DNA from: Siphonodentalium dalli
Lineage: Eukaryota; Mollusca; Scaphopoda; Gadilida; Siphonodentaliidae
Direction of reading: 5' to 3'
Assembly: GCA_032622095.1 (NCBI GenBank)
Contig: CP136065.1
Location: 54,121,949 to 54,185,948, forward strand
Length of the DNA: 64,000 nucleotides
A program made the position numbers and the translations under genes. The notes under the pieces are model-generated. The model did no database searches. It had not been told where the DNA came from and saw only the letters and a program-made list of their open reading frames with translations. Every line of letters starts with the position of its first letter. Position 1 is the stretch's first letter. Shown here piece by piece: positions 1-64,000 of this stretch.

Positions 1-571
1 CTCGTGTATATGTGCTCTCTGCATTATAACAGCCGCAGAAAAAGCAAACAAGATATGCATGTACCGGTATCTTCAAACTGGAGGCTTGCAGATAATTCGA
101 CATTATTACTATTTTACCTGCGGATTATACATGTACTTCGTGGTCTCATTGTGTTTCGTCATTTGACTATTGACGAAGAAGTACTCGAAGTTTCTCCCGT
201 TCACGCATGAATTGATCAAATACAAATGGTCCATTGTCGTCGGTATCTAAATTTTATACCCATAAAAGGTCACGGCCTCAAATGACCACAGGGAGCATGG
301 AGTCACGCGTGTTTTTATTGTTGTGGACATAATAGATTGGAGATTTTGTGTAAACTTCGGTTATGTTCTGCACGTGCATAGTTTATGCGTTCCCATAACT
401 ACACATAAGGTAGGGTCGAGTTCAAATCCCAGGTCCGCAGATAATTGACCCTATAACTCTCAATAAAGTTAAACATAGTTTGTTACGTATTTAGAGAGGG
501 GTTCAGTTCCCTATACAAGTATGTGTCACCATGATGCTCATAAAAAGGCTAAATATATGCGAGATATGATA
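1..571. other. No gene recognised
   Basis: AT-rich sequence with only short chance frames. A tRNA B-box-like stretch near 415-430 has no partner A box. Nothing else is supported. Confidence 0.5.
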
Positions 572-763
572 TTTCAGCCTGTTCTCGTAAAAATAAGCAC
601 ACTACGGGCTTGTTTTAGAATTGCGTGAAATAAATAAGCTCATATTGGCATTATTTGAAAATTCAAATGCGCTCTATATAATGTGCATAAACGCACCATT
701 TTCGGATATATTTAAATGTGAAATAAGCCCGTATTCTGCTTATTTTCACGAGAAAAGGCTGAA
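572..763. mobile_element. Palindromic MITE, about 190 bp
   Basis: Inverted arms: TTTCAGCCTGTTCTCGT with AATAAGC and GGGCTT on the left, and the complement (AAGCCC, GCTTATTTTCACGAGAA, GGCTGAAA) on the right at 724-763. A partial extra copy of the GGGCTTATTT arm follows at 850-895. TSD not clear. Confidence 0.6.
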
Positions 764-1216
764 AAAAAACACAAATAATTCAACTCACAAGTTACCAGAT
801 GACGTACGCTCTTTATAATGTGTTTTCACTGTGGCCCGCGCCATCGGTGGGCTTATTTCAGTATCAAATAAGTCCAATATGAACATATTTTCACGACGAT
901 CTGCATGCTGTGTACTTAATCATATTTTATTGTAAATTAATTTACAACGGGATTGGGGAAACAAACAACTTACAATGCATATTCGATATGACGGTTTTAT
1001 GCAGGTATAATATATCACGTCTGGGATGGTTTTTTGAAATTGCTTTTGACTTATTCGTTTACAGATTTACAGCAAGTGGAATGTGTCTGCGGCGAAATCA
1101 AATCGTGCTACAACTTGTGTCCATGAATGGTATAAAACCTATCAGAATGCCCACACCCCGCACTCGATATATCCACATTACTTGGTGCAGGATATGTTAC
1201 TGCTTTAATCCTTTCT

Positions 1217-1290
1217 GTACTAAATGGATTTCCCCACTCAGTTATAAAGGTATACACTGGAATGGTCTAATATTCATTTGGAGGGGTTTT
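1217..1290 (-). repeat. Dispersed repeat family R1, copy 1 (fragment)
   Basis: The reverse complement matches 13440-13545 and 57840-57930: an AAATGAATAATAG block, a CATTCCA block and an ACTGAGTGGG-type block in the same order. The 130-codon open frame at 910-1302 runs across it and is therefore not taken as a gene. Confidence 0.6.
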
Positions 1291-1365
1291 CAGGAAAAAT
1301 AATCAGACGACAGATAATACGAAGTACAGAGCTATTTACATGTATCGCAAAGAAATGTTCAGATA

Positions 1366-1693
1366 TTAACCCTTTACCCAACAAAACCGGCCAAATAAAG
1401 CTTCAACAGCCTAAAATATCTTAGGTCTGTCTCAATAGAACCATACACATATGGATATCATTGGAACCGGCTCCTTGACCACATTGTGATAGTTAAAGTT
1501 ATGCCCTGTGCCAATGCATTCTCTTATATATGCGAGTCGACAATAGGTCGCCTCGCATATATACGAGAATGCATTGGCCTAAATTTTTTTTTAAGCCAAT
1601 GCATTCTCTTATATATGCGAGGCGACCTATGGTCGACTTGCATATATAAGAGAATGCATTGGCACAGGGCCCTTCTGTTGGGTAAAGGTTTAA
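1366..1693 (+). mobile_element. TTAA palindromic MITE, copy 1
   Basis: Bounded by TTAA at 1366-1369 and 1690-1693, with terminal inverted repeats CCCTTTACCCAACA / TGTTGGGTAAAGG. The interior holds two hairpins of the CCAATGCATTCTCTTATAT type (1514-1580 and 1598-1664) around an A/T spacer. The TTAA duplication plus a CCC start is the piggyBac signature; there is no coding capacity. Confidence 0.85.
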
Positions 1694-3150
1694 CTGAACA
1701 TTTCCTTCGGGATATCTACACGACAATGAGTGTTTAGTATAGACATGCCATGGTTAAACAAGTTATACAAGTGACATTGACCCAGTGAGAACTGGACATT
1801 GCCAAATGATATCTCTATAACTGATATAATGAAAAGTGATTATCTATTCCTTCCCATAATAATTTTATTGCAAAATTTAAGGACCCATTGGCGTTTATAT
1901 GTCGTCAAAAAGGCTCACTGCGCAGAGAGGCTTGGTTAGTCCACAAATAGATCGCGAATCTATTATAGGTAGTGTGATTATACAACGCAGTTTTCACCGG
2001 AAAAGATATGAGTAGACAGAAATTAGAATCATACGATGAAAAGTTTACTCAAACTGTTACAAACTTAAACTTTTTAATATTCTGAACACCGAACACGGAG
2101 TATATAGTGTGTTGTGTTGAATAAGGAAGTTTTTGACTCCCTTGTCTTGTACAACGACATTCGTGTGTATGGTATATTTGGGACGCAGTTGTACCGTATA
2201 CCAACCATGCATGGAATTTACTGTTTGAACGCACATTCCTTATTCATATACTTAAATTGTCACCACGATTCCCACAGTGGAGAAAATTAGACTGTATATA
2301 TAATCACTCAATTTATTAAACCTACATTTTCCGGTATTTGCCGTATCTCTATCCTCTTACCCATGTAATTGCCTCTTATTGTACCATTTCGTTGATATTT
2401 GCATTACCATATTGGCAGGCCAATGCAGTTCAAACACAACCGAAACCATGAACGTCATCATGGGTTTATAAAATTTCACAGGGGTGAGAAATCAACCCCC
2501 ACATAAGCCAAACTCTAGCATGATACTTTTTAGAGAGCGAACATATCTTATCTCGGGACAGGAACAACGGAATAGCTCGAGTAGCATTCTTATTCCTATA
2601 CCCCTCTCCACTTATGTGTTGTCATACGTACAATATAAAGTTATTTGCCGAAAAAAATAGCATATTTTGGTGATCATCTTGGACGCCATCTTGATCCAGG
2701 GTATGATATATGTCCACATCCGTACGAACCATTCTATACACCTCTCTCCACAAATAACACGCAGGTAAAACTAACATATATATACGCTAACAGACGTCTG
2801 GTGTATTCCCTATTTATGCTGGATTAAATCATCGTATTTTCAGAGGGTTAATACGAATGTATATATACATGGGGACAGGAATACAATAGAAGCGCACCGC
2901 AGCATTGTCATTTCTATCTCCGCCCATGCATTGTCAGTACTATCTTCAACCATATACCGATTGTACTCGCCACGTCTCAAGAAGCATTGATTAAAGACTC
3001 ATTACGTGTGCCCACCAGGTATACGTTGATAGGTAGAGTAGATATCGCTTTGTTATTGAGGGTCCATGTGGTCTGTTTGCAAATAAACCATTATCTATTG
3101 TGAAATGTTTTCGGAATTCTTCAATAGATTTATACTAAAATATTTGTTAT
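1694..3150. other. No gene recognised
   Basis: About 1.45 kb of AT-rich sequence. I see no long frame with recognisable protein, no inverted repeat and no match to the repeat families elsewhere in the window. Confidence 0.45.
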
Positions 3151-3214
3151 ATATATGAACTGCGTCGAATCCTCGCAATTCTGCTTTGGGTGTTTTTTGT
3201 GCGAAAATTTGCAT

Positions 3215-3565
3215 TGTGATAGACGTTCTTTTTTTGGTACTGCGGCGTCAAAATTCTTTAACAATATTATCATTTTTCTCACATTCTTAACAATTTTTTA
3301 TCATTTTTTTCATACATTCTTGATAAATTTTTTCTTACATTCTTTAACAAAAAAATTATCATTATTTTTTACATTCTTTAGAAAAAAATTATTATTATTT
3401 AATTTTTTTCTTACATTCTTAAACAATTATAAAAAAATAATATAAAATTTGTTAGGCCAATGCATTTTCTTATATATGCGAGGCGACCTCGGGTCGACTC
3501 GCATATATAAGACAATGCATTGGCACAGGGTTTTCGCAAAGTGATAGACGTTCTTTTATGGTACA
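3215..3565 (+). mobile_element. Decayed TTAA-MITE core with expanded A/T spacer
   Basis: The hairpin at 3453-3527 is the usual MITE core followed by GGCACAGGG. To its left, 3253-3447 is a run of 'acattctt(t)aaca' units. The same words form the short central spacer of the intact copies at 5.47-5.52 and 61.50-61.56 kb, so here the spacer appears to have expanded into a tandem array. Both sides carry a near-direct repeat GTGATAGACGTTCTTTT (3218 and 3541). Confidence 0.6.
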
Positions 3566-3613
3566 CGGGATTCAGTTGATTTTGATGTTGTACGCATGAT
3601 TCATACCCCGCTA

Positions 3614-4800
3614 TTAACCCTTTGAACACTGGCTCCCCACAACGATCGACACCATGACCCTGGGCTCCCAGTGTTATTTTTTTATTTATTGTAGACTTTG
3701 TTTAGGCGCAATGTTTGGGTTCTGTTTAAGTGGTGCCACAGATCCGAAACTTTACATGTATGTTCCCCATGGACCACTGAGTATTTTCAGACCGGGATAC
3801 ATTGCCAAACGATCACTCCCTGGCAACGGTTACTATGCAGCTACCCGAAATTGAATCTAAAATGCAATTATAGCTTTTATCGACGTATTTCAGCCTTAGG
3901 AAATGGCGTTTTCGATGCAGCCCATGCCCCATTTGTTATATATCTGGCCGGATGAGTGAACCAAACTTTTGTTTAAGGGTGGCAACGGTTGCTAACCCCA
4001 GATGATCCAATGACACCATTGCCCTGAGCATTCAATCGTATTATGCTCCATTTTAGACATTTCCTAGACGCTTGTTACGTTTTTCCGAAATCACGTGACG
4101 AGCGTTTCGGTTGGTCTCGTCGACAATCAAATGCCAGAGTGCATCATCCCAAAATAAATTTAAATACTCCACCTTGGGGTGTACTGTCCATACTTATTGA
4201 AGTTGGTACATTCTTTGGTCCCGGCTTCTCTTTCGGTGTAAAGGTACGTATAACAAACGAATTTGCGTCCCTTTCAACGTATGGACATTATGATCACCGT
4301 GACTAATTGCAGGTATGAAGCCACGCCCCCTGCCACGCCCCTACCTCGACATAAGCTCCGCCCACTTCCACAACACCTCAACTACCCCATACATTGATCT
4401 CTTGTCGTAACTATCTCTACTTGAAACAACGCCACCCGCGACTGGCGTCTGAATCTCTCCCAGTGGCACTGTGCTTTCGTTCTCCCATTCTAACTCACAA
4501 ATGGCGTAGTCATCATCATCGAAATCTTCCGCGTCCGATTCCAAACTTTGCCGGACCACCTCGTCTACCGAAAATGTTTTAGGCTTCATAATTCATGATG
4601 TTGTGTACTTAAACACAAGAGAAACAAGACACAAACAAAAACATAATTATTGGAGAAGCAGACGACGCGACGATGTATGTAAACAACAAACACGTGGCGG
4701 TCGATATATGGCCGGTCCAGCGGCCGGTATACCGGCCGCTGGGGTATATGGAGGTTCACGCTGCGGCCGGTTTTCCGGCCGCTCGGGTTCAAAGGGTTAA
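3614..4800 (-). mobile_element. Internally deleted piggyBac-like element, 1.19 kb
   Basis: TTAA at both ends (3614-3617 and 4797-4800) with TIR CCCTTTGAAC / GTTCAAAGGG. Subterminal hairpins built on CGGCCGGTATACCGGCCG and GCGGCCGGTTTTCCGGCCGC lie inside the right end. The minus-strand ORF at 4589-4341 reads inward from that end. The interior lacks any recognisable transposase catalytic core, so it is non-autonomous. Confidence 0.8.
4341..4589 (-). pseudogene. Remnant N-terminus of a piggyBac-type transposase
   Basis: 82-codon frame starting MKPKTFSVDEVVRQSLESDA, then a strongly acidic stretch (EDFDDDDYAI) and a stop. Its position just inside a TTAA/CCCTTTGAAC terminus, its inward orientation and the acidic, low-complexity N-terminus all fit piggyBac transposases, which begin this way. 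The DDD catalytic domain and C-terminal Cys-rich domain are absent from the element. Assignment comes mainly from context; the sequence alone is not diagnostic. Confidence 0.5.
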
Positions 4801-5238
4801 AGATGCATAATCCGATTAAACGCCCCTCAATTACTTTTTATTTGGATTCGGGGGTAAACAAATAATTGATTCGAGTCGAGGAACCCACCTATCAAAGCTC
4901 AAGAGTTATTATAGATATCGATTTTTGACATCTATTATTTTTGACAATCGAGTCTTATAGTGACCCAGTAAAAAAATCGACTAGCCGACGGTCTCGGACC
5001 AAATTGCGGACGAAGATGGATAATTCTAAAATCAAGAGACTTTCTGTTGATAATAAGGCCAAATTTCGTCGGACAACTTGTTGACAAATAACACGTTTCG
5101 TGCAATTTTATACTATAGTGGTTAGAATTATTTTTGGGCAATTAATCGTTCTGATAGCTGAAGTGGCATTTAAAAAAATGTTGTTGTTGTAGGAATTTGA
5201 TTATATGGGGACCATCGAATCGGATTGAGTACCTTTAA
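4797..5238 (-). mobile_element. TTAA-bounded family B element, copy 1
   Basis: About 440 bp between TTAA sites it shares with its neighbours on both sides. The left end is AGATGCATAATCCGATT and the right end is GGATTGAGTACCT. The same sequence recurs in the opposite orientation at 55329-55764 and partly at 15525-15675. No coding capacity. Confidence 0.75.
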
Positions 5239-5619
5239 CCCTTTACCCAACAAACCGGCCAACAACGGCCAAATAAAGCTGCAACAGCCTAAATTATCTT
5301 GGGTCTGTCTCAATAAAACCATACAAATATGGATATCATTGGAACCGGCTCATTGACCACATTGTGATGGTTATAGCTATGCCCTGTGCCAATGCATTCT
5401 CTTATATATGCGAGTCGACCATAGGTCGCCTCGCATATATAAGAGAATGCATTGGCCTAAAAAAATCTTTTTTTAACACTTTTTACCATTTTTTCTTACA
5501 TTCTTTAACAATTTTATAATTTTTAATGTGTTAAGCCAATGCATTCTCTTATATATGCGAGGCGACCTATGGTCGACTCGCATATATAAGAGAATGCATT
5601 GGCACAGGGCCCTTCTGTT
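5235..5619 (+). mobile_element. TTAA palindromic MITE, copy 2 (right end lost)
   Basis: Begins TTAA-CCCTTTACCCAACA directly at the end of the preceding element. It carries both hairpins (5391-5456 and 5533-5606) and stops after GGGCCCTTCTGTT, without the terminal GGGTAAAGGGTTAA. Confidence 0.8.
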
Positions 5620-6502
5620 TCAGGATTCAACAACAAGGCTGGTACGCAGCTTTTATAGTATCGATTTATTAAACTTTCAAAGCCGAAATGACATATTTTA
5701 ATGTAGGCTAATTCAGTCTCACGTGTTGAGGTTATGGGCATTACTTCAGATAATGTGTGGAAATTATCATATTAGTGTGAAATAACCATGACTTATATTC
5801 TATATTTTCTTACCCGGTATGCAGGACTCACACCCTCTGCTAACTGGTATATTCAGGATGTGTGTGGGAATACTAGTGATGCGAACCGGACCGCTTTGGA
5901 CCGGTCCGGTCCGAAACGGGTGTCACTGGACCGGACCGGACCGCTTTTTGCCGCCGGTCCTGTACTCTCCGGTCCGGTCCACTATTTTACTTCAGTTATA
6001 ATAAACTATCGCGAATATTATTGCGTATTTGCCGTCATATCAATTAGCAACGATGTATTGACGTATTCAAGTGGTTAATATCTATTAAACGTTTGGTGCC
6101 ACGAAAACAATGTATAGATGTACTACATGGCATCAACTAATCAATTTGGATGGATATCGAATGGAGTATTCTATTGTTTTTCACAGTTATAATTATCGAA
6201 GAAACATTCAAACCACATTACATAGTACATATACACAAGACAGTCAATAGTAGTTGTACTTAGTTATATATATAACTGTAATTGCCAGGACTCTACAATC
6301 AGCCATCACAATCTCCAAGACTCCAATATTAATGAAGTAGTCATATTAGTACACATTTGTATAATTGTCATCAGTATAGTTATTTCGTTTAAATTTCAAT
6401 TTAATGAAAATACGTATGATACGAATCATGCATATACGATCAGTTGAGTGCCATGTTAGATTGGTTATAACACATTCTGGCCCTAGCTATATGGTGTCAG
6501 AC

Positions 6503-6825
6503 CGGTTTTCCGAAGACCTATTACTACGAAGGCCCACAACTCCGAAGACCCGATTCTCCGACGGCCCACAACTCCGAAGACCCGATTCTCCGACAGCCCA
6601 TAACTCCGAAGACCCGATTCTCCGACGGCCCATAACTCCGAAGATCCGATTCTCCGAAAGCCCATAACTCCGAAGGGCCGATTCTCCGAAGACCTATAAC
6701 TCCGAAGACCTATAACTCCGAAGGGCCGATTCTCCGAAGACCTATAACTCCGAAGGCCCGATTCTCCGACGGCCCATAACTCCGAAGGTCCGATTCTCCG
6801 AAGGTCCGATTCTCCGAAGATTTTG
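6503..6825 (+). repeat. 16-bp-period array (CCGAAGACCCGATTCT / CCGACGGCCCATAACT)
   Basis: About 20 units of 16 bp in two alternating variants that share TCCGA and differ in the second half (GATTC versus ATAAC). It is the inverted partner of 7526-7763. Direct units abut with no spacers, so this is not a CRISPR. Confidence 0.85.
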
Positions 6826-7525
6826 TTTTATCGGGGTATTATCGTTTACTAAATAGTGTACAGTCCAGTGGCGAAGCCAAGGGGTCCCAAAATTCCCACT
6901 GCCCCCATTAAACCTCTACTTGCTATTTCAGACAATATGGACCCCTACCAAAACATGTCCAATATCATGTAAACGCCCGGAAATCGTTCATGGGGCATCA
7001 AAATATTCAAACTTTCCTACTGCCCCCACCTAAATGGGAATCCTGGCCCGCCACTGACTATACACCAGATACTATAACGTTACGTTGGCCCATGAGATGC
7101 CAGAGTAAAATGTACAGGGGTGAACGGGGAAGAACTTGTCGCCCCTGTGCATGTTAGGCTACTCTGACATTCTTGCAGCGTTTCGTTATAATATACCCGG
7201 TGCACACCAGTGGCGGTGCCAGGGTTCCCATTTAGGGGTGCACATTAATTAGCATATGTGGGGGATATGTGGGGGATATATCATGCATATGATATGCCGA
7301 AAGCATATCACGAAGGCCTGATTTGGGAAGCGCATACATGGGAGGGGTCGCCCCCAATCGTTGGTCCGGGGGCTCCCCTGGGCAGGAACACTGTGAATAT
7401 TTGAATGCCTAGGAGGGATTTCCTGACGTTTACATGACATTTGACATGTTTTTTTGGGGGGGGGGGGGGTCTTCCCTAGGGCCCCGCCACTGGACTGTAC
7501 ACTATTTAATAAGCGATAAAACATG

Positions 7526-7763
7526 ATCTTCGGAGAATCGGACCTTCGGAGAATCGGCCCTTCGGAGTTATAGACCTTCGGAGTTATGGGCGTTCGGAGT
7601 TATAGGCATTCGGAGTTATGGGCTTTCGGAGTTATGGGTCTTCGGAGTTATGGGATTTCGGAGAATCGGGACTTCGGAGTTATGGGCTTTCGGAGAATCG
7701 GGGCGTCGGAGAATCTGACCTTCGGAGAATCGGACCTTATTCGGAGTTATGGGTCTTCGGAAA
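7526..7763 (-). repeat. Inverted partner of the 16-bp array
   Basis: TTCGGAGAATCGG and TTCGGAGTTATGGG units, the complement of the array at 6503-6825. The inner flanks also pair: 6826-6880 with 7485-7525, through GTGTACAGTCCAGTGG. Together the two arrays could form a stem of more than 200 bp. Confidence 0.85.
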
Positions 7764-8063
7764 AACGCTACGTAACCCCACAAGAGACAGACAATGATGC
7801 ATACAATCGGCAACAAGTAAGTTTGAACATATATGGACTCATTGCAATGTACTGAACTCAATAAGTACTATACAGAGTAAAAACTTTGAGAAAACAGATA
7901 ATTCATTAACATATAGCCTATTATAGGTGGACCGGACCGTTTTGGACCGGTCCAGGCATGTGTACCGGACCGGAATGGCCTGGACCGGACCGGACTGGAC
8001 CGCCTTGGCAGTGGACCGGACCACCCAAGGTGGTCCGGTCCGGTCCGCATCACTAGGGAATAC

Positions 8064-8816
8064 ATGTAAATGCCTATGCATGCAAATGCTCGCTTGCGTC
8101 ATATTCAGTTCCGGCTACGCAGGGTTCAAACTATTGTTATGGGGGACTTTATATGCCCCAAAATGAGTTATTCAATAGAGTAGAATCTGTTGCATCAAGA
8201 AGAACAATTACCACAATTTCTTCAGTATATGGAACAATAAAGAGTGTTCATTGATATTCGATTCTTGGTGTGGTAAAATAAAGAGCTTCAGAATTTTGCT
8301 GCCAAAGCTCGGCATGTCTCGGAGACAAGTACACATGACATACAGATGTGTCAAATATCTTCCATATAAAGACCTTTAGTCGTATGTGTGGGAATTTGTA
8401 GCTGATAATTCTTTTAAAAGTACATAAAATCTTATTAGGTTCAAACGAGTCGTGTCCGTTTGTGTGTAATCATAAGGAGTAATCACCAAAAGGAAGAGGT
8501 CACAGGGTCATAGCTTCATAATTGTGGGAACATTTCGGTTAATTTGTATCCTCCAGTAACCCAGTTTTGGAGTGTCATTTATTACAATTTGTATATACGG
8601 ATCTCTATTAACAATGTTGACATACGAAATACTAGAAGGCTACGGTTTATCGATGTGAAAAAATGAAACCTTTGGAGTGAAACAAGTTAGTGACGATTGC
8701 CGAGGAAGAAAAGAAATACACCGTTGCGATAAAAATGTGTTTTGATAGTCGAAGCCTTGAACCCAGAATCAAACGCATTTTGGTATTATTTATGTCATTT
8801 TATTTTCCTTAAATAT
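8064..8816. other. No gene recognised
   Basis: AT-rich. Two 'aataaagag' words near 8243 and 8278 resemble those in the R2 repeat that follows; nothing else stands out. Confidence 0.4.
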
Positions 8817-9333
8817 ACGGGCGGTGTTGGCGGTGGGTATGATGTTAAAATATTCACCTCCGTCAAAAACCGCCATAAACAGAAATAATAGTAAAATATA
8901 GACAGACTTCTTATACCAATCAGAAATATGGCATAAACAGTATGGCATTGTCAAATGTTTTCCCTTGTTATGTAAACAAAAGCAATAAACGTTACAGAAC
9001 CCGGCTTTTGTTTAGATCCGGATATGGTAAACATAAAGAGCGTTGTTTGTTACTGTTTTCCTGATATGGAAATAATAAAGAGCGTTTATATCATTTGTGT
9101 GTGATTAACCAATAGAATTGCGCTGTGTTGTGTAAACAGAAGCAAAACTTCTGTAACACGAGCAGGCTATTGTTCATGTACACCATTGTACGTCTTGACG
9201 ACAATATGCTATTTACGCGCTGATTATGTTTGGCATATGAACAAAACTATATATATTTTAATATTCCTTCTGTTGATGTCGATTTGAACAACTATGAATA
9301 TTTCTGCAACGAACACCGCCCGTGTCTTTAAAG
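8817..9333 (+). repeat. Dispersed repeat family R2, copy 1
   Basis: About 515 bp closely matching 17770-18280, from ACGGGCGG(T/C)GTTGGC to GTGTCTTTAA. It contains AACATAAAGAGCGTT and AATAATAAAGAGCGTT. No inverted ends or coding frame are seen, so the class is unknown. Confidence 0.75.
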
Positions 9334-9602
9334 GGACACACGGGACTCACAGTGGGTAAATATGTGCAAAAATATAAAAGTCTGTAAAACATAACCGCTA
9401 TAAGAAGGAAATGGCGAATACAGATACACGTTGAAATTGTTCTTTTATTCATTATTGATAGTTCTCAAATATAAACGAAATTTTGCGTGTTGAAGATATC
9501 ATGTTTGTTAAATTGATCTTTTTTCTAAATCTCTGTGAGCAACTATTTCTCAATTCTTTACCAGTCCTATATAGTTGATCGCAGGAAGAAAGAATTAATA
9601 AA

Positions 9603-9714
9603 ATGTTTAGTCGGATTAGTCCACCATTGATATGGTGGGACAGGGATCTTGTTTCTGAGTCTGCCAGTCATTTCTGGACGGGTTGGCATGCAAGGGATCA
9701 GTCAGATAGCGTGG
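9603..9714 (+). CDS. Candidate coding exon, unrecognised
   Basis: ATG at 9603 opens 37 codons (MFSRISPPLIWWDRDLVSES, then ASHFWTGWHARDQSDSV) and runs into a strong donor GTGG|gtgagt. The composition is more protein-like than its surroundings, but I recognise no family and found no partner exon. May be chance. Confidence 0.2.
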
Positions 9715-10127
9715 GTGAGTGTTCTTCTAACATAAACATATATAATTTAACATAGTCTAATGGATGAATATGTTCCAGATAGAATGTGACATGTAAACTA
9801 GACTTTTATTTATACTAAAAAAAAACAAAGGCATTTTTGTTATTGAATTCTTAACGCAGTTCCTATATATATCATCGGGCAGTTACGCAGGGGCGCCGGA
9901 CTTAAAGGGCATTTCTATTGTCGGGGATCATATATGTGGGGTCATGCCATATATAATCACAGTACAGAGTCAATTCATTATTTGATATACCTTTGGTATA
10001 CATTCCTATATCCATTCTAGTTTTATCTACATAAACGCCGGGCCAAAAATGCATTTCAATGGTCGGGGGTCATATATGTGTGTGGTGGAATGCATGGTTT
10101 ATACAAGATCAAGGAAAATATTGTTAC

Positions 10128-10758
10128 AGGCCAATTAATTCTCTCATATATGCGAGGAATCCATATGGGAGACTCGCATATATTATAGTAGATGATGCCA
10201 TGAATATCTACTCTGGCTAACTCCCGTATATAGAGATCATATTCTACCAGTACAAAACCTTGGATCTTTTTGAAGTTTTGACAGGGAACCTTATAAAGTC
10301 GAAAAAATAACACGGGGAATATATTTATTGATGTTTATCTGTTCCTTAATAGTGTACTTCACTATATGTGACGGTCTCAACTCGAAATTGTATGCTTTTC
10401 TGTGGCTTTTGTGAACCGATATCGAAATAAACATTCAATTAATTACCCAGGAAAAATTCCATAATTGTAAGAAACGCAAAGAAAAATCGCTCACAATGTT
10501 ACCTAAATCGTGAAATTTTGAGTTGGGACCTTCACCTACAGTGAAGTACATTATTAAGAAACAGATAATAACTAAGATATATATTCCCTGTGTTATTTTT
10601 TCGATATTATAAGGTTCCCTGTAAAAACTTTTACACTGGTGGAATATGATCTCTACGGGCGTCAGCCAGAGTAGAGATTCATGGCATGATCTAATATTAT
10701 AGAATGCATTGGCACAGGGTTTTCGCAAACTGTCTGAAAGCTCCAGTCATGGTGTTAA
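10128..10758 (+). mobile_element. TTAA palindromic MITE, interrupted
   Basis: The left part (10128-10188) holds the hairpin arm with ATATGCGAG and GACTCGCATATAT. The right part (10694-10758) resumes as TATAGAATGCATTGGCACAG and ends GCTCCAGTCATGGTGTTAA, the terminus of MITE subfamily 2. The TA element at 10191-10691 splits the hairpin. The left TTAA end was not identified. Confidence 0.7.
10191..10691 (-). mobile_element. TA-flanked inverted-repeat element T1, copy 1
   Basis: TA at 10189-10190 and 10692-10693, with TIR GAT(G/C)ATGCCATGAAT. Long arms then pair through GTAGAGATCATATTC, GTACAAAACCTTGG and GGGAACCTTATAA. The TA duplication suggests Tc1/mariner-type mobilisation. It sits inside the palindromic MITE. 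Homologue at 61238-62135. Confidence 0.8.
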
Positions 10759-10840
10759 TCACAGTACAGGGTCTTTGCATTACTTGGTATACATAGCTGT
10801 CCATTCTCGTCTTATCCTACATAAACATATATAGGACCCT

Positions 10841-11384
10841 CTCTAAACAACTCTTTTAGACATATAGGCGTGGTGTATGGTGCATGCTATGAATCATCTG
10901 TGCCGGTCACACAGGCATAAGTTTGAATGGTAGGTGTGATGGTTAACATTATATTGTAGACTCATCGTGGATGCTCGCGCGCATGTTAGTTCTGATGTTG
11001 AGTGGTCTGATCGCATGGCCTTATGTATGAATCTCTTCACAGACTCCAACTATGCAGCGCATTCATGGGTTTCTTATCATTCCCTCTGCCGAGCAAATGT
11101 CTTTATGTTCTGATAAGATTTCCTCGGAATCACCAAAGGGGTCAGAAGTCTCCAGCATGTGTTCATGCTTGCTAAACCACGTGCATTACTAATGGCTTCT
11201 GACAGAACTGCAATCCAGTAATGGGGTATATATTTCCCAGTTATCGTTGGTGGATGTTATCGGTTTACCTGAGTATATGCTGCTATCTCGTAGAGTCTAT
11301 ACGGCGAAAACAGATATAGCAAACTGATGAAAACCAACAATAAATATATATGCTCTATATATTAAATAAAAAGAGCTAGTTGTC
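10841..11384. other. No gene recognised
   Basis: Unannotated AT-rich sequence without clear frames or repeats. Confidence 0.4.
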
Positions 11385-11904
11385 TTATAGACGGTGTGGA
11401 ATCACGTGGTTTCGAGGTTGGTGGGTACCACGCATTCAAAATGGCCGAGGCGAGTGCAAACGCACAAAAACATAATATATGAGGAACTGACCCAAAACAT
11501 AGCATTTTGACTGTTACGTGAGCATATGCTAGTTTATTTTTATAACAAGTTGATTTGTTCGGAAATACTCAGTAGTTTTCTATAACATTCTGACCAAAGC
11601 TACCAGTCGAAGGTTCGTGAAACAAACGAGTACATACATCTATAGGAGAATTCTTCGACTGACAATTTTTGTCAGAATGTTAGAGCAAACAACTGTGAGT
11701 TTAATTGAACCCAAATGAGGCATCAGCTTGTTTGAAAAATAATATAACATATGCTGGTATAGCTGCCTAGAAACTATGTAATATATGATTATCCTAGTTC
11801 ATTACCCTTTCCCTCGTTGCTGGTCGCGTTTTCAATCGCCTCTGCCATTTTGAATGCGTGATGCTCATCAATTCGAAACCACGTGATTCCCCACCGTGTT
11901 ATAG
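11385..11904. mobile_element. Inverted-repeat element, 520 bp, 7-bp TSD
   Basis: Direct repeat AGTTGTC at 11378-11384 and 11905-11911. The TIRs pair through GGAATCACGTGGTTTCGA and CACGCATTCAAAATGGC over about 70 bp. Superfamily uncertain (7-8-bp TSD, hAT-like?). Confidence 0.75.
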
Positions 11905-11911
11905 AGTTGTC

Positions 11912-13300
11912 ACACTCTGGGCGGTGGAAGCACTGAAAGGTAACTGGGAGAAAAGGGGGGTAACTGTCAAGGCACTTTTCCCTATCGTAAATTATGATTT
12001 TGCACTGCATGGCGTCAGTCTATGACAAGGGATTGGTGCCCCCTGTATGCCCCCATTGCTATAACCGCACCCGGTCACACTATATCCGACATGGTAAAAC
12101 TTGAAATGACCCGACTTTATATACAGCAATACGATTTTTATATTTCCGATCAGATAATTTCCTGCTAGAACAATGATGATATAACAATAGTTTACTCGAG
12201 TGAAGGTCTACTTATGTGCATGGATATGAGCGAGAAAGTGAGTTAAAACTATAGGATTGTGAAAAAGCGTTGACGCTATCTATCGTGGGGTCTCGATACA
12301 AACTTAATCCGGGAAACGCTAACCGGATAATCGGTTAGCTAAATTATTGACAGCGTGTGTGTGATAAAGGCTTTAGACATAACAGATAACATGAAGTAGC
12401 GATGCATTGTCAGCACTGTGTCTTCCTCTGGCCAACTCAAACGCCCCAAGCACAAACCGCCCCAACTGCACCATCGGTGTATGTATGGTGCAAGTAAAAC
12501 TACAAGTGATACTTAGAAGCATCTATAGATGGGGAATATTTTGGTTGCAAGATTTCGATTTTACACCAGAATTCTACTATTACTATTAGTAATGTTACAC
12601 GGCATGAAATAATGAGGTCGAACTTAAATGCATACCCTCATCCATTATGTAACCGAGCGAGGGTTAACTGTTATCGGTATGGGTTGTGTTGTTCATGTCC
12701 TGACGACACGTTTAGAAACGCACGATTGTTGTGTTTTGGTGGCCATTAGCAAATTCTCATGTCGACTGTCTATTTATTCAATCCGATATCATCCCCCACC
12801 AAATGGCTCGCATACACATTTCGCACGCATATTGCAAGCAGAGAAGTGGTCGTATTTATTCAAGAAATTTAGAACAATGAATCACGGGTGCCAGCTCAAT
12901 GCATCTTGGAACCAGGTATAGTGATAACAACGATGCACGTGCAATACAAACATACACGCCATATGGTCGGATTTACGCAGAAGACCCCAATTCATGCTTT
13001 TTTGTGGGGCACTGTCAGCCAGCTGTGGTGATATATCAAATGATATGGTTTAATAGAAGCTGAACACAGCGGAGTTATATAGAGCAATTCATTGGCCATA
13101 TCTGCGAATGAGTTCCTATATATTATTCACCGGTCTCACCCACGTTAAGGTGTTGGCTTCAATCGAATCCATGGTTCCGTTAACTTTCCACCGGCTTGGA
13201 CCACAGTCGCTTGGTATTGTTAAAAAGAAGCACAATGTGGGTCAATGGATGTAAACTTGGTATGGTCCTACACTGGACAACCTATATCCAGCCTCGTTAG
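11912..13300. other. No gene recognised
   Basis: Short frames only. A small inverted repeat around AACCGGATAATCGGTT (12319-12335) is the only structure noted. Confidence 0.4.
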
Positions 13301-13319
13301 CCATGTCTGTATATAATAA

Positions 13320-13545
13320 ATAATCATTGATAATAAGTTCAACAAACGACCATATGTCGTTTGATGAACTTCTCATCTGAACATTTCTCACCGAAATATA
13401 TTAATCCTTCTGCAATTGTATTAACATCTCGTCTGTCTGCACATGTCGTCTACTTTTATTACCCTACGTCCCTCCAAATGAATAATAGGCATTCCAATGT
13501 ATACTTGTATAACTGATGGGAGATTCCCTTAGTATATATAGAAAT
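13320..13545 (+). repeat. Dispersed repeat family R1, copy 2
   Basis: Shares AATAAGTTCAACAAA(C/T)GA, AATCCTTCTGCA, CCAAATGAATAATAG and GGGAGA-TCC blocks in order with 57715-57930. About 220 bp, diverged; class unknown. Confidence 0.6.
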
Positions 13546-14540
13546 GATTAGATTATCAGAAAGTGCTCTTCAAGCTTGTGATTCCCCCACCCCTGGTCGA
13601 TCTCACACATACAGACTGGAACATTCGCAAAATCGGCAAGTAAATATAAGAATATTTGTTTTTTATGTTTTGATACCCTCCCGTCCCCTGGCCGCACGAA
13701 TGATAATTAGCACATGGGAAACATTGCTATCTCATATACGTGTGTCTTTATATATGTTTCAGGAATGACTACCCCAGAAAGTTCCTCATAATTTGTTGTC
13801 AATTCTCTTCAATATGACAGCGGGTCTCCAAAGAGTTACATACAGAAACTCGTGTTTCTTATTTATCGTCTATTTTATTAATATCTCCACCCGCCATGAG
13901 AACTCCACACTGTATCAATTTTTGCTCAACTTGACGAAGTCAACTTAGAGCTATTGCCATAGGTTGTCGTCCGTCCGTCGGGAAGTGCGTGCGCCCTTTC
14001 GTCACAAATTGTCTGCAGTACGCCATGCAGGGCCAAACCCCTCATCCGACAGTCAACACACTTCATATGGATCTTCCGGGTGACCACCACATGGCAGCCA
14101 TCGATAGTATTCCTGAAATGTACAGGCATGTTTAGGATCACATATGTATTAAATTTTAAATATTTTCGATGAGAAATATGACTCCGGCAGCCATCTTAAA
14201 ATGTACAACCTAATCGGCGACCTATACACGACTTTCGTGGGAATTATCCCGCATTGCCCATGTGGAGTGTGGTGCTACATTGAATCCGCTGATCACTACG
14301 TCTTATATATTGTCCTCAAGTTAAGTTATTAATTCAACTTCCTGGTGGTTAAATTTGCACCCGAACAATTCTACTTGGAGACATTGGACTTTCAAATTCA
14401 CAGAACATACTGATCTTCGATGCGTTGCAAAAGTAACATTTTGGATTTCACATTTGAATTCATCGGCATGCCCTACAGCCAACAATTTCCATCCAATTGA
14501 TCTCAAACTTCGGTTTGATCTATATGTTATTACTTAACAT
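13546..14540. other. No gene recognised
   Basis: Only short overlapping frames on both strands; none looks like a protein family. Confidence 0.4.
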
Positions 14541-14640
14541 TTCAACTTTCCACATTCCTTATTGCTTCACGCACTGTATTAATGTATGACATTCCCCCGT
14601 CTGCATGTTGAGCTACAATGTCATTGCCACTTTCATTGTA
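14541..14640 (+). repeat. Solo 3' tail of the 43-47 kb tandem-core family
   Basis: Matches 47270-47365: CAACTTTCCACATTCCT, then GTTGAGCTACA and TGTCATTG(C/A)CACTTTCAT in the same order. No core monomer or microsatellite precedes it. Confidence 0.6.
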
Positions 14641-15524
14641 CGCCTTATTCGAATCGCTTTATGTCACGCACTGGAGATCTATAGGATAGCAATTCCACAC
14701 AGCTTATATATTAAGTATTATTAATGTCACGTCCGATACATTAAACATGCATGGTAATCATAATCATGTAATGTGTGGGTCATAAATCCATAAAAGTCCA
14801 TTTTAATAGCAGCTCTTCCCGAACGAAGATAAATCGCCCACCTGCATTCATGGCTGTGTCACCCACATATGTTTTTTTTTTCAATATGGAAGATGATTTC
14901 GTCGAGGGCTCAGCGCAAAGGTATACACTGGTGTACCTAAATACTCCATGAATCTCGTACCCACGGTCAAGAATCACGTGGTCTCAAGTTTATATTTGTC
15001 ACAAGGTGATATCATCTGGGCAGAGTTAATTATTCCGAGACGTGTGTGGTGCCAAACATATCACCATATATACGACATTATGCATAGATACAACGAATTA
15101 CCACCTGGTCATAATATACAACAAAACCATAGTCAGAAATGGTAACGCCCTCAAGATCATATTATTAGGGATATATGAAATATATTGAAGCGTTAATGTG
15201 GTGAAAAATCTGTATATAAGTAACGCCAATGTAGTTGATTATATGTGATATATTGTGTATGCTGTGCACTTGGTGAGAAAGGATGTCAAAACATTTTTTT
15301 AATCGGACGTGCCAAACTAAAGTTTAATTTCAAATATTTAAACACCAAAGTATGATATGTGTTCACAAAGGGCGCATAAGTTCCAATTGGTTGAAATGTT
15401 CATCGCCAAACATGCAACGGCCATTGCGTTAATACACCAATAACCACACATCCATTGTTCAACACTTTCGAAAGTATATGTCCCTCGGCTCTTCGAATAT
15501 TTACTAGACCGCAAAATATTCCGG
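14641..15524. other. No gene recognised
   Basis: Contains GTGGTCTCAAGTTTATATTTGTCACA-type words near 14978 that recur inside the 16.55-kb MITE; otherwise nothing. Confidence 0.35.
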
Positions 15525-15675
15525 CTGGTGAAAAAATAACAGATTGCAAAAATCGATATCTGATAATTCTGAGCTTTGATGGGTGGGTTCCTCAGCACGA
15601 ATACAATATGTTTTACCCCCGAAGCCAAAGAAATAGTAATTTAGGAGCGTTATTTCGGATTATGTATCTTTAATG
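15525..15675 (+). mobile_element. TTAA family B element, 3' fragment
   Basis: Matches the last 150 bp of 55329-55764 (GGTGGGTTCCTC, then TTTTACCC and GGATTATG), ending ATCTTTAA. The 5' part is degraded or missing. Confidence 0.55.
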
Positions 15676-16550
15676 GGCTTTTTCATGTGTGCATTATTCT
15701 GTGGGAAGCTAGGGGTTAGCTAGCTATAGCGGAGTAGTGTCACAGGTGTTCATACTTTTCACTAACAAACGTTTGCGGCAATCGCAAACATCAAAAGTTG
15801 GCTAACCAGATGTGTCAGCTTATGGAAATTTGTTTGCGAAACAAGAATATCAATGACTTTCTAAATGTCAAAATTGTTAATGATTTGAATGAGTTTTTGT
15901 TATTAAATTAATTGTAGTTTGTATACGGAGCTAATGCCTGTGGAGTTTATGAGTTGAATGGAGAAATCATATCACGCATATACGAAGAATATACATTTAA
16001 TTAATCGGAATGGTCGACCGCGTAATTCGGTTATGGTTTGTGTGTATATATATATATGCAACAGTGATTGTCTTTTTTGTTTGTGCTCGATTACTACACG
16101 GAGAGCTCGATGTTTAGACTGAAGAATGTCAACGTCCCATTTCAAGCATCGACATACTATAATATTTCACATCAATTTGGGAACACGCACCAATGGAAGC
16201 TGAACAACATTGTACAGTATCATATACTCTGGTAAAAAGGATATGACTAATTGTTTCACACGAAAAGCGGTCGAATGAATACTTTATTGCATTAGCTATA
16301 CCATTTATATAAGGTAGAACATACATACACAATATTTACAATGGTTGTGGGTGGCCGGTCTACATTTTACACAAAATGTAACGTACATATATAATTATGA
16401 TGCAATATAATACGGCCTATAATATAGGATGTCTTCAATTTGTGTCATTGTGAACTGAGCTGGATTCAACTAAAGAGATTATGTCGCACGGTGTCCTCGA
16501 GATCCCTGTTGAAATACACGACATAGTGGGCTAGCTCATTATTCTACACG
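15676..16550. other. No gene recognised
   Basis: AT-rich, a short (TA)n run near 16048; no supported feature. Confidence 0.4.
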
Positions 16551-16552
16551 TA

Positions 16553-16858
16553 CAGTAATGCCCAAAGTAATTGACCACTTAACCACAGCAGAATTATGGG
16601 TATTTTTTCAGGATTTAGTCGGAAATATGGCTTGTTGCCATTCATCGGAAAGCTCTCGAATCACATGGTCTCAAGTTTGTATTTTGTCACATGAGACCAT
16701 GTGTTATTGTCAAATGTTTTTCCTTTGTTGTGTAAACAAAAGCAAAAAACGGCGAGAGCTTTCCGATGAATGGCAACAAGCCATATTTCCGACTAAATCC
16801 TGAAAAATTACCCATAATTCTGCTGTGGTTAAGTGGTCAATTACTTTGGGCATTACTG
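16553..16858. mobile_element. Tc1/mariner-type MITE (CAGTAATGCCC), with captured insert
   Basis: TA at 16551-16552 and 16859-16860, TIR CAGTAATGCCC, and long arms pairing through CCACAGCAGAATTATGGGTA and CATTCATCGGAAAGCTCTCG. The loop (about 16657-16752) is not palindromic and includes TGTTGTGTAAACAAAAGC, identical to the interior of repeat R2. Confidence 0.85.
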
Positions 16859-17048
16859 TAGATGGAATTTTCCTGCGATGTATTATATGTCGACGTTTGA
16901 AGTGGAATGATGACATTCTCCAATCCAAAAACCTCACAATATTTTCTTTGTATCGGTTATACTGTCCCTCTGGTCACAACTTCACATGCTCATTTCCCAT
17001 GAAATCACCCCTGGTCAAGTTAATTTGCTAACTGATGCTGATGCGGTA

Positions 17049-17551
17049 ATCGTTTATGGTCACAGATGCAATTTGGGAGGGAGTGCATTGTGCTGTTCCA
17101 ATAGAATGGCAAGATCCGTTCTGTGTCAATATTCGAACCCATGTTCGGATGTCCCCGTATAGTATATATAGCCGATGTGGTTAAGGTGTGGATACGTTCA
17201 TCCAATTCTTGACTAGACGATGTTGGCACGGACAAGAACCCCGACATGGACGAAAATCGGTACCGATTTTCAAGTTTCGTCTGAGTTGAGGGACATCTAA
17301 ATATGACATTCCGATCGATAAATTTGTATACGCTAGCTCACTGAATTACGCACACAATTAAGAAGCAATGCATGAACGCTCACACTGAGTTCGTGCCTCC
17401 ATAACTCGGATATATATATACGCCAATAACCGTATAATAATCGTATGCATGTGTATGGTCACTGATGCAATTTCGGAGGAAGTGCATTGTGCTGTTCCAA
17501 TATAATGACAGATCCGTTCTGTGTCAATATTCGAACCCATGTTCAGACCGA
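17049..17551 (+). repeat. Local direct repeat, about 105 bp x 2
   Basis: 17049-17150 and 17445-17551 share GTGCATTGTGCTGTTCCAAT and GATCCGTTCTGTGTCAATAT with a few differences. Separated by about 295 bp of unrelated sequence. Confidence 0.75.
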
Positions 17552-17769
17552 TACACGCTTCCCAACTCTCAGTGAAAGGAAGCCCATTTTAAATGATGTC
17601 GCCGTATAGTCAAATCGCTGGGATCAGCAAATCGCCGCGAAAATGACAGATTTAGAAAAACTATAACTATATGTACAATTTCTTGACAGTATAATTTTGC
17701 TTAATCAGAATCATAGCAATTTAGCAGAACCCACGAGCATCATAACATGTTAGCAGGACCAGTTACAGA

Positions 17770-18280
17770 TACGGGCGGCGTTGGCTGTGGGTATGCTGTT
17801 AAAATATTCACCTCCGTCAAAAACCGCCATAAACAGAAAGAATAGTAAAATATAGACAGACCAATCAGAAATATGACATAAACAGTGTTATTGTCAAATG
17901 TTTTTCCTTTGTTGTGTAAACAAAAGCAAAAAACGTTACAGAACCTGGCTTTTGTTTAGATCCGGATATGGTAAACATAAAGAGCGTTATTTGTTACTGT
18001 TTTCCTGATATGGAAATAATAAAGAGCGTTTATATCATTCGTGTATGATTAACCAATAGAATTGAGATGTGCTATGTAAACAGAAGCAAAACTTCTGTAA
18101 CACGAGCAGGCTCTTGTTTATGTACACCATCGTACGTCTTAACGACAATATACTATATATTTACGCGCTGATTATGTTTGGCATATGAACAAAACTCTTT
18201 ATATTTTAATATTTCTTCTGTTGATGGCAATTTGAACAAATATCAATATTTCTGCAACGAACGCCGATCGTGCCTTTAAC
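17770..18280 (+). repeat. Dispersed repeat family R2, copy 2
   Basis: Second copy of 8817-9333, same orientation, a few per cent diverged with small indels; ends at the same GCCTTTAA point. No coding frame. Confidence 0.75.
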
Positions 18281-18880
18281 CGTGCAATGGTGGAAATGTG
18301 CCATATAGATTTTTGCGCCAATCGAAGCATGTAAATTAGGCAAAAAATTGTTTGGTTATGGAAACTCAACGCCAATTATCCATTTACCAACAGTTCGTAC
18401 TCGTACCAAGTTCGGAGTTAATTCTTCACAAACTCTCATGGTGGGAACCGCGTCGTACGACCGGCCAATCTGTTGTATAACACTAATTAACTGTATGTAA
18501 CAGCCTGGTACAAGATTGATTTTCCGTTCCGACTTTTATAATTGCCAAGTAGGTTGTCCTTTCTGTTTATATGCGGTTTCGCTGAGACACCATACACACG
18601 ATTGTTTGGATAAATAGAATCTAATGAAAAGCGGTTGCAAATGTACAGTAAATTAGCATTGCTATTTATGCGGTTACGCACAGGGCGTGTGAATAAGAGT
18701 GAAAGGAATCGTGGGACCCTCTAGCGCACCACATTATTAACCACACTGCATCTGAAATGCATCAACACGTGTACATATATTTGTATTATACGTTCACTTG
18801 ACTTGCACCATCATGTAAGCAGTGCATAGTTATACATCTACAGTAACACATCATCGATGGCCTTCTAAAATGTCGTAACT
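18281..18880. other. No gene recognised
   Basis: No repeat or credible coding frame identified. Confidence 0.4.
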
Positions 18881-19230
18881 GCCATTTTGGCGCGAAACTT
18901 GCATTTTCGGAATCTACGGGGTCAATTACATAAGTTCATAACATTGTCAATATTTCAAGTATAAATGACATTTATCGCTGTTTTTTTTCATGGAAGTTCT
19001 AAAATGTCGTATCTGCTATATATATAAATGCCATTTTCGCTGTTTCTTAGGGAAATTAGTTCTAAAATGCCGTATCGTTAATTCTAAAATGTCATAATTT
19101 ATATTTTCGAAACGTTTCCTGGTAGGATAATTCTGATTGGATTATTAGACTAGCCAGAGAGCGTATCCTCATTATCCTGAGTGACAGAGACCGTGAGACC
19201 AACGAATCCGCGAAAATCGGCAAAACTAAA
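18881..19230 (+). repeat. Irregular repeats of TTCTAAAATGTCGTA
   Basis: The word (T)TCTAAAATG(T/C)CGTA(A/T) occurs at about 18885, 19000, 19062 and 19082, and a weaker form near 19227, often followed by CTG and CCATTTT. Looks like a decayed minisatellite. Confidence 0.45.
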
Positions 19231-19349
19231 ATGTTGTATCTCAGTATAATCTCACATATTTCTATTTTTCAGTCTGAAGTGTGGTAATAATCATTAAATT
19301 ACGTTTTCTTATCAACTAGAAAATAATTGAAAAGGTAGTTGACCAAAAT

Positions 19350-20168
19350 GTCCCCCGACGAAGGTGGCAGGTTTGAAGGATTTGGTTTTCAGATCCCTAT
19401 ACTACATACAAACTGTAGGAGGAATTGATTACACCAATATGATACAAAAGCATATTCACAAAATATGTTGCACATCTTCAATAACTCTAAAATATAAACC
19501 AAACATTTCTATGTCGAAAAAGGGCAATAACTCCGCCAAAATGACTCCGATTGAACTCAAAATCGCAGGTGCGCTGGTTCCCATGCTGGGTGACATCTGT
19601 GCCAAGTGTTAAAAAAATTGACTGGAAAATGACGGAATACAGGCTCGGACAAAAGATGCGTCACAGGATGTAAGATTCTAATGCGAAAAAGGGCAATAAC
19701 TCCGCCAAAATGACCCCGACTGAACTAAAAATCGCAGGTGCGCAGGTTCCCATGCTGTGCAAAGTTAAATCTTTTTTAAAAGAATTGACTTGAAAATTAC
19801 ATGCTCGGACACAAAAGATGGGTCCCAGGATGCACGATTCTATGTAAAAATGGCAAAATGGCCCCGACAGAATCAGAGTCTCAGTAAGGTGCGCATGTTC
19901 CAATGCTGATTGAGATCTGTGCCAAGAATTAACAATTAACTGAAAAGTTACGGAAATACAGGCTCGGACAAAAGATGCGTCCCAGGATGTACGATTCTAT
20001 GTCGAAAAATTGCAATAACTCCGCCAAAATGGGTCCGACCGAACTCAAAATCGCAGGTGCGCAGGTTCATATGCTGGTTGATATGTGTGCCAAGTTTAAG
20101 AAGACAGAATACAGGCTCGGACAGCAGTTCCTGGCGGAATGGACGGACGCACCGACGGACGAGGGGAC
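19350..20168 (-). mobile_element. Tandem-core element A ('pearl'-like)
   Basis: Reading the minus strand: the end GTCCCCTCGTCCGTCGG, a (CCGT)-type stretch (20139-20163), then about four monomers of about 150 bp marked by GGCAATAACTCCGCCAAAATG and CAGGTGCGC(A/T)GGTT, then the far end CGTCGGGGGAC at 19350. The far end is the same word that closes element F at 52.8 kb, although the cores differ. Non-coding. Confidence 0.7.
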
Positions 20169-21029
20169 AATAATGAAAGTGTATCTATTATAACAACTGT
20201 GATATAAAGTGTCGTTTTGTAAAGTTATTGGCAGATCCCAATTATAGTTCCAGAGATAAATAGTTGTTTGTGTCTCCTGAACAATTTGATTTTCCTGAGG
20301 TACGACAAATTAGGACTGATTGCTGTGATGACTGATACTTCAAATTTGATAACTGTCTTAGCAACATTGAATGTACTTTCTGGTGTCGCTTATTATATGT
20401 TTATTGTTACTTTGAGATATATTAATAATACTAGCTTGTTTCACCTGCTCATTTTACCGGTGTATGTGGTTAGTCACAGGTCCAACCGTTAGGGTTTTAC
20501 ATTATAGAACAATAAACAAAATTTGAATTTCCTTTAATTTTCCCAAGTATATACATGTACCCTCAATTAAATTTGGCAAATCATTTTGAAATTTGGCACA
20601 ATTTTTTTTATTAATTTGGCTAACATTTTGGCAAGAGAAAATTTTGGTCCAACGCCAACCCTGATTGGAAGCCGCGACGCTATTGATTAACATTGCCCCA
20701 TGTACAACAATGTGCGCCCACATAGATCAAATCCTGTTTACCACGTGGCGAAGAAGCCAAGGAGATATTTTTATCTCGCCTCTCGGTTTAATATATAGTT
20801 CCATGAATCACGGAAGGGGCGCCCACCAACGGAGGACATCAAGAGGGACAGCCAACTACTCCCTGTTTAGACTTAATTTATAGTCTTAAACGTGAATTTA
20901 TGGATATATTTTGATTTTATAATTAGCTGAATGCAGAGAGATTAAATATTCATGTAAAAAAAAATTAAGTTTGTTTCATCTAATTCTTCTTCAAATGCCT
21001 AATGTTTTGTTTCCATTAAAGAATACTCT
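20169..21029. other. No gene recognised
   Basis: AT-rich sequence with chance frames; the 20268-20492 frame is hydrophobic but has no family resemblance. Confidence 0.4.
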
Positions 21030-21143
21030 CACGTGTCTATTAATAGTGTCAGCACCATTGTTAATTTAATTACTTGGCATCGAAACAGAGTGAAATTGCC
21101 ATCACTATTATTAATTTTGGCCATCACGATTAATAGGCACCTG
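21030..21143. mobile_element. Short palindromic MITE (CAGGTGCCTAAT family), diverged
   Basis: Related to 29478-29642: arms with CTATTAATAGTG and ATTAATAGGCACCTG, and the shared middle GGCAT(T/C)GA-ACA-AGTGAAATT. Confidence 0.6.
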
Positions 21144-21230
21144 GGAGCAGCGCTGATATACGGGAGACTACTCAATGTTCAAGATTATCATGTCGCACTG
21201 GCTGGCGTTGGTGGTTACGCGAACATCTTT

Positions 21231-24200
21231 AGGTTACACTGGTGTAAATGTTTTCCATAGGCCTCGGTGCTAACGTTTTAGCGTATAGTGTTGGCAATAT
21301 AAATGATGGGTCCAAAATTTTCTTTAAATCTGAAAAATTGACATTTTGGGAAACTTTTTCCACAAAAAAATCATGTCTGTCTAGCAGGGAATTCGCCTTT
21401 AAATCTTATGTTTTCGTAACTAGTGTCAGAACCGCATAAAAAAATACAGTCATATTTTAGACCACACCAAAAAATTCAAACTTCACTACAAAGGGTTAAT
21501 TCCTGTGCCAATGGTTATTTTACCTATGGGAAATCATAGGGAAGAGGTGTGACGATTTTTTTATGTGAAAAGCACACAAGGCTATTGACCAATCAGGGCC
21601 CAGTGTCTATTTTATTCTCTCCTATATATTCCTCCCGCATCCGCCAGATGTCACTCGGAACCTTATTTACACCAGTGTAACCTAAAGCGATAGCCCGCTT
21701 TTTCGCGGAATAATTGTAACTCCCTACAATTCTTCAGAATTGCCCATCAATCGAAAAAATGTGTTCAAAAACAATATCACTTCTGTGGTTCTTTATTTAT
21801 CACACACAATTTAACCCCACCCCCTTTAACAAATTATTCATCAAAAAAGCACAATTTTCCACCACCAGTCATGTTCAGGCCCCATTTTCACTCAGGTTTA
21901 GGGGTCTGGTGTTGCAAACTTGGATCAGCTATGGAAGACTGTTCAATATTCTTTCCATGAGAGAACTTCTGGTGATGTGAGGTCATTGAGTCCAGATCTG
22001 ATCAGCTGAGCATCAAGCGCATGACTTTATCAGCACATTGAAGAATAAAATATGACATTTTCAGGTCTGCAAGGGTGATCCAAGATAACTGGATGTGGGT
22101 GTATATTGAATTAGTTGAATAAAGATATGCTCTCTTTGAATTGCTGGAGCATTTTCTTAAATGTGTCCAAGTTTTAGTGCTATTAACCTTCAAATGACCA
22201 TACCCACCAGTGGAAATGACACACTTTTATGATATATATCTGTATATCACTGGCTATAAAATCCAAAATACTTGTTAAATTAGGTTCTTATAACAATTGA
22301 TATATGTGTCGTTGACATGCCCATGTTATGGGTCATTTGCATTATCATGTGACTATTACCACCTTGAAATTTTTTGAAAATACCTTGAAAAATTGGCATT
22401 TTTTATGAAAAATCTTACTATTTTTTTGGCTGATGTAAGTGAAAGAAGGCATCAGCAGCAAGAATAGCCACATCAAGCATGAGATATTCATTGGACTAAA
22501 AGACCAGGCTCTGTAAAATGCATTAAAATGCTTTAAAGTGACTCCCAGGAATCAAAAATGATAAAAAGCTATTTTTTCCCTTTAGGTTACACTGGTGTAA
22601 ATGTTTTCCATAGGCCTCAGTGCTAACGTTTTAGCGTATAGTGTTGGCAATATAAATGATGGGTCCAAAATTTTCTTTAAATCTGAAAAATTGACATTTT
22701 GGGAAACTTTTTCCACAAAAAAATCATGTCTGTCTAGCAGGGAATTCGCCTTTAAATCTTATGTTTTCGTAACTAGTGTCAGAACCGCATAAAAAAATAC
22801 AGTCATATTTTAGACCACACCAAAAAATTCAAACTTCACTACAAAGGGTTAATTCCTGTGCCAATGGTTATTTTACCTATGGGAAATCATAGGGAAGAGG
22901 TGTGACGATTTTTTTTATGTGAAAAGCACACAAGGCTATTGACCAATCAGGGCCCAGTGTCTATTTTATTCTCTCCTATATATTCCTCCCGCATCCGCCA
23001 GATGTCACTCGGAACCTTATTTACACCAGTGTAACCTAAAGCGATAGCCTGCTTTTTCGCGGAATAATTGTAACTCCCTACAATTCTTCAGAATTGCCCA
23101 TCAATCGAAAAAATGTGTTCAAAAACAATATCACTTCTGTGGTTCTTTATTTATCACACACAATTTAACCCCACCCCCTTTAACAAATTATTCATCAAAA
23201 AAGCACAATTTTCCACCACCAGTCATGTTCAGGCCCCATTTTCACTCAGGTTTAGGGGTCTGGTGTTGCAAACTTGGATCAGCTATGGAAGACTGTTCAA
23301 TATTCTTTCCATGAGAGAACTTCTGGTGATGTGAGGTCATTGAGTCCAGATCTGATCAGCTGAGCATCAAGCGCATGACTTTATCAGCACATTGAAGAAT
23401 AAAATATGACATTTTCAGGTCTGCAAGGGTGATCCAAGATAACTGGATGTGGGTGTATATTGAATTAGTTGAATAAAGATATGCTCTCTTTGAATTGCTG
23501 GAGCATTTTCTTAAATGTGTCCAAGTTTTAGTGCTATTAACCTTCAAATGACCATACCCACCAGTGGAAATGACACACTTTTATGATATATATCTGTATA
23601 TCACTGGCTATAAAATCCAAAATACTTGTTAAATTAGGTTCTTATAACAATTGATATATGTGTCGTTGACATGCCCATGTTATGGGTCATTTGCATTATC
23701 ATGTGACTATTACCACCTTGAAATTTTTTGAAAATACCTTGAAAAATTGGCATTTTTTATGAAAAATCTTACTATTTTTTTGGCTGATGTAAGTGAAAGA
23801 AGGCATCAGCAGCAAGAATAGCCACATCAAGCATGAGATATTCATTGGACTGAAAGACCAGGCTCTGTAAAATGCATTAAAATGCTTTAAAGTGACTCCC
23901 AGGAATCAAAAATGATAAAAAGCTATTTTTTCCCTTTAGGTTACACTGGTGTAAATGTTTTCCATAGGCCTCAGTGCTAACGTTTTAGCGTATAGTGTTG
24001 GCAATATAAATGATGGGTCCAAAATTTTCTTTAAATCTGAAAAATTGACATTTTGGGAAACTTTTTCCACAAAAAAATCATGTCTGTCTAGCAGGGAATT
24101 CGCCTTTAAATCTTATGTTTTCGTAACTAGTGTCAGAACCGCATAAAAAAATACAGTCATATTTTAGACCACACCAAAAAATTCAAACTTCACTACAAAG

Positions 24201-24390
24201 GGTTAATTCCTGTGCCAATGGTTATTTTACCTATGGGAAATCATAGGGAAGAGGTGTGACGATTTTTTTATGTGAAAAGCACACAAGGCTATTGACCAAT
24301 CAGGGCCCAGTGTCTATTTTATTCTCTCCTATATATTCCTCCCGCATCCGCCAGATGTCACTCGGAACCTTATTTACACCAGTGTAACCT
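21231..24390 (+). repeat. Tandem amplification: 453-bp MITE x3 with 900-bp spacer x2
   Basis: Period about 1354 bp. MITE copies are 21231-21683, 22584-23037 and 23938-24390, each bounded by AGGTTACACTGGTGTAAA and its complement. Spacers 21684-22583 and 23038-23937 are almost identical. Copies differ by only a few single bases (for example CTCGGTGC versus CTCAGTGC) and one T indel, so amplification is recent. The short frames repeated within it are not genes. Confidence 0.95.
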
Positions 24391-24407
24391 ATAGTTAATT
24401 CCCACAG

Positions 24408-24474
24408 GGCATCGATCTATATTCAATATAGGTCGATGCACAGGGTCAGTGGGGGGGGGGGGGGGGGGGGGGGA
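24408..24474. repeat. Hairpin followed by poly-G run
   Basis: GCATCGATCTATATT pairs with AATATAGGTCGATGC (24408-24437), followed by over 20 consecutive G at about 24451-24473. The length of the G run is probably unreliable in the assembly. Confidence 0.7.
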
Positions 24475-24679
24475 CTCCAGGATACAATGTTAATTTTTCT
24501 TGTTTTGTTTTTATTTTTGGGACCCACCACCCCGGGAACGCAAGTTATTTCCTTTCCGATCTCCGACACCCACCCTTCCAACACAAGTTTTTTTCCAAGG
24601 GCAACTGGGGACCCATGAAAAATGGTGAAACTAGAAGGATAAGGCAGACAGAGGGTGTGAAATGTTTTAAACAACGGAT

Positions 24680-25770
24680 ATGCCAATCATGTAAGCTTAT
24701 TGAAAAGCACTAGAAATCTCAGAAAAATCACAGAACATTCATTAACTAAACTTGTCATATATATAAGGTTCAGCATCCATACACATAGGTTACCTGCAGT
24801 ATGTATGTGACAAAGATGTGTATGCACAGCAGCGTATTCTCTCACGTTGTGACTAACCCTAGCTAGATGACTATATGGTCACCCAGTCTATGTATAAATT
24901 ATATAATTATCGATCTGCAGTCTATTCCATTATCCAATAACAAACAATGGAAGAACATACTGATAAAATACTTGTCTTCTTTGCAAAGGGCCATAACTAT
25001 GTTAAAAAAAAACTTGTATCAAACCCATATTCGAACTCGATCTGTATTTTTGGGCTGAGAAATACAAATACAAAATTAGATTCCGATCGGATACAAAATG
25101 TTTGAGTTATTGCACCTTGCGTAAAGTGTCTACATACAAACAGACAGACAGCCTCGGACAAACGACGAGTGGTCAATCCGTAAGTCGATACAATGGTATC
25201 ATTGGTATGGCTACACATCAAAACGGAACTTGCCAATGAGACACATTAAAATATGTTGTGACAGAAATTACCGATTTTGAGAATCTATGAGGAATATCAT
25301 TGTTTATTGTTAACCTCCTCAATTTACGAGAGCATATATATAAATGACAAGTATATACGTGTTATGTAAGTATGCAGGCAAATGATAAACTAATCACAAT
25401 ATTAATCACAATATTATTTTACAGTGTTTACGCCATGTCACACGCATGCGATCGGGTTCTGACATTTTCAAGTTTCAAGTGTTAGTGAGGTCAGTGATAA
25501 TCTAATATAGAATTTAGAAATGGGAAGGCATACATAGAAGTGCCTGAATACCAGTTGCCCTTTTAAAAACCTGAATAGCAATATTACACCAATCAGCAGC
25601 CAGATTCTTTCAAGTGGATTCTGGTTTATCTTCAAAGTTCATGAATTAAAGAAGCGTAACACTATTGATTTAGTTGCTTGTAACTGTTTGGGCCAGCAGT
25701 AGAATTGGGCCAACTCACATCCAAATATACCACAATGTTATTTCAAATTTGAAAACAATAACAGTGAGAC
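24680..25770. other. No gene; fragment of a tandem-core element
   Basis: 24975-25175 has GGGCCATAACTATG and CAGACAGACAG words like the tandem-core elements but no repeated monomer. The rest is unassigned. Confidence 0.4.
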
Positions 25771-25782
25771 TGATAGAGCAGT

Positions 25783-26036
25783 CAAGCCTTGAAATACTGT
25801 GCCTGTCATTTGCAGAATGAGGTCCCCAGAGGGTGAATTTAGTGAAGCTACCCCGCATAGCGGGCTAGCACCACCAAATTCACCCTCTGGGAACCTCATT
25901 CTGCTGAGGTGTAAGCAGAATGAGGTCCCCAGAGGGTGAATTTGGTGATGCTAGCCCACTATGCGGGGTAGCTTCACTAAATTCACCCTCTGGGGACCTC
26001 ATTCTGCAAATGACAGGCACACTATTTCAAGGCTTG
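25783..26036. mobile_element. hAT-like MITE (family H), 254 bp, 8-bp TSD
   Basis: Perfect TSD AGAGCAGT at 25775-25782 and 26037-26044, TIR CAAGCCTTGAAATA. Each half is itself a hairpin: CAGAATGAGGTCCCCAGAGG ... and its complement, around GCTACCCCGCATAGCGGG. Relatives at 42.3-43.3, 53.8, 54.1 and 63.3 kb. Confidence 0.9.
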
Positions 26037-26044
26037 AGAGCAGT

Positions 26045-26714
26045 GATGTTAAATGGTTTAAACTCTACTTGTTATAATAGAATATAAAGAAGCAATTATC
26101 TTATAAAGGCCTTAAATAGATTTTCAATCAAATATGTTGTGATGTTCTAAAAGTTATGGGGCCCTTGTGAGACTCACTGAGTCAAACATTTGATTAAAAG
26201 TATGTTAAAATTCAACATTTGATCTGAAATCCACATAGTGGATGGAAAAGGAAATAATCAGAACATTCTCAACCTCTTTCTCAGAATGAAATTCTCAACT
26301 GTTGTTGCTTCAGGAATGAAATTTCTAGCTATAGAATATTTTGGCAAATGATGGGGATGAGATACCCCTCCCAAACTCCTACTCCTGTTGCCACGAGCCT
26401 GGATATCACCCAAATGAAGTGACTTGTAGTTCTCCAATACATATGTTAGTGTAGATAGAACAAACCAAAACAGAGCTATAATACATGTATTGTGATTTAT
26501 GTAGGAGCAAGCTTTAGTAGTTTGCCTGTCTGCGAAAAAAAACCTCATGAATATGATGTGAGTTACCTGATGTAATGTAAATCTCCAATCACATTGGTTG
26601 AAGTGGACATTCTGACCATAATTAATGGGAAAGAGCACACAGCCTTTTAAAATTTGGTGAAGGATACACAGCATTTAGCATGAGTGGGAATGATTACATA
26701 ATGATTGGTCCAAC
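26045..26714. other. No gene recognised
   Basis: Holds the longest minus-strand frame of the window (138 codons, 26674-26258), but its composition is that of translated AT-rich DNA with no domain, so it is not called. Confidence 0.4.
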
Positions 26715-28195
26715 TTAAAGATGGTCTATCTCTTCCTAATAACATTTAAAACAAGAGGTACGCTGTTGCGTGGCATTTGCCCCCGACCGTAGCAATTCGG
26801 ATTAAGCATGGACGAAACTGCGGATATCCGATGAGGTCTATATGACCATTCCAAAAGAAGTTCGTACTAGAAATTCCGGAAACCCAAAAACAAGCGATTC
26901 GGAAACCCAAAAACAAGTACAAATTAAAATTTTCTAAGTTGAAAAAAGGGCCATAACTCTGGCAAAAATCATCAGATCATACCGAAATTCGCACTTGACA
27001 TCTATTTTCATATAATTGATCCACAAAAATACGGGATTTGCAATCGTACCACCAAAGCTCACGCTATCATTTGGAAACCCAAAAAACTAGACAAAATTTG
27101 AATTTTCTAAGTAAAAAAAGGGCCATAACTCTAGTGAAATTGGGTGGACAAAACCTGCGCTATGCATGTAGCTGTTCCCCCATGCTGCTCTATCACCATA
27201 CCAAATATCAGCTAAATCTGCCCAGCGGTTGCTAAACAATAATGCAAAATGTTTGTATGGACGGACAAAATTCAAATTTTCTAAGTTGAAAAAAGGGCCA
27301 TAACTCTGGCAAAAATCATCAGATCATACCCAAATTCGCACTTGACATGTATTTTCATATAACTGATCCACAAAAATACGGGATTTGCAATCGTATCACC
27401 AAAGCTCACGCTATCATCTGGAAACCCAAAAAACAAGAGAAAATTTGAATTTTCTAAGTTAAAAAAGGGCCATAACTCTGGTGAAAATGGGTGGACGAAA
27501 CCCGCGCTATGAATGTAGCTGTTCCCCCATGCTGCTCTATCACCATACCAAATATCAGCTAAATCTGCTAAGCGGTTGCTGAACAATGATGCAAAATGTT
27601 TGTACGGACGGAATAAATTGAATTTTCTAAGTAAAAAAAGGGCCATAACTCTGGTGAAAATGGGTGGACGAAACGCGCGCTATGCATGTAGCTGTTCCCC
27701 CATGCTGCTCTATCACCATACCAAATATCAGCTAAATCTGCCAAGCGGTTGCTGAACAATAATGCAAAATGTTTGTACGGACGGACGTACGGACAGAGAC
27801 GTCGACTATATACCCGCCGACTTCAAGTCGGGGGCATAATAATTTCCAGGGTAATATGTGAGTCGAAGACACCTGTCCGGAAAGGCTTCTATCAATTAAT
27901 ATTGATTTTATATCATTATGTTCTTATGTAATGCGATAATCAAGTGTGACATTTTTTTGTTACTATTTTTAGATAGAGTTATCCTGCATGGTACACTCAG
28001 AACAGACACGAGCCGTAAATGCGAGCCATAAAATGTTGTAAATTGATTGTATGTATGTTACACAAGAACATTCTAAATAAAATCAATATTAATTGATAGA
28101 AGTGCTTCCAGACAGGGGTTTTCGATTCATATTTATCATTTTCTACCGAGGAAACTATATAAAACTTGTTATATGAAGAGCTAGACCATCTTTAA
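26715..28195. mobile_element. TTAA-bounded element carrying tandem-core element C
   Basis: TTAA-AGATGGTCTA at 26715 and TAGACCATCT-TTAA at 28195, with pairing continuing through GCTCTTC. A second inverted pair lies inside (27855-27905 with 28083-28135, via CTATCAATTAATATTGAT). A related end, GACCATCTTTAA, is at 37843. Class uncertain. Confidence 0.6.
26778..27838 (-). mobile_element. Tandem-core element C ('pearl'-like)
   Basis: Minus-strand order: terminal hairpin TATGCCCCCGACTTGAAGTC... (27811-27838), TATAG, (CCGT)-type stretch (27773-27801), five monomers of about 173 bp, then the far end GGTCGGGGGCA at 26778. Monomers begin near 26948, 27120, 27294, 27467 and 27641 and are of two types in the order A-B-A-B-B. 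All carry AAAAGGGCCATAACTCT. Non-coding. Confidence 0.8.
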
Positions 28196-28447
28196 ACTTT
28201 ACTTTGACAAATTTGGACTTATAGTAAGTTATTAGCCCAAGTTTCGACTTTCGACGTAAACCAGCTTGTGATATCGGTGAGATGATAGTTTAGTAAGTTT
28301 ACTAAACATATTAGCATCTTGCTCTACTGATATCACTAGCTATTTTACGTCTGAGGAAGCTTTGGCTAGTAAGTTATATGCATGTATGATGTACCTTATC
28401 ATCAATATATAAGTTAATAAACATTAATCAGCCAAATATACATGCAA
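28196..28447. other. No feature recognised
   Basis: AT-rich spacer before the MRPS34 3' end. A 21-bp direct repeat, CTGAACTCGTCACTACATT, lies just beyond it at 28580-28623. Confidence 0.4.
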
Positions 28448-28453
28448 TTTATT
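28448..28453 (-). terminator. Candidate MRPS34 poly(A) signal AATAAA
   Basis: Reading the minus strand, AATAAA (tttatt on plus) lies about 320 nt after the MRPS34 stop. It is the first clear consensus hexamer I see downstream. Position is plausible; unproven. Confidence 0.35.
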
Positions 28454-28772
28454 AACACAAATTGACTGTAATCACTCAAAATATGTAAACTTCAGAAATA
28501 CCTAATTACCAACAGACAAAACTTTGGGAACCCTGTTTACCCACGCAGTCTAACTTTTAGTGGGAAACTGTGTACATGTACACTGAACTCGTCACTACAT
28601 TCTGAACTCGTCACTACATTCTGAAATCCTCTGTACTCATTCCCATTTTTTTGTAAGAGCACTGAGAGCAACACCTTCAGTTTCACTCTGCCTGTGTATA
28701 CCATACACTCAAGGCAACCAGACAGAGCTATGCACAACATGTCAGTCATGATGTTGTGACTCAGTGAAGTCA

Positions 28773-29081
28773 TCATTCGTCATCGATCAAATCAACTCGA
28801 CCATCATAGTCTAGAATATCTCTCTGTATTTTCAGTCCCGATGGATCTTCCCCCTTTTTCTTCATTTGTTCCTTTTCCAATAACTCCAGTAGAGGTGGAA
28901 TACTGATATATTTAGGCACCTGTTTGATTGCAAGGGGTTCTCCTCTAAGTTTACAAAATTCATCTTCAGCATGTTTCGGAACAAGTTGCCAGTCAGGTTT
29001 ATTGGTACCAGGAACTGGTACCTCTCCAAGAACACGGTTGCGGAATACAGCATTTCCCCAGCAATTTACTGTCCGTATTCT
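28773..29081 (-). CDS. MRPS34: MRPS34 exon 2 and stop
   Basis: 309 nt after the acceptor cttctttcag, phase 0, ending GAC GAA TGA. It encodes RIRTVNCWGNAVFRNRVLGE, then DWQLVPKHAEDEFCKLRGEP, IPPLLELLEKEQMKKKGEDP and the acidic tail DLIDDE. W-x-L-V-P-K-H is the strongest family match. Confidence 0.92.
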   Translation of the reverse strand, partial: RIRTVNCWGNAVFRNRVLGEVPVPGTNKPDWQLVPKHAEDEFCKLRGEPLAIKQVPKYISIPPLLELLEKEQMKKKGEDPSGLKIQRDILDYDGRVDLIDDE

Positions 29082-32000
29082 CTGAAAGAAGATTTCAAGA
29101 TATACTGTTAATATTTTTGGCCTTGTTTCATAACATGCTCATAATATTAAGACCCGACCACCTTTGAAGGTGGTGAAATATGCAGTGGGAAATGTCCGAA
29201 TATCCAGATCACATTTCTATGATTCGTGATTCACCATACATATAGAGGATGGCTTTAGTCCACCCAAGTAGACTTATCATTAAAGAACTTATTTTATATG
29301 TGTACCTTTACAACTGTTCTTTCAAGAGGACTCGTAAATGTCCAGACATTAAATAACCTCAAGATTGCCTGATAAGTCTACTTTTGTGGAATAAGGACAG
29401 CTTATAATCAGGTCTAGGTGAACTACTGTTTGGTCTCTATATTATAAGACCGATCAGTCTTCCTGGCACAGAACTCTCAGGTGCCTAATAATAGTGTTCG
29501 CAGGATTATTAATTTTGGAGAAAATTCCCAATGATCACTATTATTTGGCATTGAGACATAGAGTGAAATTACCATCGCTATAATTAATTTCAGCCTAAAT
29601 CCCCATCACTTGTATTAGGCCATCACAATTATTAGGCACCTGATAGTACTCATTGATGTAAGAGAGCAACTTTAAATTCTTAAATATTTAAATTATGTTT
29701 GTTTGAAGTTTTTTTTACATGTTTATATGGAATATTCTCAGTGAATTATTATTCCATATCAATCAAATTCAATCAGAATCAGAATGAATTTGTTTTAAGT
29801 ATATTGTACATTATAAAACATTTTATAGTGACCCGTATCCCAGATTCATAAAGCTGTACAGGCTGAGAAAGACTGATCGGTCTAATGATCGGCACTTCGC
29901 ACAGACCTGATAATGTTGGCCGAATGTGCTGTGCATCTTACCAACTGAGACACTAGTTCAAGTTTCCTTCAACGTCAATCAGCCAGTGAAATTGGTTTGG
30001 ATAATGCTGGTTATACATTGAAGTCCTGTATATATAACTTTCTGTACCAGACTTTATGCCCAGATCCAGTGGCGGGATGTTTGGTCACTTTTAATAAATT
30101 TTATTGCAGAAATCAATGTACATGTATACCTATAATATACACTATAGAGATTGACATCTTTAAGTCATCTTATGGTCATAGTAATCATATTATAATCTAA
30201 CTTTCTTGTTAAATTGAGCATAGAATATGCCGTGTAATTAAGAGAACATCAGTTTGTTTACATTTGATTCAAACTGTCACTTCATGAGGTCAAATGAGTT
30301 CATATATATGTAAACGTTGTGTTAAAATATATTTTTCACATTACATTGCTATTATCAGTTGAACTTGACAACTCTTGCAGAGTTCAGAACAAATATCATA
30401 TTTTCTTCGGAATAAACCGGTTTAATTAGTACTTCTTGTAGCAGTCTCATTGAAAGTATAGAAGGCCAACGACTTCTCTGCTTGAGAGGTCTAGATTTCT
30501 TGGTCACAGTCATTATAGATGCTTTTGTGATTACCAAGTTGGGCAATGTTAAGCTCGGTTAGTCCTTGTATGTATAACCATGGCCTTATCGTGCACACAT
30601 GGTTGTACACGGGACAGCCATTTATGACCCCATCCGATGGGATGGCGTGATCAAACCAGTGTCATCCCTGTACATGAGGATTACTGCTTAATGACACCTC
30701 AGCAGGGCATTCATGGTAATTTATACCCTGCTGGACAAAACAAGTGTCCATTGGCACCGCGGTGTATTTGCTGTTCGGTCGCGGTGTCAGAGGTTGTAAC
30801 TGCAGTTGAGCATCGCGGCCGAACGGCAAGTACACTGCGGCCGAGCGGCAAGTACACCATGGCCGAAAGGTAACTACAACGCGGTCGAATGGCATGTACA
30901 TCGTGGTTAGATTTCGGGTTTGTATCATCTTTTTTCAGTTTAATGAACGTACACCGCGGCAACTACACCATGGCCGAATGGCAAGTACACCGCAGCCCAA
31001 CTGTTGTTAGCCGGTGGAGCCGCAGTGTAGTTGCATTTCGGCCGCGGTGGCAACGCTAACCGCACCGCGGTTAAGTGGACACTTGTTTTGTCCAGCAGGG
31101 TATATGCACGCTCGGAGCTCCTGACTTTTGTTTTGCCTAAGATCGAGATAAATCGATCCGGGGTCCAAGCGAGACCTCTGGCCAGTAGTCGAACACGCTA
31201 ACCACTCGGCCATCCAACTCCACAATCAGGTAAAACAGTTCTTGACCTTTAAAAAGATATTACATGCGAATATAAAAGGAAAACTTGGGATGTATTCTAA
31301 TGAAATCTGATATATTCACATTCACAAAAAATGCTACCAGGCGTCAGTATTTAAAGCCTTAATTAAGTCATGAAGTTTTTTGTTTCTTTGTAGACAGAGT
31401 GGTAGCAACTACTAGTAATGAACATCGATTCTAGTGTCGTTTTTTCATGCTATTGTCCGCAATCGCCAGCAGTGTGTAAATAACATTGGCAAAATGTAGC
31501 TCAATTGGGCTGACGGGCTATGATATAAAACGCAATGAGCTACAGGTAAATAGATCATGGCAATATCATACGACTTCCCTGTTGTCGCCCAATGTTTTGA
31601 GTTTTTCAAAGAAAAATTATTCAGCGTTATTTAGTAAAAAATAACCTTGCTTTACTAAATAACGGGCACATCAAAAGAATCACATATAGACACATTTCAA
31701 GAATAATATAGGAAATAAACCTGGCAGGGTGGGTTGGATTGGGGGAGGTTGGCCCTATATTCTATCAAACATCAGCCCAAAATGTCCTTGACGTGGAAGT
31801 CGTGTGAGATTGACTAGATCATTTTGCATGTGTGTCCGACCTGTTAAGGGCTTTGTGGACCCAATTTTTCCAAAATTTCCCAAAATTTTATAGAGTCCAA
31901 ATAAAGGATTCTGTTCATGTATATTAGTAATAATTGAAACCATGCCCATTGATGCAACATTTTGAGAGTATACTTCATGGTGGATTATGTTAGAAATACA

Positions 32001-33107
32001 AAATGTGAAGTTTATTGAGATTTAAAAAAAAATTCATTTACAGGCAATGGTCCAAGAAAAACGAAGTCCAAATCTAAGAATCAAATATGGGAATATGTAC
32101 TGAACACTCTGATGAATGATGTATTACAAAAAAAATATTATATTTCTTGAGTGTTCTTTGATAAAATTACTTTGAACCGGTTGTTGACAAATGATATATA
32201 CTTGCTTAAACGTTGGCTATGTGGGTGGTAGCAGGCACGGGTTAACAGCTGGCCATTGTAACTGCTCTGGACTCTGTTGACAATAGAATGCTAATCCTCA
32301 ATCATACCCCTACCAAATCACCATACTAAATCTAGTAAGTAGGTCACCACTCACTCAGGGTGATCTCCATGTGGATGTTTGACACTGGTAAAAAGCCATT
32401 CACACCAGACTGGACATCAGCCATGAAAGGTTGACCCATTAACTGCTGCCTCTCAGTCAACCATATTATGAAGTTAGTATATCATTTGTCAACAACCGGT
32501 TCAAAGTAATTTTATCAAAGAACACTCAAGAAACATAATATTTTTTTTGTAATACATCATTCATCACAGTGTTCAGTACATATTCCCATATTTGATTCTT
32601 AGATTTGGACTTTGTTTTTCTTGGACCATTGCCTGTAAATTAATTTTTTTTAAATCTCAATAAAGTTCACATTTTGTATTTCTAACATAATCCACCATGA
32701 AGTATACTCTCAAAATGTTGCATCAATGGGCATGGTTTCAATTATTACTAATATACATGAACAGAATCCTTTATTTGGACTCTATAAAATTTTGGGAAAT
32801 TTTGGAAAAATTGGGTCCACAAAGCCCTTAAGTCTTGTCAGAGATTACTCTACTGTGCCGGTGTGCCCCCCCCCCCCCCCCCCACATGACCACATTGGGA
32901 AGTAGTCAGTTATTTATTCACCTGCTCGTAGTCTATATCGACCTCTACCCTCGTCAGTCTGAAGAAGCTTTTTTCAGGATAACGGTCCAGAAATAGTTTT
33001 CTAGCAACTACTCGTCCTTTGCCCAAATTTTTCAAGTTGAGAAGAACTTCCGAGAGTCTATATCCTTTCAGGTCACTGACACGGCCCACAAAACGTGTCG
33101 GCGACAT
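28773..33107 (-). CDS. MRPS34: Mitochondrial ribosomal protein S34 (mS34), two exons
   Basis: Component of the small subunit of the mitochondrial ribosome, a metazoan-type mS34 family with no bacterial counterpart. Joining 33107-32922 to 29081-28773 gives 164 aa. Family landmarks in order are FVGRVSDLKGYRLSEVLLNL, GKGRVVARKLFL, FRLTRVEVDIDY, NCWGNAVF, DWQLVPKHAEDEF and IPPLLELLEKEQ. These parallel human GLGRLVTRKSW, YWRLTRV, GKAWGILTF, WRLVPKHEEEAF and YPPLLRAM. Human MRPS34 is 218 aa, so about 45 N-terminal residues are missing here. The frame is open for nine codons above the ATG, then hits TGA, so either the protein is short or a further 5' exon was not found. The single intron is 3.84 kb. 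Confidence 0.9.
29478..29642. mobile_element. Short palindromic MITE in MRPS34 intron
   Basis: 165 bp from CAGGTGCCTAATAATAGTG to ATTATTAGGCACCTG with further internal pairing. Diverged relative at 21030-21143. Confidence 0.75.
29843..29957 (-). repeat. tRNA-like SINE fragment
   Basis: The minus strand begins ACTAGTGTCTCAGTTGGTAA, close to a tRNA D-arm/A box (CTCAGTTGG). No good B box follows at the expected spacing; a decayed tRNA-derived SINE head is the best guess. Confidence 0.35.
30724..31102. mobile_element. TA-flanked MITE with CG-rich internal repeats
   Basis: TIR TACCCTGCTGGACAAAACAA, paired with its complement ending at 31102, flanked by TA. The interior is made of repeated GGCCGAACGGCAAGTACACC-like words in a GC content far above the surroundings. 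Located in the MRPS34 intron. Confidence 0.8.
31106..31223 (-). repeat. tRNA-Ser/Leu-like SINE head
   Basis: Minus strand: GGAGTTGGATGGCCGAGTGG TTAGCG, an excellent class-II tRNA A box, then GGTCTCGCTTGGACCCCGG where a B box is expected. The B box is degraded (TTGGA for TTCGA) and no acceptor stem closes, so this is a tRNA-derived retroelement or pseudogene, not a working tRNA. Confidence 0.55.
31844..32831. mobile_element. Large inverted repeat, 355-bp arms, TTAA-flanked
   Basis: Arms 31844-32201 and 32477-32831 are near-identical complements (TTAAGGGCTTTGTGGACCCA at the outer end, AACCGGTTGTTGACAAATGA at the inner end), separated by 275 bp of unrelated loop. TTAA at both ends. It lies in the MRPS34 intron and would give a very long hairpin in the pre-mRNA. 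Confidence 0.9.
32866..32883. repeat. Poly-C run
   Basis: About 17 consecutive C just after the inverted repeat and 40 bp before MRPS34 exon 1 ends. Length likely variable or misassembled. Confidence 0.8.
32922..33107 (-). CDS. MRPS34: MRPS34 exon 1
   Basis: ATG at 33107-33105; 62 codons ending DYEQ at a clean CAG|gtgaat donor. It encodes MSPTRFVGRVSDLKGYRL and then the GKGRVVARK and FFRLTRVE blocks typical of mS34. The start is the only ATG in the open frame; the family N-terminal helix is not present downstream of it. Confidence 0.87.
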
Positions 33108-33539
33108 TTTTAAATTTTGAAATCTAGTTACTGTTCAGTATAAGTATATCAACGATCCTGATTTGTTCGTTTTAAATCAAAATTTGCCGAGAAATGAGTT
33201 ACTCAAGGGCGCAGACATATTGGTTTGTGTATATTGCGAAATCCAACCACACGAAACGAAACAAGAAAAAGGCACATTCCAAAGCGTTGAAAGACCACAC
33301 ATTCGCATATAATTTTGATGATAAAACATAATTTTATTTGAGATTTTACTCTCTGTGATAAAGAATAATCATAATTTTGTAATACATACATGAAAATATA
33401 AAATAAAAGGATGTTTTTAACTCTATATCCAGTAACTGTGATGTGATTGACTAAGCCAACAATTCTGACTGCGCACAAACTTGACGCCCAACCTAGGTCT
33501 CCAGTGAGATTAACCTGAAATTATTTCTGCTTGTTGCAG
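33108..33539. promoter_or_regulatory. Probable bidirectional promoter MRPS34 / METTL22
   Basis: The two divergent genes leave only 432 bp between the MRPS34 ATG and the METTL22 acceptor. Both transcripts must start in or very near this interval. It is AT-rich, has no obvious TATA box at a fixed place and no CpG-island-like stretch, and contains none of the repeats that crowd both sides. The absence of insertions is consistent with constraint. Confidence 0.55.
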
Positions 33540-33717
33540 CTTGGTCACACAAGTTGGTGGAAACATATATATAACATCTATTCAATGGATGAGTCACGAA
33601 CTGTTCTATCTATGCAAGAAAACGATGACTTGATTCTCTCAGATGTCCACGTGTCTTTTGGGAGTCAAAAATGCATTTCCAATGAAAATAAAAAGGGTGC
33701 TGAACTCGAACAGTCAG
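33540..33717 (+). CDS. METTL22: METTL22 first coding exon (ATG at 33585)
   Basis: The ATG at 33585 starts MDESRTVLSMQENDDLILSD, which fits the METTL22 N-terminus. A good acceptor (cttgttgcag) ends at 33539, so the 45 nt before the ATG are probably 5'UTR spliced from an upstream non-coding exon that I could not place. The donor at 33718 is CAG|gtccat, which is weak. It is supported because it leaves one nucleotide that joins the two-nucleotide start of exon 2 to form a Val codon. The open frame continues 6 codons into the intron before a stop. Confidence 0.85.
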
Positions 33718-36700
33718 GTCCATATACTAGTATATAAATATAATATATATATCATATGGGAGGCCAAATTCACAATTAATAATTATAGTTATTTATGCTT
33801 AAGTGTGAATTAAGCATAATGCTAACGCTTGGGTGTAATGATATTACGCTTAAGCTTGATGCTATTACGCTTAAGCATAATGCTATTGCGTTTGAGCGTA
33901 ATGCTTAAGAGTAGCCTACTAATTGCCTCATGCACTCACAACTCCATTACGTTTAAGTGTAATACCATACTACCTTACATGTACATAAACTTGTATCATC
34001 TATTCTAAGATGAATATATGCCAAAAGTCACTAGCATCGGTAATTGGCTGCATCCATTTCAGCTCCAGGGGAGTTTTGAGATATGGAATTGAATTTCGCT
34101 TAAGCATAATGCTTCAAGCGTAATGCTTAAGCGTAATTCAGATTTCCATTATGCTTATAAATAAGCGCAATGGAATTTGAATTACGTTTAAGCATTATGC
34201 TTAAGCGTAATATGGAATTTGAATTACGCTTAAGCATTATGCTTAAGCGTAATTGGCTATTAAATGTGAATTTGGCCTCCCATACTAGTATACATATATA
34301 TACACATGTAGTGACATGCCATCCAGAAAAAAAAACAATTATTTATTTTTTATTAACACCGCCCCCATGGAAACCCTCTAGCCATGTGCCATCATCAAGT
34401 TGTTCAATGTTCGAATATTGTCAAGTAACCAATTTTGAATGTGGATTTCCATGCAAATCTGCAGAGCAAAGGTTACAGAGTTGCCCATACTTTGAATTGA
34501 GTGTGACTTGATGTGGTATTAGAAACAACAGGTATTTGTCTGGCAGGTCCGCTTGGAAAGTGTTCCATTATAATGATTATAATGTTGGTGTACTTATTTT
34601 TGAATTTTATATTGATTTTTCAAATGTGGGTCATGTGATGTAATTCCAGAAAAAAATTCTCAAAAAATATATTTATTGTCAAATTTTATAGTTTATCTAG
34701 CACACCAGCCAGTTAAATATTATGTCTGTTCAATGATATGCCTGCTTTGGTTTTCGGACAACTGCTTCATTACATAACTTTTGCTCTGGAGATTTGCACG
34801 GAAATCCCCATTCAAAATTGTTCACTTGACCTCCCCCTTAAAGACATATTATGGACTTGTTCGAGAGCAATTATCGTATAAGTTAGTTCTCAGGCTCTAT
34901 GCCAACCTGGAGAATGTAGCATTCTACTAACATCACTGAAAATTTCTAAGAAATCGACCATACCATTCCATAGAAAACATCCTCTGAACAACGCTTAAGC
35001 GTAATGCATTACGCTTAAGCGTAATTGGCTATTAAATATGAATTTGGCCTCCCATAAGCCCAGCCCCATGTTTTTGTGTCAAAACATTCACAGGCTTACT
35101 GATGCCGATGGGGTCATTGTCACAAGGCTCCGGTCACATTCGTAGCCAGCTTTTTAAATCGATCACAAATGTAGCCAGCTTTTCTATGGCGATCACATTT
35201 GTAGCCAGCTTTTCATATTCATTCAAGCCTCAATGAACAAGATTATGTTAATCTCATTTTGCTGAGTTGATAGACGAAAAAAATGTGATATTAGTTCATC
35301 TATAATAATTCGAGGATTCCGATCAATGTCGTTAGAATGCTCGAATTATTTTCCAATATAAGTTGATAAACGAATTCATTTCTGGGGCATGACGTCGGCA
35401 TTTTAGTCACGAACGCGATGACGTCATTGTTTGCGCCATATAAAGCATGGAATTAGAAAAGCTGGCTACGAATGTGATCGCCGGCGAAAAGCTGGCTACA
35501 TTTGTGATCGATTTAAAAAGCTGGCTACGAATGTGACCGGAGCCTTGTGACAATGACCCCATCGGCCTTACTGATGGGGTGTATATGGTATACATTGTAT
35601 GCATGTGCATTTTTAACGACTGTTAATGCGAGAAATGTTTAGTTATTAAATAAATTACAAAACCTACAGGTAGATACATTTTACAAACTGATCTAGCACT
35701 AAAATTTACTAAATGCACTCTTATCAGCTGATAAATAATCATTTACCTCATCACAAATTACTTGTTCAACCCGACCTCAACCTTGATATAATACTGAGCA
35801 CTGAGTGCATGGCTGTAAACTTTAGTTATTTTCATTTCACTTGCCTCAAAGAGCAATACATGGCTATCTATACACATATTCAGGTTGCTTAACCCTTTTA
35901 TGATGGGAGCTGCGCGGGTGCAGCATTAAAGATCATGTGCCAGTGCATTCTATTATATATGCGAGGCTCGCATATATAAGAGAATGCACTGGCTTACAAG
36001 GTCAAGGTAATTATTGTTGCTAGACCAATGTGTTCTCTTATATATGCGATTCTCCTTACACGGTCAAGGTAAATATTATTAGGCTTAATTTTATTCCCAA
36101 TGATTCAGTGATTTTAGAGACACTCAGTAGTCGATGTCAAGACTCAAGGCCGTTAATTGTGGCATATATATATGCAAACCAAATGCAACAAACAATCTAT
36201 ATTACATTTAAATGAAAAATTTTAATTTTTTTCCATGATAATGTTTTTTTCGTTTGTTTAACCTATACATATTAAATAAATTATCAGATGAAATTATTCT
36301 CCAGTCTCTCACTTCTCCCTATTTTTCACTCACTTCTCCCTATTTCTGCCAGAGGGAGAAGTCACTTCTCCCTATTCTCAACCTGCAAGCTGAGGCCTGT
36401 TAGGCTAATGTATTCTCTTATATATGCGAGGCTCCCAATGGGAGACTCGCATGTATAAGAGAATGCATTGACACTTGGTTTTCGCAAAATTCAGGAAGCT
36501 CCAGTCAAGGAAGGGTTAATATCCAAACCACTCAACTCTGTCGCTCAGTATTATAATCTGAGTTAAAATTTGATCATTGTTATATCTTCTTATTACAGTG
36601 ACAGCATTTGAGTTCCAGGTGGCACATGTCAGAGGAAAAAGTGGTTGTGAAGATATTCATCTTGATGACTCGACATTCCAAAGACCATTCACAGGCACTA

Positions 36701-39700
36701 CTAGTACTAACATTGACTGTTTACAGTATGATGAAGATGGAGATTTGATTCTAGAGCGGCGACCTAAATCTCAACCTGAGAGATTTGTTATATCAATTAG
36801 TGAGTAACCCATGCATAGACCCCGAAGCCATGACAAATAGTTTTCATGGCTGGCTCAACCGATATTCGTGGCTGGTTAGCTAGCTAAGCAGGCTCAGTCA
36901 CGACGTTCGTGGCTGACGAAATATGGCGGCTCAGCCGGCTGAGGTGTTATCATTCAGCGTATTTTCGTTTCCGAAATGTTCCTAATCCCCTGTTACCGGT
37001 TATAGACGCCGTTTTTTTAGCGTTTGTGGTGAACCTGTAGAATTCCAGACCACACGTAATCTTTTGATGTTGGGCTTTTCCATTATGGCGAAAATTCACG
37101 AATGACTGGCATGGATATACTATGTAGTTTCTCATCTAATCGGTATAAGTCGTTACATTGGGACTTCTGTCGACTTCAGACTGCTATCATCACTGCCATC
37201 TTGCGATATATGCATGCATCATTGAATGATGAACCCGATAGTAATGGTATATAATATTTCAAGCTATTTTCTATTCTTATGTGTATATATTGACAAAAAA
37301 TGCCAGTGATGTCTGAGACATATAAATATGAGGCCAAATACTCATTTATTAGCTATGCTAAAGCTAAATAGTTTCATGGGTGTGAAATAAGAAATATGAA
37401 TTGAAGACCCGGAAAATGCTTTTGAATATTTTATTATAAAATGAGATGATTAAATGGGACACTTTATTGTTCTATTTTTAGAACAGACCATTCAGGTGAT
37501 ACCATATAGCGATAGAGATCGTTAGGGTGTTCCCATAGCTATGTTCGGAACATCAAATGTCCAAGATTGATTGTTTGTATTTTTTTATTACATAGTTATA
37601 AGCTAAATGTATAATGAGTCTAATTAAAGTTTATTTGTGACGGAATCAGACAGAATTACACAATAATATTTCTGGTCTTTCTTAACAGTAACCACTATTG
37701 TTCGTTAGCTAAACAACCACACATTTTTAGACCAGAAAATATTCGAAATATAATCAATATTAATCGATAGAAGCATTTCCTGACAGAGCTCTTCGCTTCA
37801 TATCTAATAACTATATAACACTTGTTCACAAAGAGAGAGAGACCATCTTTAAGTATATTCCATTTCTATATGCTTAAGCTTAAGGATATAACAACGGGTT
37901 CCATGAACTTCCATCTGTCTGTCTGTCTGGGCGCCATCTATCTGTCCATCCCCGGCATCCCGATAAGTTGTCCGGCTGTTATTTCAATTAATTATCAACA
38001 GATTTCAAAGATTTTTGGTTTATGAGTTCACAAGGGGAATTCTGAAACAAGTTTGCAAACTAGCCCGGGTGGTCAATTTCACCTGAATTATGTCCCTTTG
38101 AAGGCTTTGATTAGAATGTTTTGGCGTTTAGTACCCTTGGAAAGTTGTCCAGGGGGTTATTTCGATCAATTATCATTGGAATTTTACCAGAGTTATGGCC
38201 CCTTGATTGTATTTTTTTGGCTTTTAGCACAAGGAAAAGTTGCCGGGTTTATTTTGAATAATTATTAATGGATTTGAAAGAATTCTGGCATGTGAGACCA
38301 TAAGGGGAGTTTCTGAAACAAGTTTGCTAACTAGGCCCAGCCACACATTTTGACCCTTTATTGTAATATTTTGCGTTGCAATTTAATTTTTAAGCCTGAA
38401 CTAAAACAAATATTAACCAATCTCAAACAAATATTAACTGACTTCAATTATTTTTAGCATATTATAAAATGCCCATCCCCAATTTTGCCCACCAAGGTGG
38501 TGTATACCACCATCAGTGACTGCTTGTTCATTTTGAACCCTTCAGGTCAAAATAGCTGAAACCTTTGACATAATCTCAGTCATTGAGTCAAAATAATTCT
38601 TCAGGAGCATATAGGTCAGGTACATGTATCTGGACCATCTCATGCCACAATGAAACAATTTTAGATCTTACCATTTTCTCCAAGGTAAGAATAGTAGAAA
38701 ACCCAATTACACTTAAGTGTAATTCCATTATGCTTAAGCGTAACTACATTAATGCCCTAAGTAATCGACTCCTTAACCACAGCAGAATTATGGGTAACTT
38801 TTCAGGATTTAGTCGGAAATATGACTTGTTGCCATTCATTGGAAAGCTCTCAGGGCATTACTGTAGCAAATAAATGTAAATTTGGCCTCCCATACATTCA
38901 AAGTAATGATCACATCATACTGAATCGGTGCCCATTTAACAAAATAAAAAGTACAAAATAACCATCACCTGAAGTGCACTATGCAGCCATAACATTCTGA
39001 TATTTGTTAGATCTTAAAAACATGCCATTATGTGATGCATGTATATTGTTTAAGCCCTATGCAGTGGTTTTAAGCTTCATATTACACATACATAGTAATT
39101 TTTGCTTGTCATGTTTTGGGCATCAAACTAGGTCAATAAATGTCTTAATTATCTTTAAATAACATGTAAACTTGTTCTTGAAAAAGTCATCTCAACTGCC
39201 ACTCATTTTATTTCCAGTTATTTTGAATGCTATTCTCACTGATAAATATTACTCTCATCTTGAAACATTTAAGTTGTGTACATGTACGTTATGTATGGGT
39301 TTAACAATTTATCATTTAGCAGCTTATTTTCAGATCACTGCCTTGCGACCAAGTTGGATGGAGTTGGTAAACAGGTTTCAATAGTTTCAACACCCAAAAT
39401 TTTGTTAAGTAAAAACTATCAATAATGAATTTAAGAACAAATTGTATCGATTTCTCCATGTTCTTTAAGTGGTGATGTATTTACAGACTTATATTTTTTT
39501 TGCACATTTACCCATGGCCACTTGGGTCCCTTAAACATCTTGGATTCAATGATTGAATTTTCTTCGACAGGTATGGAATGGAGCTCTATTGCTGTGTGAT
39601 TTCATCATTGCCCATAACCTTATGTTTGATGGTGTGACAGTTTGTGATCTCGGAGCTGGTGTTGGCTTGACTAGCATCATTGCTGGAATTTATGCTAAAC

Positions 39701-41138
39701 ATGTTTTTTGCACAGGTATGGACAATCTTTCAAATTTATTAAATATTCTTGAATTTACAGATGCAGACATTTGTAGGTGGCATATAAATTCCTTACAAAA
39801 GTGCTTGGTCTCATTTGAATTGGTGATCCAGTGGCTCGGCTAATAAATATTCTTAAATTTACAGATGTAGACATCTGTAGGTGGCATACATATTCCTCAC
39901 GAAAGTGCTTGGCCTCGTTTGAATTTTGGATCCAATGACTCGGCTATTAACTTGCATACCATATTAGGGCGCCATGTGCTGTCCAGTGGTTGCGAAGGTG
40001 GTTCAAATCATTTTAAGTGTGGATTTGTGATACAAAGACATAGAGGGAGGGTGACCTGGTTCGTGTACGCGGGGAGAATGTGTCAGTTGATCACCAGGTA
40101 ATAGCTGTTTCTATATATGCAGCCAATTTGCACTCCTGAGTATCTGAGATCACATCTACATGTATCTCATAACTTACAGGACAGCATTCAACTTTCTAGC
40201 AGAAGCTGCAAACCTCCCGTATTTGGAAATATTCAGCCGTTAGTTTTTCATATTATTAATGTAACATTTCATGACATATGTTTTGAGATCTGCATTACTA
40301 GAGTTCTAACACTGGCTCAAATCTCTAATTTGTTCTTATTCTCAACATTAGAAAACATGAGGTGTATGTTGTGTATATGCTGAACACAGTAAAACAAATT
40401 GAAGATTTTTTTAGGATATCAAGCATGTTGATACATGTACATGCTAGGATTCTCTTATGTCAGCGACATGACTTTGACTCCTCATTTCATGATCATAGCT
40501 ATCTTTTTTGCAGACACTGGTGAGGACATTCTTAAATTGGCTCAACAAAATGTGGAGAATTACTACACTACGTTACCAATGAGCGGGAATAAATCTGACA
40601 TTTCTGTGAGAGAGCTCAACTGGTTTACATATCAGCAAACAGAGATAACAGAAAATACAGGTAAATAAATGTACAATGTCTGCATTACTCACACTCAGCA
40701 CAATATGGCTTGTTACCATTCATCGGAAAGCTCTCCCGAGAGCTTTCCAATGAATGGCAACAAGCCATATTTTCGATTAAATCCTGAAAAGTTACCCATA
40801 ATTCTGCTGTGGTTAAGAGGTCGATTACTTAGGGCGTAACTGTACAGTGTGACAGGCCATAATCATTCCATGTTCACTAAGAGTAGCAAAAATTGGCATT
40901 AACCCTTCCATGTATGGAGCTTTCTGAAATTTCTGAAAAGTTTCACGCACCAGAACAAGTACATAATATGTCTTTAAAGGAATTAGTCTGTCAAAAAATA
41001 TTTTATCATAATACTAATAATATATGTCTAACAGACCCATTTCGCCAAGAAAATTCTAAATCGACCCGTTTGTATTTTTAGCTCACCTGAGACGAAGTCT
41101 CCGGTGGAGCTATAGTCATCACTCCTCGTCCGTCGTCC

Positions 41139-41173
<35 letters not shown>

Positions 41174-44100
41174 CGTCAACTTTTTTTAAAAACATCTTCT
41201 CCTCTGAAACCATCATACCAAATTGGTTCATGTTTGGTGTGGATGTTCCCTAGGTGACTCTCATTCAGATTTGTTCAAATGAGGTCACTGGGTCAAATAG
41301 TTGCGAAACCAGGGCCATAATTCTATTCCTCCACAGTAATTCTTACAACAACTTCTTGTCCATAACCATTGTGCCGATTTAGCTAATATTTGGTATGGAG
41401 GGTCCTTGGGTAACTGGTGTTCAGATTTGTTCAAATGAGGTCACCCGGTCAATTAGTTGAGAAACCAGGGCCATAACTCATAGTAATTCTTACAATGACT
41501 TCTTCTACAAAAATATTGGGCCGAATTAGCTTATATTTGGTACTGAGGGACCTTGGGTGACTGGGAATCAGATTTGTTCAAATTGGGTCACTGGGTCAAT
41601 TAGGGGCAGAGCCAGGGACATAACTCTAAAAACCAAAAAATTACATTTTTGCATTTTGATCATATTTGGGGTGGATGTTCCCTAGGTGACTGTCATTAAT
41701 ATTTGTTCAAATGAGGTCACTGTGTCAAACAGTTGCGAAACCAGGGCCATAACTATATTCCTCCTTGGTAATTCTTATAACGACTTCTTGTCAATAACCA
41801 TTAAGCCGATTTAGTTTATATTTGGTATGTGGGGTCATTGAATGACTGGGGTTCAGATTTGTTCAAATGGGGTCACTGGGTCAAATAGTGGTGGAGCCAG
41901 GGCCATAATTCCCCAAAAAATAATAAAAAATTCAGGAACTCCTTGATCAATTTAACATACAAACAAAAAATATCACCCCCCCCCACATGACCCAGAACCC
42001 CACCCCAACCAACAGCATTCCACCCTATCTCATATCCTAACTCACAGGTAAATAAAGTATATTTATTTAAATTCCCATTACAAGGCAACTCTCCTATGAA
42101 CTGATAGACATCACACATGGCAAGGCAGATAGAGAGATAAAGAGAGCTTAGAACTGCAGCCTTAGACAGAGTCCCCAGGGAGTGTATTCATGTCATCCAT
42201 AATTTAAATGAGATTAATGGTGTTATCAATGAAGCACCCTTGTTGTTTATATTATCACTCAGTGGTCATTAAAATCAGATTAATTTCATTTTCTCAAAGA
42301 GTGCCTGGCATTTGTAGAATGAGGTTCCCAGAGGGTAAATTTAGTGACGCTATCCTACACAGCAGTCTAGCATAACCAAATACACCCTCTGAGAACCTTA
42401 TTCCGCTTAGGCCTCATCTTCTGGGAAGTATCTAGAGTCTCAAGATCTCATTCTGCTTAGGCCTCATCTTCTGGGAAGTATCTATAGTATCACATTTACA
42501 TTGTTGTTAGTTAAATTTCCCTTCTAGGAAGTTTCTGTATCCCTTAATTTGCAGAAGATAAAATTCATGATTGAGGTGCCCAATGGGTGAACATCACCAA
42601 TTTCAACTGGGGAACTTCAATCTTATTCTAGGTCTTCCATAGCAGTTGAGGGCCTTATCAGAATGAGGTCCCCAGAGGGTGAATTTAGTGATACTAGCCC
42701 GCTGTGCAGGATAGCCTCACTAAATTCACCCTCTGGGTACCTCATTCTGCAAATAACAGACAGACTATTTCAAAGCTTGATTCAAGGCTAGCATCACCAA
42801 ATTCACCATTTGGGGACCTCATTCTGCTTAGGCCTCATCTTCTGGGAAGTATCTATAGTATCAAATTTACATTGTTGTTAGTTAAATTTCCCTTCTAGGA
42901 AGTTTCTATATCCCCTAATTTGCAGAAGATAAAATTCATAATTGAGGGGCCCAATGGGTGAACATCACCAACTTCAACTGGGGAAATTCAATTTTATTCT
43001 AGGTCTTCCATAGCAGTTGAGGACTTTATCAGAATGAGGTCCCCAGAGGGTGAATTTAGCGTCACTAAATTCACCCTCTGGGGACCTCACTCTGCAAATG
43101 ACAGACACACTATCACACTATTTCAAGGCTTGTTGTATAATACATTGTGTTGCTTGAGGCCAGGCATACACAATGTAGGAACAGACACGCTTTTTGTGAT
43201 GCTATCCGGCACAGCAGGCCAACATCACCAAATTCACCCTCTGACGACCTCATTCTGCTTAGGCCTCATCTTCTGGGAAGTATCTATAGTATCAAATTTA
43301 CATTGTTGTTAGTTAAATTTCCCTTCTAGGAAGTTTCTATATCCCCTAATTTTTAGCTCAACTTTACTTTGTAAAGTTTGAGCTATTGCCATGGCTTTGT
43401 CGTCCGTCGTCCGTGTGTACGTGTGTGCGTGTGTACGTGTGTACGTAAGGCGTCAACAATGCAGTCTACAGGTCGTACCTTTGGTCGGATCATTATGAAA
43501 TTTGTCATAGCTGTTGACATCAACATTTAGACCAGAATGATTAATTTTGGGGTCATTCGGTAAAAAAACATGGCCGCCAGTGGCCATCTTGCATTTCAAA
43601 ATTCAATCCATTAGCACGGGCTACAGGGCGTACTGTTTGTCTGATCATCATGAAATTTGTCATGGATGTTAATATTGACATGTAGATGGGAACGAGTAAT
43701 TTTGGGGTCATTTGGCCCAAAAACATGGCCGCCAGCAGCCATCTTGGATTTTACTCTTTGTATGACTAAATTCTTTAGCACGGGCTACAGGTCGTAATTT
43801 TAGTCTGATCATCATAAAATTTGTCAAGAATGTTAATAATGACATGTAGATGGGAACGAGTCATTTTGGGGTCATTCGGCCAAAAAACATGGCCGCCAGC
43901 AGGCATCTTTGATTTCACTCTTTGTATGACTAAATCCTTTAGCACGGGCTACAGGTCGTACCTTTTGTCCGATCATCATAAAATTTGTCATGGCTGTTGA
44001 AATTGGAATGTAGATGGGAACGAGTCATTTTGGGGTCATTCGGACAAAAAACATGGCCGCCAGCGGCCATCTTGGATTTCAAAATTCAATCCATTAGCAC

Positions 44101-47100
44101 GGGCCACAGGTCGTACTGTTCGTCTGATCATCATGAAATTTGTCATGGATGTTAATATTGACATGTAGATGGGAACGAGTAATTTTGGGGTCATTCGGCC
44201 AAAAAACATGGCGGCCAGCAGCCTTCTTGGATTTTACTCTTTGTATGACTAAATTCTTTAGCACGGGCTACAGGTCGTACCTTTAGTCTGATCATCATCA
44301 AATTTGTCATGGATGTTAATATTGACATGTAGATGGGAACGAGTAATTTTGGGGTCATTCGGCCAAAAAACATGGCCGCCAGCAGCCATCTTGGATTTTA
44401 CTCTTTGTATGACTAAATCATTTAGCACGGGCTACAGGTCCTACTTTTAGTCTGATCATCATAAAATTTGTCAAGAATGTTAATAATGACATGTAGATGG
44501 GAACGAGTCATTTTGGGGTCAATCGGCCAAAAAACATGGCCGCCAGCAGCCATCTTGGATTTTACTCTTTGTATGACTAAATCCTTTAGCACGGGCTACA
44601 GGTCGTACCTTTAGTCCGATCATCATAAAATTTGTCATGGCTGTTGAAATTGGAATGTAGATGGGAACGAGTCATTTTTGGGTCATTCGGACAAAAAACA
44701 TAGCCGCCAGCGGACATCTTGGATTTCAAAATTCAATCCATTAGCACGGGCCACAGGTCGTACTGTTCGTCTGATCATCATGAAATTTGTCATGGATGTT
44801 AATATTGACATGTAGATGGGAACGAGTAATTTTGGGGTCATTCGGCCAAAAAACATGGCGGCCAGCAGCCATCTTGGATTTTACTCTTTGTATGACTAAA
44901 TTCTTTAGCACAGGCTACAGTTCGTACCTTTAGTCTGATCATTATCAAATTTGGCATGGATGTTAGTATTGACATGTAGATGGGAACAAGTAATTTTGGA
45001 GTCATTTGGTCCAAAAACATGGCCACCAGCAGCCATCTTGGATTTTACTCTTTGTATGACTAAATCCTTTAGCACGGGCTACAGGTCGTAGCTTTTGTCT
45101 GATCATCATAAAATTTCTCATGAATGTTGATAATAACATGTAGATGGGAACGAGTCATTTTGGGGTCGTTCGGTCAAAAAACATGGCCGCGAGCAGGCAT
45201 CTTTGATTTTACTCTTTGTATGACTAAATCCTTTAGCACGGGCTACAGCTCGTACCTTTAGTCCGATCATCATAAAATTTGTCATGGCTGTTGAAATTGT
45301 CATGTAGATGGGAACGAGTCATTTTGGGGTCATTCGGACAAAAAACAATGGCCGCAAGCGGCCATCTTGGATTTCAAAATTCAATCCATTAGCACGGGCC
45401 GCAGGTCGTACTGTTCGTCTGATCATCATGAAATTTGTCATGGATGTTAATATTGACATGTAGATGGGAACGAGTAATTTTGGGGTCATTTGGCCCAAAA
45501 ACATGGCCGCCAGCAGCCATCTTGGATTTTACTCTTTGTAGGACTAAATCCTTTAGCACGGGCTACAGGTCGTACCTTTAGTCTGATCATCATAAAATTT
45601 GTCATGGATGTTAACATTGACATGCAGATGGGAACGAGTCATTTTGGGGTCATTCGGTCAAAAAACATGGCCACCAGCAGCCATCTTGGATTTTACTCTT
45701 TGTATGACTAAATCCTTTAGCACGGGCTACAGGTCGTACCTTTAGTCTGATCATCATAAAATTTGTCATAGCTGTTGAAATTGGAATGTAAATGGGAACG
45801 AGTCATTTTGGGGTCATTCGGACAAAAAACATGGCCGACAGTGGCCATCTTGGATTTCAAAATTCAATCCATTAGCACGGGCCACAGGTCGTACTGTTCG
45901 TCTGATCATCATGAAATTTGTGATGGATGTTAATATTGACATGTAGATGGGAACGAGTAATTTTGGGGTCATTCGGCCAAAAAACATGGCGGCCAGCAGC
46001 CATCTTGGATTTTACTCTTTGTATGACTAAATTCTTTAGCACGGGCTACAGGTCGTACCTTTAGTCTGATCATCATCAAATTTGTCATGGATGTTAAGAT
46101 TTACATGTAGATGGGAACGAGTCATTTTGGGGTCATTCGGTCAAAAAACATGGCCGCCAGCAGGCATCTTTGATTTTACTCTTTGTATGACTAAATCCTT
46201 TAGCACGGGCTATAGGTCGTACCATTAGTCCGATCATCATAAAATTTGTCATGGCTGTTGAAATTGGAATGTAGATGGGAACGAGTCATTTTGGGGTGAT
46301 TCGGACAAAAAACAATGGCCGCCAGTGGCCATCTTGGATTTCAAAATTCAATCCATTAGCACGGGCCACAGGTCGTACTGTTCGTCTGATCATCATGAAA
46401 TTTGTCATGGATGTTAATATTGACATGTAGATGGGAACGAGTAATTTTGGGTTCATTCGGCCAAAAAACATGGCGGCCAGCAGCCATCTTGGATTTTACT
46501 CTTTGTATGACTAAATTCTTTAGCACGGGCTACAGGTCGTACCTTTAGTCTGATCATCATAAAATTTGTCGTGAATGTTAATAATGACATGTAGATGGGA
46601 ACGAGTCATTTTGGGGTCATTCGGCAGAAAAACATGGCCGCCAGCAGCCATCTTTGATTTTACTCTTTGTATGACTAAATCCTTTAGCACGGGCTACAGG
46701 TCGTACCTTTAGTCTGATCATCATAAAATTTGTCATGGCTGTTGAAATTGGAATGTAAATGGGAACGAGTCATTTTGGGGTCATTCGGACAAAAAACATG
46801 GCCGCCAGTGGCCATTTTGGATTTCAAGTTTAATCCATTAGCATGGGCCACAGGTCGTACTGTTCGTCTGATCATCATTAAATTTGTCATGGTTGTTAAT
46901 ATTGGATTTTACTCTTTGTATGACTAAATTCTTTAGCATGGGCTACAGGTCGTACCTTTAGTCTGATCATCATAAAATTTGTCATAGATGTTAATAATGA
47001 CATGTAGATGGGAACGAGTCATTTTGGTGTCATTCGGCCAAAAAACATGGCCGCCATCAGCCATCTTGGATTTTACTCTTTGTATGACTAAATTCTTTAG

Positions 47101-50100
47101 CATAGGCTATAGGTCGTACCTTTAGTCTGATCGTCATAAAATTTGTCATGGATGTTAACGATGACATGTAGATGAGATACAATCATTTTGGGGTCATTCG
47201 GCCGAAAACATGGCCGCCAGCAGCCATCTTGGATTTTACTTTTCTCTTCATGTCTATAAACTAGTATTAGACATTCAACTTTCCACATTCCTAATCGCTC
47301 CATTGACTGTAATACATTAAATTATTCCCTTTCCAAGTTGAGCTACAGTGTCATTGACACTTTCATCAGAAGATAAAATTCATAAATGAGGTGCCCAATG
47401 GGTGAATATCACCAACTTCAACTGGGGAACTTAATTTTTATCCTTATCAGATTTGTGAAAATGGGATCACAAAGTAAAATAAGGGCAGAGCAAGAGACTT
47501 AACTATTTCACTACATAGTAATTCTTAAAATATGTTTGCAAGAACTAGTTGGCTTATATAGAATGGAATGTTCTTCCTTGACTGCAATTCAGATTTTTTT
47601 AATGGGGTCACCTGGTCAAATAGGGGCCACGCGAAGGACAGTTTCCCTCTTAATATGCTTCCTTCACAAGGACCATCAGGTCTATTTGACTGATATTTAT
47701 GATATGTATGAAGGGTTCTTTGGTGTCTGGGATTCAAATTTATTCAGATGGGGTCACCAGGTTAAAAGGGTGGGACCAGGGACATAACTATATGTCTCTA
47801 TAGTAATTCTTAAAATGTCTTCTCAATGGATTTTGGACTATTTAGCTTACATATAGTATGGAGGAATCAGGAAGATCCTTTAGTGACTGAGATACAGATT
47901 TGTTAAAATGAGGTCAACCTGTCAAGAAATGGCAGTCTATGGGGAGTTAACACTTTTGTGTCCAATAAAATCATAGAAATACCAAATTCATTAAAACATC
48001 TACCTTGGAACCACCTGACTGATTGGTCTGACATACATGTATTGTGTTTTGGGTCCATGGATAATTGGGCTTCAAACATGTTTAAATGGTTTTAGAAAAA
48101 GGCGCTTGTGAGATTGGAAATTTCCAACAATTGAGAAAGTTTGAGGTGTCGGTTGTGAAATTCCAACCTAAGACTTGGGAGTCTGGATCCCGGTCGGGAG
48201 GGGACTTGTTGAGCTGGAGGAGGGGGGTGATCAGTAGTGTACAGTTGGCAATTTCAAGGTGTTTTTTTACCAAGCTACATACTTGAAGTCTCTCTAGCCA
48301 CATATCCTGTTTAAATCTACTTCTTTTAAAGTGATTATGAAAAGTGCTCACTGTTTTGGTCTCCAGAGGGCAGAGTCCCAGTCTTATCAGTCTTTGCAGT
48401 CTGGTGAGCGACCCCACAGTCATTGACTGTCTTGTTATTATTACTGTATGATATTTTTAAAATCGCGGAAAGATTCGAAGTGTAAGTCGCGTGAGTGCGA
48501 TCACATGACCACAACGCGGTCACATGACCGGTCATCTGCATCAACGCTTACCGGTGACAGCGGTGGGTGGAGCTTGTAATGATTCCGCCAATCGCGTAAC
48601 AAGTTGATAAATTATATGTATAAAATATTGCAGTCGCCGGTAAATTTACGATAAATACCGATCACGGAATAAAACTGTTTGAATGTGCTGAATTATGAAC
48701 TGGATTTGCTAGAATAATGATGGCTAAAATGCACTTTGAGGCGATAAAAGTTGTGTGAAATGAGATTAATTTATGCAGAAATGCAATGAGCGAGCGGAAT
48801 TTCGTGCGAAACTAATTTAACTGTTTCTGAAAGAATACAAGTTAGGCCATATAGCTTCTTCTTCATTGTATGGTACCAATTTCGGAAGCTAGTTTACACA
48901 CTAGTGTCATCCCGTTGTGCACTATAGGAGTACAATTATTAAACAGTGGTGGTTTTTATACTAGTACATGTATCATGATGGCTTATATTCATCATAATAA
49001 TTAAATAATGTTCCTGTCTGTTTCTTCACACGAAACATTTTGTGTGGAGAAGTGCACGACTGTGAACAGCTTGCTAAAATCCTTCCAGTCAAGATCGATA
49101 AGTGCGTAAACAAAATAATTCACTCGAATACACAACAGACTGTCGAAACTACAATAATTATTAATTAGGCTGCAGTTTGGCATAACAAGATTTTTTTTAA
49201 TTGAAGGCTAGCCTGGCATTGTTTTTCAGTTTGTGTTTGTTGTTTGTTGTTGGTTTTTTTACGTTTTGATTGCAGATATTGACTTTCTAGAGAGGATTTT
49301 TTTTAATTGTTAGCCTAGAAAAAATCCAATGAATGATTGCCTCTAATAAAGATCGTCCATGTTTTCTTCGCGGTATAGACAATAAAGAGCCCTCTCAATT
49401 ATGAAAGTGCTCTATTTCGATATGTCATGGGTGATTTTGTGTGTGGTATTGTGAAATTTAAATACAAAGAGCGTCAATGCTTCCGTCTCCCAAAAGCGAT
49501 AGACCGGGTAGACAATAAAGAGCGTTCTAAGTTACGCACTGTGTTGTCTTTTTGGAGGTACTTAATAATGGATCGCTAGCCCGCCCACAACCGAACACAC
49601 TACATCTACTAGGCATCTTGGCATATGTGGAGATGACAGATACTCGGGATATTTATATCGAAAGTAAAACAACAAAAAAACACAAAACAAACAAAAACAA
49701 AAGCTCCTAAATAGAGTTAACATTATTCAGCCCAGTGTTTATATAACATTTGGGCGCTTCTTATGTATGACCAGGTGAATGGGATCTTCTGTCGCCATTT
49801 CTATCCACTTTGGGGCATTTTACAGTGCAAACAAGTTCGCGACTGACACTTATGAATAGTCACGGAGTGATTACAAATCACCCAGTGAATACGAGACAAT
49901 CAAAGCACTATTGCCATCTTTCCAACAAAGCAGACACGTGGCGGCATGTTATTAATGGCTACAAAAACAACCATTCTAGGCCACACTATCTTCATTAATT
50001 AGATAACACATTGAATAGCGACGTAATCTATACACCACACGAGCACATATGACTCCGCATTTTACTATCGGCTGGTTTACGATTACGTCATCGTAGTCAG

Positions 50101-53100
50101 CATAATAAACTCCGAATCTGTGTTTTTAATTTGCTCGCCCACAACTACGTCACTCGTAATCAAGTGACGGAAATCTCCAAATACCGGTGGTGGTATTCTT
50201 TATTTATTTTACGGGTTATTAAATTATGCGATCGGAATGGGACTTGGGTCATTTTAACCACAACAGGGAGGGCTTTCCGATTGCGTTTTGTAGTTTCTAG
50301 GCCGAATAAATCCTTTAAGTTAAGGGGCAGGCACATGTTTTGCATAAATCCAGGCAAAAATTGAAAGACAAATTCTATGGATCCATCTGGCAAAAAATGA
50401 GGTTGAAATCTGTTTTCTTCTTTTTTGTCCCTTTAGGTAACAAGAACTGCTCAAATAATTAATAATTTCCCACAACAATCCAATCACCAACTATCTTATT
50501 GTCTCAGCGCTATCCGAGAGAGGGAGAGGGGGTACCCATAAGTGAGTCAGCACTTGTCCTCCAATCCCATTGTCTGTATCAAAATTGTATGTGTTATATC
50601 TACCGCTATTCTCAAAGTAATTGACCAGAAAAACGGGGTGATACCCCGGTCATGACCGCGGTGATACCGGTAATAAACGGTAGCGGTATCGAGACGGTCA
50701 TGGCGTGGAGTTACAGTATTGGGCGATAATGATACCGTGGTCTTTTAGCGGGCACCGCATTAATTTTGTTGAATACTGCAGTGATTTTCATGGAACTCTT
50801 TTAGGGGAGGTATTTACTCACACATACTTGTTCGCGTTAACAAGCGGTATCAGTACCGTGGTATTGGAGGATACCGCGGTATAGTACCGCCATATTAACA
50901 GGGTGACACCACGTTATTGGTGGTCAATTACTTCAAGTATAGCGGTATCATGTGTTATATAAATTAGACAAATAAATATGTTTAAATTAAACTATCAGAG
51001 GATGCATTTGTGTAATAATGCTAAGTTAAAATTTTAATTATATGATATAACAACATACCCCCATATATTACATTGAATGATAAAGCAGCCACAAACATTT
51101 CCACCCAATAAAAACAAATGTTGGTATGCAGGCTAGTCCACTAAAGCAGGTAGCAATCAACTGGAAATAGGCCACAGTATTAGAAATACATGGTCAGATG
51201 GGGATTTGGCTATGGACCTATGACCTAAAAGTTAGGCTAAAACTCCTCTAAACCCAAAGTTTTATTGATCAGCAGGCATGAAAATGAAAATGACATGAAC
51301 ATTCTCAAATATAGAAAATTATTTAATTGTTGTTGTCTTTCTAAATAAAAAAATATGATGTTCAGATATAATATCATGGATACATGAACTGCATGTCTGA
51401 AAAGTTCTATCTTTCAAAAGTTCATGGAACCGTAATACAGTTAAATTTTACATATTATATCACTTCAAGATAAAGACTGGCAGAACCAGAAGACCGAATA
51501 GGTCCATATTTGGTGTGGATGTTCCCTTGGTGATACATTCAGATTTGTTAAAATGAAGTTACCAAGTCAAATAGTTGTGAAAGCCAGGGCCATAACTCTT
51601 TCCCTTCATAGCAATTCTTAAAACGACTTCTTCTTATGTACCATCAGGTCGAATGGGTTCATGTTTGGGTGACTAGGGTCAGATTTGTTCAATGATTTTA
51701 TTTTTTGTTTTTTGTTTATATTATGTTACTCCTTGCTCAATTTTTGTCCCCTGACGTTCCGTCGGAGGACTATAGAAATGACCCTTGTCCGTCCGTCCGT
51801 GCGTCCGTGCGTCCGTGCGTCCGAGATTGGGTACCTTCATGGTGTAATCAACTCCTCCTACAGTTTTAAACGTAGAGATTTGAAACTCTGGGATATTGTT
51901 CCTAACATGTTGGTGATTTGCAACATCTATATAGCTAATCAAAAATATAATTTTTTCCATATTTTTGGGGGGTTTTCGACTTAGAAAATTTGGAACATTT
52001 TTGCCTTTTGGATGAGATTGGGTACCTTTATGGTGTAATCAACTCCTCCTACAGTTTTAAATGTAGAGATTTGAAACTCTGGGATATTGTTCCTAACATG
52101 TTGGTGATTTGCAACATCTATATAGCTAATAAAAAATTTCATTTTTTCCATATTTTCGGGGGGTTTTTGACTTAGAAAATTTGGAACATTTTTGCCTTTT
52201 GGATGAGATTGGGTACCTTCAAGGTGTAATCAACTCCTCCTACAGTTTTAAATGTAGAGATTTTAAACTCTGGGATATTGTTCCTAACATGTTGGTGATT
52301 TGCAACATCTATATAGCTAATAAAAAATATCATTTTTTCCATATTTTTGGGGGTTTTTCGACTTAGAAAATTTGGAACATTTTTGCCTTTTGGATGAGAT
52401 TGGGTACCTTCAAGGTGTAATCAACTCCTCCTACAGTTTTAAATGTAGAGATTTTAAACTCTGGGATATTGTTCCTAACATGTTGGTGATTTACAACATC
52501 TATATAGCTAATAAAAAATATCATTTTTTCCATATTTTTGGGGGGTTTTCGACTTAGAAAATTTGGAACATTTTTGCCTTTTGGATGAGATTGGGTACCT
52601 TCATGGTGTAATCAACTCCTCCTACAGTTTTAAATGTAGAGATTTGAAACTCTGGGATATTGTTCCTAACATGTTGGTGATTTGCAACATCTATATAGCT
52701 AATACAAAAATATAATTTTTTCGCGTTTGCATGCGTTTGTTCATCGGGTTGTTTTGTCCAAGAAATTTTGCCAAGAAACAAATCCAATCATGAAGTTTAC
52801 CACTCGAGTCGGGGGACATGTGGTCTGCGACCTTTTATTTTTTTAATGAAAATTTAATTTTTAATTTTAAAATGAACTTTTGAAAAACTAACCACGATAT
52901 AACATCCTTTGGGTACATCGACTCTTCCCACCAAATTTAGTTGAAATCTGTCCAGGGGTCTGGGAGAAAAATCACGAACAGACAGATTGTTACCCTTGCC
53001 AATTGAAGGGTCAAAGTCAGTACATGTACCCCTGTTACAAATGTTGTTCTTTCACATTCCTAATGCCACAATATTATTTGAGAAGTTATCTCTTTCACTA

Positions 53101-56100
53101 ACAATATGAAGCTTTTCTGTCTGCCATTCTCTCTAATGTCTCCTGTCCTTATCTTATCTGACAGCGTTTGATAAACAAATAACAGATAATGTTTATTTGT
53201 GTCATTAATTTCAATTAGATTAGATTAATTCCCAGGTGCTGTGTTCTATGCAGTTGTACAGATGTTACAATATTATGTTTATATCTAGGCTATTGACTTC
53301 TTTTCATCGGTGATAATGATGTGTCTTATTTATTATGCTGATGATTTCAAGGAACAATTATCAGAGGTGCCATGCTGTAGAGCCACCAGAGTAGAGATTC
53401 ATGGCATCATCTGATTTGGGTCTAACTTCATCTTCATTGCCCCCCCCCACGACTGTCTTGTAAACATTAGAATATGTTTTCCATGACAAAAAAAATATAA
53501 GATCAAATATGATGGAACTATCGTAGCGCCCTTTGACACAGAAAACAATGTTCTTTATGGTAAAAGTTATTATTTTCAATTTGAATTTCCAATGATTTTC
53601 AGACATTGTCAACTCAGGTAAATTTTTTTTACCAAAAATAAGTTTATAAATCCTATCTAATTCAGGTGTACAGAAATACTCGCTAACACCAGAAGAGGAA
53701 CATGAACTTCAAACATCACAGCTTCTTATTGCTGCTGACGGTATGTTTATTCAGGAAATAAATCCAATAAATTCACATCATCAAGCCTGAGTTTAGTATT
53801 CCTGTCATTTGCAGAATGAGGTCCCCAGAGGGTGAATTTACAATGTAGTGATGCTATCCCGCATAGCGGGCTAGCATCACCAAATTCACCATCTGGGGAC
53901 CTCATTCTGCTTAAGCCTCATCTTTGGAAAGTTTCTATATTATCAAATTTCTATAGAAACTTCTTCACATAGATTCTATTTCTTTTTTAATTTAGTTTCT
54001 CTATATCCCCAAATTGGCGGATGACACATTGCATAGTCGAGGTTCCCAATGGGTGTACATCACAATATTCACCATTTGGGAACCTCAATCTGAGTCTATG
54101 TCTACCATAGCAGATGAGACCATGCAGATTGAGATCCCAAGAGGGTGAATTTTGTGATGCTAGCGTCACTAAATTCACCCTCTGGGGACCTCATTCTGCA
54201 AATGACAGGCACACTGTAATCAGGCTTGATCATCAAAATGATGTCTTCCCCATTCGCTTTGATATCCTGAAATACTAACTATTACTCATTAATATTTCAA
54301 ATTAATGTTACGCCTGCAATTTCATTAAGAAAACTTCATCAGTGGTATTCACCAAATTAGACATTTTTATAAACTGGCCGGGTTTATTTGAAACATGTAT
54401 AACAATCACTTTATCTGTGGTCATTGCTAGTGCCTGCATGAGCGAACCCAGACTATCCAACAGCGAAGCATTCGATAGTCTGAAAAAATAGCAAGGAATT
54501 CCATTACTTAAAAAAAGTAATACATCAGGGTCAACCAACCACAACTTGCCACAAAAAAGAGCCACAGCCAACCAGAAAATACAGTAATGCTCTAAATAAT
54601 CGACTCCTTAACCACAGCAGAAATCCTGAAAAATTACCCATAATTCTGCTGTGGTTAAGGAGTCGATTATTTAGGGCATTACTGTAGTTGTGTGGAATTT
54701 TTGTGGGCGGTGACGTCATACTGCATGGAAAGCCCTGTATAGCTGGTATAAATGCAAAGGAATGTCTAAAGTGATTTGAAACACTCCGGTAGGGTGATCA
54801 AATAAAAATAGAGAATAATCTTGTTCAAAGTAGTTATTTTTACAAATATTATATCCAAATTTCACAACAAACACTTTCATTCTTATATATTAATTAAACG
54901 CAGTCACTCTCGATGGGGAAATCATTTTGGTTAGTTTATCGCCGATAGATGCATCCCAAATCGAGTCGTAAATATTTACAATTGAGCATCGTTCAGACAA
55001 TGTTTTAAATAGAGTGTAATATGTCTTTAAGATTATCGGATTCATTCAATAGTCTGGGTTGACTCAGACTGCTCTGGTGCAGCATTTCCAGAAGGAACAT
55101 AAGCTATAGAGTTATCCCTCATCAATCAAACATCAGCTATAGTGTTATCCCTCATATGTATCACTATAGAGTTATCCCTCATCATACGTATGTATCACTG
55201 TTCAGCATGACCAATCACATTGTAGAAATTAGCTGGCATCTGTTTTGTCTTTTTAACCAGTGATATTACATTTTACAAAGAATAAAACATTTCTTTGAAG
55301 TAATTTGAATTAAGACTTTTTCAGTATCTTAAAGGTACTCAATCTGATTCTATTGTTCCCATATAATCAGATTCCAACAACAACAACATTTTTAGACATG
55401 CCGCTTCAGGTATCAGAATCGATTAATTGCCCAAAAATAATACTAACTATAGTATAAAATTGCCCAAAACATGTTATTTATCAACATGTTGTCCGATGAA
55501 ATTTGGCCTTATTATCAACACAAAGCCTCTTGATTTTAGAGTTATCCATCTTCATCCACAATTTGGTCTGAGACTGTCGGCTTGTCAACTTTATACTGGG
55601 CTACTATTAAGTCTTGACGGTGAAAAATAATAGATTTCGAACATCAATATCTAATAACTCTGAAGCTTGATTGGTGGGTTCCTCGACTTGAATCAAATAT
55701 TTTTTACCCTCGAATCCAAATGGATAATAATTGAGGGGCGTTCAATCGGATTATGCATCTTTAAGTTTATGAGGTACCGGTATATTGTGACCCCTTGTAT
55801 TGTGTATAAACTATACAGTTTTCTTTGTAATCATTATTGACATGCAGCATGAAACTTTGATTTTTGAGAAACCTTGTGTGCCCTGGATTGGCACCATTCA
55901 GTCTGTGTTCCCATCCTGCCAAATACATATTATAGCCCACCAATATTCAAGAGATAATTACATAGTTTAATCTATGACTGTGACCACAATTGATAATATA
56001 ACTACCTTTATTGTGATTTAAACCTTTCATGACTAGAGCTTCCTGAAATTTTGCGAAAACCCTGTGCCAATGCATTCTTTTATAGGGAGCCTCGCATATA

Positions 56101-59100
56101 TAAGAGAATGCATTGGCCTAATAATATTTACATTGACTTGCAAGCCAGTGCTTTCTCTTATATTGGCGAGGCTTCCTATGGGAGACCTGAATATATAAGA
56201 GAATCCACTGGCACAGCGTCTTTAATGCTGCACCAGCACAGCTCCCATCATAAAAGTGTTAATAAAATTGATTTTTATACCTATCACAGATATTGTTTGG
56301 TAACATGAATGGGTGAATTGAATCATATGTGGTCATTATCTCACACACAGTTATCCTTGTGGAATACCAGACTACAGGAATAAACTCTTTTCAAGTTAGA
56401 CCAATCATTCATTTTTACATAGACCTTCCAATGAATACATAACAATATTTTCTATTCTCCTACTTCCGTGCAGATGATTAAAGCTGGTAGATAATCACTA
56501 CAATAGAGGGAATATCTTAATCACAATCACGTCTCAGCTTCAATAACAGCCTTGCATAATCTCTATAAGGCAACATTAATTTAATAGCCTGGTTTACGAA
56601 CTCCTCCTTCGACTTTTTCCTCAATACTGTATAAAAATATAACTTTTTTTAAATGAATTGATTTATGTTCAAGCTGATTAAAGGGGGACTATACACTAAA
56701 TCCAGCCATTTATGGGGCCATCTCCTACTATACTCAACAGAAAATACCCAATAAAAGAATTAATATGAGTCAGTGTGAGAGTTAAATAAACTCACATACA
56801 CAAGGAATCACGTACATGTATAACAACCTGATAATTATAAGAAAACGAGTAAAAGGCTTAATTAAGCCCTTCACTCATTCTCATTATAAGTACCATGTTG
56901 TTTTACATCGTTCATAGAGTACATTAGTGTATTTTGCACTCATCTCTGACTCATATTCATTCATTTGTTGCATATTTTCTGTTGAATAGACTAGGAGATG
57001 ACTTTACAATGGCTGGACTTAGGTACAGTCTCCCTTTAAAATATGAATCATGTTGTCACAGTGGTGAAGAAAATATTCATGGCAGTACAGTAATGCCCTA
57101 AGCTCTCCCCGAGAGCTTTCTAATGAATGGCAACAAGCCATATTTCCGACTAAATCCTGAAAAGTTACCCATAATTCTGCTGTGGTTAAGGAGTCGATTA
57201 CTTAGGGAATTACTGTATCTTTATTTGCTTTCGCCTTCTTTTCTGTTATTTATACAGTTTTATGGGAAGAAATACCTAAATTTTATAACTTGAGTAAAAC
57301 TTGTCTTATTTAAAAATATTAAAAAAAAATCCTCCTGCATCTACTTTTTTTCAACCCAAATGTTCGTAAATCAGGTTATTTCATTGTTGTGGCCTACCCA
57401 GCAATGTTAATATGACTTGCGTAAGGATGTCGGTAGTTTCTAATTGAAACCTGGTTTTGGATCCCAATCCATTGTCCGGTCTCCACAGAGCAAGCAATAT
57501 ACTATTGTGTAGAGGGTGTCTGTGCATGACAATACAATGTTAAATCAGCCGTACATGTGACTTAATGTCATTGCAATAGCAAACACTCACAACTATAAAA
57601 TATGTGCTCCTAACTAGATCTCATCTCACTGGTCCCGCAGGTTATGAATAACCATTCCATGAGTATATATCTATTCTATATACTTATTGACAGGTATATC
57701 CCTTAGGAAATGTTCACATAATAAGTTCAACAAATGATCATAGGTCTTTTATTGAACTTTTATCAGAACATTTCCTACCAATGAATATGAATCCTTCTGC
57801 ATTTGTGTTATCGTTTCGTCATACTGTTGTCTGCTCATTTTATCTGAACATCCCACCAAATGAATAATAGACTATTCCATCGTGTATTTTAGAACTGAGT
57901 GGGAGAATCCATTTAGTATAGAAATGGTTAACAAGCATTTTAGATGCTCGGAACATTCAAGACCTAAATGCCATATGCTCTCAGGCATGCTATATATCTA
58001 TAGACATAAATTTTTATATATGTAGAAATATATATACAAATGTTATCTATTTATTACCTGGTGCAAATTAATGATTAAATCTCACTGGAGGGACTATCAG
58101 TCATTACAGCAGAGGGAAGATCTCTCCTGAACTTCATTAGAACTTTGTACAATCTCTAGACCCTTCAAAATATATACATAACAAATATGTATTCCTATAG
58201 TCAGGTATGCCAAAAGGATATATAAAAGTGAGTGAGGTGATGACCACATATACATGTATATTTACATGTATATTTATAAACTTCCTATTTCTATCCTAAC
58301 CAGGGTTGATCCAATAATATCGACAGGCTGGACAGTAAGACATAAACAATGCAATGATACTTCAAGCACTTTAAGGCCACACATAGTCAATTTCCCATTT
58401 ATCCCACAGGGTTAGAGTGAAAGACAACAACTGGAATGCGTTAATAGCTACCTGTTTAGAAAAACATAATTATTTACAGGAAGCTGATACAATAAATGTA
58501 GTAGTAACGAATACCAACATGTGGGTGACAATTTTTTGAGGCACAATAACCGCATATATAGATGTAGGCCAAAAGGGGGCAGACATCAATCGAATGTGTA
58601 TTCCCAAAACAAACAAAACGGGGAGGGAGGGAGGGTTTTCAAAATAAGTGACCATCTTCGCCGATCAATTTATTGGAAAGAAAGTTAACACAACCAAACA
58701 ATATAGTGCCCACGATTCTTCTCTGCAAATTATTCACATTCGCTAACTAAATAGCATTACTGCCAAAATACTTGTACTTTATAATTATGTTTTAATTTCA
58801 TCTAAGTACTTCGCAACATCAGTGTATAGCTAACTTATCTTAAATGTCATGCCTTATGGTGTAGTGATCTATACCAGTGAAAGATCTCGCTACCAAACGT
58901 GTTTGCGTTTGTACACAATTTTGGTTTAAATTCATGCATCTGGTTAACCCTTTGCGATAAAATATGTCGCTCTTATACGACTATGTTTTCTCAGACCAAA
59001 ATATCTTGAAAAAGGGTGCACATGCAGGGTTTCGAGACCTTGCGCTCAGGCCAGAGACTGCGTGGCCTAAATCCATTTTAGTTATACCCCTCACAACGAA

Positions 59101-61209
59101 GTTAGGGGGGTATACTGGAATCAGCTTGTCAGTCCGTCGTCCGTCCGTCATCTGTCCGTGGACACAAATTTGCTCTGGAGTTTTTCTCAGTCGTTTTTTG
59201 ATCAATTTCCGTTAAACTTGGCACAGACATCAACCACCATGGGAACCTGTGCACCTGCGATTATCACGTCTGTCGGACTTTTTTTGGTGGAGTTATCTCC
59301 ATTTTTCGACTTAGAAAATGTTCGCAGCATGTATAATTTTGTCCGAACTTTTATTCCTACAATTTTAGGTCAATTGTTTTTAAACTTGGCACAGATATTT
59401 AGTACCATGGTAACCTGTGCACCTGCGAGTATGACGTCTGTCCGACATTTTTTGGTGGAGTTATCCCCCTTTTTCAGCTTAGAATTTTTTTTGCAACATG
59501 CATAACTTTGTCCGAGCTTTTATTCCTCATTTTTAGGTCAATGTTTTTTAATCTTGGCACTGATATTTAGTACCATGGGAACCTGTGCACCTGCGATTAT
59601 GATGTCTGCCCACTTTTTTTGTGGAGTTATTCCCCTTTTTCGACTTAGAACTTTTATTCCTAAATTTTTCGGTCAATAGATTTAAGATTAGATTAGGGTT
59701 GTGCACCTGCAATGGGAACTGTCATTTTATTATTTTAACTAAATGTTTACTGACATGTGAAACATCTTAGTATTTTAAAAACACGGGGGGGGTATCCTTA
59801 GTCCCATTAGGACAGTCACACCTCTAGTTTCATCAGTACTTTTTGTATTTTGTATATTCTATGAACTTTATCAATAGATCATCTCTCTCAACACTACCTC
59901 TGTGCTGCCTGTACTCAGGGACGTAGCAACAGGGGTGTGGGGGTGTCTCACCCCTCCCAAATGAGGACCATAATTTTCAATAGTTGGAAATTTCATGACT
60001 CAAATTCCAAAAGTTGTAATTATACTTATGCATTTAGTTCCTCTCATAGCAGTATATTAGTCAGTTTATTTAAATTTGTCCTGCAAGGTAGCTATGTAAT
60101 GTCAATATTACAAGTCAATACACAGTCATTTGAGTAAGTAAATTCCAATAATGCTCATTACCTGAACACATATATTAAATTGAAAGCAGAGCATTTCCTT
60201 CAAGTTCAGATTGGTATGTTTTACCAACCATAGATTCATGGTCACTAGTCTATAAGTAATGTCAAACCTCCATATCTTTCTGATGACAGCTTTAACAATA
60301 TAACAATCATTCAGCATACATACCATTGTGTGAGTTATAACTTGTGCCTCCTTGGAATTTGAATATATGTAACTCGTAATCATTCCTCAACCATATTCTG
60401 ATTAATATCATGTATAATATACTGCATGCACAGTGTCCTCAATACATAAAACATTGATCAATGCTATGTCATTCTTGTTACTAGTGTCTTTATTTACACA
60501 CCCCATACTCTTAAAAAGAACATATTGAAACCCAAATTATTAAGCCATAAAGCCAATATTGGAATTTTGCATTACTCAAACCAAATCTTATATAGTTGGA
60601 AATTTATTAGACCAAATCCTATATAGTTGGAAATTATATGGTCTCACACCCCCCATCCCATTGGAACCCCCTAGCAATGTCACTGTCTGTACACTGACAA
60701 AACATTGCATAAAAAATAAATTGCTTCAGTATTTTCTGTGTGATCTATGGTGTGATGTCACTGAAGTTGAAATTATGTCATCTGCATTCATCTTTTCATA
60801 CACCCATTTTTAAAAACATGGGGCATATTATATTATTGATCTGTTGTAATGTCCATCCATCTGTCCATTTGATTTTGGTTTCTGGATGATAACTTTAGAT
60901 AGTCTCAACTGAATGGAATGAAATTTGGTATATGAGTTTACCAGCCCAATATACATGTCAAGATCGAATTTGGGTCATACCCACCAATTTTAACAGAGTT
61001 ATGGCCCTTTGTTGGAATTACCATGTCCTGGCGATACTCTTGTTAAAATTTCAAGCAATAACTTTCGGGCTTTTGTACCATTCCCAATGTATTTTCATAT
61101 TCATTCCAGTGATATATGATGATGACAAAACAGATGCCTTCTTCAGAACAGTTTATTATATCATGTTAAAACAGCCTGCTAAGAAAGTCTTCATTGCTCT
61201 TGAAAAAAG
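33585..61209 (+). CDS. METTL22: METTL22 methyltransferase-like protein 22, exons 1-7, 3' partial
   Basis: Class I (seven-beta-strand) SAM-dependent methyltransferase of the METTL21/22 protein-lysine methyltransferase group. Joining 33585-33717, 36599-36799, 39334-39374, 39571-39715, 40514-40660, 53666-53740 and 61110-61209 gives 280 codons plus 2 nt with every junction in phase. The N-terminus (MDESRTVLSMQEN, then LSDVHV) and the acidic YDEDGDL stretch match the vertebrate protein. The SAM motif I is VCDLGAGVGLTSI. It is followed by the FCTDTGEDIL acidic strand, the ELNW strand end, the LLIAAD strand and IYDDDKTDAFF. The frame runs off as LEKR with the last codon split, so about the last fifth of the protein (human is about 404 aa) is outside the window. 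Introns are about 2.9, 2.5, 0.2, 0.8, 13.0 and 7.4 kb and are full of transposons. Head-to-head with MRPS34. Identity rests on recognised family motifs; the substrate is not inferred. Confidence 0.93.
33757..34282. mobile_element. TA-flanked MITE (TGGGAGGCC family), full length
   Basis: TIR TGGGAGGCCAAATTCACA, TA on both sides, 526 bp. The interior is repeated TTACGCTTAAGC(A/G)TAATGC, itself palindromic. It begins 39 bp after METTL22 exon 1. Fragments at 34985-35057 and 38690-38892. Confidence 0.85.
34420..34832. mobile_element. Inverted-repeat element, about 410 bp
   Basis: GTCAAGTAACCAATTTTGAA and GGATTTCC-TGCAAATCT at 34418-34500 pair with 34755-34832. About 85% complementary arms, AT-rich loop. 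Confidence 0.65.
34985..35057 (+). mobile_element. TGGGAGGCC MITE, right-end fragment
   Basis: TTACGCTTAAGCGTAATTGG, then TGAATTTGGCCTCCCATA, identical to the right end of the full copy. Confidence 0.75.
35105..35566. mobile_element. Mutator-like MITE, 462 bp, 10-bp TSD
   Basis: CTTACTGATG at 35095-35104 and 35567-35576. TIRs of about 120 bp start CCGATGGGGTCATTGTCACA and include three direct copies of a GTAGCCAGCTTTT word. Long TIR plus a 9-11-bp TSD is typical of MULEs; no transposase. Confidence 0.85.
35889..36519 (+). mobile_element. TTAA palindromic MITE, subfamily 2 (rearranged)
   Basis: TTAA at both ends: left TTAACCCTTTTATGATGGGA, right GCTCCAGTCAAGGAAGGGTT AA. It contains hairpins at 35939-35993 and 36413-36475, a half-hairpin at 36023-36050, and an unrelated insert with four CACTTCTCCCTATT words (36306-36375). 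Confidence 0.75.
36599..36799 (+). CDS. METTL22: METTL22 coding exon 2
   Basis: 201 nt between the acceptor tcttattacag and a strong donor gtgagt. It encodes TAFEFQVAHVRGKSGCED and later LQYDEDGDLILERRP, ending VISI plus one nt. The DEDGDL motif followed by basic residues is characteristic of the METTL22 N-terminal region. Phase 1 at both ends. Confidence 0.9.
36800..37840. other. METTL22 intron 2, no feature recognised
   Basis: Non-coding. Near 36870-36940 there is a cluster of GGCTGGTTAGC/GGCTCAGC words; nothing assignable. Confidence 0.4.
37843..38350 (+). repeat. Fragment of a tandem-core-type repeat
   Basis: Starts near a GACCATCTTTAA end, contains (CTGT)4 at 37915-37930 and diverged monomers with AAGTTG(T/C)C and GAATTATG(T/G)CCC(C/T)TT words. 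A related sequence is at 60845-61025. Confidence 0.45.
38690..38892 (+). mobile_element. TGGGAGGCC MITE fragment, split by another MITE
   Basis: Left part with ACTTAAGTGTAATTCC and TTATGCTTAAGCGTAA; right part AAATTTGGCCTCCCA. The CAGTAATGCCC-family element at 38747-38863 lies between them. Confidence 0.75.
38747..38863. mobile_element. CAGTAATGCCC MITE, nested copy
   Basis: TA at 38745-38746 and 38864-38865; TIR CATTAATGCCCTAAG (one base changed) and GGGCATTACTG. Only one arm of the internal palindrome is kept. Confidence 0.8.
39334..39374 (+). CDS. METTL22: METTL22 coding exon 3 (41-nt microexon)
   Basis: The acceptor is gcttattttcag; the exon encodes (N)HCLATKLDGVGKQ. This is the block just before VWxGALLL in METTL22, where human has a very similar EHTMATPLEDVGKQ-type sequence. 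The donor is CAG|gtttca, which is weak. A stronger-looking GT eight bases upstream (gtaaac) would break the frame to exon 4, so phase and homology choose this one. The exon is too short for ordinary ORF finding. Confidence 0.85.
39571..39715 (+). CDS. METTL22: METTL22 coding exon 4 (SAM motif I)
   Basis: 145 nt starting VWNGALLLCDFIIAHN and containing the glycine-rich SAM-binding loop VCDLGAGVGLTSIIAG, ending HVFCT plus one nt. Acceptor tcttcgacag, donor gtatgg. This is the diagnostic exon: the W-x-G-A-L-L-L helix followed by D-L-G-A-G-x-G-L is the METTL21/22-family signature. Confidence 0.95.
39741..39948 (+). repeat. Tandem duplication in METTL22 intron 4, 104 bp x 2
   Basis: AAATATTCTTGAATTTACAG and AAATATTCTTAAATTTACAG start the two copies; both contain GTAGGTGGCATA and AAAGTGCTTGG. 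It begins 26 bp after the exon 4 donor. Confidence 0.85.
40514..40660 (+). CDS. METTL22: METTL22 coding exon 5
   Basis: 147 nt from the acceptor tcttttttgcag to the donor gtaaat. It encodes DTGEDILKLAQQNVENYY, then VRELNWFTYQQTEITENT. The leading Asp after FCT is the acidic residue at the end of strand beta-2 that contacts the SAM ribose in this fold. ELNW corresponds to the beta-3/beta-4 E-L-D-W segment of the family. Confidence 0.93.
40705..40842. mobile_element. CAGTAATGCCC MITE, left end lost
   Basis: AATATGGCTTGTTACCATTC and its complement form the hairpin; the right end GGGCGTAACTG is followed by TA. No left terminal repeat. A short fragment of the TTAA MITE end (TTAACCCTTCCATG) follows at 40898. 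Confidence 0.7.
41080..41960 (+). mobile_element. Tandem-core element D ('pearl'-like) in METTL22 intron 5
   Basis: Terminal hairpin AGCTCACCTGAGAC / GTCTCCGGTGGAGCT (41080-41111), CTATAG, (TCTG/TCCG)n at 41137-41177, then about five diverged monomers of 150-170 bp. These are marked by CAGATTTGTTCAAATG-GGTC and AACCAGGG(C/A)CATAA. The far end is not resolved. Core fragments of the same family recur at 47440-47905 and 51495-51690. Confidence 0.75.
42290..43350. mobile_element. Cluster of hAT-like family H elements
   Basis: Several overlapping pieces: CAGAATGAGGTCCCCAGAGG / complement hairpins at about 42316-42400, 42657-42750 and 43030-43100, and half copies near 42800 and 43240. They are separated by a repeated unit with CCTCATCTTCTGGGAAGTAT and CCCAATGGGTGAACATCACC. 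No clean TSD; looks like serial insertion or local duplication. Confidence 0.7.
43355..47345 (+). mobile_element. Tandem-core element E, 4 kb, with higher-order repeat
   Basis: Left hairpin AGCTCAACTTTAC / GTAAAGTTTGAGCT (43355-43384), (CCGT)/(GTAC)-type stretch 43397-43447, then about 23 monomers of 155-167 bp, and the far end AAGTTGAGCTA (47335-47345). Monomers carry AGCACGGGC(T/C)(A/G)CAGGTCGTA, GGGAACGAGT(C/A)ATTTTGGGG and AACATGGCCGCCAGC. A variant with TTCAAAATTCAATCCATTAG recurs every three or four monomers. Short frames seen in it are by-products. Confidence 0.85.
47440..47905 (+). repeat. Core fragment of family D
   Basis: About three diverged monomers with AGTAATTCTTA-AA, GGGGTCACC(T/A)GGT and CAGGGACATAACTAT, no hairpin or microsatellite. 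Confidence 0.6.
48000..50588. other. METTL22 intron 5, no feature recognised
   Basis: The least repetitive 2.5 kb of this intron. ATAAAGAGC words at 49381, 49463 (variant) and 49511 echo repeat R2. No coding exon was found here, and exon phases leave none missing. Confidence 0.4.
50600..50949. mobile_element. Mutator-like MITE, 350 bp, 11-bp TSD
   Basis: Perfect 11-bp duplication ATGTGTTATAT (50589-50599 and 50950-50960). TIR TACCGCTAT, then AGTAATTGACCA. The interior repeats GATACCGCGGTA-like palindromic words. TSD length suggests MULE affinity; no coding. Confidence 0.85.
50961..51494. other. METTL22 intron 5, no feature recognised
   Basis: AT-rich non-coding sequence. Confidence 0.4.
51495..51690 (+). 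repeat. Core fragment of family D
   Basis: GGTGTGGATGTTCCCTTGGT and GCCAGGGCCATAACTCT words match element D monomers; one to one and a half units. Confidence 0.65.
51746..52817 (+). mobile_element. Tandem-core element F ('pearl'-like), 191-bp monomer
   Basis: Hairpin GTCCCCTGACG / CGTCGGAGGAC (51746-51770), CTATAG, (CCGT/GCGT)n at 51787-51823, then about 4.7 monomers of 191 bp. The last monomer is cut short and the element closes with GTCGGGGGAC (52808-52817). Each monomer contains GAGATTGGGTACCTTCA and CAACTCCTCCTACAG. Copies are over 95% alike. The repeated 61-aa frames are not genes. Confidence 0.85.
52818..53660. other. METTL22 intron 5, 3' part
   Basis: Non-coding. A solo T1-element end (GTAGAGATTCATGGCATCAT) lies at 53391-53410 and a poly-C run at about 53440. 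Confidence 0.45.
53666..53740 (+). CDS. METTL22: METTL22 coding exon 6
   Basis: 75 nt from the acceptor tctaattcag to the donor gtatgt, encoding VQKYSLTPEEEHELQTSQLL then IAAD. In the family this helix leads into the beta-4 strand (LLIAAD, like LFAAEV). It is reached across a 13-kb transposon-filled intron. Phase 1 at both ends agrees with its neighbours. Confidence 0.9.
53782..54228. mobile_element. hAT-like family H element, 447 bp
   Basis: TIR CAAGCCTGA plus CTGTCATTTGCAGAATGAGG, with the complement ending at 54228. The middle contains the CCCAATGGGTGTACATCAC segment seen in the 42-43 kb cluster. Flanks share only ATCAT, so the TSD is unclear. Starts 41 bp after METTL22 exon 6. Confidence 0.75.
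54582..54684. mobile_element. CAGTAATGCCC MITE, minimal copy
   Basis: 103 bp, TA on both sides, CAGTAATGCTCTAAATAATC paired with its complement; almost all of it is hairpin. Confidence 0.85.
54690..55328. other. METTL22 intron 6, no gene
   Basis: Contains three GTTATCCCTCAT repeats (55108-55190); otherwise unremarkable. Confidence 0.4.
55329..55764 (+). mobile_element. TTAA-bounded family B element, copy 2
   Basis: TTAA at 55329-55332 and 55761-55764. Same sequence as 4797-5238 in reverse, with blocks AATTGCCCAAAAATAAT, GTTGTCCGA and GGTCTGAGACTGTCGGCT. Confidence 0.8.
56018..56262 (-). mobile_element. TTAA palindromic MITE, subfamily 2
   Basis: TTAA at both ends. The left end is like TTAA-ACCTTTCATGACTAGAGC; the right end CAGCTCCCATCATAAAAGTG TTAA is the reverse of the 35.9-kb left end. 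Two hairpins (56069-56120 and 56142-56212). Confidence 0.8.
56263..57080. other. METTL22 intron 6, no feature recognised
   Basis: No frame or repeat supported. Confidence 0.4.
57088..57215. mobile_element. CAGTAATGCCC MITE
   Basis: TA at 57086-57087 and 57216-57217; left arm shortened (CAGTAATGCCCTAAGC, then CTCTC), right arm complete. Confidence 0.8.
57715..57930 (+). repeat. Dispersed repeat family R1, copy 3
   Basis: Same ordered blocks as 13320-13545 (AATAAGTTCAACAAA, AATCCTTCTGCA, CCAAATGAATAATAG). Confidence 0.6.
57931..59083. other. METTL22 intron 6, no feature recognised
   Basis: AT-rich. A lone TTAACCCTTTGCG (58945) resembles a TTAA-MITE end but no partner was found. Confidence 0.4.
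59084..59795 (+). mobile_element. Tandem-core element B ('pearl'-like)
   Basis: Hairpin ATACCCCTCAC / GTTAGGGGGGTAT (59084-59113), (CCGT)-type stretch 59133-59161, three to four monomers of about 180 bp with CTTGGCAC(A/T)GA and GGAACCTGTGCACCTGCGA, and the far end GGGGGGGGTAT (59785-59795). The core words are also those of element A in reverse, so A and B share monomer ancestry but not ends. Confidence 0.8.
59796..60844. other. METTL22 intron 6, no feature recognised
   Basis: A short direct repeat, CCTATATAGTTGGAAATT-like, lies at 60582-60635; no exon signals fit the gene phase. Confidence 0.4.
60845..61025 (+). repeat. Tandem-core-type fragment before METTL22 exon 7
   Basis: GTCCATCCATCTGTCCATTT followed by a monomer with AACAGAGTTATGGCCCTTTG; related to 37843-38350. 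Confidence 0.5.
61110..61209 (+). CDS. METTL22: METTL22 coding exon 7
   Basis: 100 nt from the acceptor tattcattccag to the strong donor gtaagc. It encodes IYDDDKTDAFFRTVYYIM, then LKQPAKKVFIALEKR with the last codon split after 2 nt. The Y-D-D-D-x-T-D-A motif is highly characteristic of METTL22. No acceptor plus coding sequence for the next exon (expected to begin near NFTL) is visible up to 64000. Confidence 0.92.
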
Positions 61210-61237
61210 GTAAGCCTCATACTCTTGTGCTTTACTA

Positions 61238-62135
61238 GATCATGCCACGAATCTCTACTCTGACTAACGCCCGTAGAGATCATATTATCCACAAGTACAA
61301 AACCTGGGAACTTTTTGAAGTTTTGACAGGGAACCTTATGAAGTTAAAATATAATGCAGGGAATATAGTTCTTAGTTATTATATGTTCCTTAACCCTTTA
61401 CCCAACAGAACGGCCCTGTGCCAATGCATTCTCTTATATATGCGAGTCGACCATAGGTCGCCTCGCATATATACGAGAATGCATTGGCTTAACACATTAA
61501 AAATTATAAAATTGTTAAAGAATGTAAGAAAAAATGGTAAAAAGTGTTAAAAAAAGTGTTTTTTTAGGCCAATGCATTCTCTTATATATGCGAGGCGACC
61601 TATGGTCGACTCGCATATATAAGAGAATGCATTGGCACAGGGCATAACTGTAACTATCACAATGTGGTCAAGGAGCCGGTTCCAATGATATCCATATTTG
61701 CATGGTTCTATTGAGACAGACCGAAGATATTTTAGGCTGTTGAAGCTTTATTTGGCCGGTTTGTTGGGTAAAGGGTTAATAATATACTTCACTGTAGGTG
61801 AAGGTCCTAACTCATAATGTCACAATTTAAGTGACTGTGAGCGATTTTGCTTGCGTCGCTTACAATTATATAATTTGTCCTGGGTAATTAATTCAATGTT
61901 TATTTAGATATCGGCTCAGAAAAGTCACAGAAAAGTATTCAATTTCGAGGTGGGACCTTCACCTTCAGTGAATTCCATTATAAAGGAACAGATAATAACC
62001 AAGAAATATATTGCCTGCGTTGTTTTTTCAACTTCATAATGTTTTCTGTCATAACTTCAAAAAGTTCCAAGGTTTTGTACTGGTGGAATATGATCTCTAC
62101 GGGCGTTAGTCAGAATAGAGATTCATGGCATGATC
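61238..62135 (+). mobile_element. TA-flanked inverted-repeat element T1, copy 2
   Basis: TA at 61236-61237 and 62136-62137, TIR GATCATGCCA. Long arms pair through TCTCTACTCTGACTAACG and GTAGAGATCATATT. It holds a complete TTAA MITE at 61394-61775; without it the element is about 510 bp, like the 10.2-kb copy. Starts 28 bp after the METTL22 exon 7 donor. Confidence 0.85.
61394..61775 (-). mobile_element. TTAA palindromic MITE, nested copy
   Basis: TTAA at 61390-61393 and 61776-61779, TIR CCCTTTACCCAACA, hairpins at 61416-61487 and 61567-61640 around the A/T spacer. The intact empty site TTCCTTAATA is present in the other T1 copy at 10342-10351. Confidence 0.92.
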
Positions 62136-62244
62136 TATCCAACATGGTGCCAATGGTTAACCGTCATGAATGATTTAAGTGACTAATTTAATAAAATATT
62201 GCTACTGGTGCTAGTGGTTTACAATATTACTTACTTACTTAAGG

Positions 62245-62587
62245 TTACCCTTTACCCAACAAAACGGCCAAAACCGGCCAAATAAAGCTTCAACAGCCTA
62301 AAATATCTTCGGTCTGTCTCAATAGAACCATACAAATATGGATATCATTGGAATCGGCTCCTTGACCACATTGTGATAGTTACAGTTATGCCCTGTGCCA
62401 ATGCATTCTCTTATATATGCGAGTCGACCATAGGTCGCCTCGTATATATAAGAGAATGCATTGGCCTAAATAATTTTTAATGTGTTAAGCCAATGCATTC
62501 TCTTATATATGCGAGGCGACCTATGGTCGACTCGCATATATAAGATAATGCATTGGCACAGGGCCGTTCTGTTGGTTAAAGGGTTAA
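62245..62587 (+). mobile_element. TTAA palindromic MITE, copy near 62.4 kb
   Basis: CCCTTTACCCAACA at the left (its TTAA reads TTAC), GGGTTAA at the right, hairpins at 62397-62465 and 62487-62562 with the spacer reduced to about 20 bp. Confidence 0.85.
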
Positions 62588-62636
62588 GGTTGTTCCTGAC
62601 AGCAGGATTGGCCTCTTTTGTCAGCTCTTCATTAGT

Positions 62637-62815
62637 TATCATTTTCATTATTGGTGTATCGTATATACTGTATCATTTTCATTATTGGTGTATCGTATAT
62701 ACTGTATCATTTTCATTATTGGTGTATCGTATATACTGTATCATTTTCATTATTGGTGTATCGAATATACTGTATCATTTCCATTATTGGTGTATCGTAT
62801 ATACTGTATCATTTT
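62637..62815 (+). repeat. 34-bp tandem repeat, about 5 copies
   Basis: Unit containing TTTCATTATTGGTGTATCG and TATATACTGTATCA; copies differ at one or two bases. Produces the repetitive open frames seen on this strand. Confidence 0.9.
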
Positions 62816-63254
62816 CTGCTATTTTCGAGAAATTTATCAAGACTGTTTTTAAATTAACTAACCGTTTCTGCAAAGACTGCTTCTGATGGTAAGGCATTCA
62901 AGGTGTTTACTATTATGAAAGGAAGGATGCTGGCTCTTTGTTTGCTATTATGTGATTGATGGTAGATTGTGTAGTCATGCCCTCTTCCCTCTCTCTTCAC
63001 CATATCTGCTCTCATTGGGATAAAAAAAAAATTCACCTTTGTAGACTTCTTTGGAGACTACATGTGTCAATTTATAAGTATTAATTTTTCTTGTTTCTAA
63101 TAAAGCCAATGGCTGAAACACATGCCACTTTTTCATGGGATATGTGGACAAGCGACCATATATCAGCTCAGAAAATCCTACAATGTTCAACTGCAATGTT
63201 TGCTCTTTAATTAACCTATAATTCATTTATTAAATAAATGGTGTATGGTGGAAG
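62816..63254. other. METTL22 intron 7, no exon found
   Basis: Searched by eye for the expected next METTL22 exon; none seen. Confidence 0.4.
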
Positions 63255-63528
63255 CAAGCCTGGATTTAGTTTGTCTGCCATTTTCAGAATTAGGTCCCCA
63301 GAGGGTGAATATAGTGACGCTATCCCGCACAGTGGGCTAGTGTCACCAAATTCACCCCCTGGGAACCTCATTCTGCTTAAGCCTCAACTGCTATGGGAGA
63401 CCTAGGATCATATTGAAATTGCTGATGTTCATCCATTAGTTACCTCTATTATGCAATTTATAGCATCACTAAATTCACCCTCTGGAGACCTCATTCTGCA
63501 AACATCAGACACACTATATCCAGATTTG
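63255..63528. mobile_element. hAT-like MITE (family H), 274 bp, 8-bp TSD
   Basis: Perfect TSD GGTGGAAG (63247-63254 and 63529-63536). Ends CAAGCCTGGATTTAG / CCAGATTTG with internal AGGTCCCCAGAGGGTGAA hairpin words. An independent second proof of the 8-bp duplication for this family. Confidence 0.9.
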
Positions 63529-63536
63529 GGTGGAAG

Positions 63537-64000
63537 TGCTTCCATTGAAATTGAGAAACTCTCACTGCAAATTGATGCATGACACTCCTGCCTGTGAACT
63601 ATATACAAACGCCCATATAACCAACTGCCTACTTATACTGATGTGTTAGCCTTCAGTAATTCTAATTCAAGAGCTTTCCATTACCAATTTCGACATTGAC
63701 ATTTTACGTCTCTGACATTCAAACTGGGCCTATCGAGGTTACATGATGTTAAATGCAAATCTCATGCTGTAAATGATGTAAGCCTTGAAGAAAATTTTAA
63801 GGCTTAAAACAGTTTAAATAAAAAAATATATATTTCTTTGATATGACAACTTTGTGAACTGATTTGGCATACATTTCATATTTCGACCCTTCCATAAAGA
63901 GGCAATTGACCTTTGAGAAGATGTTAACTTAATTGAATTCAGGCTTTATGTTGTTGAATGTCTGATGAAGTCGCTTCTCATGGCATACATGTCTCCTCTC
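63537..64000. other. METTL22 intron 7, no feature recognised
   Basis: Non-coding; the gene continues past the window end. Confidence 0.4.

Follow-up and report, generated by a model that had tools for sequence, protein, structure and literature searches.

The Elements and Their Plan

The window, by which we mean the whole 64-kb stretch of Siphonodentalium dalli contig CP136065.1 that was analyzed, has a GC content of 0.35–0.44 (in 4-kb steps) and carries at least seven small elements with a plan of the rolling-circle type, lettered here by coordinate as A (19.35 kb, minus strand), B (26.78 kb, minus strand), C (41.08 kb), D (43.35 kb), E (51.75 kb), F (59.08 kb) and G (13.92 kb). Tandem arrays were located with Tandem Repeats Finder, and self-similarity with a blastn self-comparison of the window. 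Starting from the hairpin, the general plan is a T run, an arm of ~8–13 bp separated from its inverse by a short loop, a TATAG-type motif, a short spacer and a GTCC/CGTC microsatellite; next come a core (in tandem in A to F) and a unique tail, and then the arm once more, inverted, before a short palindrome and a T-rich end. The order of these modules is the same across all seven loci. A preliminary description of this DNA had reported the hairpin, a CCGT-type microsatellite, monomer arrays and inverted far-end copies, all of which are present where it placed them; its motifs are correct by coordinate and fit its own letters when these are taken as A for 19.35, B for 59.08, C for 26.78, D for 41.08, E for 43.36 and F for 51.75 kb.

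Element B (26752–27838, minus strand; terminal limits by inspection) begins with the 5′ subTIR TGCCCCCGAC, which forms a hairpin with its inverted copy (27806–27838), followed by TATAG, a CCGT/ACGT microsatellite and 172-bp monomers, and closes with the 3′ subTIR GTCGGGGGCA, a short palindrome and CTCTTG before a T run. The 5′ part of element C (41079–41990, plus strand) comprises the hairpin of subTIR AGCTCACC and its inverted copy, TATAG, a CCGT/CTGT microsatellite and 147-bp monomers. In element D (43353–47366, plus strand), the hairpin is formed by subTIR TAGCTCAACTT, the microsatellite is CCGT/ACGTGTGT, and ~21 copies of a 164-bp monomer precede the 3′ subTIR AAGTTGAGCTA at 47335–47345 and the palindrome AGTGTCA-T-TGACACT. 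Element E (51744–52838, plus strand) has a hairpin of subTIR GTCCCCTGAC, TATAG, a CCGT/GCGT microsatellite, 191-bp monomers, the 3′ subTIR GTCGGGGGAC, a short palindrome GGTC-tgc-GACC (by inspection) and a T-rich end, while element F (59083–59827, plus strand; terminal limits by inspection) has a hairpin of subTIR ATACCCC, a CCGT microsatellite, 168-bp monomers, the 3′ copy GGGGGGTAT at 59787, a weak palindrome and CTCTAG before TTT. Element G (13922–14636, plus strand), missed in the preliminary description, contains subTIR TTGCTCAACTT, a degenerate hairpin, TATTG, a CCGT microsatellite, the 3′ subTIR ATGTTGAGCTA and a degenerate palindrome; Tandem Repeats Finder lists no array in it. Element A (19328–20171, minus strand; limits tentative on both sides) carries an E-type 3′ subTIR at 19350–19359, an E-type monomer remnant at 19410–19492 and F-type central monomers, and its 5′ hairpin, looked for at the locus, is absent. 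The periods given by Tandem Repeats Finder are 172/347 bp for B, 147 bp for C, 164/483 bp for D, 191 bp for E and 168 bp for F; A has no entry, and its repeats align with one another at 70–81% (blastn).

The 5′ Module

The stem-loop energy of each end was compared with that of 200 dinucleotide shuffles. At the 5′ end, z-scores of −4.5 (B), −4.8 (C), −5.8 (D), −3.2 (E) and −3.1 (F) were obtained, with one shuffle in 200 as good in E and none in the other four, and the stem-loop is no better than shuffles in G (z −1.4, 21/200) and A (z −1.3, 25/200). A 5′ subTIR with an adjacent inverted copy is therefore seen beyond shuffles in five of the seven elements, and is degenerate in G and absent from A. 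The motif next to the hairpin is TATAG in B, C and E, as had been claimed for these three, TATTG in D and G, and TATACT in F. A GTCY/CCGT-type microsatellite lies beside the 5′ module in all seven. The subTIR of F starts with ATACCC, as does the DINE-1 subTIR of Drosophila melanogaster in the portion of the DINE-1 paper drawn on here (PMC2374699).

Probable Affiliation With HINEs

The substructures published for HINEs and DINE-1 occur here in their published order, namely a 5′ subTIR that forms a hairpin with its inverted copy, a GTCY/CCGT microsatellite, central repeats and, toward the other end, a 3′ subTIR, a palindrome (visible by inspection in B, C, D and E) and a T-rich target. We consider the elements to be non-autonomous Helentrons (HINEs, of the DINE-1 type), whose ends are of several kinds within a single genome, and put the probability of this reading at roughly 0.9. 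The Helentron-like affinity proposed in the preliminary description was right, and the published anatomy narrows it to the HINE/DINE-1 type.

Excerpts of the Drosophila work describe for DINE-1 13-bp subTIRs, a further inverted repeat that partly complements the 5′ one, a (CCGT)n(CTGT)n or GTCY microsatellite, central repeats of ~50–500 bp with no homology among species, a ~90-bp conserved core, a 3′ stem-loop whose stem varies among species, and TT targets (Yang and Barbash, 2008; PMC2374699). The elements described here share with DINE-1 the subTIR and adjoining inverted repeat, microsatellite, tandem core, 3′ subTIR and TT targets, along with a 3′ palindrome where one is visible, but differ from what those excerpts describe in that three subTIR groups occur inside 64 kb (PMC2374699). 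The 11 Cg_HINE elements of Crassostrea gigas, in the extracts of that study, follow the same order with element-specific changes of subTIR, inverted repeat and palindrome (Vojvoda Zeljko, 2020; PMC7492417). Their likeness to the present elements extends to the 11–12 bp subTIR, the complementary inverted repeat, the GTCY/GTCC microsatellite, the 140–180 bp monomers, the 3′ subTIR (with a palindrome where one is visible), insertion at oligo-T with no duplication, and element-specific ends (PMC7492417). HINEs were tied to Helentrons, and their families defined by an identical subTIR of at least 11 bp, in the relevant part of Thomas (2014; PMC4067079). According to the same part, HINE-Mo of Metaseiulus occidentalis resembles the present elements in its subTIRs, 3′ palindrome, variable number of terminal Ts and unchanged empty sites, whereas its subTIRs are themselves palindromic and a separate inverted repeat, found here, is missing (PMC4067079). 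Pearl elements (CvA/CvE/CvG) and MgE of bivalves, likened here by description only, carry repeats of ~160 bp in short arrays flanked by conserved ends in the excerpted accounts (PMC7492417; PMC11136912).

The architecture itself is thus already established for DINE-1 and HINEs. The three-copy end rule formulated in the preliminary description is real, but had been published for Drosophila DINE-1 in 2008 and for oyster Cg_HINE in 2020, and ends that are family-specific and change together have likewise been published. What is added here are element G, the empty sites of D, a candidate far end of C, the mosaic look of A and core boxes common to unlike ends. The window contains HINEs of three end groups, one of them nested beside its own empty site, and such windows lend themselves to tests of how the ends of Helentrons diversify yet stay matched.

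The combination that marks canonical Helitrons (5′ TC, 3′ CTRR, A/T insertion and no terminal inverted repeats) was not found, as the ends here, by contrast, have inverted subTIRs and sit at T runs; the terminal letters, by inspection, are CTTG in B and C, CTAG in F, which fits CTRR, and neither of these in D and E. The reversed reading, in which the hairpin is the 3′ terminator of a Helentron, was rejected, since published anatomy puts the hairpin at the 5′ end. Searches of other sequence collections covered several strings. A C-type hairpin pattern based on bivalve repeats, which the window’s C matches inexactly, was found in 0 viral and 0 genome contigs, two zeros that are therefore of little weight. 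A 14-mer of the C end matched 58 viral contigs, which are taken as chance matches because none of the 58 shows GAGCTA within 45 bases or CGTCCGTC within 120 bases after it. A 23-mer of the C monomer, the 5′ pattern of D and G, and the core box matched 0 viral contigs each. As text, six end strings occur in 18 papers and five core strings in one, and to judge by title no paper among them deals with these elements.

A Second Copy and the Empty Sites of Element D

Element G was recognized by homology to D: 13917–13975 aligns to the 5′ end of D (43348–43408) at 82%, and 14541–14636 to its 3′ end (47274–47366) at 77% (blastn). The latter alignment stops at 47366, the final base before the right flank of D resumes the empty-site sequence, so that both copies of the D family in the window (D and G, 2/2) agree on both ends, in line with the prediction that full-length copies end alike.

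D sits in a repeat that is present twice more without it, just upstream (42438–43000, plus strand, with junctions at ~42551 and ~42922), and it is the only one of the seven elements with an empty site in the window. The left flank, up to 43352, aligns to the empty copies at 42438–42550 (94.7%) and 42785–42921 (95.6%), and the right flank, from 47367, to 42552–42629 (89.7%) and 42923–43000 (91.0%) (blastn). At the empty sites the sequence is TAATTTGCAGAAG, and at the filled site it is TAATTT|TTAGCTC ... CTTTCAT|CAGAAG. The far end of D is placed at ~47366, since the empty-site alignment sets the right junction. The search for empty sites proposed earlier thus yielded, for D, two empty paralogs with a junction at a T run and no target-site duplication. 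The base after TTT is G in both empty copies and T at the filled site, so that the exact T|T target rests on one assumed substitution. These junctions fit an insertion of D at a T run that left the target unduplicated, in agreement with what the sections drawn on report for HINEs (PMC4067079; PMC7492417). Palindromic repeats of the GAATGAGGTCCCCAGAGGGTGAATTTAGTG type occur at 25782–26037, 42298–43300, 53794–54230 and 63251–63523, and one of these groups hosts D.

The small size of the elements, their inverted terminal motifs and the T-rich target would also suit MITEs with subterminal inverted repeats, mobilized by a cut-and-paste DDE transposase that leaves a 2-bp TT duplication, and DINE-1 was formerly so classed according to the excerpted source (PMC2374699). 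Such an origin is nevertheless very unlikely, because the ends are asymmetric, with a hairpin at one and, at the other, a subTIR and then a palindrome distinct from it, and because the right flank of D reads CAT|CAG, with no TT duplication seen.

Far Ends and Their Matching

The inverted copy of the 5′ arm at the far end was evaluated by a free search downstream of the hairpin in comparison with dinucleotide shuffles (200 per element; 60 for C and D). The observed match was reached by no shuffle in B (0/200) and D (0/60), by 11, 26, 35 and 44 of 200 in E, A, F and G, respectively, and by 55 of 60 in C, for which 7.3 kb were searched. The far-end match thus stands alone only in B and D, is borderline in E, and does not stand alone in A, F, G and C. 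Far-end reverse complements had been claimed for B, D, E and F, and the motifs are indeed present in all four, but only B and D beat all shuffles by themselves. As an inverted copy of the 5′ subTIR, the 3′ subTIR is significant by itself in B and D, present but weaker in A, E, F and G, and doubtful in C. The 3′ palindrome is visible by inspection in B, C, D and E, weak in F and degenerate in A and G, and the folding energies of the 3′ ends are not convincing (z-scores of −2.0 to +1.0): 7 of 200 shuffles do as well as E, and 19 to 171 of 200 as well as the other six; the predicted 3′ fold of E differs from its palindrome seen by eye.

Taken as a set, the elements match their own ends: the observed sum of scores was reached by 4 of 5040 permutations with seven elements and by 1 of 120 with B to F only, a test that leans toward the claim because the 3′ windows of A to F were set on the motif itself (that of G was found via homology to D). 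Individually, the own 3′ end is the strict best partner in three of seven elements (B, D and F). A matches the 3′ end of E as well as its own, and E matches the 3′ end of A better; G matches the 3′ end of D better than its own, C ties with A, D and G, and the arm of B scores 9 against the 3′ end of E and 8 against that of A. By eye the arms fall into A/B/E, which are CCCC(C/T)GAC-like, C/D/G with GCTCA, and F alone. Since arms are alike within A/B/E and within C/D/G, the independent cases of covariation are fewer than the elements. What covaries is about three groups with internal variants instead of five independent sequences.

That five of the seven far-end matches are not clearly above shuffles, and that the 3′ ends fold weakly, is what would be expected of scattered satellite fragments whose ends are chance hairpins near T runs. 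We regard this as barely credible, given that one module order recurs at seven loci, that the 5′ hairpins exceed shuffles in five of seven, that D and G have both ends in common around unlike middles, and that D has a clean empty site.

A Possibly Interrupted and a Mosaic-Like Element

A possible distal part of C lies at 47440–48434 (plus strand), where C-type repeats (47447–47925) precede a candidate end at 48403–48434 composed of a candidate 3′ subTIR GGTGAGC (48403), ACAGTCA-T-TGACTGT, CTTG and TT, and this stretch is parted from the 5′ part of C by other repeats and element D. Compared with the palindrome of D, two pairs are changed, on both sides of the stem (by inspection), and the fold of the candidate end has a z-score of −1.5, with 19 of 200 shuffles as good. 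Position, palindrome and adjoining C-type repeats hint that the far end of C, which the preliminary description had left open, may lie at 48.40 kb, a placement that is no more than possible, as so short a match is expected by chance over 7 kb. Further C-type monomers directly precede E, at 51484–51740, so that the insertion site of E may have been the tail of one more C-type element.

The 3′ end of A aligns well to that of E, and a stretch near it aligns to the monomers of E at 72%, while the monomers of A align to those of F at 70–79% (blastn). On these alignments, A looks like a mosaic in which E-type ends are joined to an F-type core. When the 5′ end of A was aligned to E, its TTGTCC fell on the microsatellite of E and off the subTIR, so that deletion of the hairpin and 5′ truncation of A are inseparable.

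Tandem Cores Shared Across End Groups

For the comparison of cores, one to three monomers of each element, or some unarrayed core in the case of G, were aligned locally in pairs. Among the 15 pairs of A to F, the same-orientation score was reached by 0 of 200 shuffles in five (A–B, A–F, B–C, B–E and B–F) and by 4 of 200 in E–F; the forward score exceeded the reverse in 12 pairs, tied in C–D and was lower in C–E and D–E. One of the six pairs with G was also at 0/200, namely D–G in reverse orientation, where no homology is expected, which shows that chance has room in 42 comparisons at 200 shuffles. The elements had been said to share an architecture but not one sequence. This is only partly right, since same-orientation similarity that no shuffle reached links A, B, C, E and F through their cores.

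Two short boxes, close to AAAYTTGGYAYRGATRTT and GAGTTATNNCCCTTTTTCGACTTAGAA, are found again in monomers whose elements have unlike ends, and they keep one orientation with respect to the hairpin. Across the window, a 30-position box (GAGTTATNNCCCTTTTTCGACTTAGAAAATTT) reaches a score of 20 or more 17 times, counting two off-by-one duplicates, and each of these hits lies in A, B, E or F. Box AAAYTTGGYAYRGATRTT is found with at least 16 of 18 positions at 26 places (20 in D, three in F, two in A and one in the C-type repeats at 51.5 kb) and at none outside cores in the window; at a threshold of 15 there are 33 inside cores, of which C adds three, and six outside; the best score is 14 in B and in G, and no place in E attains 14. 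Because the boxes were drawn up by eye on the very sequences counted, all these counts are descriptive and, inside the elements, circular; the pairwise core shuffles use no boxes.

Such sharing has a precedent, because oyster monomers that are otherwise dissimilar have two conserved segments in common in the excerpted study (PMC7492417). By the same excerpts, a Cg_HINE monomer cluster keeps one pair of flanks, whereas A and F have monomers in common and differ in their ends, and short boxes here recur across end groups, in contrast to the oyster elements (PMC7492417). It is conceivable, though we think it quite unlikely, that the tandem core is an interchangeable cis-acting module that moves between end families, with the matched subTIR triplet supplying identity; such a module could, for example, be a series of sites that load the Rep/helicase or aid strand displacement. 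If confirmed genome-wide, the core boxes would offer a testable reason for the frequent 150–190-bp arrays in these elements.

Partner Protein and Proposed Mobilization

None of the 14 stop-to-stop open reading frames of at least 110 amino acids, which are all those in the window, matched a Rep/helicase in Pfam, and no autonomous copy was found among them; introns, short exons or reading frames below 110 amino acids could conceal a partner. Three of the 14 lie inside A, B and F, where the best Pfam match has an E-value of 0.16, below the curated cut-off. The only match that passes the curated cut-off is at 28776–29138 (minus strand), mitochondrial ribosomal protein S34 (PF16053, E-value 1.9e-14), which is likely an exon and indicates an animal source.

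Presumably the Rep/helicase (endonuclease) of autonomous Helentrons elsewhere moves these protein-less elements by a rolling-circle route. Under the standard model, the protein would nick the 5′ end beside the subTIR hairpin, after which a single strand would be displaced through the tandem core up to an end marked by the 3′ subTIR and palindrome, and would go in between T residues without duplication of the target. The core would expand, shrink and be swapped between families, an exchange that may lie behind the shared segments. Because the three copies of the motif (the 5′ subTIR, the inverse beside it and the 3′ subTIR) are required to match one another, with no such requirement between families, they would drift together, provided that the subTIR serves as a recognition site. 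That one machinery reads structure plus matched ends, as the preliminary description suggested, is plausible, but the pattern of the ends does not single out one machinery, because several autonomous Helentrons, each with its own subTIRs, would look alike.

A refinement of the HINE reading, concerning the same elements, would have base pairing instead of protein recognition enforce the covariation: on the displaced strand, the 5′ subTIR would switch between pairing with its neighbor, as a hairpin, and with the 3′ subTIR, in synapsis. The 3′ copy matches the 5′ arm without mismatch over 10 bases in B and 11 in D, whereas each of the predicted hairpins of B and D contains a bulge, which speaks for such a switch. 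A protein that binds the double-stranded subTIR would, however, predict an identical pattern, and there are only three end groups, with a 3′ match of only 7 bases in F and C, so that we hold the switch to be rather improbable as an addition to the HINE model.

Other Repeats in the Window

Apart from these elements, 21227–23041 and 22580–24394 form a direct duplication of 99.7% identity with an offset of ~1353 bp, a recent tandem event (blastn). Inverted repeats of 355 bp (31844–32198 and 32478–32831) with 98.3% identity lie ~280 bp apart and have the look of a foldback or TIR element. A self-complementary family with up to 98.9% identity occupies 1503–1670, 5381–5610, 35936–36049, 36398–36474, 56082–56216, 61413–61643 and 62390–62564, and an inverted-repeat family with arms of ~110 bp, mostly at 86–97%, is found at 16551–16860, 38745–38854, 40702–40850, 54577–54698 and 57107–57217. 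Finally, 24984–25084 and 60915–61011 match each other in inverted orientation at 72%, and 60948–61013 matches the monomer of B at 78%; judging by these similarities, 24984–25084 and 60915–61011 are perhaps remnants of further elements.
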